A stretch of 64,000 nucleotides of DNA, from positions 126,565-190,564 of the forward strand of contig JBBHKE010003570.1 in assembly GCA_037447655.1 (NCBI GenBank), given 5' to 3'. Each line of letters starts with the position of its first letter. Positions within the stretch are counted from its first letter, which is position 1. Origin of the DNA: Zygnema cylindricum. Taxonomy: Eukaryota; Streptophyta; Zygnematophyceae; Zygnematales; Zygnemataceae. Shown here piece after piece: positions 1 through 64,000 of the stretch. The position numbers and the translations under genes were made by a program. A model generated the notes under the pieces. The model worked only from the letters and a program-made list of their open reading frames with translations, did not search any database and was not told the DNA's origin.

Positions 1-96
1 GATGTGCACTGGGAGGAGGGAGGAGGGAGGAGGAGGAGAGGTAGGAAGAGGGAACAAGAGTGAGGGAGAGGGGATGTGGGAAGGGGAGGCGTGTAG

Positions 97-180
97 TTTG
101 GAGAGAGAGAGAGAGAGGGGGGGGAGAGAGAGAGAGAGAGAGAGAGAGGAGAGGAGAGGAGGGAGAGAAAAGGAGGGAGA
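97..180. repeat. GA-rich microsatellite
   Basis: Nearly pure GA dinucleotides with GGGA and GGAGA interruptions. Reading frames through it give only Arg-Glu repeats and are not genes. Confidence 0.9.
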
Positions 181-197
181 GAAAAGGAGGGAGAGAT

Positions 198-370
198 CCA
201 TTCTTGAGTTCTCCAAGACTTGAAACAGTGGAAAGTATTCAAACTGGGGCTTTGCATTCCCTCATTATGCAATAAATTTGTGAAGACAATAACAGAGGGC
301 AGATTTTCTTGCCTTAATTTTCCTGCTTCTTCTCTAATTCTAACATTTTTTTATTCCTTTGTTATCACGT

Positions 371-469
<99 letters not shown>

Positions 470-660
470 AGGAGGGAGAGATCCATTCTTGAATTCTTCA
501 AGACCTGAAACAGTGGTAAGTATTCAAACTGAGGCTTTGCATTCCCCCATTATGCAATAAAGTTGTGAAGACTATAACAGATGGCAGATGGCATATTTTC
601 TTGCCTTTATTTTCCTGCTCCTTCTCTAATTCTACATTTTTTTATTCCTTTGTTTTCATG

Positions 661-664
<4 letters not shown>
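198..664. repeat. Two-copy tandem duplication, about 180-bp unit plus GA tract
   Basis: The segment 198-372 (beginning ccattcttgagttctccaag) recurs at 483-661 with small differences. Each copy ends in the T-rich stretch tttttttattcctttgtt and runs straight into a GA microsatellite, so unit and microsatellite were copied together. Confidence 0.8.
372..467. repeat. (GA)n microsatellite
   Basis: About 95 bp of nearly uninterrupted GA repeats between the two copies of the 180-bp unit. Confidence 0.95.

Positions 665-701
<37 letters not shown>
662..701. repeat. (GA)n microsatellite
   Basis: About 40 bp of pure GA repeat after the second copy of the 180-bp unit. Confidence 0.95.
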
Positions 702-702
<1 letters not shown>

Positions 703-1340
703 ACCTCCGATGGCATCGGCATGAGAGTGTGTGATGACGACGGCATCCAGATTCCGGAGTCTGGAAATACCACCCAAAAAAAACAAAAAACCCAAAAACA
801 AAAAAAAAGAAAAAGATATCGTCAATAACAATATTGAATGAAAGCCAGCAAGGCGAGAAACGCTTCGCTGTTTTCTGCCGTAAATAATATGATCTACTAA
901 CATGATGCCCTATTAAATCTGGTCGAGCCTCGAATACTTGATATTTTACACCCGTTTGTATCCTTTGTAATGTGAAAGATTTACTAAATATACCCATAGC
1001 GACAAAATGATCCCAGGCTAGGTGAAAGCAGAAAAAAAGTAAAGAAAAATAAAAGGGAAATAAAAGGGTTGGTACGAAATAATTTTTCAATATTCTGGGA
1101 ATCATGTTTTGACACAGTGTGGAGAAATTCTATAAGTCTGACAATGGCGGAGAGTAATTTAACAAACAGAAAAATAGAGAGAAAGGGACAAAAAGATAAT
1201 ATTTATTTGAATGATTCCTCCCCAAACTCTTCCCCTTTTCTTTTTTTATTTTTCTTTCATTTGTTCCTTGTTCGGGGTTTAAATAAATGAAACTTCCGTA
1301 TAATTAAAAAGACAAATTGCAGTTGACCAGAACGGAACAA
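702..1340. other. No gene seen; A-rich intergenic DNA
   Basis: AT-rich sequence with short A runs. No open frame resembles a known protein, and I see no RNA gene or element end. Confidence 0.6.
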
Positions 1341-1670
1341 AAATAAGAATGGAAAGAACAAGAATGTGGGTTTTTTATGATTCTTTAGGGTTATTCAGGG
1401 CTTTTTAGAGTTTTTCAGGGTTTTTACGGATTTTAAGCAAAGAATGGAAAAAAACAAACAGAACAGAAAAAAGCGGAACATAACAGATCCAAATTAGAAC
1501 CGAACAAAAAAAAGAACACAATGGAACAAATTAAGAATGGAACAGAACAAGAATAAGGGTATTTTCAGGTTTCTTAGGGTTTTCTTCGGGTTTTTTTCCA
1601 GCGAAGAATGGAAATGAACAAACTGAATAGAAGAAAACAGAACATAACATATCCAAATTAGAACTGAAAG
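1340..1670. repeat. Diverged tandem duplication, about 165-190 bp unit
   Basis: An AACA/GAAC-rich block followed by repeated GGGTTTTT motifs occurs twice. Anchors are aacataacagatccaaatta near 1476 and aacataacatatccaaatta near 1640, plus the aagaatggaa blocks near 1345 and 1533. It is non-coding. Confidence 0.65.
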
Positions 1671-1859
1671 GAACTGACTGACACAGAATGGAACGCACAA
1701 ATTGAAACAAATTCAAACAAGAAATGGGGAACAGAACGGATTGACCTACATGTCAGAAAGGACAAAAATCTCACCCATGATACGGAAACCACTGCATGGC
1801 GCTGGCATAGAAAAACCTGAAAACTCCCCCTCCCCCTCGCCCCCCCAGAAAAGCTCCCA

Positions 1860-1940
1860 AATGAGGGAGAGAGAGAAAGAGGGATAGAGAGAGAGGGGAG
1901 GGAGAGAGGCGAGAGAGAGAGAAGAGAGAGAGAGGGAGAG

Positions 1941-1992
<52 letters not shown>
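1860..1992. repeat. GA microsatellite
   Basis: Imperfect GAGAG/GGGA repeats becoming pure GA repeats toward 1990. Confidence 0.95.
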
Positions 1993-1995
<3 letters not shown>

Positions 1996-1999
1996 AGTT

Positions 2000-3855
2000 T
2001 CGCGCCGACTTCCATGAACAAAAAGAGAAAATAAGGGAGTCGATTTTTGCTTGTGTCCTTATTTGTCCAAAGTTCGTATAATTTTGGAATTGACCATAGA
2101 CAGTCGTTGGACCTTTAATGAAGATTGACGACAAATCGTTTGAACGATGAAAACAGTGAATCGGTTTATTATGGTGAAATGTTTTTTGAAATCGTGAAAA
2201 TATTAGTCTAGCTATTTTAATGTCAACTGCCTTATTTTTTCAAAAACACCATATACCAAAAATCTAAACTGCATCCCGTCCGTTAATTCAGGTATTCATG
2301 TTCATAAACCGTGATACTAACATGTTTGGTCGACGACAGTTAAGGGCCATAAATGGAACAACTGCATAAATGTAGTAAACTCCATAAATGTAATAACTCC
2401 ATAATAAAATCATATAGTTTCATGTATCACATGATATAAACCGTTAAGAACGCCTGAATAGCGCCTTTAGGTATCACTTCCTTTCTAAGCGAGCCGAAAG
2501 TTTATAAACTCGTACTTTCATTACTTCACGGCCAGTTTAAATTACGCCGTCAAAACGAAAAAACATTTGCAACTAGTTTGAACAAACATTAGAAAGCTCA
2601 AAAGGTTTGCCGTTGGACTTAGCCGAATTCCGTACAAACATCTGACAGAAGTGTACGGATAATGACAAACCTACGAAGGCAATATTTAAATTGTACGAAT
2701 TCTGTGAGTTTGTGTACTTTGTGACGTTCGCACCTACAGGAAAACAAAAAGGAGCATGTGAAGATCAATTCCTTAAAACAATTAATTGGCAAAAGAAGTC
2801 CTCAACTAGACAACTAAAGAACATTTGGAAAAAAGCTAAACGAAGACAGCTACTTTCCAGATGATAAACAAAGCTACAATGTTCACCATAACTAGTGTGA
2901 AGATATGAATGAGAAAAAAACACTGTTCAGACCACTTCATGCATGGGAAAAAAGGGTATATGAATGCTGCTGGTTTATATATTTTCACATTTAAAAGCAT
3001 CAAATGTCCACACTAATGTATTTTGAAACTTTAAACATGGGCGGCAAAATATGTAAAAAACCCATTTCGTCTTTCAGATAACATGGCGTCAACAAAACTT
3101 ATGATGAACCAAAAACCAAACAAGAACCCATTTCTTTTTTTTTACTTTAGTGGAGAAAGGGAGAATCCACACTATACACATAAAAATAGACGCGTTAATG
3201 CCCTCTTGTAAACCTAAGCATACATTTACTGAGGTTTTCACAATAATAAGCCTAACTAGTGTGGATGTTGTAAATTACATGTAACAATAACCATGGTTCA
3301 CACTATTTCCTGTGTTTTTCTCTCGAATCACATAACTATTCAAATTATAGCTTCACTGCCAACTGCGATAACACTAATATGGTGACAAACTTTTCTGGTC
3401 AAAAATCATAAAATAGTGCTAATAACACTCTCTAAAGAGTAGACTCAAATCAGCCGCATCACTCTCGATTAAAGGAGCATTATTAATACAAAAGCTGTTT
3501 TAAAACTTAAAATGCCTTCACACTAATAGCGATGGGCAGTGTCACCCGTGAATTGTTATTAACAATAATAACACTACATCGGTGCCCCTAAATTCTATCC
3601 CTTTTGAACCTAAAATAGTATTAAAATCACTAACTGTTTCTTTAGAGTTAAGTCTTTTTTCCGATACGATATATGACGATACTTTAGAATACAGTATACC
3701 AAATCCGATACAATATTGTAGTATAAAGCATATCGGATCTTGCTGTGCTGTGACAGCTTAGAGTTGAATTGTGAATTAGTTTCTAAGTTGTTTTACGGGA
3801 CACAGTGGAACAGATGTTGCCATTTTGAATAAAGTATGAAATAAAAGAAATATTT
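2000..3855. other. No gene seen; AT-rich intergenic DNA
   Basis: No frame of useful length and no recognised RNA. Short repeated pieces include ataaatg/ccataa motifs at 2345-2410 and scattered CACACTA or TAGTGTG words at about 2892, 3010, 3169, 3254, 3299 and 3512. It could hold decayed transposon DNA. Confidence 0.5.
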
Positions 3856-3960
3856 CATACGCCAAATATATGCCGAGGGATGAAGGGCTTGGAGTTAAGG
3901 GCCCATGGTCCACCAACAACTCGGATGGGTGACGCAGGCTGCAAATGTCCTCTGTTTCCC
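3856..3960 (+). pseudogene. 5S rRNA-like relic
   Basis: The stretch keeps the order of landmarks of plant 5S rRNA: CATAC near the start, a TATGC-like word, AGTTAAG at 3893-3899, the internal-control word GGATGGGTGAC at 3923-3933, then GTCCTC. Spacing between AGTTAAG and GGATGGGTGAC is 23 nt, against 24 in the plant 5S I recall. The rest is diverged, so this is a degenerate copy or the head of a 5S-derived SINE rather than a working gene. Chance similarity is possible for the outer parts. Confidence 0.5.
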
Positions 3961-4121
3961 AATTTACGTTTTATCACCTAGACAACATTTTTTTTTTTTG
4001 GTACATAACTCCGTTTTGGATTGGACTATTGGACAAGTGGGATAAAAGTGTGTTATTTTAGTAGAACCTTCCATTTTTTCTGTTATTTTTCATTTTTTTT
4101 TCTTTTTCTCTCTGTTTTGCA

Positions 4122-4272
4122 GCAGGGGGGAGGGCGAGAGAGAGCGAGAGAGAGAGGGCAAGAAAAAGCGAGCAAAAGAGAGGGCTAAAGAGAGAGAGCA
4201 AGAGCGGGGGGAAGAGAGAGAGAGCAAGAGCGGGGGGAAGAGAGAGTGGAAGGGAGTGTGAAAGAGCACGAG

Positions 4273-4322
<50 letters not shown>
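4122..4322. repeat. GA/GAGC purine-rich microsatellite
   Basis: Repeated GAGAGAGC and GAGCAAGAGCGGGGGGAAGAG units (the latter twice in tandem near 4197-4245), then pure GA repeats to 4320. Confidence 0.9.
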
Positions 4323-4326
<4 letters not shown>

Positions 4327-4522
4327 AGAAGGAGGGGGTCAATGGACTGGAAGGAAGATGAGAGGGCAAAGGAAGAGCGCGGCGAGACAAGTTCCGGGAA
4401 TGGACATGCGGAAGGAGAAGCGAGCTGCCGGACCAAACTGCAGGGAGGGTGGCGGAAGGAAGAGGGGAGGGGAAGAGGGATGAGGGGGAGAGGAGGAGAA
4501 TCCAGTGGTCAATTGGGATGTC

Positions 4523-4795
4523 AGCGGCATGGTATGATGTCAGCATGGCAGGATGATGTCAGCATGCAGGTATGAGTCAGCGTGGCATTGGTATGATGTC
4601 AGCGTGGCATTGGTATGATGTCAGCATGGCATTGGTATGATGTCAGCGTGGCATTGGTATGATGTCAGCATGGCATTGGTATGATGTCAGCGTGGCATTG
4701 GTATGATGTCAGCGTGGCATTGGTATGATGTCAGCATGGCATTGGTATGATGTCAGCGTGGCATTGGTATGATGTCAGCGTGGCATTGGAATGAG
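4523..4795. repeat. 22-bp minisatellite, about ten units
   Basis: Tandem repeats of cattggtatgatgtcagc followed by g/a-tgg, unit 22 bp, differing mainly at one G/A position. The first units (4523-4590) are shortened. There are no spacers of differing sequence, so it is not a CRISPR array. Confidence 0.95.
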
Positions 4796-4799
4796 CTTA

Positions 4800-5335
4800 T
4801 GTCGGCATAAATTCATGGAGTGGTCTCTGTGAGAACAAAGAAGAGCTGTGAGTGTTTCTCTGTAGGCAGTTTGAAGCAGCAAGGCGAAGCCATGAAGGGA
4901 AGACATTCACAGACAGGGTAACTATACGTACGTGATTACTAGCCATACTGGGCATACTGGTTAGAAATCACGGTAATCAAATGGAACGATGTATTTTTTT
5001 TAACAAAATCGTACAGTTTTCTGTAAGAAGAACGTGATTACAGCACCAGCAACGCCAGTTACAGAGCGTAAATTATTCCTCTAAAAGCAAACAAATGAGT
5101 GTTTTGGGCTCAAAACAAAGTACAAAAAAACAACAAACGACAAAACAAAAACGAAAAAAAAGGACAGAGAAGATAACGTCGAGAAAAGGGGAACAAATAT
5201 TACGGAATATTACGGTTTCTTCTGTCGGAATACGACAGAAGATTTCACTTTTCACTAAAAAATGTGCATCTAAAAAACAAGAACCGACGGAACACCACCG
5301 CACAGTTGGCGTGACTTCTCTTACATGCCGCCCAC
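4800..5335. other. No gene seen
   Basis: AT-rich sequence with A runs. Frames crossing it extend into the purine tract and encode low-complexity protein only. Confidence 0.5.
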
Positions 5336-5790
5336 GTATGGGAGGGAGAGGGACAGGGAGAAGGGGAGAGAGGCAGAGAGAGCGGGGTGGGGGGGAGAGG
5401 GGGAGGAGAGGGAGAGGGGGAGGGGGAGGGAAAGGGAGAGGGGGAGAGGGAGGGAGAGGGAGAGGGGGAGAGGGAGGGAGAGGGATAGGGAGAGGGGGAG
5501 AGGGGGGGGAGAGGGAGAGGAAACGAGAGAGGGAACGGGAGAGGGAGAGAGAGGGATAGGGAGAGAGGGAGAGGGAGGGAGAGAGGGAGGGAGGAGAGGG
5601 AGAGGAAAGTGGGAGAGGGAAGGAGAGGGAAGGAGTGGAAGAGTGAAGTGGAGAGGAAGGGGGAAGAGAGAGAGGGAAGAAAGGGAGTAGAAGAGGGATG
5701 GAGAGGAAGAGTGTAGGGGAGAGGGGAGTGGAGTCGGGGGGGGGGGGGGGGGGGGGAGGGGGAGAGAGAGAGAGAGACGGGGGCATCACA
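5336..5790. repeat. Long purine tract with 20-bp G run
   Basis: About 450 bp almost exclusively A and G on the plus strand, built of GGGAGA and GAGAGG units, with an uninterrupted run of about 20 G near 5737-5756. Such mirror-like purine tracts can form triplex or G-quadruplex structures; this is inference. Confidence 0.9.
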
Positions 5791-5834
5791 CTTATGCTGA
5801 CCTGGCACTTTTTGTCGGGATCTGTGAGACAGCT

Positions 5835-6368
5835 GACACGTGGCACTCCTTCACTGGTTCCTGTTCCAATAAATATAATTTCTGAAGATCCACCAGCTGG
5901 ACCTGTGCTGTCCACCAAACCAAGAGGACCGTCTGAGAAATGCCACGTGGCATTGTCACGTGGATCTTTTTTGTCAGCGTTGAAATCACTGCCACGTGGA
6001 GGTGCTTCACTAGGAAGACTGCCACGTGGAGGCTCTACATGTATTTTCTGAAAACGACTTCCTCCCTTAATGCCACGTGGCAAACAGGGGAAACAGCTGC
6101 TTAGTTTTTTTCTTGCTGGTGTATTTGAGTGCCAGCTGGCACTCCGAGAACTCCCTCTCTGCAGAATTTGCACTGATGACGTGTCGCCACGTGGCAATTG
6201 CTGGTCGGTTCCTCTGCCGGGCCACCGACAAAAGGCAGTCTGGCAATACTGAACCAACGGGAGGGGCGTGACGTGACCGTCGTATCCATGGGGTAAACCA
6301 GCTAGGAAGCTCCGAGTTCCCACGAGGCGCCACGTAGCAGTGGTAACCATGCTGAACTATGCCACGTG
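5835..6368. promoter_or_regulatory. Cluster of eight CACGTG (G-box) palindromes
   Basis: CACGTG occurs at 5837, 5944, 5957, 5993, 6023, 6074, 6188 and 6363, mostly inside the longer palindrome TGCCACGTGGCA. A CACGTA variant sits at 6331 and a TGCCAGCTGGCA relative near 6131. In plants CACGTG is bound by bZIP and bHLH factors. No gene is seen downstream that would make this a promoter, so it may instead be a repeat family built on the palindrome. Confidence 0.7.
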
Positions 6369-6504
6369 GCTCCTCTGAGTTAGGGAGAAAGGGAGGTATA
6401 ATACTAATAATGAAAATGGCGATTTTGGCAGCTCGATTTTCAGTTTTTCTCCATTTCACCTCCCTTGTCGATTTCCTCCTCCAAAATACCCTAGAGAATA
6501 TTCG

Positions 6505-6665
6505 CAGAGGCCAGAGGTCGCAAACGGTCAGCCGAAACCGTGACCGACCGTTAACCGACCGCCCGCGCCGGATCCGGAACGGATTCGGTTGCCAAATTTT
6601 GGGGGTCGGGCGGTTACAGTCGGTTGATTCACCAGGATAAAAAAAACGGTCGGTTACGGTCGGTC
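6505..6665. repeat. GACCG/CGGTC motif cluster, hAT subterminal-like
   Basis: The left half carries GACCG and AACCG words, the right half carries their complements CGGTC and CGGTT, giving an inverted arrangement around 6580. Ac-type hAT transposons carry similar arrays near their ends. It lies about 1.1 kb before the hAT gene, but a matching right end was not found. Confidence 0.4.
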
Positions 6666-6768
6666 AACCAAAAAACCAAAAAAATGAATTTTTTTTACTG
6701 TCCCTATAATCCAACATTCTTGTACTTTGTACTCTTTGGCATCGTGGAAGTACGTGACATCATGATTA

Positions 6769-7450
6769 GCGTCGCAAATCTGACACGGTACTGTAGTAAG
6801 CTATTTATTTCGTAAATCATAGGGAACGCGACAAAGCGTCGCAAATCTGACACGGTACACCGCCAATCGCTATTAGCATAGTGTACGCTAATTCCGTCCC
6901 GCATTTTTATTTTTATTTATTCTCCAATAGCGTAGCTTATTTTATTTTTTTCTGTACGCCATTTAGGGTTATGTTCCAAGTACCTCACAAAACGAAAGTA
7001 CGTTGTCGGTTAAATAGTGTGGTGTAGGGTACGTATCAGACCTTACAAAATTGTACCTTTTTAAGTGAAAAAGTATATTTAATGAGTTTTAGTAACCGCG
7101 GACGCATGAAAACATGCGCTATCAAAAGGGGATAAAAGCGGGCTGTAAAATATCACGTTCGCACATATTCGTCCAACAACCACGTTTCGACTGTGTGAAC
7201 GTACGATTTGTGAACGATTTGTCAGATTTTGTGCAAATACCTATATTAGTGTAAGCATGTTTGCGACCGACATTTATTTTTTTCAAAGACCCAAATTATA
7301 ATTATTAAACAATTAGAATGTATGTTTTTTTTCAAAATTTTCAAATTCTTAATTAGCATAAATCACGGTAATTATTCATATACGCTAAAGAAACTTCTAC
7401 GCTAATAGCGATTGGCGGTGTAGTACACTATTCATTTTGCAAATAAAAGG
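6769..7450. repeat. MITE-like segment with inverted ACACCGCCAATCGC ends
   Basis: The word acaccgccaatcgctattag at 6856 recurs in reverse complement at about 7397-7420, so the two face each other across about 560 bp. A separate direct repeat of gcgtcgcaaatctgacacgg lies at about 6769 and 6836. No coding frame is present. Boundaries and target duplication are not resolved. Confidence 0.35.
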
Positions 7451-7739
7451 GAACGCGACAAATCGTAATTATTGGCTTATTCATACGTCGTACATTATTG
7501 CAAAGTGCTAATCATATACCGTGTTTCCACAAATATATCATATTATTATGTCAATGCCATGCGGCATGTAGTAATAACTGGTTAATAAATCAGTGAAAAT
7601 CAAACTATTACGTTAATTTCCCACGAGTCTTAATTATTGGCGTACTCACATGTGTCAAACAATAAATCAATAATTTGCATTGCTTTATAAGTTAGAGAAA
7701 TTTGACCACAATTCAAACAAAACTTATTCATACACTAAA

Positions 7740-9936
7740 ATGGAGAAAAACATCCTCGCTTCCCTTAAAACTACAATCCAAAACAAACTTCGAAAATCAA
7801 AAAATGGTAAAATTGCTCAGTATTACCTAGTGAAAGAAAGCAGGGCCACTTTATATTGTTGGAAAAAAATTGAGCATGTCTATGAAGTTAGAACATCAAA
7901 CAAATACATTGTAAAGGGGGCAGGTTTTGTAGCTTGTAATACATGTTTCATAGTTTATCAATACAAGTCAGCAAACGGTACTTCAACAATAAATACTCAC
8001 ACATGTTTAGATTCAACCGACATGGATAATTCGAGAGGACCTCTTCAAAAACAGAGGCGAAAACGAGTGACAGAAAAAAAATTGCGAAAATGGTGGCGTT
8101 GATGTGTTGTGAGGACCTTCGGCCATTTTCGATAGTCGACGGTTCAGGTATGATTTATTTTAAATTCCAGTTAAGATGGCTTGAGTGTAAATGTCATTAT
8201 AACTTGTTTTATTCATAAATTTATAAATTTGTGCTTAGTTTGTCATGATGTTGTTTGTTATTTGTCTTTCCATAAAAAAAAAATCATTTCGTTATAAACC
8301 TTCTTTATTAATCATGTTGAGTACTTGTATGATATTTTATTATTGTTTTTTTGCTTTTTTCCCTAAGTTTTCAAGCATTTTGTCAAGCATTGTTTGATGT
8401 TGGTGTTTCGTACAACAAAAGTGTTGACATCGACCAACTACTCCCGTCCATCAAAAGTGTTAAAAACTACATTATATCTTTTGCGAAAGATATTCGTAGT
8501 TTGATCATCCAAAAATTTAGAGAAAATATTGATAACAATATTTTTGTCGCATTCACGACCGATCTCTGGACCGAGACAATAAAAAGAACCTCATTCATGT
8601 TTGTAACCGCTTTTTTTATTGACAAATAATTTGAACTTCATGCACGGACGCTTCAAGGCGGTCATTTTCCGGAGGAAAAACACACTGCGGAAAATGTTTT
8701 AACAACTTTCAAAAATTGTTTGACCAATTTTGAAATGTCCAATTTTTATCTTTGCGTTGTCGTGACTGATAATGGCTCTAACATGTGTGCGACTGAAGGT
8801 CTACCGAGTATGTTTACTTGGATACCTTGCGCTGACCATAAAATTGCAACAATTGTGACAACGATCTTGAATAAGAGCGGAACTTCCAAAAAAGGCAAAT
8901 ACGATGTGGAAGTTCTTAATGTTTTTGATATAATTGACGCGTGTAAATCATTGGTCACGTTTTTCAAACAGAGTAATTTACAAAATCTTTTGAAAAACAC
9001 TTTAAAACAAGAAAACGCAACGCGGTGGAATTCTTTGCTCCAAATGCTTAAGAGTATTTACGATACATTCAATGAGATAGGACCAATCGCTCAAGCAAAA
9101 AACAAATTGATACTTTTTGCTTGTATCGATAAGACTGACCTTACCGAACTTCTACAACTTTTGGAAAGGTTCCAAGAAGCGACCCTAAAATTGGAAAAAA
9201 TCAAAGAACCAACTTTACATTTGGTTTTGTTTTAACTATCGTCTCTCTATAACCATTGTAAGATAAGAAAAACATCTTACAATGACGGTGAAAAAGAATG
9301 CCCCGCCGATTCCCTAAACTTGCAAAAATTGAAACAACTTTGGGGAAATTTGCACTACCGAAGTGGGGCCTTCATGGGTACCATATTGTCGCGGCTCTCT
9401 TAGATCCCCGACAAAAACAAAAGCTTGAAACAATTGGGGTATTGAAAACCGAAATTGAAAGCGCAAGGTTCAAATTTTGAGAACTCGCAAACGACCTCGG
9501 TGAAGACGTTGATTTCGGTAGCCCTCAACGTATCACAAAAAAACGAAAAACATCGCAAAGTAAAGACGGTCTCCACAATTTTTTTGGTGAGAGCGATGAG
9601 GAAAATGAGGTTGTTATTACCACCTACAAAAAAACGCTGGTTAAGGACAAAATGAAACGTTATTTTGATTTAAAATTAACCAACAACGAAAGATTGAACT
9701 TTAACATACTTGAATGGTGGAAAAAAAAATCAAATGTACGTGCGAAAGATAGAGGATTTCCTATTCTAGCCGGTGTTGCTATATCTATTCTAGCTATTAC
9801 GGCTTCTAGCTCCATGTCCGAATGCAATTTTTCGGATGTTGGGAACACGATAACAAAGAAAATGAGCTCACTAGCTGTTTCAATTGTTAGTGATCTTTTG
9901 TGTGTTAGATCCAGCCGAGATCTTTTAAATGCATAG
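7740..9936 (+). pseudogene. hAT-family transposase, broken
   Basis: The product would be a cut-and-paste DNA transposase. The first frame (Met at 7740, chosen because homology-like sequence starts there) carries a BED-type zinc finger with CNTC and a later HTC. A frame change near 8095 leads to a DLRPFSIV motif, then a GT donor-like site at 8147 and a TTTCCCTAAG acceptor-like site near 8366, suggesting an intron. The next frame holds the FxxDLWT motif and VTDNGSNM, followed by a CADH and a TRWNSLLQML segment. After another shift comes HIVAALLDPR, and 9652-9936 is the C-terminal dimerisation region (ILEWWK, ASSSMSECNFSDVG). In-frame stops occur at about 8627, 9233 and 9478. Terminal repeats were not identified with certainty. 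Confidence 0.85.
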
Positions 9937-10737
9937 TTTTTTATTTTGTTTTGTTTTCTGATTATTGTTATTTTTTTAGTATTAGTTATCATGTTTTTTT
10001 TTCCTTTTAAATTTTTGTTGTGTTTCACAATTTTTCTAATGTTTTTTTTTTTTTTTTTTAAACCGGAGTGGTTATTTTTATCAAATTACCAAAGCGTCGT
10101 ATGTATACCATATTTAGATTTATAGATTTTTGTGTAGTTTTAAGTTTGAGGTTGAGAATTTGTACAATAGAGTCGAAAATATAACGAGGTTGTTATTTGT
10201 TTATTTATATATTTGATACTACAAATGTTTTTTTTTTTTTTTTGCTCGTGTTCTTTGTCAATTGATTTTCTATGTGAAAACTATGTTTTTTTTTTTAAAC
10301 ACACATAATTGAAAATTTACCTTTTTTGCATAATTCATAACATAGTATCGTTGTCAAAAGAAAAACCATCCGAAAATTGTATCGAAAAAATGAGGTTTGC
10401 GAGAGAATAAACATTAATATAAATGTTTAAGCATTAATCTAAGAGTTACACGCAAAATTAGGAACAAATCTCTTGAAAGAGGTAACTGTCGAGGAAAAAA
10501 AATATTCGTAAAGGTAGATTGCAAAAAGACAAAATGGTAAAAAGAAAAGGTACACGAGTTGTTTTTTTGCAAAGGGAGATGTACCACTACACCACTCATT
10601 TTTATTCGTATTAATAAGTCGCTACTACTTATAGCCGAAAATCACAAAATATAGTTAACAACATTAGTTAAATATGTGGACTATAACCTGCCAGGTCTCC
10701 TTACATTAAATAATATTATTAATCATAATTTTCCATT
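9937..10737. other. No gene seen; T-rich DNA
   Basis: Long T runs (10040, 10228, 10285) and AT-rich filler after the hAT gene, possibly the 3' non-coding part of that transposon. Confidence 0.5.
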
Positions 10738-10965
10738 TACACTACACCGCGAATCGTAATTAGCACTATTTTTGTTACAGTACCTGTTTCTTGTCGCTAT
10801 TATTTGTTGGGTTTTTAGTTACAAGGACTCTATAACAACTAACTGTAGTAAGCATTGTCAATGAATGTTACACACATGGACACAAGAGCATAATTTCAAA
10901 CAAATTCCAAAAACTTTTCACATTGCATCCATTCGATAACCTTACACTTTTTGTTTTGCTTGTGA

Positions 10966-12326
10966 AGAATGCAAGAAATTGAAGGCCGCAAAATTTGTTT
11001 TAGTCGTTGGAGGAGGTTCAATAGGTGTTGAATTTGCGGCTAGCTGTGACTAATTTTCCAAATATCCATGTGACTATTGTACATACGGTGAAATTCCGTG
11101 TTCTCCATTGGACGACAGAATACAATAAGCCTCTAGATAGTTTTTAACTAACCCACTTCAAGCAACAATCTCTATTGCCCAAGATGGCAAATTGACAGTT
11201 TGACTGCACCCTTGTGCAGTCTGGACTCCCTTGAGTTGGTAGCAAAAAAAATCACTGAAAACGGCGAACCAACCGATTAGTTATAGGGTGGCAAAGATGC
11301 CTATTTTTATACAAACCCTCAAGGGGAGAGGTGACTGTATATCAAAATCACTAAGTCCTTAATTCTCTCTAATTACCCCTATCTACTGAAGTACGGACCA
11401 ATCATATTACTGTACCGTACTTGAAAGTACTACTGCAGATGTACCTTTTGTACGACCAATGCACGACAAGGCTATTACGTGGACGCGTGCCCTCCTTTTA
11501 CTCATCCGTAGGTTCCTAGGAATTCCCGCGACCAAATGTGATCTCTCCACGTGGCGCCAGGTCATGCCATGTCACAAAAAGCCAAAGTGACCTCTCCGGG
11601 ATTTTGGCGATGATGTGCGCCGTTAGATAAGAACCAAAATGAAATCTCAGCCGTTATAAATACTTGCGCGATATTTGTTTCGCTCTCAAACAAAATGCGC
11701 CGTGTCCGTTTCGAAATTGTACCGTACTCCATACTTTATAAAACTGTATCAATGCATGCCATATATAGCTTCAGTTAAATGAATTCGTTCACTTCTAAAT
11801 AATTAAATATTTATCAAACCCTATAGCATTTAGCATTGGTCATAGACTAATAGAATAAAGCTGACCGCAACTGGCCGACTTGGTGGACGGCAGGTACCAG
11901 GATCATATCATGGGTCCGTCAAGTATCTTTTTAGTAACCTACTAAAAATAACTGCCTGTTGAACTAAGGCAGCCATGGTTCACCCACTCTCTTTATCCTT
12001 CAGTGACTACAACAAGTATGAGGGCTAGAGAGAAGAGGTGGAGGCAAGCTGTCTGCGCTTTACTTTTCCTGTTTTTACTAATGTATTCAGACCTATAAAA
12101 TACCTTATAAGTCTAATAACTCCAACATACCGAAGATCATTTGGTGGACTTTTTAAAGTCAAAATCGAGTGAACTTGCACTTAAATGGCTGAAGAGGAAG
12201 AAAGTGGAGGTGATATTCAATGACGTCGTGAAGTTAGATTATGGTGAGGTTTTGAATCGCACGATATCTCTTACCATAATTAGTGGTGACACTCTAATCA
12301 TGGGGCTACAGTATGGTCTACATTAG
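10966..12326 (+). pseudogene. AIF/FSP1-like NAD(P)H oxidoreductase fragment, split by a solo LTR
   Basis: At 10966-11050 the frame reads a dinucleotide-binding motif: FVLVVGGGSIGVEFAAS, the GxGxxG-x-E fold of pyridine-nucleotide disulfide oxidoreductases. A one-base shift near 11050 continues as FPNIHVTIVH. A 1039-bp solo LTR interrupts at 11089. Removing it with one 5-bp duplication gives an uninterrupted frame across the joint into ELALKWLKRKKVEVIFNDVV and then a GDTL segment (12141-12290), the order expected in AIFM2/FSP1-type proteins. The frame ends in a stop at 12326. The N-terminal FAD-binding part is not seen, so this is a fragment, either a decayed host gene or a captured exon group. 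Confidence 0.6.
11089..12127 (-). repeat. Solo LTR of copia family A
   Basis: It begins TGAAATTCCGTG and ends CCAACA, and is exactly 1039 bp like the left LTR of copia A at 40680. Flanks are TACGG (11084-11088) and TACCG (12128-12132), a 5-bp target duplication with one mismatch. It resembles the A LTRs throughout, including the CCACGTGGCGCC motif near 11556. It arose by recombination between the two LTRs of an element inserted into the oxidoreductase fragment. Confidence 0.9.
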
Positions 12327-12730
12327 CTCACTATAAGAAAAAAAAAACCTACATAGACTCGTGAAGTTATCGCAGATCTGTATAACTGTGCTTCCGAAGT
12401 GATTGCATAGATTTTGTTGGAAATCACGCTAACAAGGATTTTAAATACGGCAAGAAAAAAAAAACTACTTGCACCTTTTGCACATTGGGACACGACATTT
12501 CACATATGTGCGATAATATGCCCACGGACATCTTTCGAGAATTTTGGTCAAAAATAGGTTTGTCGATATTTAATTCGAATTAACTACTTTAAATTGTGTT
12601 CAGCGACGTGGCCCTTAATGGGTCACTTAACTAAATGGTTTTGTTAACACTAATGTATGATTTTGGGCCCAAAAATTTCTCACTCGAATTAGAGTAATTA
12701 ATTTTGATAGCGATGAGTGGTGTATGATTG

Positions 12731-14200
12731 TCAAACTGTCAATTAAGAGTTATTTCTGCTTGCTTTTGTTTCTTAGGTTGTATAGACCCTTTGTAGCTTG
12801 TTATTGTTATTGATACTTTATTTATTGATATTTGTCTGTTGATGGTTTGTTGACGCGTAATTTTGCACGTGTACACGAAACTGGTCAAAAGGGAAATTTT
12901 GTGACATCGACCAATGACTTCATGGCTGAGAAGTGAGCTGTCCAAGTTTTCTTTACATTCTTATAAGTTTGCTAGTTCAGTTTTCTTACTAGTTCACCTT
13001 TCAGCTGGCTTGGTTTAATTTGAGAGCAGTGTCGTTTTTGCCCATGACCAATTTTTTTTTTCGCACTTTTTTCCTCTTCCTATCATTTTATTTTATAACC
13101 TTTTAAACTCGTGTTTGTTCATTTACAGAGAATGCTACACCATTTGTAAACGAAGAAAAATGCGGTTTTATTATACATTTATTAGTTAAATTTTGCTAAT
13201 ATAATTTGAAATTTACTTGTTCAAATTTACTTTGTAAAACTTGAACTGCGAATGTACGATATGGCTTCAACTTTTTGCCCTTTACTACTTACCATTCGCA
13301 AGGTACACTTTGTTTTGCCATTAGAGTAAAGAAATTATTAGTGTGCCAAATGACGTGGCTGATTCTGAACCGTGTGAAGTTAGTGTCAGTAGAAAAACAT
13401 TTACCTATTGTAAATACCGTTTCAAGTTCAGGGGGCTAGGATATAGGGTCAACAATATAGCGTTGCATTTTAGTATTTTAAGTACACTTAGGATTTTTAA
13501 GAGTTTACTTTTCGTACATTTCCGTACTTTTATCATTTCGTAAGGATTTTTTAGAGTATAAGATGACTTTTTCCCGTACATTTCCGTACATAGTACAGCG
13601 AAAACTACACTAAATTTACGAAAAGTATAAATATGACAAATACTACGTAAGAATCGTTTAAAAAGTCGAAATCCGTACGAATTGGATAACTATGAAGGTT
13701 GAGGAACGAGAGGAAAGGTCAGGGGAGTTTGGTAAATGAACGTTCCAGATTCCATTCCAGATCGGCATTGCCAGAAATAGATGAATGAAACGGTGAAACC
13801 CCTGTACCTTGCTGTGTTTTTATTGCCGAACGTTTCATACTTTCCATTCGAGCAGCCTGAGAACAGCGTCGACTTGTACGAAATCATACAAGAGGCTGTT
13901 TGACAGTGTCGTACTCTATATCCGTGCAACAGTTGTTGGATTCATCGCAACTTCGCAACAAACAATTCTGAACCGTGCGTTTTTCGGGCTCTGTGAACCT
14001 GAGCTGTCGGTTTCGCGCACTATTATGGATCCACGTCGCCCCCCCATTATCATTTCGTTTTACGACGCGTCGCGCCGCGCGGCCGTAAAAATGTATATAT
14101 ATGTTTAGCATTTTTTATTATTTGTGTTTTTTTATTAAAAAAAAAACACAAACACATAGTAAAAAACCCTAAACGTGTAAACCCTAACCAGATACTCGGT
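12731..14200. other. No gene seen; AT-rich intergenic DNA
   Basis: Only short frames without recognisable motifs. A CCGTACATTTCCGTAC repeat lies at 13575-13595. Confidence 0.5.
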
Positions 14201-14880
14201 AGTATTTTGTAATGGTGAAACTTACGGCGCATTTAGCACGGTGAAATGAGGGTTCACAGGGTTCACCATACCGGGGAAACATGTAAGGAACCCTGTCTGT
14301 ACTGCATTGCGGTGCGACAGTTCCGTACTCTATTTCCGTGGCCGTTTTCTTGGATTTATCGCGATAGAAAACTAACCGATACACACCGCAATGTCAGATA
14401 AAGTGAAAAACATATGAAATTGAGACGTGGAGGCCGTTTGACATTCCGTACTCTTTTGCCGTCGACCACCGTACTCTTTTTCTGTATGACCACCTGTATT
14501 TTTTTGCCGTACAGTAGCATACTCTTTTGTCGTATTACAATCCGTATTCTTCTGATCGTGTGACCGTCCTGTATTCTATTTCCGTGGCCGAGTTCTTAGA
14601 TTTCTCACGATAAAAAACTCCGTTGCCCGAACGACAACCCGTACTCTTTCGCCGTACGACAACTCGTACTCTATTGCCGTACGGAAACTCGTACTCTTTT
14701 GACTGGATGACAGTCCCATACTCTTTGCTGTTCGACAGTTCCTTCTTCTATTTTTGTGGCCGAGCTCTTAGATTTATCGTGATAAAAAACTAACAGATAC
14801 ACACCGCTATGTCAGATAAAGTGGACAATATCTAAAACTGAGACGTGGAGGAGCCGGTTATAAAGTGAACGATATCTAAA
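14200..14880. repeat. Degenerate tandem array of CCGTACTCTTTTGCCGT-like units
   Basis: Units resembling ccgtactcttttgccgt(acgacaac) recur at roughly 25-30 bp spacing between 14440 and 14740. They lie between two copies of a longer block (gttcc..tctattt.cgtggccg, then gatttatcg.gata, then acacaccgc.atgtcagataa) at 14326-14430 and 14752-14860. The block and array together look like a duplicated satellite-like unit of about 430 bp. Confidence 0.6.
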
Positions 14881-14889
14881 ATAGGGAAG

Positions 14890-14962
14890 TGGAGGAGTGG
14901 GGTATCGCTCTCCATACCTCTCGCATGCGAAGCGAGGGCTCTACCATGTGAGCTACACCCTC
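14890..14962 (-). tRNA. tRNA-Ala(CGC)-like, probably a pseudogene
   Basis: Read on the minus strand it is exactly 73 nt. It has a TAGCTCACATGG A-box, a D arm GCTC/GAGC, a perfect five-pair anticodon stem CTCGC/GCGAG around TTCGCAT (anticodon CGC, Ala), and discriminator A. The T loop reads AGCGATA instead of TTCGAnN and its stem has one mismatch. The acceptor stem has two mismatches and one wobble pair. The decay suggests a dead copy or the head of a tRNA-derived repeat. Confidence 0.55.
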
Positions 14963-15049
14963 TTCACGATAAGAAGATTATTACAAAATAATATATATTC
15001 ATTTTATTTTCAATCTTTTAACTATATCAATCATGCCTTACTATACCAC

Positions 15050-15310
15050 ATAACTCGTATGAGTCAACACGGGACACAAATAATGTGGTGCAGCAATCAG
15101 GCAGCCATTTATGTGGCTACAAACCCAAGTCACCATTTTAAGAGTAAGCATATGGACATTCGGCTACATTTGGTACGAGAGAAAGTATTTGCAAAAGTTG
15201 TCAAACTTTGCTATTTGCCTGATGAGAAAATGGTTGCGGACATGTTGACAAAAGCCCTTCCATCTCCTAAGTTGGAGTACTGCAGAAAAGCAGGTGGTCT
15301 AAGTGAGTAA
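15050..15310 (+). pseudogene. 3' end of copia element F: RNase H remnant
   Basis: The frame encodes the last part of a Ty1/copia RNase H: CSNQAAIYVATNPSHHFKSK, HMDIRLHLVREKV, then LPDEKMVADMLTKALPSP, and it stops at 15310. The usual DNQAA has become SNQAA, losing a catalytic aspartate. It aligns well with the same region of copia E on the other strand (32313-32741). Everything upstream of about 15050 (rest of pol, gag, 5' LTR) is missing, so the element is 5'-truncated. A polypurine AAGGGGAG lies at 15325-15332 just before the LTR. Confidence 0.85.
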
Positions 15311-15335
15311 GTCTTCTAGAGCTTAAGGGGAGTAT

Positions 15336-16018
15336 TGAAAAGTAAGCTTTAGTAAGCCTTAAGAATTTGAGTCTAGGACTTAGAATATTTTGGACCACCA
15401 ACTATTCAATATTAGCTATATTTAGTGTGGATTTTTAGTATCTTCATGAATAGTTATCTTTAAGTAAATTAGTGTGTACGGCCGCCTATGAATGTAGACG
15501 TGAAACATATCTCCCGGATTTTTAGGGTCTAGATATTGTTACTTGACAATTTTGGTCCAAGTACTTAGATTTTTGTCAGTAGATATTTAGGTGAACCCTG
15601 TACATACGTTTTAGATGTTTTCTAGATCTTTTAGATGTTTTCTAGATCTTTTGAGTATTTAGTTCAATTAGGATTGATCAATTCAATACAGAATGTACAT
15701 TCTACACAAGAGTTAAGGAAATAAGAGCACTGAGTGGAGTTTAAGGTGTTTTATGCTCTATTGTCTCTAATTTGCTTGTAGTACATGTTTGTTTGGTTGA
15801 AAGACCTCTTTCGTTTGGAGTTACATATCTTACACTATAGATCTAGTCTTTTAGGCATTTCTCTTTGGGTTTGCTTCCGCTAACATGTCTGATAATGGCT
15901 CAGCTCCTATAGCAAGTGCTTCTATTAGCCATAGTGCTCCACCTGCTCTTGCTGGTGCAAGTGTGACTCCCAGTGGGAGTGGATCACAGCTGAGTCTTAA
16001 TGGCCATGGCCTTCAACA
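15336..16018 (+). repeat. 3' LTR of copia F
   Basis: It begins TGAAAAGTAAGC after the purine tract and ends CTTCAACA, 683 bp, similar in length to the 674-bp LTR of copia E. Its last 134 bp contain an ATG at 15885 opening a frame MSDNGSAPIASAS... that ends ...GLQ exactly at the LTR end. This matches other families here, whose gag starts inside the LTR. The LTR abuts a truncated C-family LTR. Confidence 0.75.
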
Positions 16019-17018
16019 GTAGGCAGCTCACACAAAGCCCCTAGAATAACCCTCACCCCTTTGTGTTTCAGTAAGAATAACTACCACCCTGGTTGACAAA
16101 AACTCTGACCAACTTCACCCTTGTGAAGGGAAGACCCCCTTTAGTCGATAGCAAAAATAATCTCTCAATTTGCTCCTCTGAGGAGTAAGTTATGAAGGGT
16201 CAAAGTTAACCTTTTGTACAGGAGCTCTCTGGGAGAGAGGGGTCTACCTACCAAATTTTCTAAGTCCTAAATCCCTCTCTAAACCACTAGAGTATGGCAC
16301 CAATAAAATTACTGTGTTGTACAAAAAAGTACAGATGCCGATGTACTTTTTGTACGGCATGGCTCAAATGTTGGCGCCTGCCCTATCCAGATTAGTTCTC
16401 ATATTCTTCGAAGATGCCGTAAGCCAATGACGTCGTGCCACATGACGCTTGACGTGGGGTTGACTGAAAAACGGCAAAGAGCGTATTTCGCGATCTCGGC
16501 GCCTATCGTGGCCGTTTGATTAAGACCGGCATTTGATTTTAGCCGTCAAAAATCTAAGCGCGGTATTTGTTTCGTCGTCTAAACAGATGCGAGGTATCCA
16601 TTTCGTGAAGTACTGTATGACGTACGTGTATTTTAACTGTCTCTATGTTATATGTTCGTTTGCGCCGTTAAATATTTTTTTGTGATCGTACGTCTAAAAA
16701 AATCTTTTAAACCCATTATGTCTAGGCAACGATCGTAGACTATAGGATAAAACTACCGGCTATTTCTGACTTGACGGATTGTAGGTAGCAGGTTCAAATC
16801 ATGGGTTTGTCAAGTATATTTTGGTAAATCTACCTAAATCTACTCCTTGTCTCTCTATCTCTAATTAGCATAGGCAACCATGGCTCTAGCTCCCTCTTCA
16901 AGCTTCAGTGACTGTGACAATTGTGGGAGCTGAGGAGAGGAGTTAGAGGCAGACTTCCTTGTCTTCCCTTCAGTAATTTTAGACCTACAAAATACTAACT
17001 GAACCATTAATTTCTACA
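16019..17018 (-). repeat. Left (3') LTR of copia C, truncated
   Basis: Starts GTAGGCAGCTCACAC, which in full-length relatives is about 31 bp inside the LTR, and ends ATTTCTACA. It is followed by the polypurine complement CTCTCCTTATTTTC. The first bases are lost at the junction with the F LTR. Confidence 0.8.
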
Positions 17019-17061
17019 CTCTCCTTATTTTCTAGTCACTCTTTAATTTCAGACCACATTT

Positions 17062-17884
17062 TGTAATTCCATGTCCTCCATTGGACTACAAAATTCGCGA
17101 AGCCTCTGGGTAGTTTTAAACTAACCCACTTTTAGCCACAACCACTGCCTTAGAAGACAAATTGACAATGTTACAAAACCCCTGTGCACTTTGGACTCCC
17201 CTGAGTCCGTGGCAAAAATAATCACTGAAAACAACCAACCAGCCGATAAGTTATGAGGTGGCAAAAATGCCAATTTATACAAAACTCTCAAAGGGAGAGG
17301 TGACTGTCTAAAAAAAAGATGCTTTGTCCTATTCCCTCTACGTGGCGCAAGATCATGCCACGTCCAAAAACATCAAAGTGACCATTCCAAGATCCCAACA
17401 ACGATATTTGCCGTTGGATTTAATCCGACATTGAATGTTAGCCGTCGAAACAAATATCCAATTCATTTGTTTCGTGCGGAATGACGTTCGCAATGAATAT
17501 TAATTAGTTTTATGTCCTTTCAGTCATAATTTAGTTAATCAGTTTCAAGATCATACAACAGTTTAAATAGTTATCAAACCCAATGTATTTTAATGGACTT
17601 CTACGACAAACCGGTTAGAGCTGACGGCTACGCCTCGCTTTGCCAGTCGAAAGTTCGAGTCCTGCCGAACTCACCTTTTGTTGAGAGTGACATAAGTCAC
17701 TCTTTAGTCCTACCTATGAAATTAAGGCAACCATGGCTCAACCACCCTCTTTATCTTTCAGTAACTACAACAAGTATGGTGGCTAGAGAGGGGAGGTGGA
17801 GGCAAGCTGTCCGCCTTTTTTTTTTCCTATTTTGTTGACCTATTTAGACATAGAAAATACCCTATAAATCTAATAATTTCAACA
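17062..17884 (-). repeat. Left LTR of copia B
   Basis: Begins TGTAATTCCATG and ends ATTTCAACA. It is related to the A LTR but lacks about 200 bp of the middle. It contains an ACGTGGCG motif near 17340 and a tRNA-like block with AGTTCGAGTCC near 17652. Confidence 0.9.
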
Positions 17885-20800
17885 CTCCCCTTATTTTATA
17901 GTCTAACTTTAACTTCAGTTTTAGTCCACATTTTTCTCTACAATATTTCAACTTGGGAGAAGGCATTGGTTTTGTCATCATATCAGCCACCATTTCCTCA
18001 TCAGATCTATATACAAGATTCACAATCTTATTCTAAATTTTTTCTCTCACAAAACTCAATCTTATATCCATATGCTTAGCTTTGAAATGATGTTATGGAT
18101 TAGTTGCAATTGCAATGGCAGCTTGATTATCACAAATTACTTCATGCACTCCCTCCTTGATATACCCCAGTTCTTGCAACAAGGACTTGACCCACATCAA
18201 CTCTTTCACAGCAAAACAAGAGGCCATGTACTCAGCCTCCATAGTAGACTGAGCAACCACCTTTTGTTGCTTCCTGCTCAACAGCAAGCACCTTCCCCCA
18301 CATATAACACATATCCAGAAGTGCATCTTCTCATAGGTGCATCCCCATAACTAGCATCACTCCAAGTAGTGATATCAGTGTGCTCCCCTCCCAAATACAA
18401 CCATAACTCTCTGGTTCCCACCATAAATCTCATGACACTCTTGGTTGCCTCCCAATCTCTCATCCTAGGATCATTAAGACTCCTAGTAGTACTCCAACTG
18501 CTGCCGCTATATCCGGCCTAGTATAGTTCATAAAGTATATTCAACTTCTTACAACCTGTCTGTAGGGAATAACCTTCATAAACTCTCTCTCTCCTCTAGA
18601 CTCATTTTATCATCTAAGATTATCACTCCTCCTTCTATACTTCTATCACTTACTTTCTTCAAGTCCATGGGAGTGGTAGAACTGTTTGCCTTTTCCATCA
18701 GGAATTTTTCAAGCATATTACCTATTGCTTCTTTTTGAGTAAGTATAATGATCCTTTCCCCCCTAACATTCTCCGTTTGAATTCCCAAAATATATCTTGC
18801 CTCCCCTAAATCCTTGATGTCAAATCTGCTTCTAAGATCTTTTTTAATTGATTGATCTTTTCAAGACTTACTTAACACCAACAATTCATCCACATAAATT
18901 GCGATAAAAATGACACCATTCTCATCTTCAAACATATAGATAGAATGGTCAGAGATGATCCGGATATATCCCATACCGGTGAGGAACTCATCTAGTTTTT
19001 TATTGCACTATCGAGGAGCCTGCTTTAGTCCATATAAGGACTTTATGAGCCTGCAGACTTTGCTCTCTTCTCCTTCCTCCACGAACCTTTCTGGGTGCCG
19101 CATGAAAATTTCTTCATCTAACTCACCATTAAGAAAGGCCGTCTTAATATGCATCTGGTGTATTTCCATGTCTTCCGCTGCTGCTAGACAGAGGAGAATC
19201 CTTACTGATGGGAACCGAACAACTAGAGCAAAAGTCTCCTCATAGTCAATCCCCTTCTTTTGGGTGAACCACTTTGCTACCAACCGAGCCTTATATCTCT
19301 TAGTGGTATTATTTGGGTTCTGTTTTTGTTTGAACACCCGTTTACACCCAATTGGTTTACTATCCAGAGGGCAATCCGCTTGTTCCCAAGTATTTGCTTC
19401 CATGATAGAGGCCATCTCATCATTTATGGCTCTAATCCATCTGTCTTTCTCCGGACTGTTCACTTCCTCCGAATATGACTGAGGCTTATTCGGGTGAGAT
19501 AGCTTAGTTACCTTGTGAGCGGCCTGCTTTTCTTGATTTTTTTTGCTGCTCTTTCTCCGTTCCTCAAACTTTGAAGTTGGAATGGATGGAAGTCTTTGAT
19601 TTCTCCTTGCTGTCTCATCGGCTCCCCTATCCATAGAAACACGTTCCGGTTCCTCCTCTTTTGTCTCCTCGAAGTCCATAGGAATGTGGGAGGTTTTTGG
19701 TAGGTCTCTTGTATCTTGGATCTCCCCTGAATCTGCAATCATTGTTTCACACATGCTCTTTTCGAGAACGATCAAGTTCTCCTCACTTTCGGACTCAAAT
19801 TTGATTCATTTCTTCATGGTATATTTGAAGGGATCAAATGACTTCCCTTCATCCATGACAACTAGGTGTTTGACCAGAATGATATCTTTCTTTGCTAAAT
19901 CATAAACTCTATATACCTTGACATCCTCATCATATCCTACAAAGTATCCAGATTTTCCCTTAGCATCTATTTTCCAGTTCTTCCTATCCGTGTCAAGACT
20001 GTAAACTTGGCTACCGAATACTTTAAGGTGAGAGATATTTGGTTTCTTCCCAACCCATCTCTCATCAAGTGTCATTCGTTTTACGGCTGAGGTAAGGACT
20101 TGATTCTTAATGTAGTTGGCACAGTTCATGGCTTCTTCCCAAAACCTTTTTCCTATTTTATTATTGACCAACATAATGCATACACTATCTCCTAGTGTTC
20201 GGTTCAACCTTTTAGCTACCCCATTTTGTTCCGGGTTATATCGTACAGTTTTTTGATACTGAACTCCCTCATCTGTCAAGTATTCCTCAAACTGGTTAGG
20301 GGTATATTCTCCCCCATTATCACTCCTTATTCTCTTAATGGGGGTTCCATGCAACTTCTCACTCCAAGCTTTATATTATTTGAAGTAAATTGGTGTTTCA
20401 GAATTTGTTTTTAGGAAGTAGACTCTAGAGTATCTAGACCAGTCATCGGTTATTGTCAACATAAACCTCTTTCCTCCGAAGGTACTTTTGCCGGTCCCCT
20501 GATATTTGTGTGGACCAAGTCTAGTACTTTCTCATCCCTGTATGTTGCAGCTTTGGGAAAGGGATTTCTGTGAGCCTTACCTTGAGCACACCCGCTACAA
20601 TCATCCACCATTTTATTATCCCCAAACTGAATGCCTTCTACTATTCTAAGCTTCTTCATTTCCCTCAGCCCATCAAAATGCACATGCCCCAACTGCTTAT
20701 GCCAAATCATCAACTTTGGAACACCAACATAGTAAGCATTATTCTTTTCATTACTCATGTTAAGCCTAAACATTCCTTGGCTACCCTTATGTGCTATGAA

Positions 20801-22220
20801 GTAGACTACATCGCCATACTTAGTTGTAAAGACTACTTTCTAGTGAAGGTATCAAACTCTTTGTCATCTAACAAAGACGTAGAGAGAAGATTTTTACTCA
20901 ACTGAGGAATGTAGAGTATATCTGAGAAGGTGAGTATAGATGTCTTACCCACCACTAAGACTTTCAGATCTATCGACCCCACTAGATCTGTGGTAACCAC
21001 TCTCCCATCCCCATACTCTATCTCTACAGTAGGGATCTTTCTTAGCTTAGTAAAGAGATGCTTATCACGACACATATGTATGGATGCACCTGAGCCGATT
21101 ATCCATCCTTCTTGTGGAGCTTCCCGAATTGCTCCGAGAGCACACTTTTGTTTCCGAGGAATCTCCTTCTCCTCCAGACTCTTGTCAAGAAGAAGTTCAC
21201 CATCCTCCTCCTCAGTTTACTCGTCGTCGGTCTCTCCTTTCACTTTTGTGACCACAAGTGCCTTCTACTTCGCTCTGGAAGAACCCCCTCCACGGTTCTC
21301 TTGGAGCCTCAGATCTGACAACTTGACACAATCCGCTATGAAGTGTCCTTGCTTTTTGCGAAAATGGCAAAAACCCTTTGGGGGCCTTAGTCCTCTAAAG
21401 TGATCTCTCTCTCCTTTGAATGGCTCCTTCGGATCCTTCCCCCATCGATTTCCTCTTGCAGCTAGAGCCTGGATGCTCTTTCCCCCTCTCCTAATCTCAA
21501 TTGTGTTTTCCTGCACAAGTTTCATCCGAACCACTGTGTTCCACATCCATAAAATTTCAGTCATTTCTTGTACTCGGTACACTATGTTTTCATACTCATT
21601 GGGTAACTTCATGATGAGAGTGTTAACTTTCATCTTCGTTGTACCTGTCCACCCGGCACTCTCTATCACAATATACAAATAACAGAGATCGTTACAGCAG
21701 TCTAACATCTTTCCCTCTTTGTAAGTATAATTTCTTAACTTTTGTTCAACCAAAAGGAGCTCCGAATAGTCCTAAATCTATAGATTTCCACCAAAATCGC
21801 CCACAACTCCTCGGCCTTGTAAATGTGAAGATGGGGAGCCTGAGTGAGATGTCTTAGAATGAAATTTTTGGCACCCATGTTGATGTCTTCCCACGTTTAA
21901 GTATCGTTCTTCACGGTCTTCACGACCGCCGCTCTAGGTGCCGTGGTAATATGGGCAATATGAGTAAGAAGCGTCTCCTTCATTTTCTTCTTTTTGGACA
22001 CACTGCTGTCCCCATCATGTGCCTCCTTTGCTGCAGCAGATGTTGCTCCAGAAAACCTTATTCCATCGAACACTGGTGGAGTTCCCTGAGGTGGACGTTT
22101 CACTTGTCCACTGACAATACCCCAGTATCGTTTTTCGCACAAAGCCCTGTCATCATGGCTTCCTAATAGATGAACCTAGATCCATTGAAGATGGGCACCC
22201 TAGAGGGTGGGCTTATAACG
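17885..22220 (-). pseudogene. Copia B gag-pol, broken
   Basis: Pieces in order on the minus strand: gag (22142-21897 and 21753-21265) with a zinc knuckle whose second Cys has become Arg (CHFRKKQGHFIADC); protease and pre-integrase (21075-20456); integrase core with RSDNGGEYT and NPEQNGVAKRLNR (20354-19806); RT fragments with ARLVAKWFTQKKGIDYEETF and LYGLKQAPR (19775-19008); then RNase H with STMEAEYMASCFAVKELMW and DNQAAIAIATNP (18326-18093). At least eight stops or frameshifts separate them. The PBS beside the right LTR has decayed to the complement of gtgggcttataac. Not functional. Confidence 0.9.
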
Positions 22221-23046
22221 TACAATTTTGTGTTCTCCATTGGACTACAAAATTCTGGAAGCCTCTAGGTATTTTTTAACTAACCCACTTTTAGCCACAA
22301 CCACTGCTGCTTAAGCAAACTAATTGATAATCTAATTACACCGCTGTGCATTCTGGACTCTCGTAAGCCCGTAGCAAAAAGAATCGTTGAAAACGGCCAA
22401 CCAACCGATAAGTTATGAGGTGGTAAAAATGCTAATTTATACAAAACTCTCAAAAGGAGAGGTGACTGTCTGAAAAAAAGATGCTAAGTCCTAATCCCTC
22501 TACGTGGCGCCAGATCATGCCACGTCTAAAAACGCCAAAGTGACCATTCCGGGATCCCGGCAGCGATTTATGTTGTTTGATTAAATTCGACATTGAATGT
22601 TAGCCGTCGAAACAAATGTCCGATTCATTTGTTTCGTGCGGCATGATGTTCGCACTAAATATTAACTAGTTTTATGTTCTTTCATTCATAATTTAGTCAA
22701 TCAGTTTCAAGACCATACCACAGTTTAAATGTTTATCAAACCCTATGTATTGTAACGGACTTCTACGAGAGACCGATTAGAGCTGACGGCTACACCTCGC
22801 TTTGCCGGTCGTAGGTTTGAGTCCTTCCAAACTTAACCTTTTGTTGAGAGTGACATAAGTCACTCTTTAGTCTTGCCGTGAAATTAAGGCAACCATGGCT
22901 CAACTACCCTCTCTATCGTTCAGTGACTACAACAAGTGTGGTGGCTAAAGAGGGGAGGTGGAGGCAGGTTGTCCGCCTTTTTCTTTTTCCTATTTTGTTG
23001 ACCTATTTAGACCTACAAAATACTGTATAAATCATTAATTTCAACA
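22221..23046 (-). repeat. Right (5') LTR of copia B
   Basis: Begins TACAATTTTGTG (the first TG mutated to TA) and ends TTTCAACA. It matches the left LTR at most positions, including the tRNA-like block near 22775-22840. Confidence 0.85.
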
Positions 23047-25569
23047 CACTTCTCCCTCATAAAATTATAAATCATAAAATTAGCTTAGGGGAAAGTACAG
23101 GTTTGGTCATCATATCTGCTACCATTTCACTATCTGGTCTATAATCTAGGCTGATTAAATAGTCTTCTACCTTCTCTCTCACAAAGCTAAGTCTAATGTC
23201 TATATGTTTGGCTTTAAAGTGGTGTTAAGGATTATAAAAATTGGCAATGGTTGCCTAATTATCACAAAACGCTTTTTGGACACCACTCTTAGGATGACCA
23301 AGCTCACCAAGCAAAGACTTGACCCACATTAATTCTTTTACAGCAGAGCAAGAGGTCATGTAGTCAGCCTCCATTATGGACTAAACAATGACCTTTTGCT
23401 GCTTGTTGCTCTAACATCAAGCCTTATCACCCACATACAATACATATCTAGACGTGCATCTCCTCATAAGAGCATCCGCATAGCTGGCATCACTCTTAGT
23501 GGTAATGCCAGTATTGTTCCCACCCAAATGTAACCATAGATCTCTAGTCCTTATAAGATATCTAAAGACTCTCTTAGTTGCCTCCCAATATTTCATAGTG
23601 GGAGCATTCAGACTCCTACTTGGTACTCCTACAGCTGCAGCTATGTCCGGTTGGGTACAATTCATAAAATATATTAAGCTGCCCACTACTTGTCTATAAA
23701 GAACTGTGGTTTTTAGAAAGCTTTAGTCCTTTTTATGCCTCAGCTGTGAGAGAGAGCTGTTCGAGACTTAAGCTATTTTTGGTTGAGTTCGGTTCAGTAC
23801 TTACCGAAATTAGTGTGACAGTGAAGTTGGAAGTTCACGGTTCATTCACACTTGGGACACGTGTCGTCACTTAGGAGAATGCGTGAGTATGTCCGTCGTG
23901 GACGTACGGAAATTCGGCAGGACCACTGGACTTCGTGAAGTCAATTCTACGGTGCCAAATCCTCTAATCGGACCGCTGACAGCCGCCGCCAACAAATAGT
24001 GACGAGGCGTGACTAGATCATTATCACTTTACGTTGTCTGAACTTCGGTGTAAATATTTGTGATAGAATGTTAGATGTACGGCTGGAATGCCTCCGTACA
24101 GCTTAGTGTAGTTTTGGTGTATAAAAGTAGGACTTAGTGAATTTGATTTTTAGGAACAAATGATATGAAAACTGTACACTCAGTTTTATGTAATTGCATT
24201 TCTACATAACTCATAGACTAAAGAGCGGAATTGATTGAAATTTTGTGTGTTTGTTCTTTTGTATGTTATCTACATTGTGGAAAATTTTCAGGACGTTTGG
24301 AGCATTTTTCTGAAAGTTATAGTCTGTCAAAGTTTCTGTTCAGCCATCGGTATTTGTGGAAGCTTCCTCTCTTGATTTGTTCTACGATGACTACTGCTGC
24401 ATCTTCTTCATCTTCAGTACCAGCACTTGTCTCAGAAAAACAAGAACTGTTTGCATAAATATTTTCTCCTCAGGGCCTAACTCATCATCCAAGATTATAA
24501 CTCCCTCTTCCACACTCCCCTCACTTCCCTTTTTTAGTTCCATTAGAGTGGTACAACTATTAGCATTGTCCATTTGGAATCTCTCTAACATGTTTCCAAT
24601 GGCCTCATTTTTAGTTAATCTGATTATTTTCTTTTCTCTGTCTCTCTCAACCTGAATTTCTATAATACACCTTGCTTCACCCATATCGTTCATCTCAAAT
24701 CTACCTTTTAGATCCGTTTTCAACTTATTTAGTTTATCGATAGATTTACTTAAGACAAGTAAATCATCAACATAAATTGCAACAAATATAATTCCTTCTT
24801 CATCTTTAAACAAATAAATTGAGTGATTAGAGCTTATCCGAATGTATCCCACACTTGTAAAAAACTCATTGAGCTTCTTATTCCATTGACGGGGTGCCTG
24901 TTTCAGCCTATACAAAGATTTGATCAATTCGCAAACCTTGCTCTCCTCCCCTTGCTCCATAAATCCTTTGAGCTGTGGTATAAAGATCTCCTCTTCTAAC
25001 TCTCTATGTAGGAAGGTCGTCTCGATGTCCATTTGATGTACTTGCATGTCTTCTGATGTTGCCAAACTGAGAAGTATACGGACGGAGGGGAACTTGACGA
25101 CTGGGGTAAATGTCTCCTCGTAGTCAATTCCCTCTTTCTGGGTAAATACTTTCCCCACTAACGGAGCCTTGTAGCGCTCAATGGTTTAATCCGAGTTGAG
25201 TTTCAATTTAAATACCCACTTACACCCGATTGGCTTTTTGTCCGGGGAGAGTCCACCAATTCCCACGTTCGGCTGCCATAATCGAAGCCATCTTCTCATT
25301 AATAGTTGTCTTCCACCGGTTTGTCTCTGGACAGTTCATCCCCTCACCATAAGTTTGGGGTTCATCGGGATGAGACAGTTTGGCTACCTTGTTGTTAATT
25401 TGTTTCTCTTGCAGTCTTTTGCTGCTTCTCCTTCCACCCTCAACTCTGATGTCGGAATGGATGGCTCTCGTGGATTCTTTTGAATAGTTTCAATTTATCC
25501 CTTATCCATTGATTCCAGGTCTATTTCCACAACGTCTTCCGCTTCGGTTGGAGTTGGAACTAGGGGTTC
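23047..25569 (-). pseudogene. Copia C pol, RT to RNase H portion
   Basis: 25158-24391 encodes RT: KEGIDYEETFTPVVKFPSVR, the QMDIETTFLHRELEEEIF segment, LYRLKQAPRQWN, and the catalytic IYVDDLLVLSK around 24756. It ends in FMQT, where a solo LTR is inserted. The frame resumes at 23686 (MGSLIYFMNCTQPDIAAAVG) and decays through RNase H to 23052. The copy in D (plus strand) shows the uninterrupted sequence. At 25569 it is broken by gypsy G, and the upstream part of pol is found beyond 56569. Confidence 0.85.
23705..24442 (+). repeat. Solo LTR of another copia family, inside C
   Basis: Begins TGTGGTTTTTAG and ends GAAAAACA, 738 bp, flanked by AGAAC at 23700-23704 and 24443-24447. Its last part carries an ATG at 24387 opening MTTAASSSSSVPALVSEK to the LTR end, so again the gag start lies inside the LTR. 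Confidence 0.85.
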
Positions 25570-26766
25570 TGTCAAGCTCATGTGCTTCACAGGCACCCCT
25601 TTTATCTTACCAAGGATTCCTGAGCCTTTTTCCTCTGTACGATCATTAAAGTACGGGGAAAGGAGCGCACTCAGCCGGACCAGATCCTTTTATTTTCTTA
25701 ACTGAGCGGAACGCACTTTATTTCGCGCCTAACGGAGGCCGGACGACAAAGTTACTCCGTTCCAAAGATTACCATACTGTTACATGCTACCGGTTGCCAA
25801 CTGTCCCATTGGGGGCTACATTGTGGAACGCCACGTAACTTTTGGGATAGTCTTGTAGATTTTGCTGTTGGCTATCAGTAGGACGTTAGTTCAAGTCCAC
25901 CAGCCGGGTAGAGCATTTATTAAAGTAAGTCAAAGTTGGGCGTTTCACGTCAATTTAGAACTTTGTTGCTCAGGATTATGTCATAGAAAAACCCGTGGCT
26001 TCTAATCTAGCCGAAGATAGTCGCCTAAATTTTTGCCTTGAGTGTAGTACAACCTGTTTTGTCTTATGTCCGTACGATAACAATTCCTGGCCGATTATTG
26101 GCTCCTGGTATTGCTTTGACTTTGGTACTATCGGTAGGACAAACTTGGCTTGTATAAGGCACTTGGGGCCGAGGGAGACAGGTTGTTGTTTCAGTACTGT
26201 CTCTTGAGAAAAACCCTAGAAATTCAAGCAAACTTTCTTGTGGAGAAATTTTGTTTTGCATGTGACTGTGACCCTATTGCCATCTTGGTTTACATCCGTC
26301 CTTTGTGGAAATCGTAGTCCGGTTGGGTGGTTGGCACCGTCTTTCCTGTTTTGGGCGGTTTGGGGACTGGTGTTTGTTGGATACCAAGAAGGGTCTTGCC
26401 GGTTCCGGGTCGCGGAAACCGAGGAGTTTAGGAGGCCTTACCTGTTCCGAGGTTTTCAGGGGGAGATTTTGTCTCCTTTTGGTTGTCCACGTTACGTTTT
26501 GAGGGTAGGTTGAGCTCGCTTGCTATTATTCCACATTCTAACTTTATTTCTCTATTTTTCTAAGGGCAAGGTGATATTGTTAAATCTGAGACATCATTTT
26601 TATATTTTTATCCTTTCATTTTTCTGGGTGGAAGCATCTGGGTTCTCTCTTTGGTAGTCCTTATTGGGGCTCTGGTTGGGTTTCTTCCTGGGTCGATTAC
26701 TAGAATCTTTTGTACCAGAATAGTGGATTTTGAGAGGATTTTTGTTAAGCTTCCAACAGATAGTCA
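25570..26766 (+). repeat. 5' LTR of gypsy G, right end missing
   Basis: This matches the first 1197 bp of the 3' LTR (48644-49840). The last 267 bp of the full LTR, ending CTTGACA, and a recognisable primer-binding site are absent here. The break lies at a shared GTCAC.AAA word, suggesting a microhomology deletion. Frames inside it (for example 26238-26513) are not genes. Confidence 0.85.
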
Positions 26767-28583
26767 CAAAACTGAAACAACCACCTGTCTCTTTAGGTTA
26801 AAGAGGATAGGTGCTCAGGGCGGAGTACATTTATTAGGGGATTTAGATCTTCTTCTACAGTCAGCTATGGGGGGAGGAGAAGTCTAGGATAAGGATCTTC
26901 CGGGTGTCAGATCAGACAAGCAGGAGAGGCAGGAAGCGGTGGCCTAGGAGGAAGAGTCACTGGTGCCCGAATGAGCACCCCCCTTTGGCTCACCTGTACA
27001 CATAGAGCGTTTTCTTAAGGGAGAGATGCCCCCGGAGGTTGCGGTCGACACTCCTCCTACGCACCCAGAGGGGAGACTTTCTCCTCCACCTCCACCTGTC
27101 TTTTCTCCCGAGGATTTCCCAACGTTGTCCGAGTCAATCAGAGCTAGGGCTTCGGAGAAGGCGGAGAGGCCGCCCTTATCCCCTAAAAGCCGTAGAAAGG
27201 GGTTGGCCCACAAGGAAGCTGTCCTGGTCACCTTCCCGAGATCGCTCGCTATACCCGATCTAAGGCACCGATAGCAGAAATGTACATGGATCCTAAGATC
27301 CTGACCGATCCTAACCGGCCAGGTCGCAAAGAAATCTTAGCCCTTCATGATCTCCATGAGTTGAAGGTTAAAAAAGAGTTGGTGCAGCGGGTAGCCAGGT
27401 TAGATCGAGCCAGAGTGGTACGCCCAGTGGGAGGTGTAGTGGAGATACTCAGCAATTCATCCGAGATTGGCTCCTCAACCTCCGTACCGGAGCAACAGGG
27501 AGGACCATCAACTTCCTACCAGCAACCCACCCCATCTCAGGACATCGCAACCAGCCGGACGGCTCACGGCGGGCCGGTCCCTCGGACACGGGCCGGGGAA
27601 GGGACCAGCAAGCGAGGGTTACCCGAGCCAAAGAAGGGGTACAGGTTCGATCATCGAGACGGCAAGTGCAGGTTCGCTCCCCGACCTAAAGCGGAACCGT
27701 TCTTCCCTTCCGATTCCACCTCTCCGAGCTCAAAGTCTCCTTCTACTCCGGCGGTTTGACCATCAGAGGGGTTGTGGCGTTCTAGACCCACCGATCCCGA
27801 GGTACCGGGTTTCGGGATTGCGGATCTCTCAAGGGTGGTGAGCAGTACACAAAAACTGGTTGATATCCTGCGATCCCAGAGTCAGGCTACGGCGGGGGCT
27901 AGACCCGTCACCATCGATTGGGAAGCTCTCTAAGAAGAGAGGAAGAGGGCCCTTGAACAGGAATTGCTCCTCAAAAGGGAGGCTAGACGAATATCAGGAG
28001 GGATCCTTAGTGGACAGGTAGCTCCTCCTAGAGAGACAGGTCCCTCTGCTGAGAGACAACCTACAGTACAGACAACCCCTACGGAGATGCAAGCTCCTGG
28101 GATTTCCTCAGAACTTAGACCGGAGTCTCCTCTTCAGCGGGAAGGGGGGTAACAATAGGACCTAACAAACAGGGGATGGGTGCAAATTTACCGGATAACG
28201 TTACAGCCGCCTCCACTGAGCGTCCTACTGTTGTCTCAATGGTTCGGTCTTCAACTGCGGAGGCCGTGGTATTATTACAACCCGACTAGAGACAACACAT
28301 CTCCCTTGGGCTTTCCACTCCTCCTCCATCTCCACCTCAGGCATCCTCTCCTTGGCCTTCTGTTTCTCCGGCCGCTGCAGTCCGTGGGTCACCGGGACCA
28401 CCTGTCTTACCCTACAAGTACGACGTTCCTGCCTACTCTCCTCCTCACCGACGTTCTCCCGATTCCAGCGAAGGAACTCCTCCACCAGAAACCTCTAGAA
28501 GGCGTACACGGAGACATACACCTTTCCCTCGTAGTCCTCAGTCATCTCCATCACCTTCTCCACCAATCCCTCAAGGACCACCG
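26767..28583 (+). pseudogene. Gypsy G leader and proline/serine-rich N-terminal gag-like region
   Basis: Open stretches in changing frames (27026-27274, 27280-27759, 27964-28152) encode proline-, serine- and arginine-rich protein. The 27280 stretch has a charged helical segment (ALHDLHELKVKKELVQRVAR) followed by low-complexity sequence. I recognise no domain. Position between LTR and gag suggests an extended gag N-terminus broken by frameshifts. Confidence 0.5.
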
Positions 28584-31211
28584 GTGATTAAACCTATTCT
28601 CCACATTCCCTCGGTGGAAACAGTTCTTTGGGAGGAACAGGCCTCTCCTGGGTATAGAGGAGCAGGACTTCGGGCAACTTTTCCCAAGCTGATAAGCTCC
28701 TCGTTTCCCAAGGGCCAACTCAAGGGAGATACATGTCATCTCACTATCCCACCAGTAATCGGAACTTCCTCAGTGGGGGGGAGGGCCATCTCTCGTCAGG
28801 CAGCTCCTTCTACCGGAGAAGGAGGCGGCCCCGAGCCAGACGATTCAGATCTAGGGGTAATTTCACCGGTTCATTTTGTCAACCCAACCGGACCATCCTC
28901 TTCTTAGTTCACCAACCTTGCAGAGGAGGAAAAAGAAATGGGGGACGCAAGGATCTTTACAGGAGATAGCTCGGGAATCGCTTTCTCTGATTTTGAATTG
29001 TTGTGGAAGTCGTTCACCCAATCTAAAATCAACAAATACAAGGGCGGAGCCATTCTGAATGACTTCGAGACCACACTTTTCCCCATGAGTGTGAACTATG
29101 TTGCCGGTGGAGCTTTGGCAGACTACAAGGAGCGACAACCTCTTCTGATGGCTCCCAACATCAAAATTTCAGACACTATCCTTGATGAGGCAGTCTTGCA
29201 TGCGGAAGCAGACTTGGTTGCCGCTGCAGCCGCTCATGTCACCGCCCTCTTCATAGAGGACATAAAATTTCAGGCACAAGGACGAGCCTATGTCGCTCAG
29301 CTTCAGGCCATCCAGGAAGCGAAGGTAGCCACTCGGATGGTTGCAGACCCAACCCTTTGTACCACTCTTTTGAATGCCTGGAGACTCCTTTACACCAAGA
29401 GGAATAAATCTGCTATCAAGGAATTCACGGAATTCCGTTGCCAAAAGAGTGAAACACCCTAGACTCTTTTTAACAGATTGTCCAGCCTATGTCAAAACAC
29501 CAAACTCTCAACCATTGATCTTCCGGCCATGGCAACCAAATATTTCATCGCCGTCCGAAATTCGTTCGGACCGACAGGGCAGGCAACCCTCGATAATTGG
29601 ATTGCGGGACAGGCCATCCAGGATGTCAATCTAACCGCCAAGGAAATCTCTCTGGCCGCAATGAAGCTTTATGATCACTTTGTCCACCGAGAGGCCCAGG
29701 AAAAAGCGGTAACCGGAAAAACCCGAGGGAACTTTGCAAGATTTGCCGGAGAAATGCCTCCCGAAAATGAAAAGTCGGCCTAACTCTTAGCCTTGCAGAA
29801 GCTCAAGGGGAAACAGGTGGTGGATAGCGGATCCGAACCTGCCATGGGTGTCGATGATCGTGTATTCCTCTATAATTGTTTAAACTGTCAACAAACAGGT
29901 CATGGATGGAAGCGATGCCCCGGAAGCTCAAACCGGAATTAGCTCTTAGGTAGAACGAATGGGAGAAGGAGAGAGCTGAAAGGACAAAGTGGCAGCAAGA
30001 AAGGAAGCAAAGAGGAGGGTCAGACGATAAAACACCGATTAACAAAGACAATTACCGGCCGACGCCAGGATCTGAGACTGCAAAGATGTCGCAAGCCCTT
30101 GCGACAGATAAAACCTCCAAAATTTGATGACGCGCAAATCTCCAATGAATTGAGGGGCGAATATACTACCGAGGGCCCCAAGTGTGAGGCTTGCGGTTTC
30201 ATGGGTCATAAGGAAGGGGAGTGCTTCCGAAAGAATGGAGTTCCTAAAGAGATGATGCAATATGCACTGTTCATCGGAGAAGGTGAAACTGCCGTGAATC
30301 CTCTCTCGCTGCAGCTTCTTTACCCTTGGGGACGCCGCACCCCGGAGAACCTAGAACGACAACCAACAGGTCAAGCCCGATTAACCCTGTGGGTTATCAT
30401 CCAACAACAGAGCCAGCAAATGACAGCCATGGCTGCAAAATTAGCAGTGCTGCGATTAGGATCGCCCTCTAGGACTCTCGCTCTGACGGCCGCCCAGAAA
30501 CTCCACCGGAGAAAACAGGAATTACTACAGAAGTTGGCGGAGCTTGAACAAGAAACCACAGCGGGCGAAGACGATGACGAGGTGATGGGGTGGGACATGG
30601 AACCTCCTAAGGCACATCATGCACAGACTTTCTTTTTTGGAGCCTGGAATGTCGGTGTGGGGGACAATCGTAGGCAGCTCCGCAACTCAACCTTGGCGCA
30701 GCGAAGGGACCGGCAAAAGCTCGCTCCACGAGACCACATCAGGAACGCTACTGGACCTCTCTCCTTCACCCCCAGCGCCGTCATCCTGAACGACAACATA
30801 GGTCTCGGGATAAAATCTACAAACCCACCTCCACCAGCCGGAAAGAAACTGCCTCCTGGATTTGAAAATTACATGACAACTAGAACAAAGAAGATGGAGG
30901 AACAAGCAAAGAAGGAAGAGACGCATGACAACCAAGACTGGTTCGAAAAATATTTGGCAGAACGCCCGGAGGATAACACGCCAGAAACGCCGCCAGCGCC
31001 AAAATCCGAACAAGAAAGTGAGGAAGCAGGGAAGGGGGAGAAGGAAAATCAACCGGTGGAACCAACAGATTCCTCCATTTCATCGCCAAAAATTCAACCT
31101 CCTTCCTCCAAACCAGCAGTGATGTTAGTAAGGCATCTAATGCCCTACGCTCTCACTCACGTGAAAACACTAGCCTCTTCTCATAACTTACCGGAGGAAG
31201 TTGTCATCTAG
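28584..31211 (+). pseudogene. Gypsy G gag with two zinc knuckles, broken
   Basis: The gag polyprotein packages the element RNA. One frame runs from 28584 through 31211 and continues into protease, interrupted by stops at 28905, 29460, 29781, about 29940 and 31209. The alanine- and charge-rich region 28938-29783 is in capsid position, though I do not recognise a capsid fold by motif. Two CCHC knuckles (C-x2-C-x4-H-x4-C) follow: CLNCQQTGHGWKRC at 29877-29918 and CEACGFMGHKEGEC at 30183-30224. After them comes a glutamine-rich, possibly coiled-coil stretch, then a Pro/Glu-rich linker. Two knuckles point to nucleic-acid binding. Confidence 0.75.
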
Positions 31212-31615
31212 GCCCTCGGAGAGGAAATCCATTCAGGAGGGGAGAAACACCGGGCCGATCAGGCCACATCCGTTTTTTGGTTAGTAGACCCAAAGACCCC
31301 TATGATGGATAGGGACTACAAAACGTTATCTGTGGCGCTAATTCTCAACCGGACGGGGAATTTCAAACTCAACGGATACGGCGGGTATCAAGACGCAGTT
31401 ATCGATACAGGAGCACTCCCAAATCTAATCACCACATCGGCTCTGCAGCAGATACTTGAAGAACTCCGACCGGAAATCTTCCCCAGTGACATCTGCCTAA
31501 GTACTATTAGCAGTGGGAGCCAACCGGTACACGGAATAATCAAAGCTATGTTAATAGAGTTCGCCAACAACGTAGGTCAAAAGGTCCAAATTCAGCTTCC
31601 CTTCCTGGTGGTGGA

Positions 31616-32289
31616 TGTTGTAATGAGGCAGCTGGTGTCACAGAAGAAGTAGAAGAATCACCAGCAGTTGCCATAATAATAACACAGGCACACAGAAGGA
31701 AACTCTCACTATAAACCCGAAGGAAACTCTCACGATAAACCCGCAGACTACTGACTTCACAATGAATTCTCAATCAAACCAGACACACCCTAGGTCTGCA
31801 AATTTGCCAAAGTAAAGACAATAACATAAAGAACCCACATGCAGAATTTCAAACAGTTCTGCCAAAAGATCACAATGATCTTTATAATTGATAAACCCCA
31901 AAAACTGCTTCACAGTTTTTGCATACAAGGAATTCCTGCCTACAAGAGTAATCTAAGTCCTATATATATAAGTGAGTCAACTAGAACCCTAAACCCTAAC
32001 AGACGGAAATATTTACATCAAACTTAAATCTGACTGCCTCCAAAATGATAATTACCTGAAATGACTGCGCAGTCAATATTTCACTTCCAAAATGACGGCT
32101 GACTTTGTCCGCCGTCTCACAGACTGACACGTGTCCTTGGAGTGTACCAAGCCTGTGTACTCCCTTCGGAGTTACACACCACACTAACACCTGTCTACTA
32201 TAATTCAGTCTGTACACAAAAGTGACTAAGTTCTTAATCTCTTTCTCACACACTAGATATAGAGAGTACTAGAGGTTTCCAAAACAACA
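31616..32289 (-). repeat. Left (3') LTR of copia E
   Basis: Begins TGTTGTAATGAGG and ends AAACAACA. It is followed by CTCCCCTAAACC, the complement of the polypurine tract. Confidence 0.97.
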
Positions 32290-32312
32290 CTCCCCTAAAC
32301 CTTTAGACTCTC

Positions 32313-35300
32313 TCAGCCACCAAGTCCACATGCCTTTCTACAAAACTGCAATTTAGGTGCAGGTAGAGGCTTAGTCATCATATCTGCTACCATCTTCTCA
32401 TCCGGCAGATAACTGAGTTTTAAAATTCTGTTCATCACCTTCTCTCTTACAAAGTGCAGCTTGATATCAATGTGCTTGCTTTTGAAGTGATGACTTGGGT
32501 TAGATGCAATCGCTATAGCTGCCTGGTTGTCACACCACACTATTTGAGGTCCATATTGCATGAAATGAAGTTCTTGAAGGAGAGACTTTACCCAAAGTAA
32601 CTCCTTGACAGCTGAGCTTGCTGCCATGTATTCAGCCTCCATTGTAGACTGAGCAGTGACTTTTTGAAGCTTGCTGCTCCAGCAGCATGTTCCACTTCCA
32701 ATCTTCAAAATGAATCCGGTGGTGGAGCGGCGGCTTGGCATGTCTTCGTAGCTCGCATCGCTCTAAGTCTGAATTTTGACTTCATCTCCACCGAGAGCAA
32801 GTCGCAGATTCCTTGTCCCTGCAAGGTATCGAAGAACCCTCTTTGCTGCCTCCCAATCCGATCTCCTTGGATTTTGTAAACTCCGACTTAAAGCACCAAC
32901 TGCTGCCGCAATATCCAGCCGTGTGCAGTTCATGAAGTAGATTAGGCTCCTGACAATCTGACGGTATGGTATGGCAGCCATAGAATCTGCCTCCCCTGAT
33001 TCCAAGATGTCATCAAAAATGACTCCTCCATCGGCCTCTATGCCTTCTACCTTTTGCTTAAATTCCATGGGAGTGGCACTTCCCTTTGCCTCTGCCATGC
33101 CGAACTTTTCAAGCATATTCCCAATCGCTTCTCGCTGCGTTAGATAAATTATTTTTCTATCTCTATCCCTTTCTACTTGAATTCCAAGGATATACTTTGC
33201 CTCTCCTAAATTTTTCATCTCAAATCTAGAATTCAAGGCTGCCTTTATTTTATTAATCTCATTTAATGACTTACTTAGTAGCAACAAATCATCTACATAC
33301 ACCGCAATGTAAATAATTCCATCTTCCCCTTCCATAACATAAACTGAGTGATCTGAACTAATCCTTACAAAACCGAGACTAGTTAGAAACTCATCTAGTT
33401 TCAGATTCCACTGACGTGGAGCCTGCTTCAAACCGTACAAAGACTTCAACAGTTTACACACCAGATTTTCTTTTCCGGTCTTTGCATACATTTCAGGCTG
33501 CCTCATATAAATCACTTCCTCTAAGTCTCCATGCAAGAAAGCCGTCTTAACATCCATCTGATGTAATTCCATATCCTCAATGGCTGCTAAAGACAACAAA
33601 ATTATAATAGTCGGAAACCGGACAACCGGAGAGAAAGTCTCTTCATAATCAATTCCCTCCTTTTGATTATAGCCTTTTGCAACAAGCCGAGCTTTATATC
33701 TTTCAATAGAATTATCCGGATTCAACTTAACTTTAAATACCCACTTACAGCCGATTGCCTTTCGATCCGGCGGAAGCTCAACAAGCTCCCAAGTTTGAGC
33801 CTCCATTATCGATCTCATTTCGTCGTTCACTGCGGAAATCCATTGATCCTTTTCCGGAGCTGAAAAAGCCTCCTGTATGGTGACCGGTTCCATCGTACTG
33901 GCAGAAAATAGAGCAAGCTCCACCCCTTCACCTCGCAGCCTGCCACTTTGCCTTCTTCCCCCCGGAAAATCTGAGGCTAAAATTGTTGGAGCCATACGTG
34001 TCCGTTGAGGAGGAGGAGGAGGAGGAGGAGGAGGAGGAGGAGGAGGAGGAGGAGGAGGAGGAGGAGGAGGAGGAGGAGGAGGATGTCCAGTATGCTGGAC
34101 AGGCTGAACATCCGGATTGTCCGAAGTGGGAGTTGATCCTCCATCCATTGAGGAAGAAATTGTAGAAGAAGAAAGAGGATGATTTTCAAAAATTACATAT
34201 TCTTGAATTTTGGCATGTTTTTCAAAATCTGTCATGCCAAACACATCAACCGATTGACTCTCTTCCTTAACCTGAATATTTCTAGCAACTTGAAGAGTTT
34301 TTCTATCGGTATTGTATACTCTATAGCCAATTGACTCATCATCATATCCCATAAATATCCCGGGAACAGATTTTGGACTAAGCTTGGAAATAGGACGATT
34401 ATCTAAAATAAAACATTTACTACCAAAGACCCGAAAGTGACTAACATTAGGTTTCTTTCTAGTCCACACTTCATAGGGTGTTTTCCCTTTGACCGCTCTA
34501 GTTTCTATTCTATTCCTAATATACGAAGCACAAGAGAAAGCTTCACCCCAAAATTTAAAATCTATCCCTTTATCTAACATCATAGATTTTGCACTTTCCG
34601 TTAAAGTTCGATTAAGTCTTTCAGAAACTCCGTTTTGCTCTGGAGTATAGGGAACTGTAAACTGACGAGAGATGCCATTTTCTTTCAAATAATCTGAAAA
34701 TGCATTGGAAATATATTCACCTCCGTTGTCGGACCGAAGGGAAAGAATCGGCTTTTTGTGAAGTTTTTCCGCCCAAACCCGAAAATGCTTGAAGTGATTA
34801 AACACTTCACTCTTCTCCTTCATAAAGTAAACTTTGCTATATCTTGAGAAATCATCGGTAAAAGTGACCAAAAATCGGCTGCCACTAAGTGAAGGAACTT
34901 TTGACGGTCCCCACACATCAGAATGGATTATTTGCAGCAAATCCGTGGCCCTGTTATCCGCTGCCTGAGGTAGGGGCAGCTTATGAAGCTTTCCCAAAGC
35001 ACATCCATCACAAACATGAGAATCTTTTTGTCCTAATTTGACACCTTCTATCATATTTAGTTTTACCATTTTATCAAGCCTTTCATTATGAACATGACCG
35101 AGTCTCTTATGCCACAAAACATTTTCCAGAAGGACACTGGAGTATGCAAAGTCAATTTTATTAGCTAAGTCCATCCGGTATAACAAATTTGGGCCTCGAG
35201 TTCCTACTAAGGCTATTCTTCCATCTTTGCTTACTACCTTTTTTCCATTTTTCTGCAAAATTTCAAATCCCTTCATTTCTGCTACTGAAGTGGAAAACAA

Positions 35301-36623
35301 GTTTTTCTTAAATTTTGGAATATAGAGAACATCATGTAAGGTTCTCTTCAGAATCTGACCGTTGATGTCACATGCTAACTCCACACTTCCCTTTGCCGTT
35401 GCCTCCACACGGCTGTCATCTGCGTAATAAATCCGACGAGTGGGAATTGGAGTAAGGGTTTTGAAGTAAGCCCGATTGCCGCACATGTGAGAGGAGCAAC
35501 CGGAGTCCATAATCCACCCATTCTCTTGAGGTCCTTCCATGAGATCCTTTGCAAGTGCAAAAAACTCATCATCATCTGATTGTGGAAATCTGACCACATC
35601 GTCTTTTTCTTCCGCTTGTTTGTCTTGTGGCGTCTCGTCGATTGCAAAGAACGCCGCATTTTTGACCGGTAGTTTAGATGCTTGCAGTTTTGATGATGAA
35701 TCCTCTCGCACCTTCTATCCCGCAAGATAATTTCCTATTTCACACGCTTTTATAAATGCCGGACACAGCCGGAACACATGACCTTGACCAAAACAATAGA
35801 CACACCTATCATATTGCTTGTAATTCTGATTAGGGTTGAAATTCCTATTTCCAGAAAATCCAGTAGGCCTATATGTTTGAGCATTGTAAGCTACTGCTGG
35901 ATTTCCACCGTTCAAGGCTATCTGAGTGGCCTCTTCCTCTAAAATGTAAGCTTCCGCTACAGCTATATTCCATCTACTCTTCTCTAACCTTTTTAACTGA
36001 TCTGTAGCTCCTTTATATTCAGTAGGAAGCCCTCTCATTAAAATCATAGCTTGATGATATGGAGGAAACTTCCCCCCGGAACATGCATTTTCCGACAATA
36101 GAAGTTTCAGGCCATTACAATATGAGTTCATATCACCTCCTGTATATTTATAATCCCAGATTTTTCCAGCAGTTATAACTTCATTCTGCTCATTAGCTAG
36201 GACATAAGACTCTCGCAAAGCCTTCCATATTTCAGATGCCGTAGAGATATAGATATAAGTCATGGTCAAATCTTCTGACAAGAGGAATTTGAGAACATGC
36301 AATGCATCTTCATTTTTCTTGTCAAAATCTGGAGATGTATTCGGAAGAGCACCGGAAACCACATCATACAAATTTACTTGCTTAAGGTATGACTTAGTCA
36401 AATCAGCCCAATACACATATTTTTGCCCATTAAACACCGGGATCCGTGAGGGCGGGCCCGTAACCTGTTGTAATGAGGCAGCTGGTGTCACAGAAGAAGT
36501 AGAAGAATCACCAGCAGTTGCTATAATAATAACACAGGCACACAGAAGGAAACTCTCACTATAAACCCGAAGGAAACTCTCACGATAAACCCGCAGACTA
36601 CTGACTTCACAATGAAGTCTCAA
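32313..36623 (-). CDS. Copia E gag-pol polyprotein (two in-frame stops)
   Basis: This single frame encodes gag, protease, integrase, RT and RNase H of a Ty1/copia element. It opens at an ATG at 36623 inside the 5' LTR and crosses the LTR end and PBS as LQQVTGPPSR. Gag ends with a zinc knuckle CVYCFGQGHVFRLC (residues 274-287). A TAG at 35715-35717 separates gag from pol without a frame change. Pol (from 35714) has protease MDSG (residues 68-71), the integrase zinc region HKRLGHVH..CDGCALGK, core DVWG, SDNGGEY and PEQNGVSERLNR, a long polyproline linker, RT with LYGLKQAPRQWN and YVDD (33288-33299), and RNase H with STMEAEYMA and CDNQAAIAIA. A second TAG at 32763-32765 replaces an expected Trp. 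Readthrough of the first stop is possible but unproven; this copy is otherwise nearly intact. Confidence 0.92.
34007..34083. repeat. (GGA)n microsatellite inside copia E pol
   Basis: About 25 GGA triplets on the plus strand. On the coding strand they are CCT/TCC read as a run of about 26 prolines between integrase and RT. The triplet period keeps the frame. Confidence 0.97.
36450..36465 (-). other. Primer-binding site of copia E
   Basis: On the minus strand GGTTACGGGCCCGCCC directly follows the 5' LTR. It matches the half-tRNA-iMet site of the other copias (GGTTATGGGCCCACC) with two changes. Confidence 0.75.
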
Positions 36624-37139
36624 TCAAACCAGACACACCCTAGGTCTGCAAATTTGCCAAAGTAAAGACAATAACATAAAAAACCCACATGCAGAATTTC
36701 AAACAGTTCTGCCAAAAGATCACAATGATCTTTATAATTGATAAACCCCAAAAACAGCTTCACAGTTTTTGCATACAAGGAATTCCTGCCTACAAGAGTA
36801 ATCTAAGTCCTATATATATAAGTGAGTCAACTAGAACCCTAAACCCTAACAGACGGAAATATTTACATCAAACTTAAATCTGACTGCCGCCAAAATGATA
36901 ATTACCTGAAATGACTGCGCAGTCAATATTTCACTTCCAAAATGACGGCTGACTTTGTCCGCCGTCTCACAGACTGACACGTGTCCTTGGAGTGTACCAA
37001 GCCTGTGTACTCCCTTCGGAGTTACACACCACACTAACACCTGTCTACTATAATTCAGTCTGTACACAAAAGTGACTAAGTTCTTAATCTCTTTGTCACA
37101 CACTAGATATAGAGAGTACTAGAGGTTTCCAAAACAACA
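36466..37139 (-). repeat. Right (5') LTR of copia E
   Basis: Same ends as the left copy. Differences noted by eye are at positions equivalent to ttgc[c/t]ata, gaa[t/g]tctc, cataaa[g/a]aac, aaac[t/a]gctt, tgcc[t/g]cca and cttt[c/g]tca. Confidence 0.97.
36809..36822 (-). promoter_or_regulatory. TATA box in copia E 5' LTR
   Basis: TATATATATA on both strands, inside the LTR about 340 bp from its gag-proximal end. It would direct minus-strand transcription of the element. The same site occurs in the left LTR at 31961-31970. Confidence 0.55.
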
Positions 37140-37568
37140 GTGGAAGGTAAGCAGTTTGAGATTTTATTGGGAATGGCCACCTGGACAAGGGTGAATATGG
37201 GATTAAGTGTGTGGAAGGAGCAGTTTACTGTTCGGGATCCTAAGGATCCAAAAGGAGTCCAGGTGGTGGTTCCCCTGGATCTATTGAATTGGGGGAAAGA
37301 TAATGCTCCCGTCGAAGGATGTTATCCCGTCTATGCCACCCACACACCCACGGAATTGCTCGCCAGCGCCACCGATATCGCAGACATAATATAGCAATTC
37401 CCTATTTCCAAGCGGTGGGAAGAGGGATACTAGAACATATTATTACAAATAACAAAACTTCGGCGGGAAGTGGACAAATCCTTAACAGTTGTTTTTGTGA
37501 AGGAAAAAGAACTTCGGTTAGAATCTTCAAAAGTTCCGCCCGAAAATCAAAAATTTAATTGACAAGCG

Positions 37569-38624
37569 GTGTCATTATCTATCCCGGATTTTGGACTCCG
37601 GATATTATCCCTATTTTCTGGAGTTAGCTCGGATCTCGAAGCTGTCTTGAAAGCTGGGCATAAAGTGGAGTCATATGTGGCCTTGGAAATTTCACCGAAT
37701 GTTCGGGCCGTCAATGAATACCGACTACAACAACTCCACCAATTGTATCCCCATCAACTTCCGGTATCCGCCATCTGCAGATCTCACCGAAATGTTCCGC
37801 AAAATATAGACAATATCGTGAAGCCACATCTCGCTATGCTGGAGCGAGTAGATTTGGTGATTGGAGGATGGCCATGTCAAGGATACTCTCTAGCCGGGAA
37901 AGGCGAGGGACATCAGGACAACAGAAGTCGAACGTTCTTCTATATGATCAAATTACTTTCCTAGCTGCAGCAATCCCAAGACCAACCAGTGGGGTGTGTT
38001 TTGGAGAATGTCCACCCGGGAGATGATAAGATGAAACAAGTCGCAAATAGCTGGAATAAAGTCAAGCAGATTCTAGGAGCTCCACTTGTTTTCCATGCGG
38101 CGCAAGTGGGATCCAGGGCTCACAGAGTTCGGGCGTACTGGACCAATTTGATACCTCTATTAGTCCTGAACAAGCTCTTACAGAACCACAAAACAGATCC
38201 CCAGATTACCATGCAACAAATTTTAGGGATAGGGCGGATGGCCACTCCTGTAACTAAGGCTGATCGTCCTCCGTTCTTCCAGTGCAACCAACCAGGAGCA
38301 CCACGGCGAGCAGTGCCAACATTGGTTTCATTCCCCAATAGCCATGCGTATCGAAAGGGAGCGGCCAAAATGATATTTGACAGCGCAAGTGAAATTTGGA
38401 CAACGCCAACTGTGGAAGAACGAGACCAAGCCATGGGATTCAAACCTGCCAGAACGGGTAAATCAGACCTCCAGCGGTGCAGCCTACTCAGACAAAGCAT
38501 GGATCTAAATGCAATAACATGGGTGATAAAACATTCTCTGGCCTTCTCTAGCCTAGAATCTTCGCAATCAAGGGATCGCAACCTTCAAGCTCCAAAGTTG
38601 TTAGCGGTGCAGGCCCACTTGTAG
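37569..38624 (+). pseudogene. DNMT3-like cytosine-5 DNA methyltransferase domain inside gypsy G
   Basis: The domain would transfer a methyl group from S-adenosylmethionine to cytosine C5 in DNA. Motifs appear in canonical order: I ILSLFSGVSSDLEAVLKAG (37602 on), II VALEIS, IV GGWPCQGYSLAGKG with the catalytic Cys codon at 37875-37877, VI LENV (38004-38012 for ENV), VIII AQVGSRAHRVRAYWTNL with the RxR arginines at 38124 and 38130, IX-like TPTVEERDQAMGF (38412-38441) and X-like SLLRQSMDLNAITWVIKH. The spelling of VIII to X resembles DNMT3 rather than DNMT1 or CMT, and the order excludes the permuted DRM layout. It shares frame with protease upstream (stops at 37392, 37428, 37557) and RT downstream. 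One TAG at 37962 splits motif IV from VI. It is part of the polyprotein and not a host gene. Confidence 0.9.
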
Positions 38625-38807
38625 CTTGAGGGGGGGAGGGAGGCAACAAAACAGTTTTTATCATCCAAATTTTCCAGTCCCAGCATTTTACCGAAATTAA
38701 GGGATTCCTCAGTGGGGGGGAGCGGAGGCTCGGAGAGAGATAACTTAGCGGAAGTTGTTACCAGCAGCATTCTAACGAGAGGGGAAGAGGTAGACCCGTA
38801 GGTAGGG
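38625..38807 (+). other. Linker between methyltransferase and RT of gypsy G
   Basis: The shared frame continues through this segment with stops at 38622 and about 38800. It encodes a serine- and glycine-rich linker without recognised motifs. Confidence 0.5.
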
Positions 38808-39842
38808 ATGGAATTTGATATCTCCCACTGGGGTAGACCCTCGGAGGCCTGGGCAGCGGTTAAACCCGGAAAGATGGATTGGACCTTAGGGGAACAGTTG
38901 GACCCTCAGCAAAAGGCCCTGCTCTCCGACGTGTTGGGGAAGAACAAACACGTGTTCTCCTGGTCAGATACCGACGTAGACATCTACAAAGGAACCCCTT
39001 TTCGAATAGATTTAATAAACGAGACGTCTACTGTTTGGCAGAAGCAATACCCTCTCAGTTTCAAAGTAAAGGAGTTCATCACGGCAAAGGTACAAACTTT
39101 GGTAGAAGCAGGATTGGTTCAGGAAAGTACCGGACTCCATGGATTTGCGTCTCCAACCGTTCTCCCACCCAAGAAGGACTCATTTGGGAAAACGGTAGAC
39201 TTTCGGATGTGTGGAGATTACCGGATGTTTAACACGACAACTGTACCTGACCGATACCCAATGCCTACCCCGGAGGAGATTTTTGACTCGCTAGCCGGGG
39301 CCACCATTTACTCCACCCTAGATATGAAGAATGGGTTCCACCAGATCGCGATGGAGCCAAAGCACCGGAAAAGGACAACTTTTTGGGCAAGGTCCAGGTT
39401 GTATGAATGGCTCTACATGCCATTCGGGCTGAAGAATGCGCCAGCCAAATACCAACGTGCCATGGACGAGGCACTCCGAGGGATTGACTGGGCATGGTGC
39501 TATATCGACGATGTTATTATCTTCTCGAAGACCTTCGAGGAACACCTAGAGCACATACAGATTGTACTCCGAGCTCTCCAAGCAGCGGGCTTGAAATGTC
39601 ACTCAGGTAAGGGAATTTTTGGGGTGCAGAAAACTATATACCTGGGACACAAAGTTACACCCGGGACAGTGGGTCCCCATATGGTCAAAGTTGCAGCCCT
39701 TGATGCCCTTCCCCCTCCTCACGACGTCTATACACTCCGCACATTTTTAGGCCTAGCTAACTATTATCGGAGATTCATCCCTGAATTTAGCAGCCACGCT
39801 CAGCCTCTGAACCAGTTGCTGCGGAAAGACCAAGAGTGGTAG
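38808..39842 (+). pseudogene. Gypsy G reverse transcriptase
   Basis: Ty3/gypsy RT that would copy the element RNA into DNA. Motifs in order: TVLPPKKDSFGKTVDFRMCG, DYRMFNTTTVPDRYPMPTPE, STLDMKNGFHQIAM, YMPFGLKNAPAKYQRAMD, the catalytic YIDDVIIFS at 39501-39524, then GHKVTPGTV and FLGLANYYRRFIPEF. The stretch is uninterrupted for 344 codons and ends in TAG at 39840, with homology continuing into RNase H in the same frame. The frame joins the methyltransferase upstream. All catalytic aspartates seen are present, so only flanking stops disable it. Confidence 0.95.
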
Positions 39843-40679
39843 TGGACGGAGGAGCAACAGATTGCCTTCCAGTTCCTCAAGGATTCCCTGAAGCAACACC
39901 CAATGCTCCGAATGCCTGATCACCAAAGACCCTTCCTCCTTTACACTGATTGGAGCCGGTTTGGATTGGGAGATGTTTTAGCCCAACTGAATGATGCTGG
40001 TGCCGAATATGTGGAAGCTTAAGCCAGTAGGATTAATAACCAAGCGGCGGGGAATTACATCAGCTATCACGGGGAATTACTGGCGGCGGTATGGGCCATC
40101 CAACACTTCAGACCATACCTATACGGAGTTCATTTCACTCTCATCACAGATCACCAACCTCTCAAGTGGATTATGGAGAACAGCAAGCTCACTGGCAAGC
40201 TCGCCAGGTGGGTGTTAATACTGCAGGAATATGACTTCGACATAATCCACCGGGCCGGAGAGATTCATGGGAATAGCGACGGACTTAGCAGAAATTCTGA
40301 CCCTTCCACTAGAGATTCCACCGGGGCCCGCCATGATGAGGATCATGAAATCAGTTTAGGACTCATTCGAGCTTCCTCTGCTTTTATTTGGCTTCCTCAA
40401 TCTGGGGGGGAAATGTCAACTTTCTCTGTAGACGTGGAGGGGCAGGCGCCGATAGGGGCCGGACGGAAAGATATTTGGAACGATCTAGAGGCTCTCCAAT
40501 TTGTCCAACAAGGTTACCCTCTTCCGCATTTGTCAGAAGTGCAGTTATCTCGGGTGCAAACACAAATGGCAGCATACGAGTGGGAAAGGGGCATCTTAAT
40601 CCGGAAGTGGGCTGATGGGACGAGGAAAGTGGTTCCTCCCCCGGCTGATAGGGAGACTCTTATTTTTAACCTTCACCAG
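39843..40679 (+). pseudogene. Gypsy G RNase H and start of linker to integrase
   Basis: This domain would degrade RNA in RNA-DNA hybrids. Motifs are FLLYTDWSRFGLGDVLAQL (first aspartate), YHGELLAAVWAIQHFRPYLYG (glutamate) and LITDHQPLKWIM (aspartate), followed by the tether-like ARWVLILQEYDFDIIHRAG and GNSDGLSR. One stop lies after YVEA at about 40019-40021. The frame ends at 40679, where copia A is inserted after ACCAG. Confidence 0.9.
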
Positions 40680-41718
40680 TGAAATTCTGTGTCCTCCATT
40701 GGACCACAGAATACAAGAAGCCTCTAGATAGTATTTAACTAGCCCACTTTAAGCCACAAACACTGCCGCCCAAAAAGGCAAACTGACAATTTGACTGCAC
40801 CCCTGTGTAGCCTGGACTCCCCTGAGTCCGTAGCAAAAAGAATCACTGAAAACGGCCAACCAGCCGATAAGTTATGAGGCAGTAAAAATGCCAATTTGTA
40901 AAACTCTCAAAGGGAGAGGTGACCACCTACCAAAATTTTCTAAGTCCTGATTCTCTCTAATAACACCTATCTACTGAAGTACGGACCAATCAGATTACTG
41001 TATCGTACACGATAGTACTACTGGCGATGTACCTTTTGTAGGGCCTATGTACGACAAGGCTATTAAGTGGACGCGTGTCCACTTTTTACTCGTCCGTACG
41101 TTCCTCGGAATTCCTATGACCGAATGTCATCTCTCCACGTGGCTCCAGGTCATGCCATGTCACAAAACGCGAAGGTGACCACTCCGGGATTTCGGCGATG
41201 ATGTGCGCCGTTGGATTTTACGTGAAATGCAATCTTAGCCGTAATAAATACTTGCGCGACATTTGTTCCGATGTCGAAATAAAATGTGAGGTATCCGTTT
41301 TGAATTAGGGTCGTACGACGTACTTTAGAAAACTGAATCTATGTACGTCGTATACAGTTCTAGTTAAATGGATTTAATTCTTTCTAACTAGATATATATC
41401 TATCACATACCATATCACTTAGCATTGGTCCTAGTCTTTTAGGATAAGGCTGACCGCTACCGGTCAACTTGACGAGCCGTAGGTATCGGGATCAAATCTC
41501 TGGTCCATCAAGTATATTTTTAGTAACCTACTAAAAATAGCTGTCTGTTGAACTAAGGCAGCCATGGATCAACATCTCTCTCTTACCTTCAGTGACTACA
41601 ACAAGTATGGGGGCTAGAGAGCGGAGGTGGATGCAGGCTGTCCGTCCTTTTTATTTTTTCCTTTTATAAAAACATATTTAAACCTAGAAAATACTCTAGA
41701 AATCTATAAATTTCAACA
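40680..41718 (-). repeat. Left (3') LTR of copia A
   Basis: Begins TGAAATTCTGTG and ends AATTTCAACA, followed by the polypurine complement CTCCCCTTATTTTC. It contains CCACGTGGC near 41136 and a tRNA-like block at about 41448-41520. Confidence 0.95.
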
Positions 41719-41739
41719 CTCCCCTTATTTTCTAGTCTA

Positions 41740-42112
41740 ATTTTAATTTTTCTTTCAATCCGCATTTTTCCCGACAATATTTTAGTTTAGGAGAGGGCAC
41801 AGGTTTGGTCATCATGTCAGCCACCATTTCTTCATCAGGTCTATACACAAGATTTACAATTTTATTTTCAATTTTTTCTCTTACTAAGCTTAATCTTATG
41901 TCTATATGTTTTGCTTTGAAATGGTGTTTTGGATTGGCTGCAATTGCAATTGCAGCTTGATTATCTCAAAAGATTTAATGCACTCCCTCCTTCATAAATC
42001 CCAGTTCTTGTAACAATGATTTCACCCACATTAGTTCTTTTACAGCAGAACAAGACGCCATATACTCAGCCTCCATAGTAGACTGAGCAACCACCTTTTG
42101 TTGCTTACAGCT
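41740..42112 (-). pseudogene. Copia A RNase H C-terminal part
   Basis: Continues the gag-pol frame past a stop at 42113: STMEAEYMASCSAVKELMWV, then DNQAAIAIAAN and HMDIRLSLVREKIEN. Two further stops (TAA and TGA) lie near 41968-41980 in the KIFCDNQ region. Confidence 0.85.
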
Positions 42113-45100
42113 TCAAGAGCAAGCACCTTCCCCCACATACAAAACATATCCAGAAGTGCATCTTCTCATAGGTGCATCCCCATAACTGGTATCACTCCAA
42201 GTGGTGATATCAGTGTGCTCCCCTCCCAAATGCAACCATAAATCTCTGGTTCCAACCAGATATCTCATGACTCTCTTGGCTGCCTCCCAGTCTCTTTTCC
42301 TAGGATCATTAAGACTCCTACTGAGTACTCCAACTGCTCCTGCTATTTCCGGCCTGGTACAATTCATAAAATAGATTAAGCTTCCTACGACCTGTCTATA
42401 AGGAATAGACTTCATGAACTCTCTCTCCTCTGGACTCATCTGATCGTCTAAGATCATCACTCCTCCTTCTACACTCCCATCACTTACTTTTTTCAAGTCG
42501 ATGGGAGTGGTACAACTGTTAGCATTTTCCATCTGGAATTTCTCAAGCATATTACCTATTGCTTTTTTCTGAGTAAGTCTGATAATCTTCTTCCCTCTAT
42601 CTCTCTCCATTTGGATCCCCAAAATATATTTTGCCTCCCCTAAATCCTTCATATCAAACTTGCCCCTAAGATCTTTCTTTAGCTTATTGATATTCTCCAA
42701 AGACTTACTTAACACAAGCAAATCATCCACATAAATTGCAATAAAAATGACACCATTCTCATCTTCAAACATATAGATAGAATGGCCAGAGCTGATACGG
42801 ATATATCCCAAATTTGTGAGAAACTCATCAAGTTTCTTATTCCACTGTCGGGGAGCCTGCTTCAGTCCGTATAAAGACTTTATGAGCCTGCAGACTTTGC
42901 TCTCTTCTCTTTCTTCCACGAACCCCTCGGGTTGTCTCATGAAAATTTCTTCCTCTAACTCACCATTTAGAAAAACAGTCTTAATGTCCATCTGGTGTAT
43001 TTCCATGTCTTCCGCTGCTGCCAAACTGAGGAGAATCCTTACCGATGGGAACCGAACAACTGGAGCAAAGGTCTCCTCATAGTCAATCCCCACTTTTTGG
43101 GTGAACCCTTTCGCTACCAATCGAGCCTTATACCTCTCAATTGTATTATCTGGGTTCAGTTTCAGTTTAAATACCCATTTACATCCAATAGGTTTTTTAT
43201 CTGGAGGACAATCTGCTAGTTCCCAAGTATTTGCTTCCATAATAGAAGCCATCTCATCATTTATGGCTCTAATCCATCTTTCTTTCTCTGGACTTTTCAC
43301 TGCCTCCAAGTAAGACTGAGGCTCATCAGGGTGAGATAGCTTAGTTACCTTATGAGCAGCTTGTTTTTCCTTTATCGTTTTGGTGCTCCTCCTTCCTCCT
43401 TCAAACTCCGAAGCTGGAATGGATGGAAGTTTTGGATTTCTTCTCACTGTCTCATCGGCTCCCCTGTCCATGGAAACCGGTTCTTGTCCCGCTTCTCCTA
43501 TCTCCTCGAAGTCCATAGGAGTATGTGAGGTTTTCGGTGAGTCTCCTGTATCTTGGATCTCCCCTGAATTTGTAATCACGGTTTCACTCATGTCCCTTTC
43601 GTGAACGACCGAGTTCTCCTCACTTTCGAACTCAACTATGATCCTTATCTTCTTTGTATATTTAAAAGGGTCAAATGACTTCCCTTCATCCATGACAACT
43701 AAGTGTTTGACCAGAATGATATCTTTCTTTGCTAAGTCATAGACTCTATATCCCTTAACATCATCATCATATCCCACAAAGTATCCAGGTTTTCCCTTAG
43801 CATCTAGTTTCCAGTTTTTCCTATCCGTGTCAAGACTGTAAACTTGGCTACCAAATACTTTAAGGTGTGAAATATCTGGTTTCCTTCCAACCCATCTCTC
43901 ATAAGGTGTCACTCCCTTTACAGCTGAGGTAAGGACTCTATTCTTAATGTATTTGGCACAGTTCATTGCTTCTGCCCAAAATCTCTTTCCTATTTTCTTA
44001 TCTGCCAACATACTGCATGCACTATCTCCTATTGTTCGATTCAACCTCTCAGCTACCCCATTTTGTTCCGGGTTGTATGGTACAGTTTTCTGGTGCTCCA
44101 CTCCCTCATCTCTCAGATATTCCTCAAACTGGTTAGAGGTATATTCCCCACCATTATCACTCCTTATCCTCTTAATGGGTGTTTCATGCAACTTTTCACT
44201 CAAAGCTTTATATTCTTTGAAGTAAGTTGATGCTTCAGACTTTGTTTTCAGAAAGTAGACTCTTGAGTATCTAGACCAGTCATCAGTTATTGTCATCATA
44301 AACCTTTTTCCTCCAACCGAAGGTACTTTTGCAGGTCCCCAAATATCTGTGTGGACCAAATCTAACACTTTCTCACCTCTATATGTGGCGGCTTTGGGAA
44401 AGGGAAGTCTATGAGCCTTACCTTGAGCACAACCACTACAATCATCCATCATTTCATTATCCCCAAACTGAATGCCATCTACTACCCCAAGCTTTTTCAT
44501 TTCCCTTAACCTATCAAAATGCACATGCCCCAACCGCTTATGCCAAATCATCACCTTAGGAACACCAACATAGTAAGCATTCTTCTTTTCATTACTCAGG
44601 TTAAGCCTAAACATTCCTTGGCTACCCTTATCTGCTGTGAAGTAAACTTCATCCCCATAATTAGCTGTAAAGACTCCTTTTCTGTTGAAGGTATCGAATT
44701 CTTTGTCATCTAACACAGACGTAGAGACAAGATTTTTACTCAGCTGAGGAGTGTAAAGTACATCTAAGAATGTAAGTATAGAAGTCTTACCCTCCACTAA
44801 GACTTTCAGATCTACTGATCCCACTAGATCTGTAGTAACCACTCTCCCATCCCCATACACTATCTCTACAGTAGGAATCTTTCTCAACTTAGTGAAGAGT
44901 TCTTTATCACGACACATATGCATGGATGCACCTGAGTCGATGATCCATCCTTCCTGTGGAGCTTCCCGGATTGCTCCAAGGGCACACTTCTGCCTCCGAG
45001 GAATCTCCTTCTCCTCCAAACTCTCGTCAAGAAGGAGCTCCCCATCCTCCTCAGAGGACTCATCCTCGGTTTCTCCTGGCACTTTTGTAACCACAAGTGC

Positions 45101-45592
45101 CTTTTTCTTCCCTCCGGAAGAACCCCTTCCACGGTTCTCTTGGAGCCTCAGCTCTGATAGCTTGACACAATCTGCAATAAAGTGTCCCGGCTTTTTGCAA
45201 TAATGACAAAGACCCTTTGGGGGCCTTTGTCCCCCAGAATGATCTCTTTCCCCTCTATAAGATTTCTTCGGGTCCTTCCCCCATCGGTCCCCTCCTGCTG
45301 CTAGAGCTTGAATGCTCTTTCTTCCTCTCCTAATCTCCATTGTGTTTTCCTGCACAAGTATCATCCTGACTACCGTGTTCCATTTCCATGAACTATCAGG
45401 CATTCCCTGTACTCGGTACACTATGTTTTCGAACTCATCTGGTAATTTCATGATAAGGGTGTTAACTTTCATTTTCATTGTACCTATCCACCCGACACTT
45501 TCCATTTCCATATACAAACAAGAAAGATCATTACAATAATCTAACATCTTTCCTCCTTTGTAAGTGTAACTCACTAGCTTTTGCTCAGCCAA
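42113..45592 (-). CDS. Copia A pol with C-terminal gag, 1159 codons open
   Basis: The longest open frame in the window. It begins inside gag and continues through the zinc knuckle CHYCKKPGHFIADC; protease IIDSGASMHMC; integrase zinc region HKRLGHVHFDRL...CSGCAQGKAH; core DIWGPAKVP, RSDNGGEYTS and NPEQNGVAERLNR; RT with KWVFKLKLNPDNTIERYKAR, LYGLKQAPRQWN and YVDD (42722-42733); and the start of RNase H (TWSDTSYGD). It is bounded by a TAG at 45593 and a stop at 42113, so it is not a complete polyprotein. The upstream stop replaces a CAG seen in copia D. Enzymatic motifs look intact. Confidence 0.92.
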   Translation of the reverse strand: MAEQKLVSYTYKGGKMLDYCNDLSCLYMEMESVGWIGTMKMKVNTLIMKLPDEFENIVYRVQGMPDSSWKWNTVVRMILVQENTMEIRRGRKSIQALAAGGDRWGKDPKKSYRGERDHSGGQRPPKGLCHYCKKPGHFIADCVKLSELRLQENRGRGSSGGKKKALVVTKVPGETEDESSEEDGELLLDESLEEKEIPRRQKCALGAIREAPQEGWIIDSGASMHMCRDKELFTKLRKIPTVEIVYGDGRVVTTDLVGSVDLKVLVEGKTSILTFLDVLYTPQLSKNLVSTSVLDDKEFDTFNRKGVFTANYGDEVYFTADKGSQGMFRLNLSNEKKNAYYVGVPKVMIWHKRLGHVHFDRLREMKKLGVVDGIQFGDNEMMDDCSGCAQGKAHRLPFPKAATYRGEKVLDLVHTDIWGPAKVPSVGGKRFMMTITDDWSRYSRVYFLKTKSEASTYFKEYKALSEKLHETPIKRIRSDNGGEYTSNQFEEYLRDEGVEHQKTVPYNPEQNGVAERLNRTIGDSACSMLADKKIGKRFWAEAMNCAKYIKNRVLTSAVKGVTPYERWVGRKPDISHLKVFGSQVYSLDTDRKNWKLDAKGKPGYFVGYDDDVKGYRVYDLAKKDIILVKHLVVMDEGKSFDPFKYTKKIRIIVEFESEENSVVHERDMSETVITNSGEIQDTGDSPKTSHTPMDFEEIGEAGQEPVSMDRGADETVRRNPKLPSIPASEFEGGRRSTKTIKEKQAAHKVTKLSHPDEPQSYLEAVKSPEKERWIRAINDEMASIMEANTWELADCPPDKKPIGCKWVFKLKLNPDNTIERYKARLVAKGFTQKVGIDYEETFAPVVRFPSVRILLSLAAAEDMEIHQMDIKTVFLNGELEEEIFMRQPEGFVEEREESKVCRLIKSLYGLKQAPRQWNKKLDEFLTNLGYIRISSGHSIYMFEDENGVIFIAIYVDDLLVLSKSLENINKLKKDLRGKFDMKDLGEAKYILGIQMERDRGKKIIRLTQKKAIGNMLEKFQMENANSCTTPIDLKKVSDGSVEGGVMILDDQMSPEEREFMKSIPYRQVVGSLIYFMNCTRPEIAGAVGVLSRSLNDPRKRDWEAAKRVMRYLVGTRDLWLHLGGEHTDITTWSDTSYGDAPMRRCTSGYVLYVGEGACS

Positions 45593-46061
45593 CTAGAGCT
45601 CCTGAATAGTTCCAGCTCTATAAATCTCCACCAAACTCACCCACAACTCCTCGGCCTTGTAAATGTGAAGATGAGGAGTGGCCAAACCTTGAGTGAGGTG
45701 CCTCAGAATGAAGTTCTTGGCAGCCATGTTTACATCCTCCCACATTTGAGTATCGTTCTCCACGGTCTTCACGGTTGCCGCTCCCGATACTGTGGCAATA
45801 GGAGTGAGGAATGTCTCATTCCCTTTCCCCTTTTCGGACACACTGCTGTCCCCATCATCTGCCTCCTCCGCCGAGGCAGCCGTTGTTGCAGGAAACCTTA
45901 CTCCCCCAAATCCTGGTGGAGTTCTCGAAGGTGGACGTTTCACTTGTCCACTGACGATACCCCAGTATCATTTTTCACACAAAGCTCTCATCATCATGGC
46001 TTCCCAATAGAAGAACCCAGATCCATTGAAGGTGGGCACCCTAGAGGGTGGGCCCATAACC
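45593..46061 (-). pseudogene. Copia A gag N-terminal part, broken
   Basis: The frame enters from the LTR through the PBS as VMGPPSRVPTFNGSG, then has a TGA at about 45967 where copia B keeps CGA (EKRYWG). It continues through NMAAKNFILRHLTQGLATPH to a TAG at 45593-45595 that matches a CAG in copia D. Both stops are C-to-T changes. Confidence 0.85.
46047..46061 (-). other. Primer-binding site of copia A
   Basis: Minus strand GGTTATGGGCCCACC directly after the 5' LTR, complementary to the anticodon arm of plant initiator tRNA-Met (recalled as ...GGTGGGCCCATAACC...). Confidence 0.85.
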
Positions 46062-47101
46062 TGAAATTATGTGTCCTCCATTGGACCACAAAATACAGGA
46101 AGCCTCTAGATAGTATTTAACTAGCCCACTTTAAGCCACAAACACTGCTGCCCAAGAAGGCAAACTGACAATTTGACTGCACCCCTGTATAGCCTGGACT
46201 CCCTTGAGTCCGTAGCTAAAAGAATCACTAAAAACGGCCAACCAGCCGATAAGTTATGAGGCATTAAAAATGTCAATTTGTACAAACTCTCAAAGGGAGA
46301 GGTGACTACCTACCAAAATTTTCTAAGTCCTGATTCTCTCTAATAACTCCTATCTACTGAAGTACGGACCAATCAGATTACTGTATCGTACACGAAAGTA
46401 CTAATGGCGATGTACCTTTTGTACGGCCTATGTACGACAAGGCTATTAAGTGGACGCGTGTCCACTTTTCACTCGTCCGTACGTTCCTCGGAATTCCTAT
46501 GACCGAATGTCATCTCTCCACGTGGCTCCAGGTCATGCCACGTCACAAAACGCCAAGGTGACCACTCCAGGATTTTGGCGATGATGTGCGCCGTTGGATT
46601 TTACGTGAAATGCAATATTAGCCGTAATAAATACTTGCGCAACATTTGTTCCGATGTCGAAATAAAATGCGAGGTATCCGTTTTGAATTAGCGTCGTACG
46701 ACGTACTTTATAAAACTGAATCTATGTACGTTGTATACAGTTCTAGTTAAATGGATTTAATTCTTTCTAACAATATATATATCTATCACATACCATATCA
46801 CTTAGCATTGGTTCTAGTCTTTTAGGATAAGGCTGACCGCTACCGATCAACTTGACGAACCGTAGGTACCGGGATCAAATCTGTGGTCCGTGAAGTATAT
46901 TTTTAGTAACCTACTAAAAATAGCTGTCCGTTGAACTAAAGCAACCATGGATCAACCTCTCTCTCTTACCTTCAGTGACTACAACAAGTATGGGGGCTAG
47001 AGAGCGGAGGTGGATGTAGGCTATCCGTCCTTTTTCCTTTTTCCTTTTATAAAAACATATTTAAACCTAGAAAATACTCTAGAAATCTATAAATTTCAAC
47101 A
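46062..47101 (-). repeat. Right (5') LTR of copia A
   Basis: Begins TGAAATTATGTG and ends AATTTCAACA. A minus-strand TATAAA (TTTATA at 46707-46712) in a context shared with the D LTR is a likely promoter. The gag-start ATG lies about 20 nt from the LTR end, but this copy has a TAA four codons on. Confidence 0.95.
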
Positions 47102-47106
47102 ACCAG

Positions 47107-48177
47107 CAGTGTGGCCATTTTGGGCAGAAACGGACCACCTCCTTCGTCGCAGGATCGTACTGGTGGCACGGGTTGCGGACCCAAGTCAATCGGATTGTGC
47201 AGACGTGTTCCTCTTGTGACCGAGTCAAAGCAGCTTTTGACAAAAAGGGAGGTGCTCAGCTTCATTCCCTTCCCATCAGGGGAATGTTTTATCGGTGGTC
47301 TTTGGATCTGCTGGGTCCTCTCCCCACTAGCAGACGAGGGAACCGCTTTGTATTGGTAATGATAGAGCATTTTTCCAAGTGGATCAAATTGGTGGTCTTA
47401 CCTAGGAAGGAGTCCAAAGCGATTGCGGGCGCATTCTTGCAGAGAGTGCTTTCCCAATTTAGGGCCTCAGCTGAAGTTCTGACCGACCAGGGCTCCGAAT
47501 TTGCGGGAGAATTCCCCAACTTGTGCCTCATCGACCACGAGCTGACCAGCCGAGACCACCCATAAGCCGACGGTTTGGCCGAAAGGTGCGTACGTTCACT
47601 CCGTAAATATGCTGTGGAAGAGGATCTAGGAGAGTGGGATAGAAGGGTGCCTTGGATCGCCATGGGGTACCGATTCAGCCGGCAAGCATCCCTCCTCTCT
47701 TACAGCCCATATTTCATTTTGTTCGGACGGCATCCCATCCTCCCCGGCGCTGCCTCGGCCCAAGCAGTGGTCCTTCGGGAGATGGACGGCAAGGGAACAG
47801 TTGGAAAATTGATTGCCGACAGGGCCAAGGTATTTCACCGGGAAATGCCTCTGGCCATGGGGAATTTACAAGCAGCTCAGCACCGAGATCAACTCCGGTA
47901 TTCGCAACGCCGGAGCGGGAATTTTGTCCCGCGACAACGGCGATTTTTGCTCGGGGATTTCGTGTATCAGATGCAACAGAAAAAGGACACTTTGGACATT
48001 TCAGCGGGGAGGGTGATTTTGAAAGTAGTGGAAGTCTCCAATAAGGGGGTCTTGACACTTGAAGGGAAGGATGGACGGAGGATCAAGGAAAATCAGATCA
48101 ATATGGCTCCTTGTCACCTCCGGGGATTGGAAGACGAACCTAATTTTCACCTTACCTATTTTGCTGATCCCCCTTTG
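47107..48177 (+). pseudogene. Gypsy G integrase
   Basis: This domain would insert the element DNA into chromosomes. Removing copia A with one ACCAG joins RNase H in frame to HHCC-like sequence (HFGQKRT...YWWHGLRTQVNRIVQTCSSCDRVK). The core has DLLGPLPTS (first Asp), LTDQGSEFAGEF (second Asp) and ADGLAERCVRSLR, where the glutamate follows a TAA at 47563-47565. The C-terminal module reads FLLGDFVYQMQQKKD...RIKENQINMAPCHL. No chromodomain is seen; a PHD-like finger follows. Confidence 0.9.
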
Positions 48178-48321
48178 TGTTCCTCCGAATGCCTCTCATC
48201 TTCCTCCCAGAATTCTGTAGCAGTTTGTGATCGATGCGACCAGTGTTGGCATCAATCTTGTCTCCCCTCCTCTAGGGACCCTCGTCCTAAACCCTCTGCT
48301 CTCTAGTTCTGCGGGAAGTGC
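48178..48321 (+). pseudogene. PHD-like zinc finger at the integrase C-terminus
   Basis: Cysteines and histidine follow the C4HC3 spacing of PHD fingers: C-x3-C, then 11 residues, CDRC, x4 with Trp before His (CDQCWH), x2-C (HQSC), then LPSS and finally FCGKC. A TAG at 48304-48306 sits where PHD fingers have a conserved Trp two residues before the sixth Cys, consistent with TGG to TAG. PHD fingers usually read the histone H3 tail, so this may guide integration. The first pair is x3 rather than the usual x2. It is in frame with integrase. Confidence 0.75.
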
Positions 48322-48375
48322 GAATTGGGGGGGTAATTATTCAAAAGTCTTAGTCCAAGTTGACTAAGAGGTGGA

Positions 48376-48643
48376 GAAATCAAGGACCCGGCTCCACCTC
48401 TAAGGATTCCCTCCTTTCCCCCAACCAGGAGGGGGAAGGAGAGGGGGAGGGGATATCTTTTCGCCCTCCCCATGCACTCATCCCCACCTTTGCATGCATG
48501 CCCACAGGAACAAGGCGGGCATCATTAGGCACAAGCATGGTTGTGGGGAGCATTCCCATTCTGGGGAAGGTTGTTTGCAGGACCCCAATGCCAATTACCC
48601 GGGCAGTGGGCCCTCCTCTGATGTTTCCGGCACGCTCGACAGC
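48376..48643 (+). repeat. Extra copy of the gypsy G LTR tail before the 3' LTR
   Basis: 268 bp nearly identical to 49842-50107, ending CTCGACA-GC directly against TGTCAAG of the 3' LTR. It includes the purine run aggagggggaaggagagggg. The arrangement (LTR end, 2 bp, LTR start) resembles a two-LTR junction with most of the first LTR deleted. Confidence 0.8.
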
Positions 48644-50107
48644 TGTCAAGCTCATGTGCTTCACAGGCACCCCTTTTATCTTACCAAGGATTCCCGGGCC
48701 TTTTTCCTCTGTACGGTCATTAAAGTACGGGGAAAGGAGCGCACTCAGCCGGACCAGATCCTTCTATTTTCTTAACTGAACGGAACGCACTTTATTTCGC
48801 GACTAACGGAGGCCGGACGACAAATTTACTCCGTTCCAAAGATTACCATCCTGTTACATGTTACCAGTTGCCAACTGTCCCATTGGGGGCTACATTGTGG
48901 AACGCCATGTAACTTTTGGGATAGTCTTGTAGATTTTGCTGTTGGCTATCAGTAGGACGTTAGTTCAGGTCCACCAGCCGGGTAGAGCATTTATTAAAGT
49001 AAGTCAAAGTTGGGCGTTTCACGTCAATTTAGAACTTTGTTGCTCAGGATTATGTCATAGAAAAACCCGTGGCTTCTAATCTAGCCGAAGATAGTCGCCT
49101 AAATTTTTGCCCTGAGTGAAGTACAACATGTTTTGTCTTATGTCCGTACGATAACAATTCCTGGCCGATTATTGGCTCCTGGTATTGTTTTGACTTTGGT
49201 ACTATCGGTAGGACAAACTTGGCTTGTATAAGGCACTTGGGGCCGAGGGAGACAAGTTGCTGTTTCAGTACTGTCTCATGAGAAAAACCCTAGAAATTCC
49301 AGCAAACTTTCTTGTGGAGAACTTTTGTTTTGCATGTGGTTGTGACCCTATTGCCATCTTGGTTTGCATCTGTCCTTTGTGGAAATCGTAGTCTGGTTGG
49401 GTGGTTGGCACCATCTTTCCTGTTTTGGGCGGTTTGGGGACTGGTGTTTGTTGGAAACCAAGAAGGGTCTTGCCGGTTCCGGGTCGCGGAAACCGAGTAG
49501 TTAAGGAGGTCTTACCTGTTTCGGGGTTTTCAGGGGGAGATTTCTTCTCCTTTTGGTTGCCAACGTCACGTTTTGAGGGTAGGTTGAGCTCGCTTGCTAT
49601 TATTCCACATTTTAACTTTATTTCTCTATTTTTCAAAAGGCAAGGTGATATTGTTAATTCTGAGACAACATTTTTATATTTCTATCCATTCATTTTTCTG
49701 AGTAGAAGCATCTGGGTTCTCTCTTTGGTAGTCATTTTTGGGGCTCTGGTTGGGTTTCTTCCGGGGTCGATTACCAGAATCTTTTGTACCAAAATAGTGG
49801 ATTTTGAGAGGATTTTTGTTAGGCTTCCAACAGATTGTCACTAAATCAAGGACCTGGCTCCACCTCTCGGGATTCCCTCCTTTCCCCTGTCCAGGAGGGG
49901 GAAGGAGAGGGGGAGGGGATATCTTTTCGCCCTCCCCAAGCACTCATCCCCACCTTTACATGCATGCCCACAGGAACAAGGCGGGCATCATTGGGCACAA
50001 GCATGGTTGTGGGGAGCATGCGTATTCTGGGGAAGGTTGTTTGCAGGACCCCAATACCAATTACTTGGGCAGTGGGCCTTCCTCTGATGTTTCCGGCACA
50101 CTTGACA
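48644..50107 (+). repeat. 3' LTR of gypsy G, full length
   Basis: Begins TGTCAAG and ends CTTGACA, 1464 bp, followed by GTTC and copia C sequence. Its first 1197 bp match the 5' LTR; its last 267 bp match 48376-48643. Confidence 0.8.
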
Positions 50108-50158
50108 GTTCCACGGCTGACTCCTCCTCGGTCTGATTTGTAAGTGCAAGATCATCAT
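50108..50158 (-). pseudogene. 51-bp fragment of copia C between G and D
   Basis: Matches the complement of copia D near 53690-53745, joining the C fragments at 25569 and 56569. It shows that G and D landed only about 50 bp apart in C. Confidence 0.85.
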
Positions 50159-51187
50159 TGTAGAAATAAAAGGTTATTTTAGTATTTTCTAGGTTTTGCA
50201 AAATGCAGAAAAGAAGCCGAGGCAGTCTGCCTCTAACTTATCTCTTCAGCTCCCACACTTGTCGTAGTCACTGAAGGTTGAAGAGGGAGCTAAAGCCATG
50301 GCTGCCTATGCTGATTAGAGATAGAGTTACGGGTTGTAGATTTTGGTAGATTTACCAAAATGTAAATTGACCGACCTAGGGTTTGAACCTGGTACCTACC
50401 GCCGGTCAACTAAGCCTGTTAACTTACCCATTTAGTCTGCCATCATACTTGAGGATGATTAGTTTGATAGATATTTAAATGTTAACACGTAGTCTATTTC
50501 ATTTAACGGATATTTAAACATAGACACAGTTTATAAAGTACGGCGTACGAAACATCCGAAACGAATACTGCGCATTTTGGTTGGAAAGCGAAACAAATAC
50601 TGCGGAAGTATTTATGACGGTCACGATTGTAATCCGGCTTAATCGGACGGCCATGACGCATGCCGAGATCGTGGAATAGGTTTTCGGCGGTTTGCGGTTG
50701 ACGTCACGTCAATTGCCACGTGGCAAAATCACATTGGATTGCAACATCTCCAAGGATTCCAAGAACGAATCCAAAAATGGCATGTGTCGACTTGTTGGCC
50801 ATGTTGTACAATATCCGTACATAAAGTACATCGGCACTTGTACCTTATGTACGATACACTATTATGATTGGTGCCGTACTTCAGTAGATAGAGTTTAGAG
50901 AGAGATAGGACTTAGAAAAATTTGATAGATTGGACCATCTCTCCCAAAAAGCTTCTGTACAAAAGGTCAACTTTGACCCTTCATAACTTACTGCTCAGGG
51001 GAGCAAATTCAGAGATTCTTTTTTCTATAGACTCAGGGGAATCTTCCATTTACAGGGGTGAAGGTGTCAGACTTTTTGTTTGCCAGGGTGGCAGTTATTC
51101 TTGCTGAAACACAAAGGGGTCAGGGTTATCCTAGAGGCTTTGTGTGAGCTGCCTACTCTGAGGTCCTATGGAGGTCTCAGAGTTACA
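50159..51187 (+). repeat. 5' LTR of copia D
   Basis: Begins TGTAGAAATAAAAGG and ends CAGAGTTACA. It contains TATAAA at 50532-50537, GCCACGTGGC near 50715 and a tRNA-like block near 50370-50420. It also holds the gag start ATG at 51168. Confidence 0.96.
50532..50537 (+). promoter_or_regulatory. TATA box of copia D LTR
   Basis: TATAAA followed by GTACGGCGTACG, a context conserved on the coding strand of the A LTR and repeated in the D 3' LTR at 55913. Transcription would start about 30 bp on, leaving roughly 600 nt before gag. Confidence 0.5.
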
Positions 51188-54100
51188 GGTTATGGGCCCA
51201 CCATCTAGGGTGCCCATATTCAATGGAGCTGGCTTCATATACTGGGAAAGTATGATGATAGGAGCTCTATGTGAGAAACGGTTTTGGGGAATAGTGAGTG
51301 GACGGGTGAGGCTTCCATCCAGTCTTGGGATACCTCCAGGGCTTACAGGAGGAAAATTCACTAGAGATGCAGATTCATCTTCAACGGAGGAGACAAAGGA
51401 AGGAGAGGTGGTGGACAAAGGCAAGGAGAAGGAGACGGTCACACCAATAGGAGCCGGTTCGGCATTCATGTCACCTATTCCGAGGAACGAGGAGAATGAT
51501 ATCAATACATGGGACTACAACAATATGGCGGCTAAGCACTTCATCCTCCGCCATCTTACTCAAGGGCTTGCATCACCCCATTTGCCAGTAGAGAGGGCAT
51601 CCGATCTTTGGATGGCTCTCATAGAGATGTATCGAAGTGGTACGATTCAGCAACAACAGTTGGCTGATCAGAAAATTAAGGAGTATGTATACAAAGGAGG
51701 GAAGATGTTGGATTTTTGCAATGAGCTTGCTACACTTTTCATAGAACTAGAAAGTGCTGGAAAAGTATTTAGTGGAAAAGAAAAGGTTAACTGTTTACTG
51801 ATGAAGTTACCCGAGGAGTTCGAGAACATAGTCAACCGTGTGCAGGACTTGGCGAACTCAAGGTGGATTTGGAATTCAGTGGTAGGGATGATTCTCGTTC
51901 GCGAGAATACAATTGAGATCCGAAGAGGAGGAAAGAGTGGGCAAGCTTTGGCAGCCGGGACCGATTGGAGAAACAATGATTCCAGAAAACAAGTTGGAAA
52001 TTATTGAGGGGAGGGGCAGAAAAATCAGACCGAGGAGTTCGGACCAAGGACTCTTAAGGGACTGTGCCATTTTTGTAAGAAACCCGGGCACTATATGGCT
52101 GAATGCACTACGTGAACCGAGCTGCGGTTAAAGGAGGGGCAGATTGGTGGACCCCCGAGAGGAAAGAAAAAGGCCCTTGTGACGCAGGTACATGAGGCGG
52201 AATCCGAGGACGAGGACGATGAACTCCTATTGGATGAGGAGTTGGAAACGAAAAACGAGGTCGAAATTCCACGAAAACTGAAATGTGCTTTCGGTGGATT
52301 GAAAGGTGAAGCCGGCTGGATTGTAGATTTAGGAGCATCCATGCACATGTGTAAAGATAAACACCTGTTCACTAAGATACGAAAGATTCCCACCGTAGAG
52401 ATAGAGTACGGGGATGGGAGGATAGTCACTACTACTATTGTAGGATCGGTAGATCTAAAAGTGTTAGTAGAAGGAAAGACATCTATAGTTACATTCTCCG
52501 ATGTGTTGTTTATTCCGGAGCTGAACAAAAACCTCATCTCTACGTCTGTTTTAGATGATAAGGGTTTTGATACTAGCACTAGGAAGGGAGTCTTTACTGC
52601 TAGCTTTGAGGAGGAAGTTTATTTCACTGCTGAAAAAGGTAGCCAAGCGATGTTTAGGCTGATTTTAAGCAATGAAAAGAAGAAACTTTATTATGCTAGT
52701 GTTCATGATATAATGTTGTGGCATAAGAGGCTTGGGCATGTGAATCTAGATAAGTTATGAGAGATGAAAAAGATGGGAGTAGTGGAAGGGATTCAGTTCG
52801 GTGAAAGTGAGAATCTAAGTGATTGTAGTGGATGTGCTCAAGGTAAAGCACACAGGTTGCCCTTCCCAAAAACTGCCACCAATAAGGGAGAAAAGATTCT
52901 AGATTTAGTACACACAGATATTTGGGGGCCGGCCAGAGTGCCATTACCCGGGGGGAAGAGATTTATGATGACTATCACCGATGATTGGTCTCGGTATTCC
53001 AAGGTGTATTTTTTGAAAAATAAGTCAGGAGCTCAGGAATGTTTTAAACAATATAAAGCATGGAGTGAAAAACTCCATGAAACCTCAATCAAGAGAGTAA
53101 AGAGTGAATATGGTGGAGAGTATACCTCTAACCAGTTTGAGGATTTTTTGAGAGAAGATGGAGTGCAACACCAAAAGACAGTTCCTCAAAATCCTGAGCA
53201 GAATGGTGTAGCGGAAAGATTAAATAGAATATTGAGTGATAGTGCTAGGAGTATGCTGTCCGATAAGAAGATAGGAAAGAAGTTTTTGGCCGAAGCAATG
53301 AACTGTACAAATTATCTCAAAAATAGAGTTCTTACTTCAGCAGTAAAAGGCCAAACACCTTATGAGAGATGGACAGGCCGAAAACCAGATGTTTCACACT
53401 TAAAAGTTTTCGGTAGTCAAGTGTTCAGTTTAGACACGGATCGGTCAAACAGGAAGTTAGACCCAAAAGGAAAACCAGGATATCTGCTAGGATATGATGA
53501 AGATGTAAAAGGATATAGAGTCTATGATCTCAAAAGAGAGGATATTATTCTAGTGAAGCATCTAGTGGTTATGGAGGAAGGAAAATCTATTGATCCCTTT
53601 AAGCATACAAGGACAGTCAAGATCAGATTTGAGTCAAAAAATTCTGATGACTTTCAGCTTCCTAACTATCCAAATTTTTAAGAAGATGATGATCTTGCAG
53701 GTACGGATCAGATCGAGAAGGACCCAAATGTGGAACCCCTAGTATTAACTCCAACCGAAGCGGAAGACGTGGTGGAAATCGACCCGGAATCAAGGGATAG
53801 GGGAGAAGTAGAAACTGTTCGGAAAAATCCAAGAGAACCATCTATTCCGGCAACCGAGTTTGAGAGAGGAAGAAGAACCAGCAAAAGACTGCAAGAGAGA
53901 CAAGTTAACAATAAGGTAACCAAACTGTCTCACCCTGATGAACCTCAAACTTATAATGAGGCAATGACTTGTCCTGAAAGAAACCGGTGGAAAACAGCCA
54001 TAAATGAGGAGATGGCCTCGAATATGGCGGCCGATACATGGGAATTGGTGGATTGTCCTCCTAACAAGAAGCTAATTGGGTGTAAGTGGGTATTTAAGCT

Positions 54101-55526
54101 GAAACTCAACCCGGATAACACCATTGAGCGCTACAAGGCTCGGTTAGTGGCGAAGGGATTTACCCAGAAAGAGGGAATTGACTACGAGGAGACTTTTGCT
54201 CCAGTCGTTAGGTTTCCTTCGGTTCGGATACTTCTCAGTATGGCGGCAGCAAAAGACATGGAAGTGCATCAGATGGACATCAAGACGGCCTTCCTACATG
54301 GAGAGTTGGAAGAGGAAATTTTTATGCGACAACCCGAAGGATTTGTGGAGCAAGGGGAGGAAAGCAAGGTATGCCGATTGATCAAATCTTTGTATGGGCT
54401 GAGACAGGCGCCCCGGCAATGGAACAAGAAGCTCGATGAGTTTCTTACACGTTTGGGATATATTCGGATCAGCTCAGATCACTCTATATATTTGTTTGAA
54501 GATGAGGAAGGAATTATTTTTATTGCAATTTATATCGATGATTTGCTTGTTTTAAGTAAATCTATGGATAAAATAAATAAGTTGAAAAATGATTTAAAAT
54601 GGAGATTTGAGATGAAGGATATGGGAGAAGCAAGGTATATTTTGGGAATTCAGGTAGAAAGGGACAGAGAGAGAAAGATAATCAGATTAACTCAAAAAGA
54701 GTCCATTGGAAACATGTTAGAAAAATTCCAAATGGACAAGGCTAATAGTTGTACCACTCCTATGGATTTAAAGAAGGGAAGTGAGGGGAGTGAGGAAGAG
54801 GGAGTTATAATCTTAGATGATGAGGTAGGCCCGGAAAAGAAAAGATTTATGCAGACCATCCCTTATAGACAAGTAGTGGGCAGCCTAATATATTTTATGA
54901 ATTGTACCCGTCCGGACATAGCCGCAGCTGTAGGAGTACTAAGTAGGAGTCTGAATGCTCCCACTAAGAAAGATTGGGAGGCAGCTAAGAGAGTCCTTAG
55001 ATATCCCATAGGAACTAGGGATCTATGGTTGCATTTGGGTGGGAAAAATACTGACATCACCACTTGGAGTGATGCCAGCTATGGGGATGCTCCTATGAGG
55101 AGATGCACATCTGGAAATGTATTGTATGTGGGTGATGGGGCTTGCTGCTGGAGCAGCAAGCAACAAAAAGTGATTGCTCAGTCCACCATGGAGGCTGAGT
55201 ACATGGCTTCTTGCTCTGCTGTAAAAGAATTAATGTGGGTCAAGTCTTTGCTTGGTGAGCTTGGTCAACTTAAGAGTGGTGTCTAAAAAGTGTTTTGTGA
55301 TAATCAGGCTGCCATTGCCATTTCTGCCAATCCTAAACATCACTTTAAAGCTAAACACATGGACATTAGGCTTAGCTTTGTTAGGGAGAAAGTAGAAAAC
55401 AAGATAATCAGTTTGGAGTATAAACCAGATAGTGAAATGGTTGCTGATATGATGACCAAACCTGTTCCTTCCCCTAAACTAATTTTCTGCCGGGAGAAGT
55501 GTGGTCTTAAAATAAAGAGTGACTAG
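51168..55526 (+). pseudogene. Copia D gag-pol, single frame with five stops
   Basis: The frame starts at ATG 51168, 20 nt before the LTR end, and reads MEVSELQ then VMGPPSR through the PBS. All later parts keep this frame; only stops break it, at 52005, about 52119, 52758, 53679 and 55284. Domains: gag with knuckle CHFCKKPGHYMAEC (about 52068-52110); protease WIVDLGASMHMC, where the usual DSG is DLG, a lost catalytic neighbour; integrase DIWGPARVP, SEYGGEYTS (usual SDNGGEY changed) and NPEQNGVAERLNR; RT with LYGLRQAPRQWN and YIDD (54531-54542); and RNase H STMEAEYMASCSAVKELMWV, DNQAAIAISANP, HMDIRLSFVREKV. It is dead, but it shows the ancestral layout clearly. Confidence 0.93.
51188..51202 (+). 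other. Primer-binding site of copia D
   Basis: GGTTATGGGCCCACC immediately after the LTR, complementary to an internal stretch of plant initiator tRNA-Met ending at the anticodon. The same bases encode VMGPP of gag. Confidence 0.85.
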
Positions 55527-55539
55527 AAAATAAGGGGAG
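55527..55539 (+). other. Polypurine tract of copia D
   Basis: AAAATAAGGGGAG directly before the 3' LTR. The same tract, as CTCCCCTTATTT on the plus strand, borders the left LTRs of A and B, with close variants in C and C2. Confidence 0.8.
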
Positions 55540-56568
55540 TGTAGAAATCGATGGTTATTTTAGTATTGTCTAGGTTTTGGAAAATGCAGAAAAGAAGCCG
55601 AGGCAGTCTGCCTCTAACTTCTCTCTTCAGCTCCCACACTTGTCGTAGTCACTGAAGGTTGAAGAGGGAGCTAGAGCCATGGCTGCCTATGCTGATTAGA
55701 GATAGAGTTACGGGTTGTATATTTTGGTAGATTTACCAAAATGTAAATTGACGGACCTAGGGTTTGAACCTAGTACCTACCGCCCGTCAACTTAGCCTGT
55801 AGCCTTAGCCATTTAGTCTGCCATCATACTTAAGGATGATTAGTTTGATAGGTATTTAAATGTTAACACGTAGTCTATTTCATTTAACGGATATTTAAAC
55901 ATAGACACAGTTTATAAAGTACGGCGTACGAAACATCCGAAACGAATACTGCGCATTTTGGTTGGAAAGCGAAACAAATACTGCGGAAGTATTTATGACG
56001 GTCACGATTGTAATCCGGCTTAATCGGACGGCCACGAAGCATGCCGAGATCGTGGAATAGGTTTTCGGCGGTTTGCGGTTGACGTCACGTCAATTGCCAC
56101 GTGGCAAAATCACATTGTATTGCGACATCTCCTGGGATTCCAAGAACGAATCCAAAAATGGCATGTGTGACTTGTTAGCCATGTTGTACAATATCCGTAC
56201 ATAAAGTACATCGGCACTTGTACCTTATGTACGATACACTATTATGATTGGTGCCGTACTTCAGTAGATAGAGTTTAGAGAGAGATAGGACTTAGAAAAA
56301 TTTGATAGATTGGACCCTCTCTCCTAGAGAGCTTCTGTACAAAAGGTCAACTTTGACCCTTCATAACTTACTGCTCAGGGGAGCAAATTCAGAGATTCTT
56401 TTTGCTATAGACTCAGGGGAGTCTTGCCTTTAGAGGGGTAAAGGTGGTCATACTTTTTGTTTGCCAGGGTGGCAGTTATTCTTACTGAAACACAAAGGGG
56501 TTAGGGTTATCCTAGAGGCTTCGTGTGAGCTGCCTACTCTGAGGTCCTATGGAGGTCTCAGAGTTACA
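55540..56568 (+). repeat. 3' LTR of copia D
   Basis: Begins TGTAGAAATCGATGG and ends CAGAGTTACA, the same length as the 5' LTR. Confidence 0.96.
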
Positions 56569-58330
56569 ATCATCTTTTCAAAGACTTGGATAATTAGGAA
56601 GCTCAAAGTCATCAGAATTTTCTATCTCAAATGTGATTTTAACTGTCTTTATATGCTTAAAGGGATCTATAAAATTCCTTTCGTCCATAACCACTAGATG
56701 CTTCACTAAGATTATATCTTCTCTCTTAAGATCATATACTCTATATCCTTTTACATCTTCATCATATCCTAGCAAATATCATGGTTTTCCTCTCGGATCG
56801 AACTTCCAATTTGACCGATCTGTGTCTAGATTGAACACTTGACTACCAAAAACCTTTAAGTGTGAAACATCTGGTTTTCAGCCGGTCCACCTCTCATAAG
56901 GATTTTGGCCTTTTACTGCCAAAGGAAAAACTCTATTCTTAAGATAGTTAGCACAGTTCATTCTTTCTGCCCAAAATCTCTTTCCTGTCTTCTTATCCGA
57001 CTACATACTCCTAGCACTTTCACGTAGTGTCCTATTTAACCTCTCGGTTACACCATTCTCCGCAGGGTTTTCAGGGATTCTCTTTTGATGTTGCACTCTA
57101 TCTTCTCTCAAAAATTCCTCAAACTGATTGGAGGTATATTCTCCCCCATTATCACTCCTTACTATCTTAATAGAGGTTTCATGAAGTTTCTCACTCCACG
57201 CTTTATAATCCTTAAATACTTGTGGAGCCTCTGATTTATTTTTCAAATATTACACTCTAGAATACCGAGACCAATTGTCAGTGATTGTCATCATAAACCT
57301 ATTTTCCCCGAGTGAAGGCACTTTGGCCAGTCCCCAAATATCAGTGTGTACCAAGTCTAAAACATTTTCTCCTTTATAAGTAGCTTCCGTTGGGAAGGGT
57401 AACTTGTGTGCCTTACCTTGAGCACAACCACTACAGTCTTTTAGGTTTTCACTTTCTTCAAACTGAATTCCTTCCACTATTTCTATCTTTTTCATTTATT
57501 TCAACTTATCTCAATGCACATGTCCAAGCCTCTTATGCCACAACATAATATCATGAACACCAGCATAATAAAGTTTCTTCTTTTCATTGCTTAAAATCAG
57601 CCTAAACATCCCTATGCTACCTTTTTCAGCAGTGAAATAAACTTCCTCCTCTAAGCTAGCAGTAAAGGTTCCATTTCTAGTGCTAGTCTCAAAACCCTTA
57701 TAATCCAACACAGACGTTGAGATAAGGTTTTTGTTCAACTCTGGAACGAACAACACATCAGAGAATGTCACTATGGATGTTTTTCCCTCCACTAAGACAT
57801 TTAGATCTACCGATCCCACCATAGTAGTAGTGACTACTCTCCTATCCCCATATAATATCTCTACGGTGGGAATCTTTCTCATCTTAGTGAACAGGTGTTT
57901 GTCCTTACATATGTGCATGGAGGCACCCGAATCCACAATCCAACCTCCTTCACCTTTTAATCCTCTGAAGGCACATTTATGCTTTTGTGGAATTTTGTCC
58001 TCGTTCTTCGTCTCCAACTTCTTATCCACCAATAGCTCATCTTCCTCGTCTTCAGATTCCTCCTCATGTACTTGCGTCACAATAGCCTTTTTCTTTCCTT
58101 TCGGAGCTCCACCGATCTGCCCCTCCTTTAATCGTAGTTCGGTTAGCTTAGAGCACTCAGCCATATAGTGCCTTGGTTTCTTACAGAAATGACACAGCCC
58201 CTTGGGAGCCCTCAGTCCCAGCTCATCGGACTGATTTTTGCTGCCACCCCCCTCCGTAGTTTCCTACCGGTTTTGTGGGATCCTTGTTCCTCCATTCGGT
58301 CCCTGCTACCAAGGCTTGCCCACTATTTCC

Positions 58331-58410
58331 TCCCCTTCGGATCTTTATCGTATTCTCTCAAACGAGAATCTCCCCTTCGGATCTCTATCGTATTCTCTCA
58401 AACGAGAATC
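58331..58410. repeat. 40-bp tandem duplication in copia C gag
   Basis: The unit ccccttcggatct(t/c)tatcg... ending caaacgagaatc occurs twice in a row. The 40-bp length is not a multiple of three, so it shifts the gag frame. Confidence 0.9.
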
Positions 58411-59116
58411 ATCCCTACCACAGAATTCCATATCCACCTTGAGTCTGGCAAGTCCTACACTCGGTTAACTATATTCTGAAACTCATCGGGTAACTTCATG
58501 AGCAAGCAGTTAATCTTCTCTTTTTCAGTTTCCCCTTTTCGAGCACTCTCTAGTTTCATGAAATGTGTTGTGAGCATATTACAAAAATCCAACATCTTCC
58601 CCCTTTTTGTAGACATATGCGTCTATTATCCGATCAGCCAACTGTTGTTACTGAATTGTACCATTACGGTACATCTCTATGAGAGTCACCCATAGATCAG
58701 ATGCCTTTTCTACTTGCAAATGAGGAGATGCAAATCTTTGAGTAAGATGGCGAAGTATAAAGTGTTTTGCCACCATGTTATTGTAATCCCATGTATCAAT
58801 ATCACTCTCCTCATTCCTCGGAACAGATGCCATGAAAGCCGATCCGGTTGCTATAGGTGTTGCGATCGGTGTGATTATCTTTTTTTCTTTCCCTTTGTCT
58901 ATAATTATACTCTCCTCATCCTCAATCTCCTCCGGTGGAGTTGGATCTGCCATTTTGGTAAACCTAGTCCTTGCAAACACCGAAGGAATATCTAGGCTGG
59001 ATGGACGCCTCACTCGTCCACTCACTATCCCTCAAAACCTTTTCTCACATAGAGCTTCTACCACCATATTATCCCAGTATATGAAGCCAGTTACATTAAT
59101 TATAGGCACCCTAGAG

Positions 59117-59131
59117 GGTGGGCCCATTACC
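59117..59131 (-). other. Primer-binding site of copia C
   Basis: Minus strand GGTAATGGGCCCACC next to the right LTR, one base different from D and A. Confidence 0.8.
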
Positions 59132-61405
59132 TGCAACTGTGAGACCTGTTTTCCATAGCTAGTTTCAGCCATGGATTAACCCTCGGAAGCACCACAGACT
59201 AACCCAAAAACAGCCTACTTTGAGTCCACTCAGAATTCTACAAAATAACCAAAACAGGCTGTAACTTTAGGAAAAAATATTTTCTAGGCCACTTAGTATT
59301 TCCACAAAATATTATAAAAAAATACCAAACAGAATTATCACACCACTCAGTCAAAGTTGCAAAAAAACAGTTTGCCAGAACTTTGATAAATCTGACCAAC
59401 TTCACAATGAAGTCCCAACCAAACTAGAAACATAATAGTTCTGAAAATAAGCCACAATATTTCCAATACAAAGAGTAACACACATGCAAAATTTCAAATA
59501 ATTTTGCCAATACACCTGAAAGCAATATTCATTTGAAAATTACCAAAAAGGAGCAAAAACAGTTTTTGTCCAAAAAGTTCCTAAATCCGAGAAATGACTA
59601 AGTCCTACAAATATACACTAGAGCTCACTACTGACTGTACGGAGGCATACCATCTGTACGTAATCTATCAACTACCTCTATTAATTTGAGTATACCCAAA
59701 TACTTCGTGATATGTCAGAATGAAAAGATCTGCACTAATAGTTAATACGCATAGGACAAACGAATGTTGTAAGTATTTACAAACCTTGCGAATTACGTCA
59801 AACGAATCTGGGCCGTCCAAAATAAATATCATATGTTGGACGCGATTTTGCGTCCCTCACCAAAATGACCAAACTGACGGCGTCGCGGTCCGTAGCTCTT
59901 TTTCGGCATCCTTGATGTCATGTCGCGTGGTTACAAAAATCCACATGACGAAATGACGTCATCTTATCCAAATTAATCCGTACCGGCGGTGTCTTTTTTC
60001 CATAAATGCCGCTCACGCCACTTTCAGTTCGAAATCCGTTCGTCATCATTATGATTTGTACCTTCGGCAAACTTTTTCAAAACATTCCAAAATCGGATCG
60101 CTTCGCGATCCGCCGTACATTTCACTTACACATTCCGTACTTTTTCATCTGCTTGTTCGCGCCACTCAAATAGTTCCGTACGTCCCAAAAACAATTGGTA
60201 CCGTTACTCCCCTAATCCGGAAATCAATTCGAACCTCCACAATAAATCCAAATAGCATACGCACTAAAACCGCGTCAAGGACTCAAGAAACATTGTGTAA
60301 GCACGAAACATTGCGTACGCACGAAACGTCGCGTACGCACGAAACTAACTTTTCAAAATAATAAGACCTCCATTGGTCCATAGAGTAGGCAGCTCACACG
60401 AAGCTCCTAGGATAACCCTAACTCTTTTTTGTTTCAGCAAGAATAACTACCACCCTGGCAGACAAAAACTCTGACCAACTTCACCCTTGTGAAGAGAAGA
60501 CTCCCTTAAGTCGATAGCAAAAATAATCTTTGAATTTGCTCCCCTGAGCAGTAAGTTATGAAAGGTCGATGGGTCAAAGTTGTCCTTTTGTACAGGAGTT
60601 CTCTAGAAGAGAGGGGTCTACCTACCAAATTAGTCATAAATTCCTCTCTAAACCCTATACTACTAGAGTACGGCACTAATAAAATTACAATGTCGTACAG
60701 AAAAGTACAGATGTCAATGTACTTTTTGTACAACCATTGTACAATATCGTTGAAATGTTGACGCCTGCCATATCCGGATTAGTTCTCATATTCTCCGAAG
60801 ATGCCGTAAGCCAATGACGTCGTGCCATGTGACGCTTGACGTGGCGCTGACCGAAAAACGGCAAAGCGCGTATTCCGCGATCTCGCCGCCAATCGTGGCC
60901 GTTCGATTAAAACCGACATTTGATTCTAGCCGTCAAAAATCAATGCGCGGTATTTATTTCACCATCGAAACAAATGCGGGGTATCCATTTCGCGAAGTAC
61001 CGTAAGCCGTACGTATATTTTAACTGTCTCTATGTTATATGTTCGTTCGCTCCGTTAAATGAATTTTTTTGATCGTACGTCTATAAATATCTATCAAACC
61101 CTACATGTCTCAACACCGATGCTAGACTATATGATAAAGCTACCGGTTGTTTCTGACTTGACGTATTGTGGGTAGCAAGATCAAATCCTGGGTTTGTCAA
61201 GTATATTTTGGTAAATCTACCTTAATCTACTGCCTGTCTCTCTATCTCTAATTAGCATAGGCAACCATGGCTCTAGCTCCCACTTCAACCTTCAGTGACT
61301 GCGACAAGTGTGGGAGTTGAGGAGAGGAGTTAGAGGCAGATTGCCTCGGCTTCTTTTTTGTAATTTTAGGCCTTGAAGATTCTAATAGAACCATTAATTT
61401 CTACA
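59132..61405 (-). repeat. Right (5') LTR of copia C, interrupted
   Basis: Begins TGCAACTGTGAGACC, is broken by a 1217-bp insert at 59147, resumes at 60369 and ends ATTTCTACA. The resumed part matches the C left LTR and, in reverse, the D LTRs. Confidence 0.85.
59147..60363. repeat. Solo LTR-like insertion related to the E family
   Basis: Flanked by AGACC at 59142-59146 and 60364-60368. Its middle (about 59405-59520) resembles the E LTR around aatgaagtc, acacatgca.aatttcaa and ttttgccaa. It starts TGTTTTCC but ends AATAATA rather than CA, so its right terminus is odd. Confidence 0.65.
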
Positions 61406-62638
61406 CGAGAACCTACGTGGTTCCATTTGGAATAAAACACGTAGGCGGTAGGTGCCTTGCTGGCACGCCCTGGTGGATAAGTGATCAAAATGTTGTTGCC
61501 AGTAAATGTATACGTACGATTACTAGCAACGCTTGATGGACGAATGATCTAACACTAATAGCGATACATGATGTACTGTACAATATAACCTCCTAAATTA
61601 GGGCACTTTCCCATGTGATAAAGCAAGGGTTTTTTTTTTTTCGTTTTCCTCCAAAATTAGCCCGCAAGGAGAAAATCTACAGCCGTACCAAGAAAATAAA
61701 ATAACCACGGTACAATTTGTGTCACATTGAAACTTTAAATGTTTTGCATAGTCTTTTAGCGCGTTTCGACCCACTTTCGTGTCCCTCCTGCTCATCTTCA
61801 AAATTCTACGAAAATCACCTTGCAGGGTGATTTCAATTAAAGTTTGAAGATGTGAAACAATACGCAGATGTTGTCACACGCATCAGAAATTTTTGAAAGA
61901 AGGTATTGCAGTACGCGATGTACAAAAAAAAAACCACTCTCCATTTCCAACCTGTACAGAGTTTTATTTCCGTGCAAGAGTCGTGGAGGGGTCTCGAGCA
62001 ATGGATGCCATTTCACAAAAACGAAAACAGTGAAGTCGCCTCTTTCTCTCTCCGTCTCATAATACCACGTCTATCTCATAATTATTGCAATGAAAAATGG
62101 GAATAATCGTATCGAATGAAAGGTCTCCAAAAAATATTTATTTTGATTGTCTTTGGGCGAATTTTGATGGCAAGTAGAGTGAGAAAGGACGAAAAAACAA
62201 AAACGGGAAACTATAGCGGAATATTTTGGAATTGGTGACGTCGACGCTATCGTAAGTGAGCGCGACGTCAAAATGTCACAAACCCTAAACAACTACAATG
62301 TCATAAAAAACTAGAGTACAACATTGTAGACTCCTGTAACCGTCGCTATTTTGTAAACATCATCAATTGCCGCAAGTTGTCGTCTACAACCATCACAAAT
62401 TACACCCACGTCTATATTCATCACAATTTTAAAATAGCGATTTCATTCCGTTACACCGGAGCTTTCAATGTACAGTGAAAAATCTTCCCTAAAAAACAAA
62501 GTAAAAAGACTAGGTAATTGTTACATGGGAAATTGCCCTGAAGATGTCTGTCCGTGTAATCTTAATTTAACGAAGTGAATTTTTTTTGTAGTGAAGATTT
62601 TGTCTACTACTGACTATACACGGTACACTGTGAATCAC
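61406..62638. other. No gene seen; AT-rich intergenic DNA
   Basis: Short frames only. An imperfect inverted repeat CCTACGTGG / CACGTAGG lies at 61412-61444. Confidence 0.5.
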
Positions 62639-63678
62639 TTCAAATTTTGAGTCCTCCATTGGTCCTCAGAGTAGGCAGCTCACACAACGCCCCTAGGATA
62701 ACCGTGACCCATTGGTGTTTCAGCGAGAATAACTGCCACGTTGGCAGACAAAAACTTTGACCAACTTCACCCCTGTGAAGACAAGACTCACTTGAGTTGA
62801 TAGCAAAAAGAATCTTTGAATTTGCTTCTTTGAGTAGTAAGTTTTGAAGGGTCAAAGTTGACCTTTTGTACAGGAGCTCTCTGGGAGAGAGGGGTTTACA
62901 TACCAAATTTTCTAAGTCCTAAATCCCTCTCTAAACCTTATACTACTAGAGTACAACACCAATAAGATTATTGTGTTGTACAGAAAAGCACAGGTGCCGA
63001 TGTACTTTTCGTACGGCCATCGTACGACATGGCCAAAATGTCGACGCCTACCACATCCGGATTCGTTCCCGTATTCTCCAGAGATGTTGCAAGCCAATGT
63101 GATTGTGCCACGTGTCATTTGACGTGGTGATGACCGAAACCGCCAAAGCGTCCATTCCGCGATCTTGGCATCTATCGCGGCCGTTCGATCTAAATCGGCA
63201 ATTAATTCTAGCCGTCAAAATTAGTTGCGTGGTATTTGTTTCGCGGTCGAAACAAATGCGCGATAATCATTTCCTGGACACCCGTAGGTTGTGCTATACA
63301 AAACTGTGTCTATGTGTAAAATTTGTTTGCACCGTAAAACGAACTTGTGTACGTCTACATTGTTAAATAAATATCAAACCTTACATGTACTAGCACCGAT
63401 CCTAGACTAATAGGATAAAGCTACCAGCTACGGCTGAATTTGACGGACGGCTGGTACCAAGGTCAAATCTTGGGTCCGTCTAGTCCCATTTTGGTAAACC
63501 TACCAAAAATGCTACCTATCTTTCTTTGGAAAGCAAAGGCAGCCATGGCTCTTGCTCCCTCTTCAACCTTGAGTGACTGCGACAAGTGTGGGAGTTGAAG
63601 GAGAGGATGTAGAGGCAGACTGCCTCTGCTTCTTTTCTTCTTTTTATCTAGAAAATGCAAAAACCTTTAGTTTCTACA
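62639..63678 (-). repeat. Left (3') LTR of a second C-family copia (C2)
   Basis: Begins TCAAATTTTGAGTCC (first bases diverged from TGTAACTC), ends GTTTCTACA, and is followed by the polypurine complement CTCCCTTTATTTTC. It contains the tRNA-like block at 63420-63485 with a perfect 5-bp stem and 7-nt loop (CCAAG GTCAAAT CTTGG). Confidence 0.85.
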
Positions 63679-64000
63679 CTCCCTTTATTTTCTAGTCACT
63701 CTTTAATTTAAGACCACACTTCTCCTTACAGAAAATTAGCTTAGGGGAAGGCATAGGTTTGGTCATCATGCCTGCTACCATTTCGCTAACTGGTCTATAC
63801 TCTAAACTGATTATTTTATTTTCTACCTTCTCTCTAACAAAGCTAAGTCTTATGTCCATGTGTTTGGCTTTAAAACGATTTTTAGGATTGTCACCAATAG
63901 CGATTGCTGCTTGATTATCACAAAATATTTTTTGCACACCACTCTTAAGGTGACCATGCTCACCAAGCAAAGACTTAACCCACATCAAATCTTTTACAGC
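63679..64000 (-). CDS. C2 copia RNase H C-terminus, cut by window edge
   Basis: The open frame from beyond the window to a stop at 63692 encodes MWVKSLLGEHGHLKSGVQ, then CDNQAAIAIGDNP, HMDIRLSFVREKVENK and MTKPMPSPKLIFCKEKCGLK. It is uninterrupted here and keeps CAA where copia D has a TAA stop. The rest of the element lies outside. Confidence 0.9.

Follow-up and report, generated by a model that had tools for sequence, protein, structure and literature searches.

A decayed Ty3/gypsy retrotransposon of Zygnema cylindricum with a DNMT3-type cytosine methyltransferase in Pol

The element in the window

The window, a stretch of 64,000 nucleotides of Zygnema cylindricum DNA, contains what is almost certainly a decayed green-algal Ty3/gypsy element with a DNMT3-type cytosine-C5 methyltransferase (MT) in Pol (Table 1). 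The limits proposed in an earlier note on this DNA coincide with exact TG...CA ends. The uninterrupted site, with a single GTTC, is seen in a related Copia sequence of the window (53691-53780, reverse strand). The Ty3/gypsy assignment, also made in that note, was borne out by Pfam matches to RVT_1, RT_RNaseH, H2C2 and rve, and the reverse transcriptase (RT) carries the motif YIDD at 39501 in frame 3. Upstream, two CCHC zinc-knuckle motifs (29877-29918 and 30183-30224) and the protease motif DTGA (31392-31427, in frame 3, the frame of the MT and RT) were read by eye; the open stretches of this gag and protease region gave no Pfam match in the profile scan.

Table 1. Features of the element and its target site (positions in the window)
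Feature	Position	Strand	Remarks
4-bp target-site duplication GTTC, left	25566..25569	unstranded	read at element end
Parent Ty3/gypsy element	25570..50107	+	interrupted by two nested Copia elements
Long repeat A1, 5' element end	25570..26771	+	starts TGTCAAG; 95.4% identity to 48643-49845
gag and protease region	28908..31615	+	motifs read by eye
Nested Copia, foreign to parent element	31616..37139	-	LTRs 99.1% identical
DNMT3-type cytosine-C5 methyltransferase domain	37569..38624	+	Pfam, PDB, motifs
Reverse transcriptase	38802..39842	+	RVT_1 E 4.9e-27
RNase H	40023..40682	+	RT_RNaseH E 1.2e-21
Second nested Copia, foreign to parent element	40680..47101	-	LTRs 95.7% identical
DDE integrase (H2C2 + rve core)	47083..47592	+	Integrase_H2C2 E 2.3e-11, rve E 4.8e-9
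Divergent PHD finger, end of Pol	48190..48333	+	PF00628 E 0.0014, 19.1 bits, below cut-off 24
Short repeat B1	48377..48642	+	purine-rich tract before; 93.2% identity to 49843-50108
Long repeat A2	48643..49845	+	repeat comparison with A1
Short repeat B2, 3' element end	49843..50107	+	ends CTTGACA; repeat comparison with B1
4-bp target-site duplication GTTC, right	50108..50111	unstranded	read at element end

The window copy is dead and decayed, with eight in-frame stops between 37140 and 40679. Unlike ordinary LTRs, its repeats are split in the order A1 ... B1-A2-B2, and the B1/A2 junction reads CGACA-GC-TGTCAAG. The stops, the two nested Copia elements, the DDE integrase and PHD finger, and the split repeats were all absent from the earlier note.

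The methyltransferase domain

The Pfam check suggested earlier gave a DNA_methylase match at 37569-37964 (E 5.9e-10, 39.5 bits, cut-off 22). Motifs I-X span 37596-38525, in frame 3 throughout and between protease and RT, as the earlier note had described. It had listed motifs I, II, IV, VI, VIII, IX and X in that order, and we located IV (GGWPCQGYS, 37863-37904), VI (CVLENV, 37995-38027), VIII with its RxR (GSRAHRVRAYW, 38109-38150), the IX region (38304) and X (38406-38525) in frame 3. Motif IV has PCQ where DNMT3A has PCN. An in-frame TAG at 37962 splits the domain into two stop-free pieces. The nearest PDB chains to the 131-aa piece were DNMT3C/3A/3B and then HhaI (best E 4.7e-6); the second piece (37965-38624) alone had no match in Pfam or PDB. 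The intact MT of a relative, L024, was nearest to DNMT3A in PDB (E 4e-13), and a structure model of this domain (pLDDT 84.5) gave 194 fold matches at E <= 0.001, the 50 listed being all DNMT3-family. The nearest PDB chains, the fold matches and the unpermuted motif order support the DNMT3-type identity proposed earlier, and because the motif order is unpermuted the MT is not a DRM. Motifs I, IV, VI, VIII and X are ordered as in the DNMT3 family, with the catalytic Cys, ENV and RxR present.

Further copies, split repeats and target duplications

At least 21 further places in the 352.8-Mb assembly matched bases 1-3111 of a 3336-base MT-RT query at 86-93%; the remainder of the query is nested Copia, and 40 of 4982 candidates were scored. 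The order MT-RT-RNase H (RH)-integrase (INT) was kept in 11 of the 11 copies of the window's family that were fetched. In a second subfamily (C1344) one frame of 2395 aa stays open from MT through RT, RNase H and integrase to the PHD finger, and the same order recurs in Klebsormidium nitens. A host DNMT fragment inserted once into a single gypsy copy might be suspected from the broken window copy on its own, but the further matches, the constant order, the open subfamily and the K. nitens case refute this explanation, to which we assign a vanishingly small probability.

The split layout A...B-A-B was present in the window element, C262 and C1344, and is common to the two subfamilies despite their different sequences. 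In C1344 the A pair is identical at 931/931 positions and the B pair at 99.6%. All three copies with both ends seen are flanked by 4-bp target duplications (GTTC, TTAG and TTGG). Alongside these duplications and the TG...CA termini, the elements have DIRS-like split repeats and a DDE integrase. Probing another 11 copies at guessed positions recovered both ends in none. Only the left end of C1177 was found, its right repeat being truncated; C2415 is a tandem array (int-B-A-int) and C1825 is probably another.

Two other accounts of these repeats were weighed. The layout seen in all three elements would suit a DIRS-type tyrosine-recombinase element, but an H2C2 + rve integrase is present, Pfam scans listed no tyrosine recombinase family, either for the window's 3' pieces (threshold E 1) or for the open frame (threshold E 0.1), and the target duplications occur in 3/3 copies. 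To our knowledge, DIRS elements make no target duplications, and we regard this account as extremely improbable. A plain LTR (A) with a chance 3' duplication of B gains something from the existence of tandem arrangements such as C2415. It is nonetheless very unlikely, given that the layout occurs with different sequences in two subfamilies, that it comes with TG...CA ends and with the target duplication lying outside B2, and that the same layout is reported for K. nitens (PMC5890265, Fig. 4 legend).

The PHD finger behind the integrase

The PHD finger fell below the cut-off in the window copy, but the open relative C1344 has a clear one (E 1.5e-9). In the listed matches (123 MT, 150 PHD), 20 MT-PHD pairs had the expected orientation, most of them (16) spaced by 3.9-4.1 kb; there were none upstream and none on the other strand. 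Many MT-bearing gypsies have a PHD finger after the integrase, and seven PHD-bearing gypsy relatives gave no MT match. Such fingers on many element copies can inflate the counts of PHD 'regulators' in genome annotations.

Relatives across green algae

Relatives were found in K. nitens, Closterium, Chlamydomonas, Pleodorina, Tetrabaena, Monoraphidium and Haematococcus (7977 candidates scored, the best 120 of 1013 hits listed), and five outgroup gypsies were taken from those best 120. Two layouts occur, type I with the MT before RT and type II with the MT behind RNase H and ahead of the integrase. In K. nitens, the protein KFL_009030040 shows the order protease-MT-RT-RH-INT, the domain order of the window's family, in a partial record that ends soon after the integrase.

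Trees were built from sets of 57 rows, 121 rows, 61 thinned from these, and 55 thinned; those of 57, 121 and 61 rows were quick, with SH-aLRT as their only support. The row win_L013 represents another copy of the family, distinct from the one in the window. MT trees were rooted on a 192-residue DNMT3A piece with a long branch, no host DNMT3 genes for rooting having been found among green algae, and leave out the Closterium MT (a split match) and all others that matched over no more than 200 residues. In the RT+INT tree the MT-bearing gypsies and the seven MT-less PHD gypsies formed one clade against the five others (SH-aLRT 100). The MT-bearing gypsies are one clade that spans chlorophytes and streptophytes.

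Two separate captures of related host DNMT3 genes, ahead of RT in one case and behind RNase H in the other, would account for the different position of the type II MT in Pol and for the type II MTs falling on one side of a branch (100/100 in the 55-row tree, its bootstrap not settled, and 99 in the 57-row tree). The differing positions of K. nitens in the MT and RT+INT trees, and the lack of a green-algal host DNMT3 in the trees, also leave room for this. Against it stand the single clade in the RT+INT tree and the rejection of a constraint grouping the type I rows together (p-AU 3.5e-6, 61 rows; type I in the 121- and 61-row trees counts P0086 and P0123, two rows with weak or partial MT matches). 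Moreover, K. nitens, a type I element, was placed in an otherwise type II clade of the 121-row RT+INT tree, as a capture followed by a move predicts. We consider two captures rather unlikely.

Conservation and selection

Motif counts cover rows whose MT match exceeded 200 residues, Closterium excepted. In the 26 type I rows the motif IV Cys was present in 25 (with one gap) and the motif VI Glu and the RxR in all 26. ECQ replaces PCQ in motif IV of 16/26 type I and 55/93 type II rows. Eight rows, one clade with Chlamydomonas and Pleodorina, have lost the catalytic residues and retained the domain; together with the seven PHD relatives that have no MT, this indicates that gypsies of this type can do without the MT.

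Ka/Ks between L006 and L024, both stop-free, was 0.13 for MT and 0.10 for RT. MT values were 0.12 (L002/L006) and 0.10 (L004/L023) with one stop in one copy of each pair, and 0.23 and 0.25 for pairs of stop-free copies with L008, above the value of < 0.2 published for the K. nitens element (PMC5890265). The MT was slightly less constrained than the RT in all three pairs with both values (MT/RT 0.12/0.08, 0.25/0.21 and 0.13/0.10). Ratios of the window against decayed family copies were 0.40-0.84 for MT and 0.31-0.59 for RT, a more marked difference in the same direction. Between open copies the MT is under purifying selection.

Whether the MT methylates DNA of the element's own copies we put at about an even chance. 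Another role, whether in RNA methylation, in binding nucleic acids or as a structural linker within Pol, would fit the eight rows without catalytic residues, the frequent ECQ and the K. nitens MT, which gave no activity in a yeast assay that the authors themselves regard as inconclusive (PMC5890265, section 10). Retention of Cys, Glu and RxR across the type I rows, purifying selection almost equal to that on RT between open copies, and the predicted DNMT3 fold speak against such a role, which we hold to be an unlikely but serious alternative.

Decay footprint

When the window copy was compared with 11 others over the coding stretch, C/T transitions followed the order CHG>CG>CHH (486/2948, 286/2450 and 502/9446, from mutually dependent copy pairs and all codon positions together). 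Pooling A1/A2 with the LTRs of the Copia at 40680 gave CHG 19/146, CG 14/159 and CHH 23/581 (Fisher p 0.0002 and 0.02). The pool left out the Copia at 50159 and the young Copia at 31616, which showed no CHG/CG excess (CHG 2/71, CG 3/72, CHH 7/265 and CHG 0/65, CG 0/21, CHH 2/177, respectively), and B1/B2, a short and mixed pair (CG 4/10, CHG 0/15, CHH 5/105). We considered this footprint as evidence of self-methylation and rejected it, since the CHG/CG excess occurs in an MT-less nested Copia too and so reports host methylation.

A model for the element

Transposons are a main target of cytosine methylation, and one with its own de novo methyltransferase offers a test of whether self-methylation can pay. 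The best explanation overall, which we consider somewhat probable, is a DNMT3-bearing gypsy with a self-marking MT, PHD targeting and a circle cut at B/A. The MT would be packaged with RT in the particle and would methylate freshly made element DNA, with CG as the likeliest target, before integration or while it takes place, and the PHD finger may help to select chromatin for insertion. If reverse transcription used the purine tract ahead of B1, it would yield B-A-int-B-A; closed to a circle and cut at B/A, this would give the observed A-int-B-A-B, so that the integrating form would be DNA cut at the B/A junction. The circle step, suggested by repeat geometry alone, is doubtful. The host would later silence copies by CHG/CG methylation, as for other transposons. 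Combined into one account, a whole green-algal gypsy clade that replicates differently from other Ty3/gypsy elements, with DNA made or maintained in circular form (A-int-B-A-B), a DDE integrase opening the palindromic B/A junction (CGACA-GC-TGTC...), MT marking, PHD target reading, and one MT capture before RT early in green plants with a later move behind RNase H is more tentative still.

Comparison with known systems

The element family is known but under-described, and the window element is a further member. The earlier note had pointed to captures of C5 methyltransferases by retrotransposons, and the charophyte and dinoflagellate cases are indeed in de Mendoza et al. 2018 (PMC5890265). The charophyte case is KnitGypsy-Dnmt3 of K. 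nitens, with an MT acquisition inferred there as independent in the Klebsormidium lineage; we infer that KFL_009030040 is a copy of it. Both elements have an unpermuted Dnmt3-type MT in a gypsy Pol, a DIRS-like repeat layout (Fig. 4 legend) and purifying selection on the MT (PMC5890265). The window's family shares RT, RNase H, DDE integrase, split repeats and domain order with that type; it differs in its host, in the PHD finger after the integrase and in the target duplications shown here. No word starting with PHD occurs in the main text of that paper, and PHD fingers, split repeats or further green-algal cases were not recognised in the titles and abstract openings of other literature. SymbioDIRS-Dnmt3 and SymbioLINE-Dnmt of dinoflagellates likewise hold an MT inside a retrotransposon, the former with split repeats and shown to methylate CG in yeast, but are tyrosine-recombinase or endonuclease elements, not gypsies (PMC5890265).

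The polyproteins QJQ45_013313 of Haematococcus lacustris and CHLRE_09g398141v5 of Chlamydomonas reinhardtii belong to the same RT/INT clade and have a homologous MT and a terminal PHD finger; they differ in placing the MT between RNase H and integrase, and the Chlamydomonas/Pleodorina clade in the loss of its catalytic residues. Chromoviruses are Ty3/gypsy elements with a chromodomain on the integrase. Here too a chromatin-reader domain is fused behind the integrase, but a PHD finger replaces the chromodomain, Pol contains an MT and the repeats are split.

Added here are the two-layout clade, the PHD finger, the target duplications, the selection, the CHG>CG>CHH decay and the catalytically dead clade. 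Its losses, a probable shift of the MT within Pol and a branch without catalytic residues make the clade a comparative system and more than a curiosity, and the coexistence of split repeats with target duplications and a DDE integrase calls the textbook divide between LTR and DIRS replication into question.

The host assembly

The Rubisco large chain had no match in the host assembly, which probably lacks the plastid. GRAS genes in the assembly (28 candidates gave 27 exon-level matches, spread over 12 contigs) presumably point to Zygnematophyceae or land plants. They and the K. nitens protein with the same domain order fit the charophyte host that the earlier note had allowed for. The Copia-rich window and the PHD abundance resemble the published Zygnema cf. 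cylindricum SAG 698-1a, for which PMC9915684 gives 359.8 Mb in 3,587 scaffolds, 29.8% Copia and a PHD count at least 9-fold larger.

The methyltransferase element in the window

The earlier note had placed methyltransferase (MT) motifs, in canonical order, in one frame with a protease and a reverse transcriptase (RT), and this arrangement was confirmed. A DTGA protease motif lies upstream of the MT in the same frame, with RT and RNase H downstream. When the translated region was searched against Pfam, the first part of the MT matched the methylase profile (E 5.9e-10), as did RT (E 4.9e-27) and RNase H (E 1.2e-21) their own; the second part of the MT had no Pfam or PDB match when searched alone. 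The element also encodes a DDE integrase (H2C2, rve), and the order RT, RNase H, integrase upholds its assignment to Ty3/gypsy. Two Copia elements are inserted on the opposite strand. Because the frame contains 8 stops, the window copy is dead.

Features of the window (C2675:126565-190564; assembly of 352.8 Mb, 2,689 contigs)
Feature	Position	Remarks
(GA)n purine-rich and related tandem repeats	101-5777	
22-bp repeat	4517-4794	
hAT transposase dimerisation domain	9481-9936	E 4e-13
Element start, TGTCAAG	25570	flanked by GTTC
Nested Copia	31616-37139	minus strand
Frame with 8 stops	37140-40679	
C5 cytosine methyltransferase motifs, canonical order	37596-38525	one frame
Nested Copia	40680-47101	minus strand
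Element end, CTTGACA	50107	flanked by GTTC
Copia	50159-56568	LTRs 96% identical; inserted ~50 bp from right end of MT element

Identity and conservation of the MT

The nearest PDB chains to the window MT piece were DNMT3C, 3A and 3B, and the full domain of a relative, L024, was nearest to DNMT3A (E 4e-13). When the L024 domain was modelled (pLDDT 84.5, 12 sequences), DNMT3B and DNMT3A came out as the best fold matches (E 2.1e-17; target TM 0.82), and the best 50 of 194 fold matches (E ≤ 0.001) were all DNMT3-family, in keeping with the DNMT3-like character first proposed.

Among 26 rows of type I (MT before RT) with an MT match of more than 200 residues, the motif IV Cys was present in 25 (one gap) and the motif VI Glu and RxR in all; motif IV began with E (ECQ-like) in 16 rows and with P in 9, the window having PCQ. 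Ka/Ks between the open copies L006 and L024 was 0.13 for MT and 0.10 for RT, and two other open pairs gave 0.23 and 0.25 for MT. The window copy against decayed sister copies gave 0.40-0.84 (MT) and 0.31-0.59 (RT).

Copies in the genome and the PHD finger

A DNA search with a 3336-base query, in which the remainder beyond base 3111 is nested Copia, found at least 21 other places (50 rows; 40 of 4982 candidates scored) covering bases 1-3111 at 86-93% identity. The domain order recurred elsewhere: all 11 fetched copies carried MT, RT, RNase H and integrase in this order, mostly spread over more than one frame, and 9 had a PHD match behind the integrase-bearing stretch. In C1344, a copy of a different subfamily, one uninterrupted frame of 2395 aa holds all of MT (E 2e-11), RT, RNase H, integrase and PHD (E 1.5e-9); for the zinc knuckle and the protease, the matches were under Pfam cut-offs. 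A PF00145 profile search gave at least 123 matches, C1344 among them, in the scored part of 782 candidates, membership in an element being checked for some of them. One 97%-identical stretch (G000:C2179:14534-16359), whose PF00145 score equals that of the window copy, is perhaps an allele of the window insertion.

PHD matches numbered at least 150 in the scored part of 984 candidates. Among the matches listed, 20 MT-PHD pairs stood in the expected direction at distances of 1.5-8 kb, and in 16 pairs the distance was 3.9-4.1 kb; two controls gave 0 and 0 pairs. At the best 12 PHD loci, integrase of this type was upstream in 9 and downstream in 1; none was found within the 1.5-kb flank at the other 2. 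A passage in PMC9915684 reports a PHD excess of at least 9-fold for Zygnema cf. cylindricum SAG 698-1a. If this strain is the host, that excess may be transposon-borne.

Element ends and a proposed replication route

A single GTTC, representing the uninterrupted site, was seen in a paralogous Copia stretch of the window. Instead of two equal LTRs, the window copy has the split repeats A1 ... B1-A2-B2, a type of layout that belongs to DIRS/PAT elements. The same layout was found in a second copy, C262 (target duplication TTAG), and in C1344 (TTGG), where the A repeats are 931/931 identical and the B repeats 99.6% identical over 243 columns. Thus 4-bp target duplications occur in all three copies with both ends seen; among 11 further copies probed, both ends were found in none. 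Of 6 copies in which the B|A junction was seen, 5 have GC as its 2-base spacer and 1 has AA. Adjoining the right end of the C262 copy is a second MT element fragment (L022, 5229-7217; ~67% similar). L045 (C2415:81800-86800) and probably L038 (C1825) are tandems, int-B-A-int, in which neighbouring copies have one A repeat in common, as expected from recombination between repeats.

A G-rich purine tract lies directly 5' of B1 in C1344, which would put the start of U3 at B. Standard reverse transcription would then yield B-A-int-B-A. The genomic form is A-int-B-A-B, cut at B|A; judging from the repeat layout, a closed circle opened at this junction might link the two. The components of the element, their conservation and its ends are direct results. 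The place of the MT in Pol, together with the CG activity in yeast described for the MT of SymbioDIRS-Dnmt3 (PMC5890265, section 10), suggests that the MT could be carried in the particle and methylate new element DNA at CG. The same section describes no activity in yeast for the Klebsormidium nitens MT, which its authors called inconclusive.

Relatives and origin of the MT

MT-bearing gypsy elements are a kind already known: besides PMC5890265, passages of PMC6338049 refer broadly to gypsy and DIRS elements with a methylase among green algae and charophytes, and PMC12344493 points to the 2018 paper for DNMT3s carried by LTR and DIRS elements. The K. nitens protein KFL_009030040, probably a copy of KnitGypsy-Dnmt3, has the order MT-RT-RH-INT in common with the window family. 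A literature search on PHD, split repeats and further green-algal cases, covering titles, abstract starts and text passages, found neither the PHD, the two layouts, the target duplications nor the inactive clade described below.

Protein searches and domain mapping covered 169 proteins, 1 from this genome. Type I (MT-RT-RH-INT) comprised 21, 12 with PHD, including KFL_009030040 and Closterium. Type II, with the MT between RNase H and integrase, comprised 98, 90 with PHD, including Haematococcus, Monoraphidium, Pleodorina, Tetrabaena and Chlamydomonas. RT without an MT match was seen in 29: 22 gypsies (from an arachnid, two land plants and Nannochloris) and 7 with PHD.

In the RT+INT tree, the MT-bearing rows and the 7 MT-less PHD rows grouped together against 5 others (SH-aLRT 100). 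Type I rows were basal, K. nitens (type I) fell within a clade otherwise of type II, and forcing type I rows together was rejected (p-AU 3.5e-6). These sequence relationships suggest that the MT was captured once and then moved once within Pol, contrary to the independent acquisition that PMC5890265 infers for the K. nitens lineage. Two captures would agree with the MT tree: there a single branch (100/100) separates type II from the other rows, type I is poorly resolved and K. nitens takes another position; these trees contain no green-algal host DNMT3 genes. We consider two captures less likely, as the RT+INT tree unites the MT-bearing rows and puts K. nitens among type II, and we favor one capture and one move.

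The Cys was kept in 84 of 93 type II rows and replaced by another residue in 8 (Chlamydomonas, Pleodorina, one Tetrabaena and five others); in the RT+INT tree a single clade contains these 8 rows and no others. In this gypsy clade (P0164, P0122, P0156 and five others) the MT domain is retained and the catalytic residues are gone.

Transitions between copies and the host

C/T transitions between copies were most frequent at CHG (16.5%), followed by CG (11.7%) and CHH (5.3%), an order expected from plant-type CHG and CG methylation. Self-marking by the element was considered as the source of this footprint and rejected: among MT-less Copia elements, the CHG/CG excess was absent in two but present in one, so we prefer host silencing. 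GRAS genes were found in the genome, which agrees with a streptophyte host. The LTRs of the Copia next to the right end of the MT element had no CHG/CG transition excess, in contrast to the Copia at 40680.
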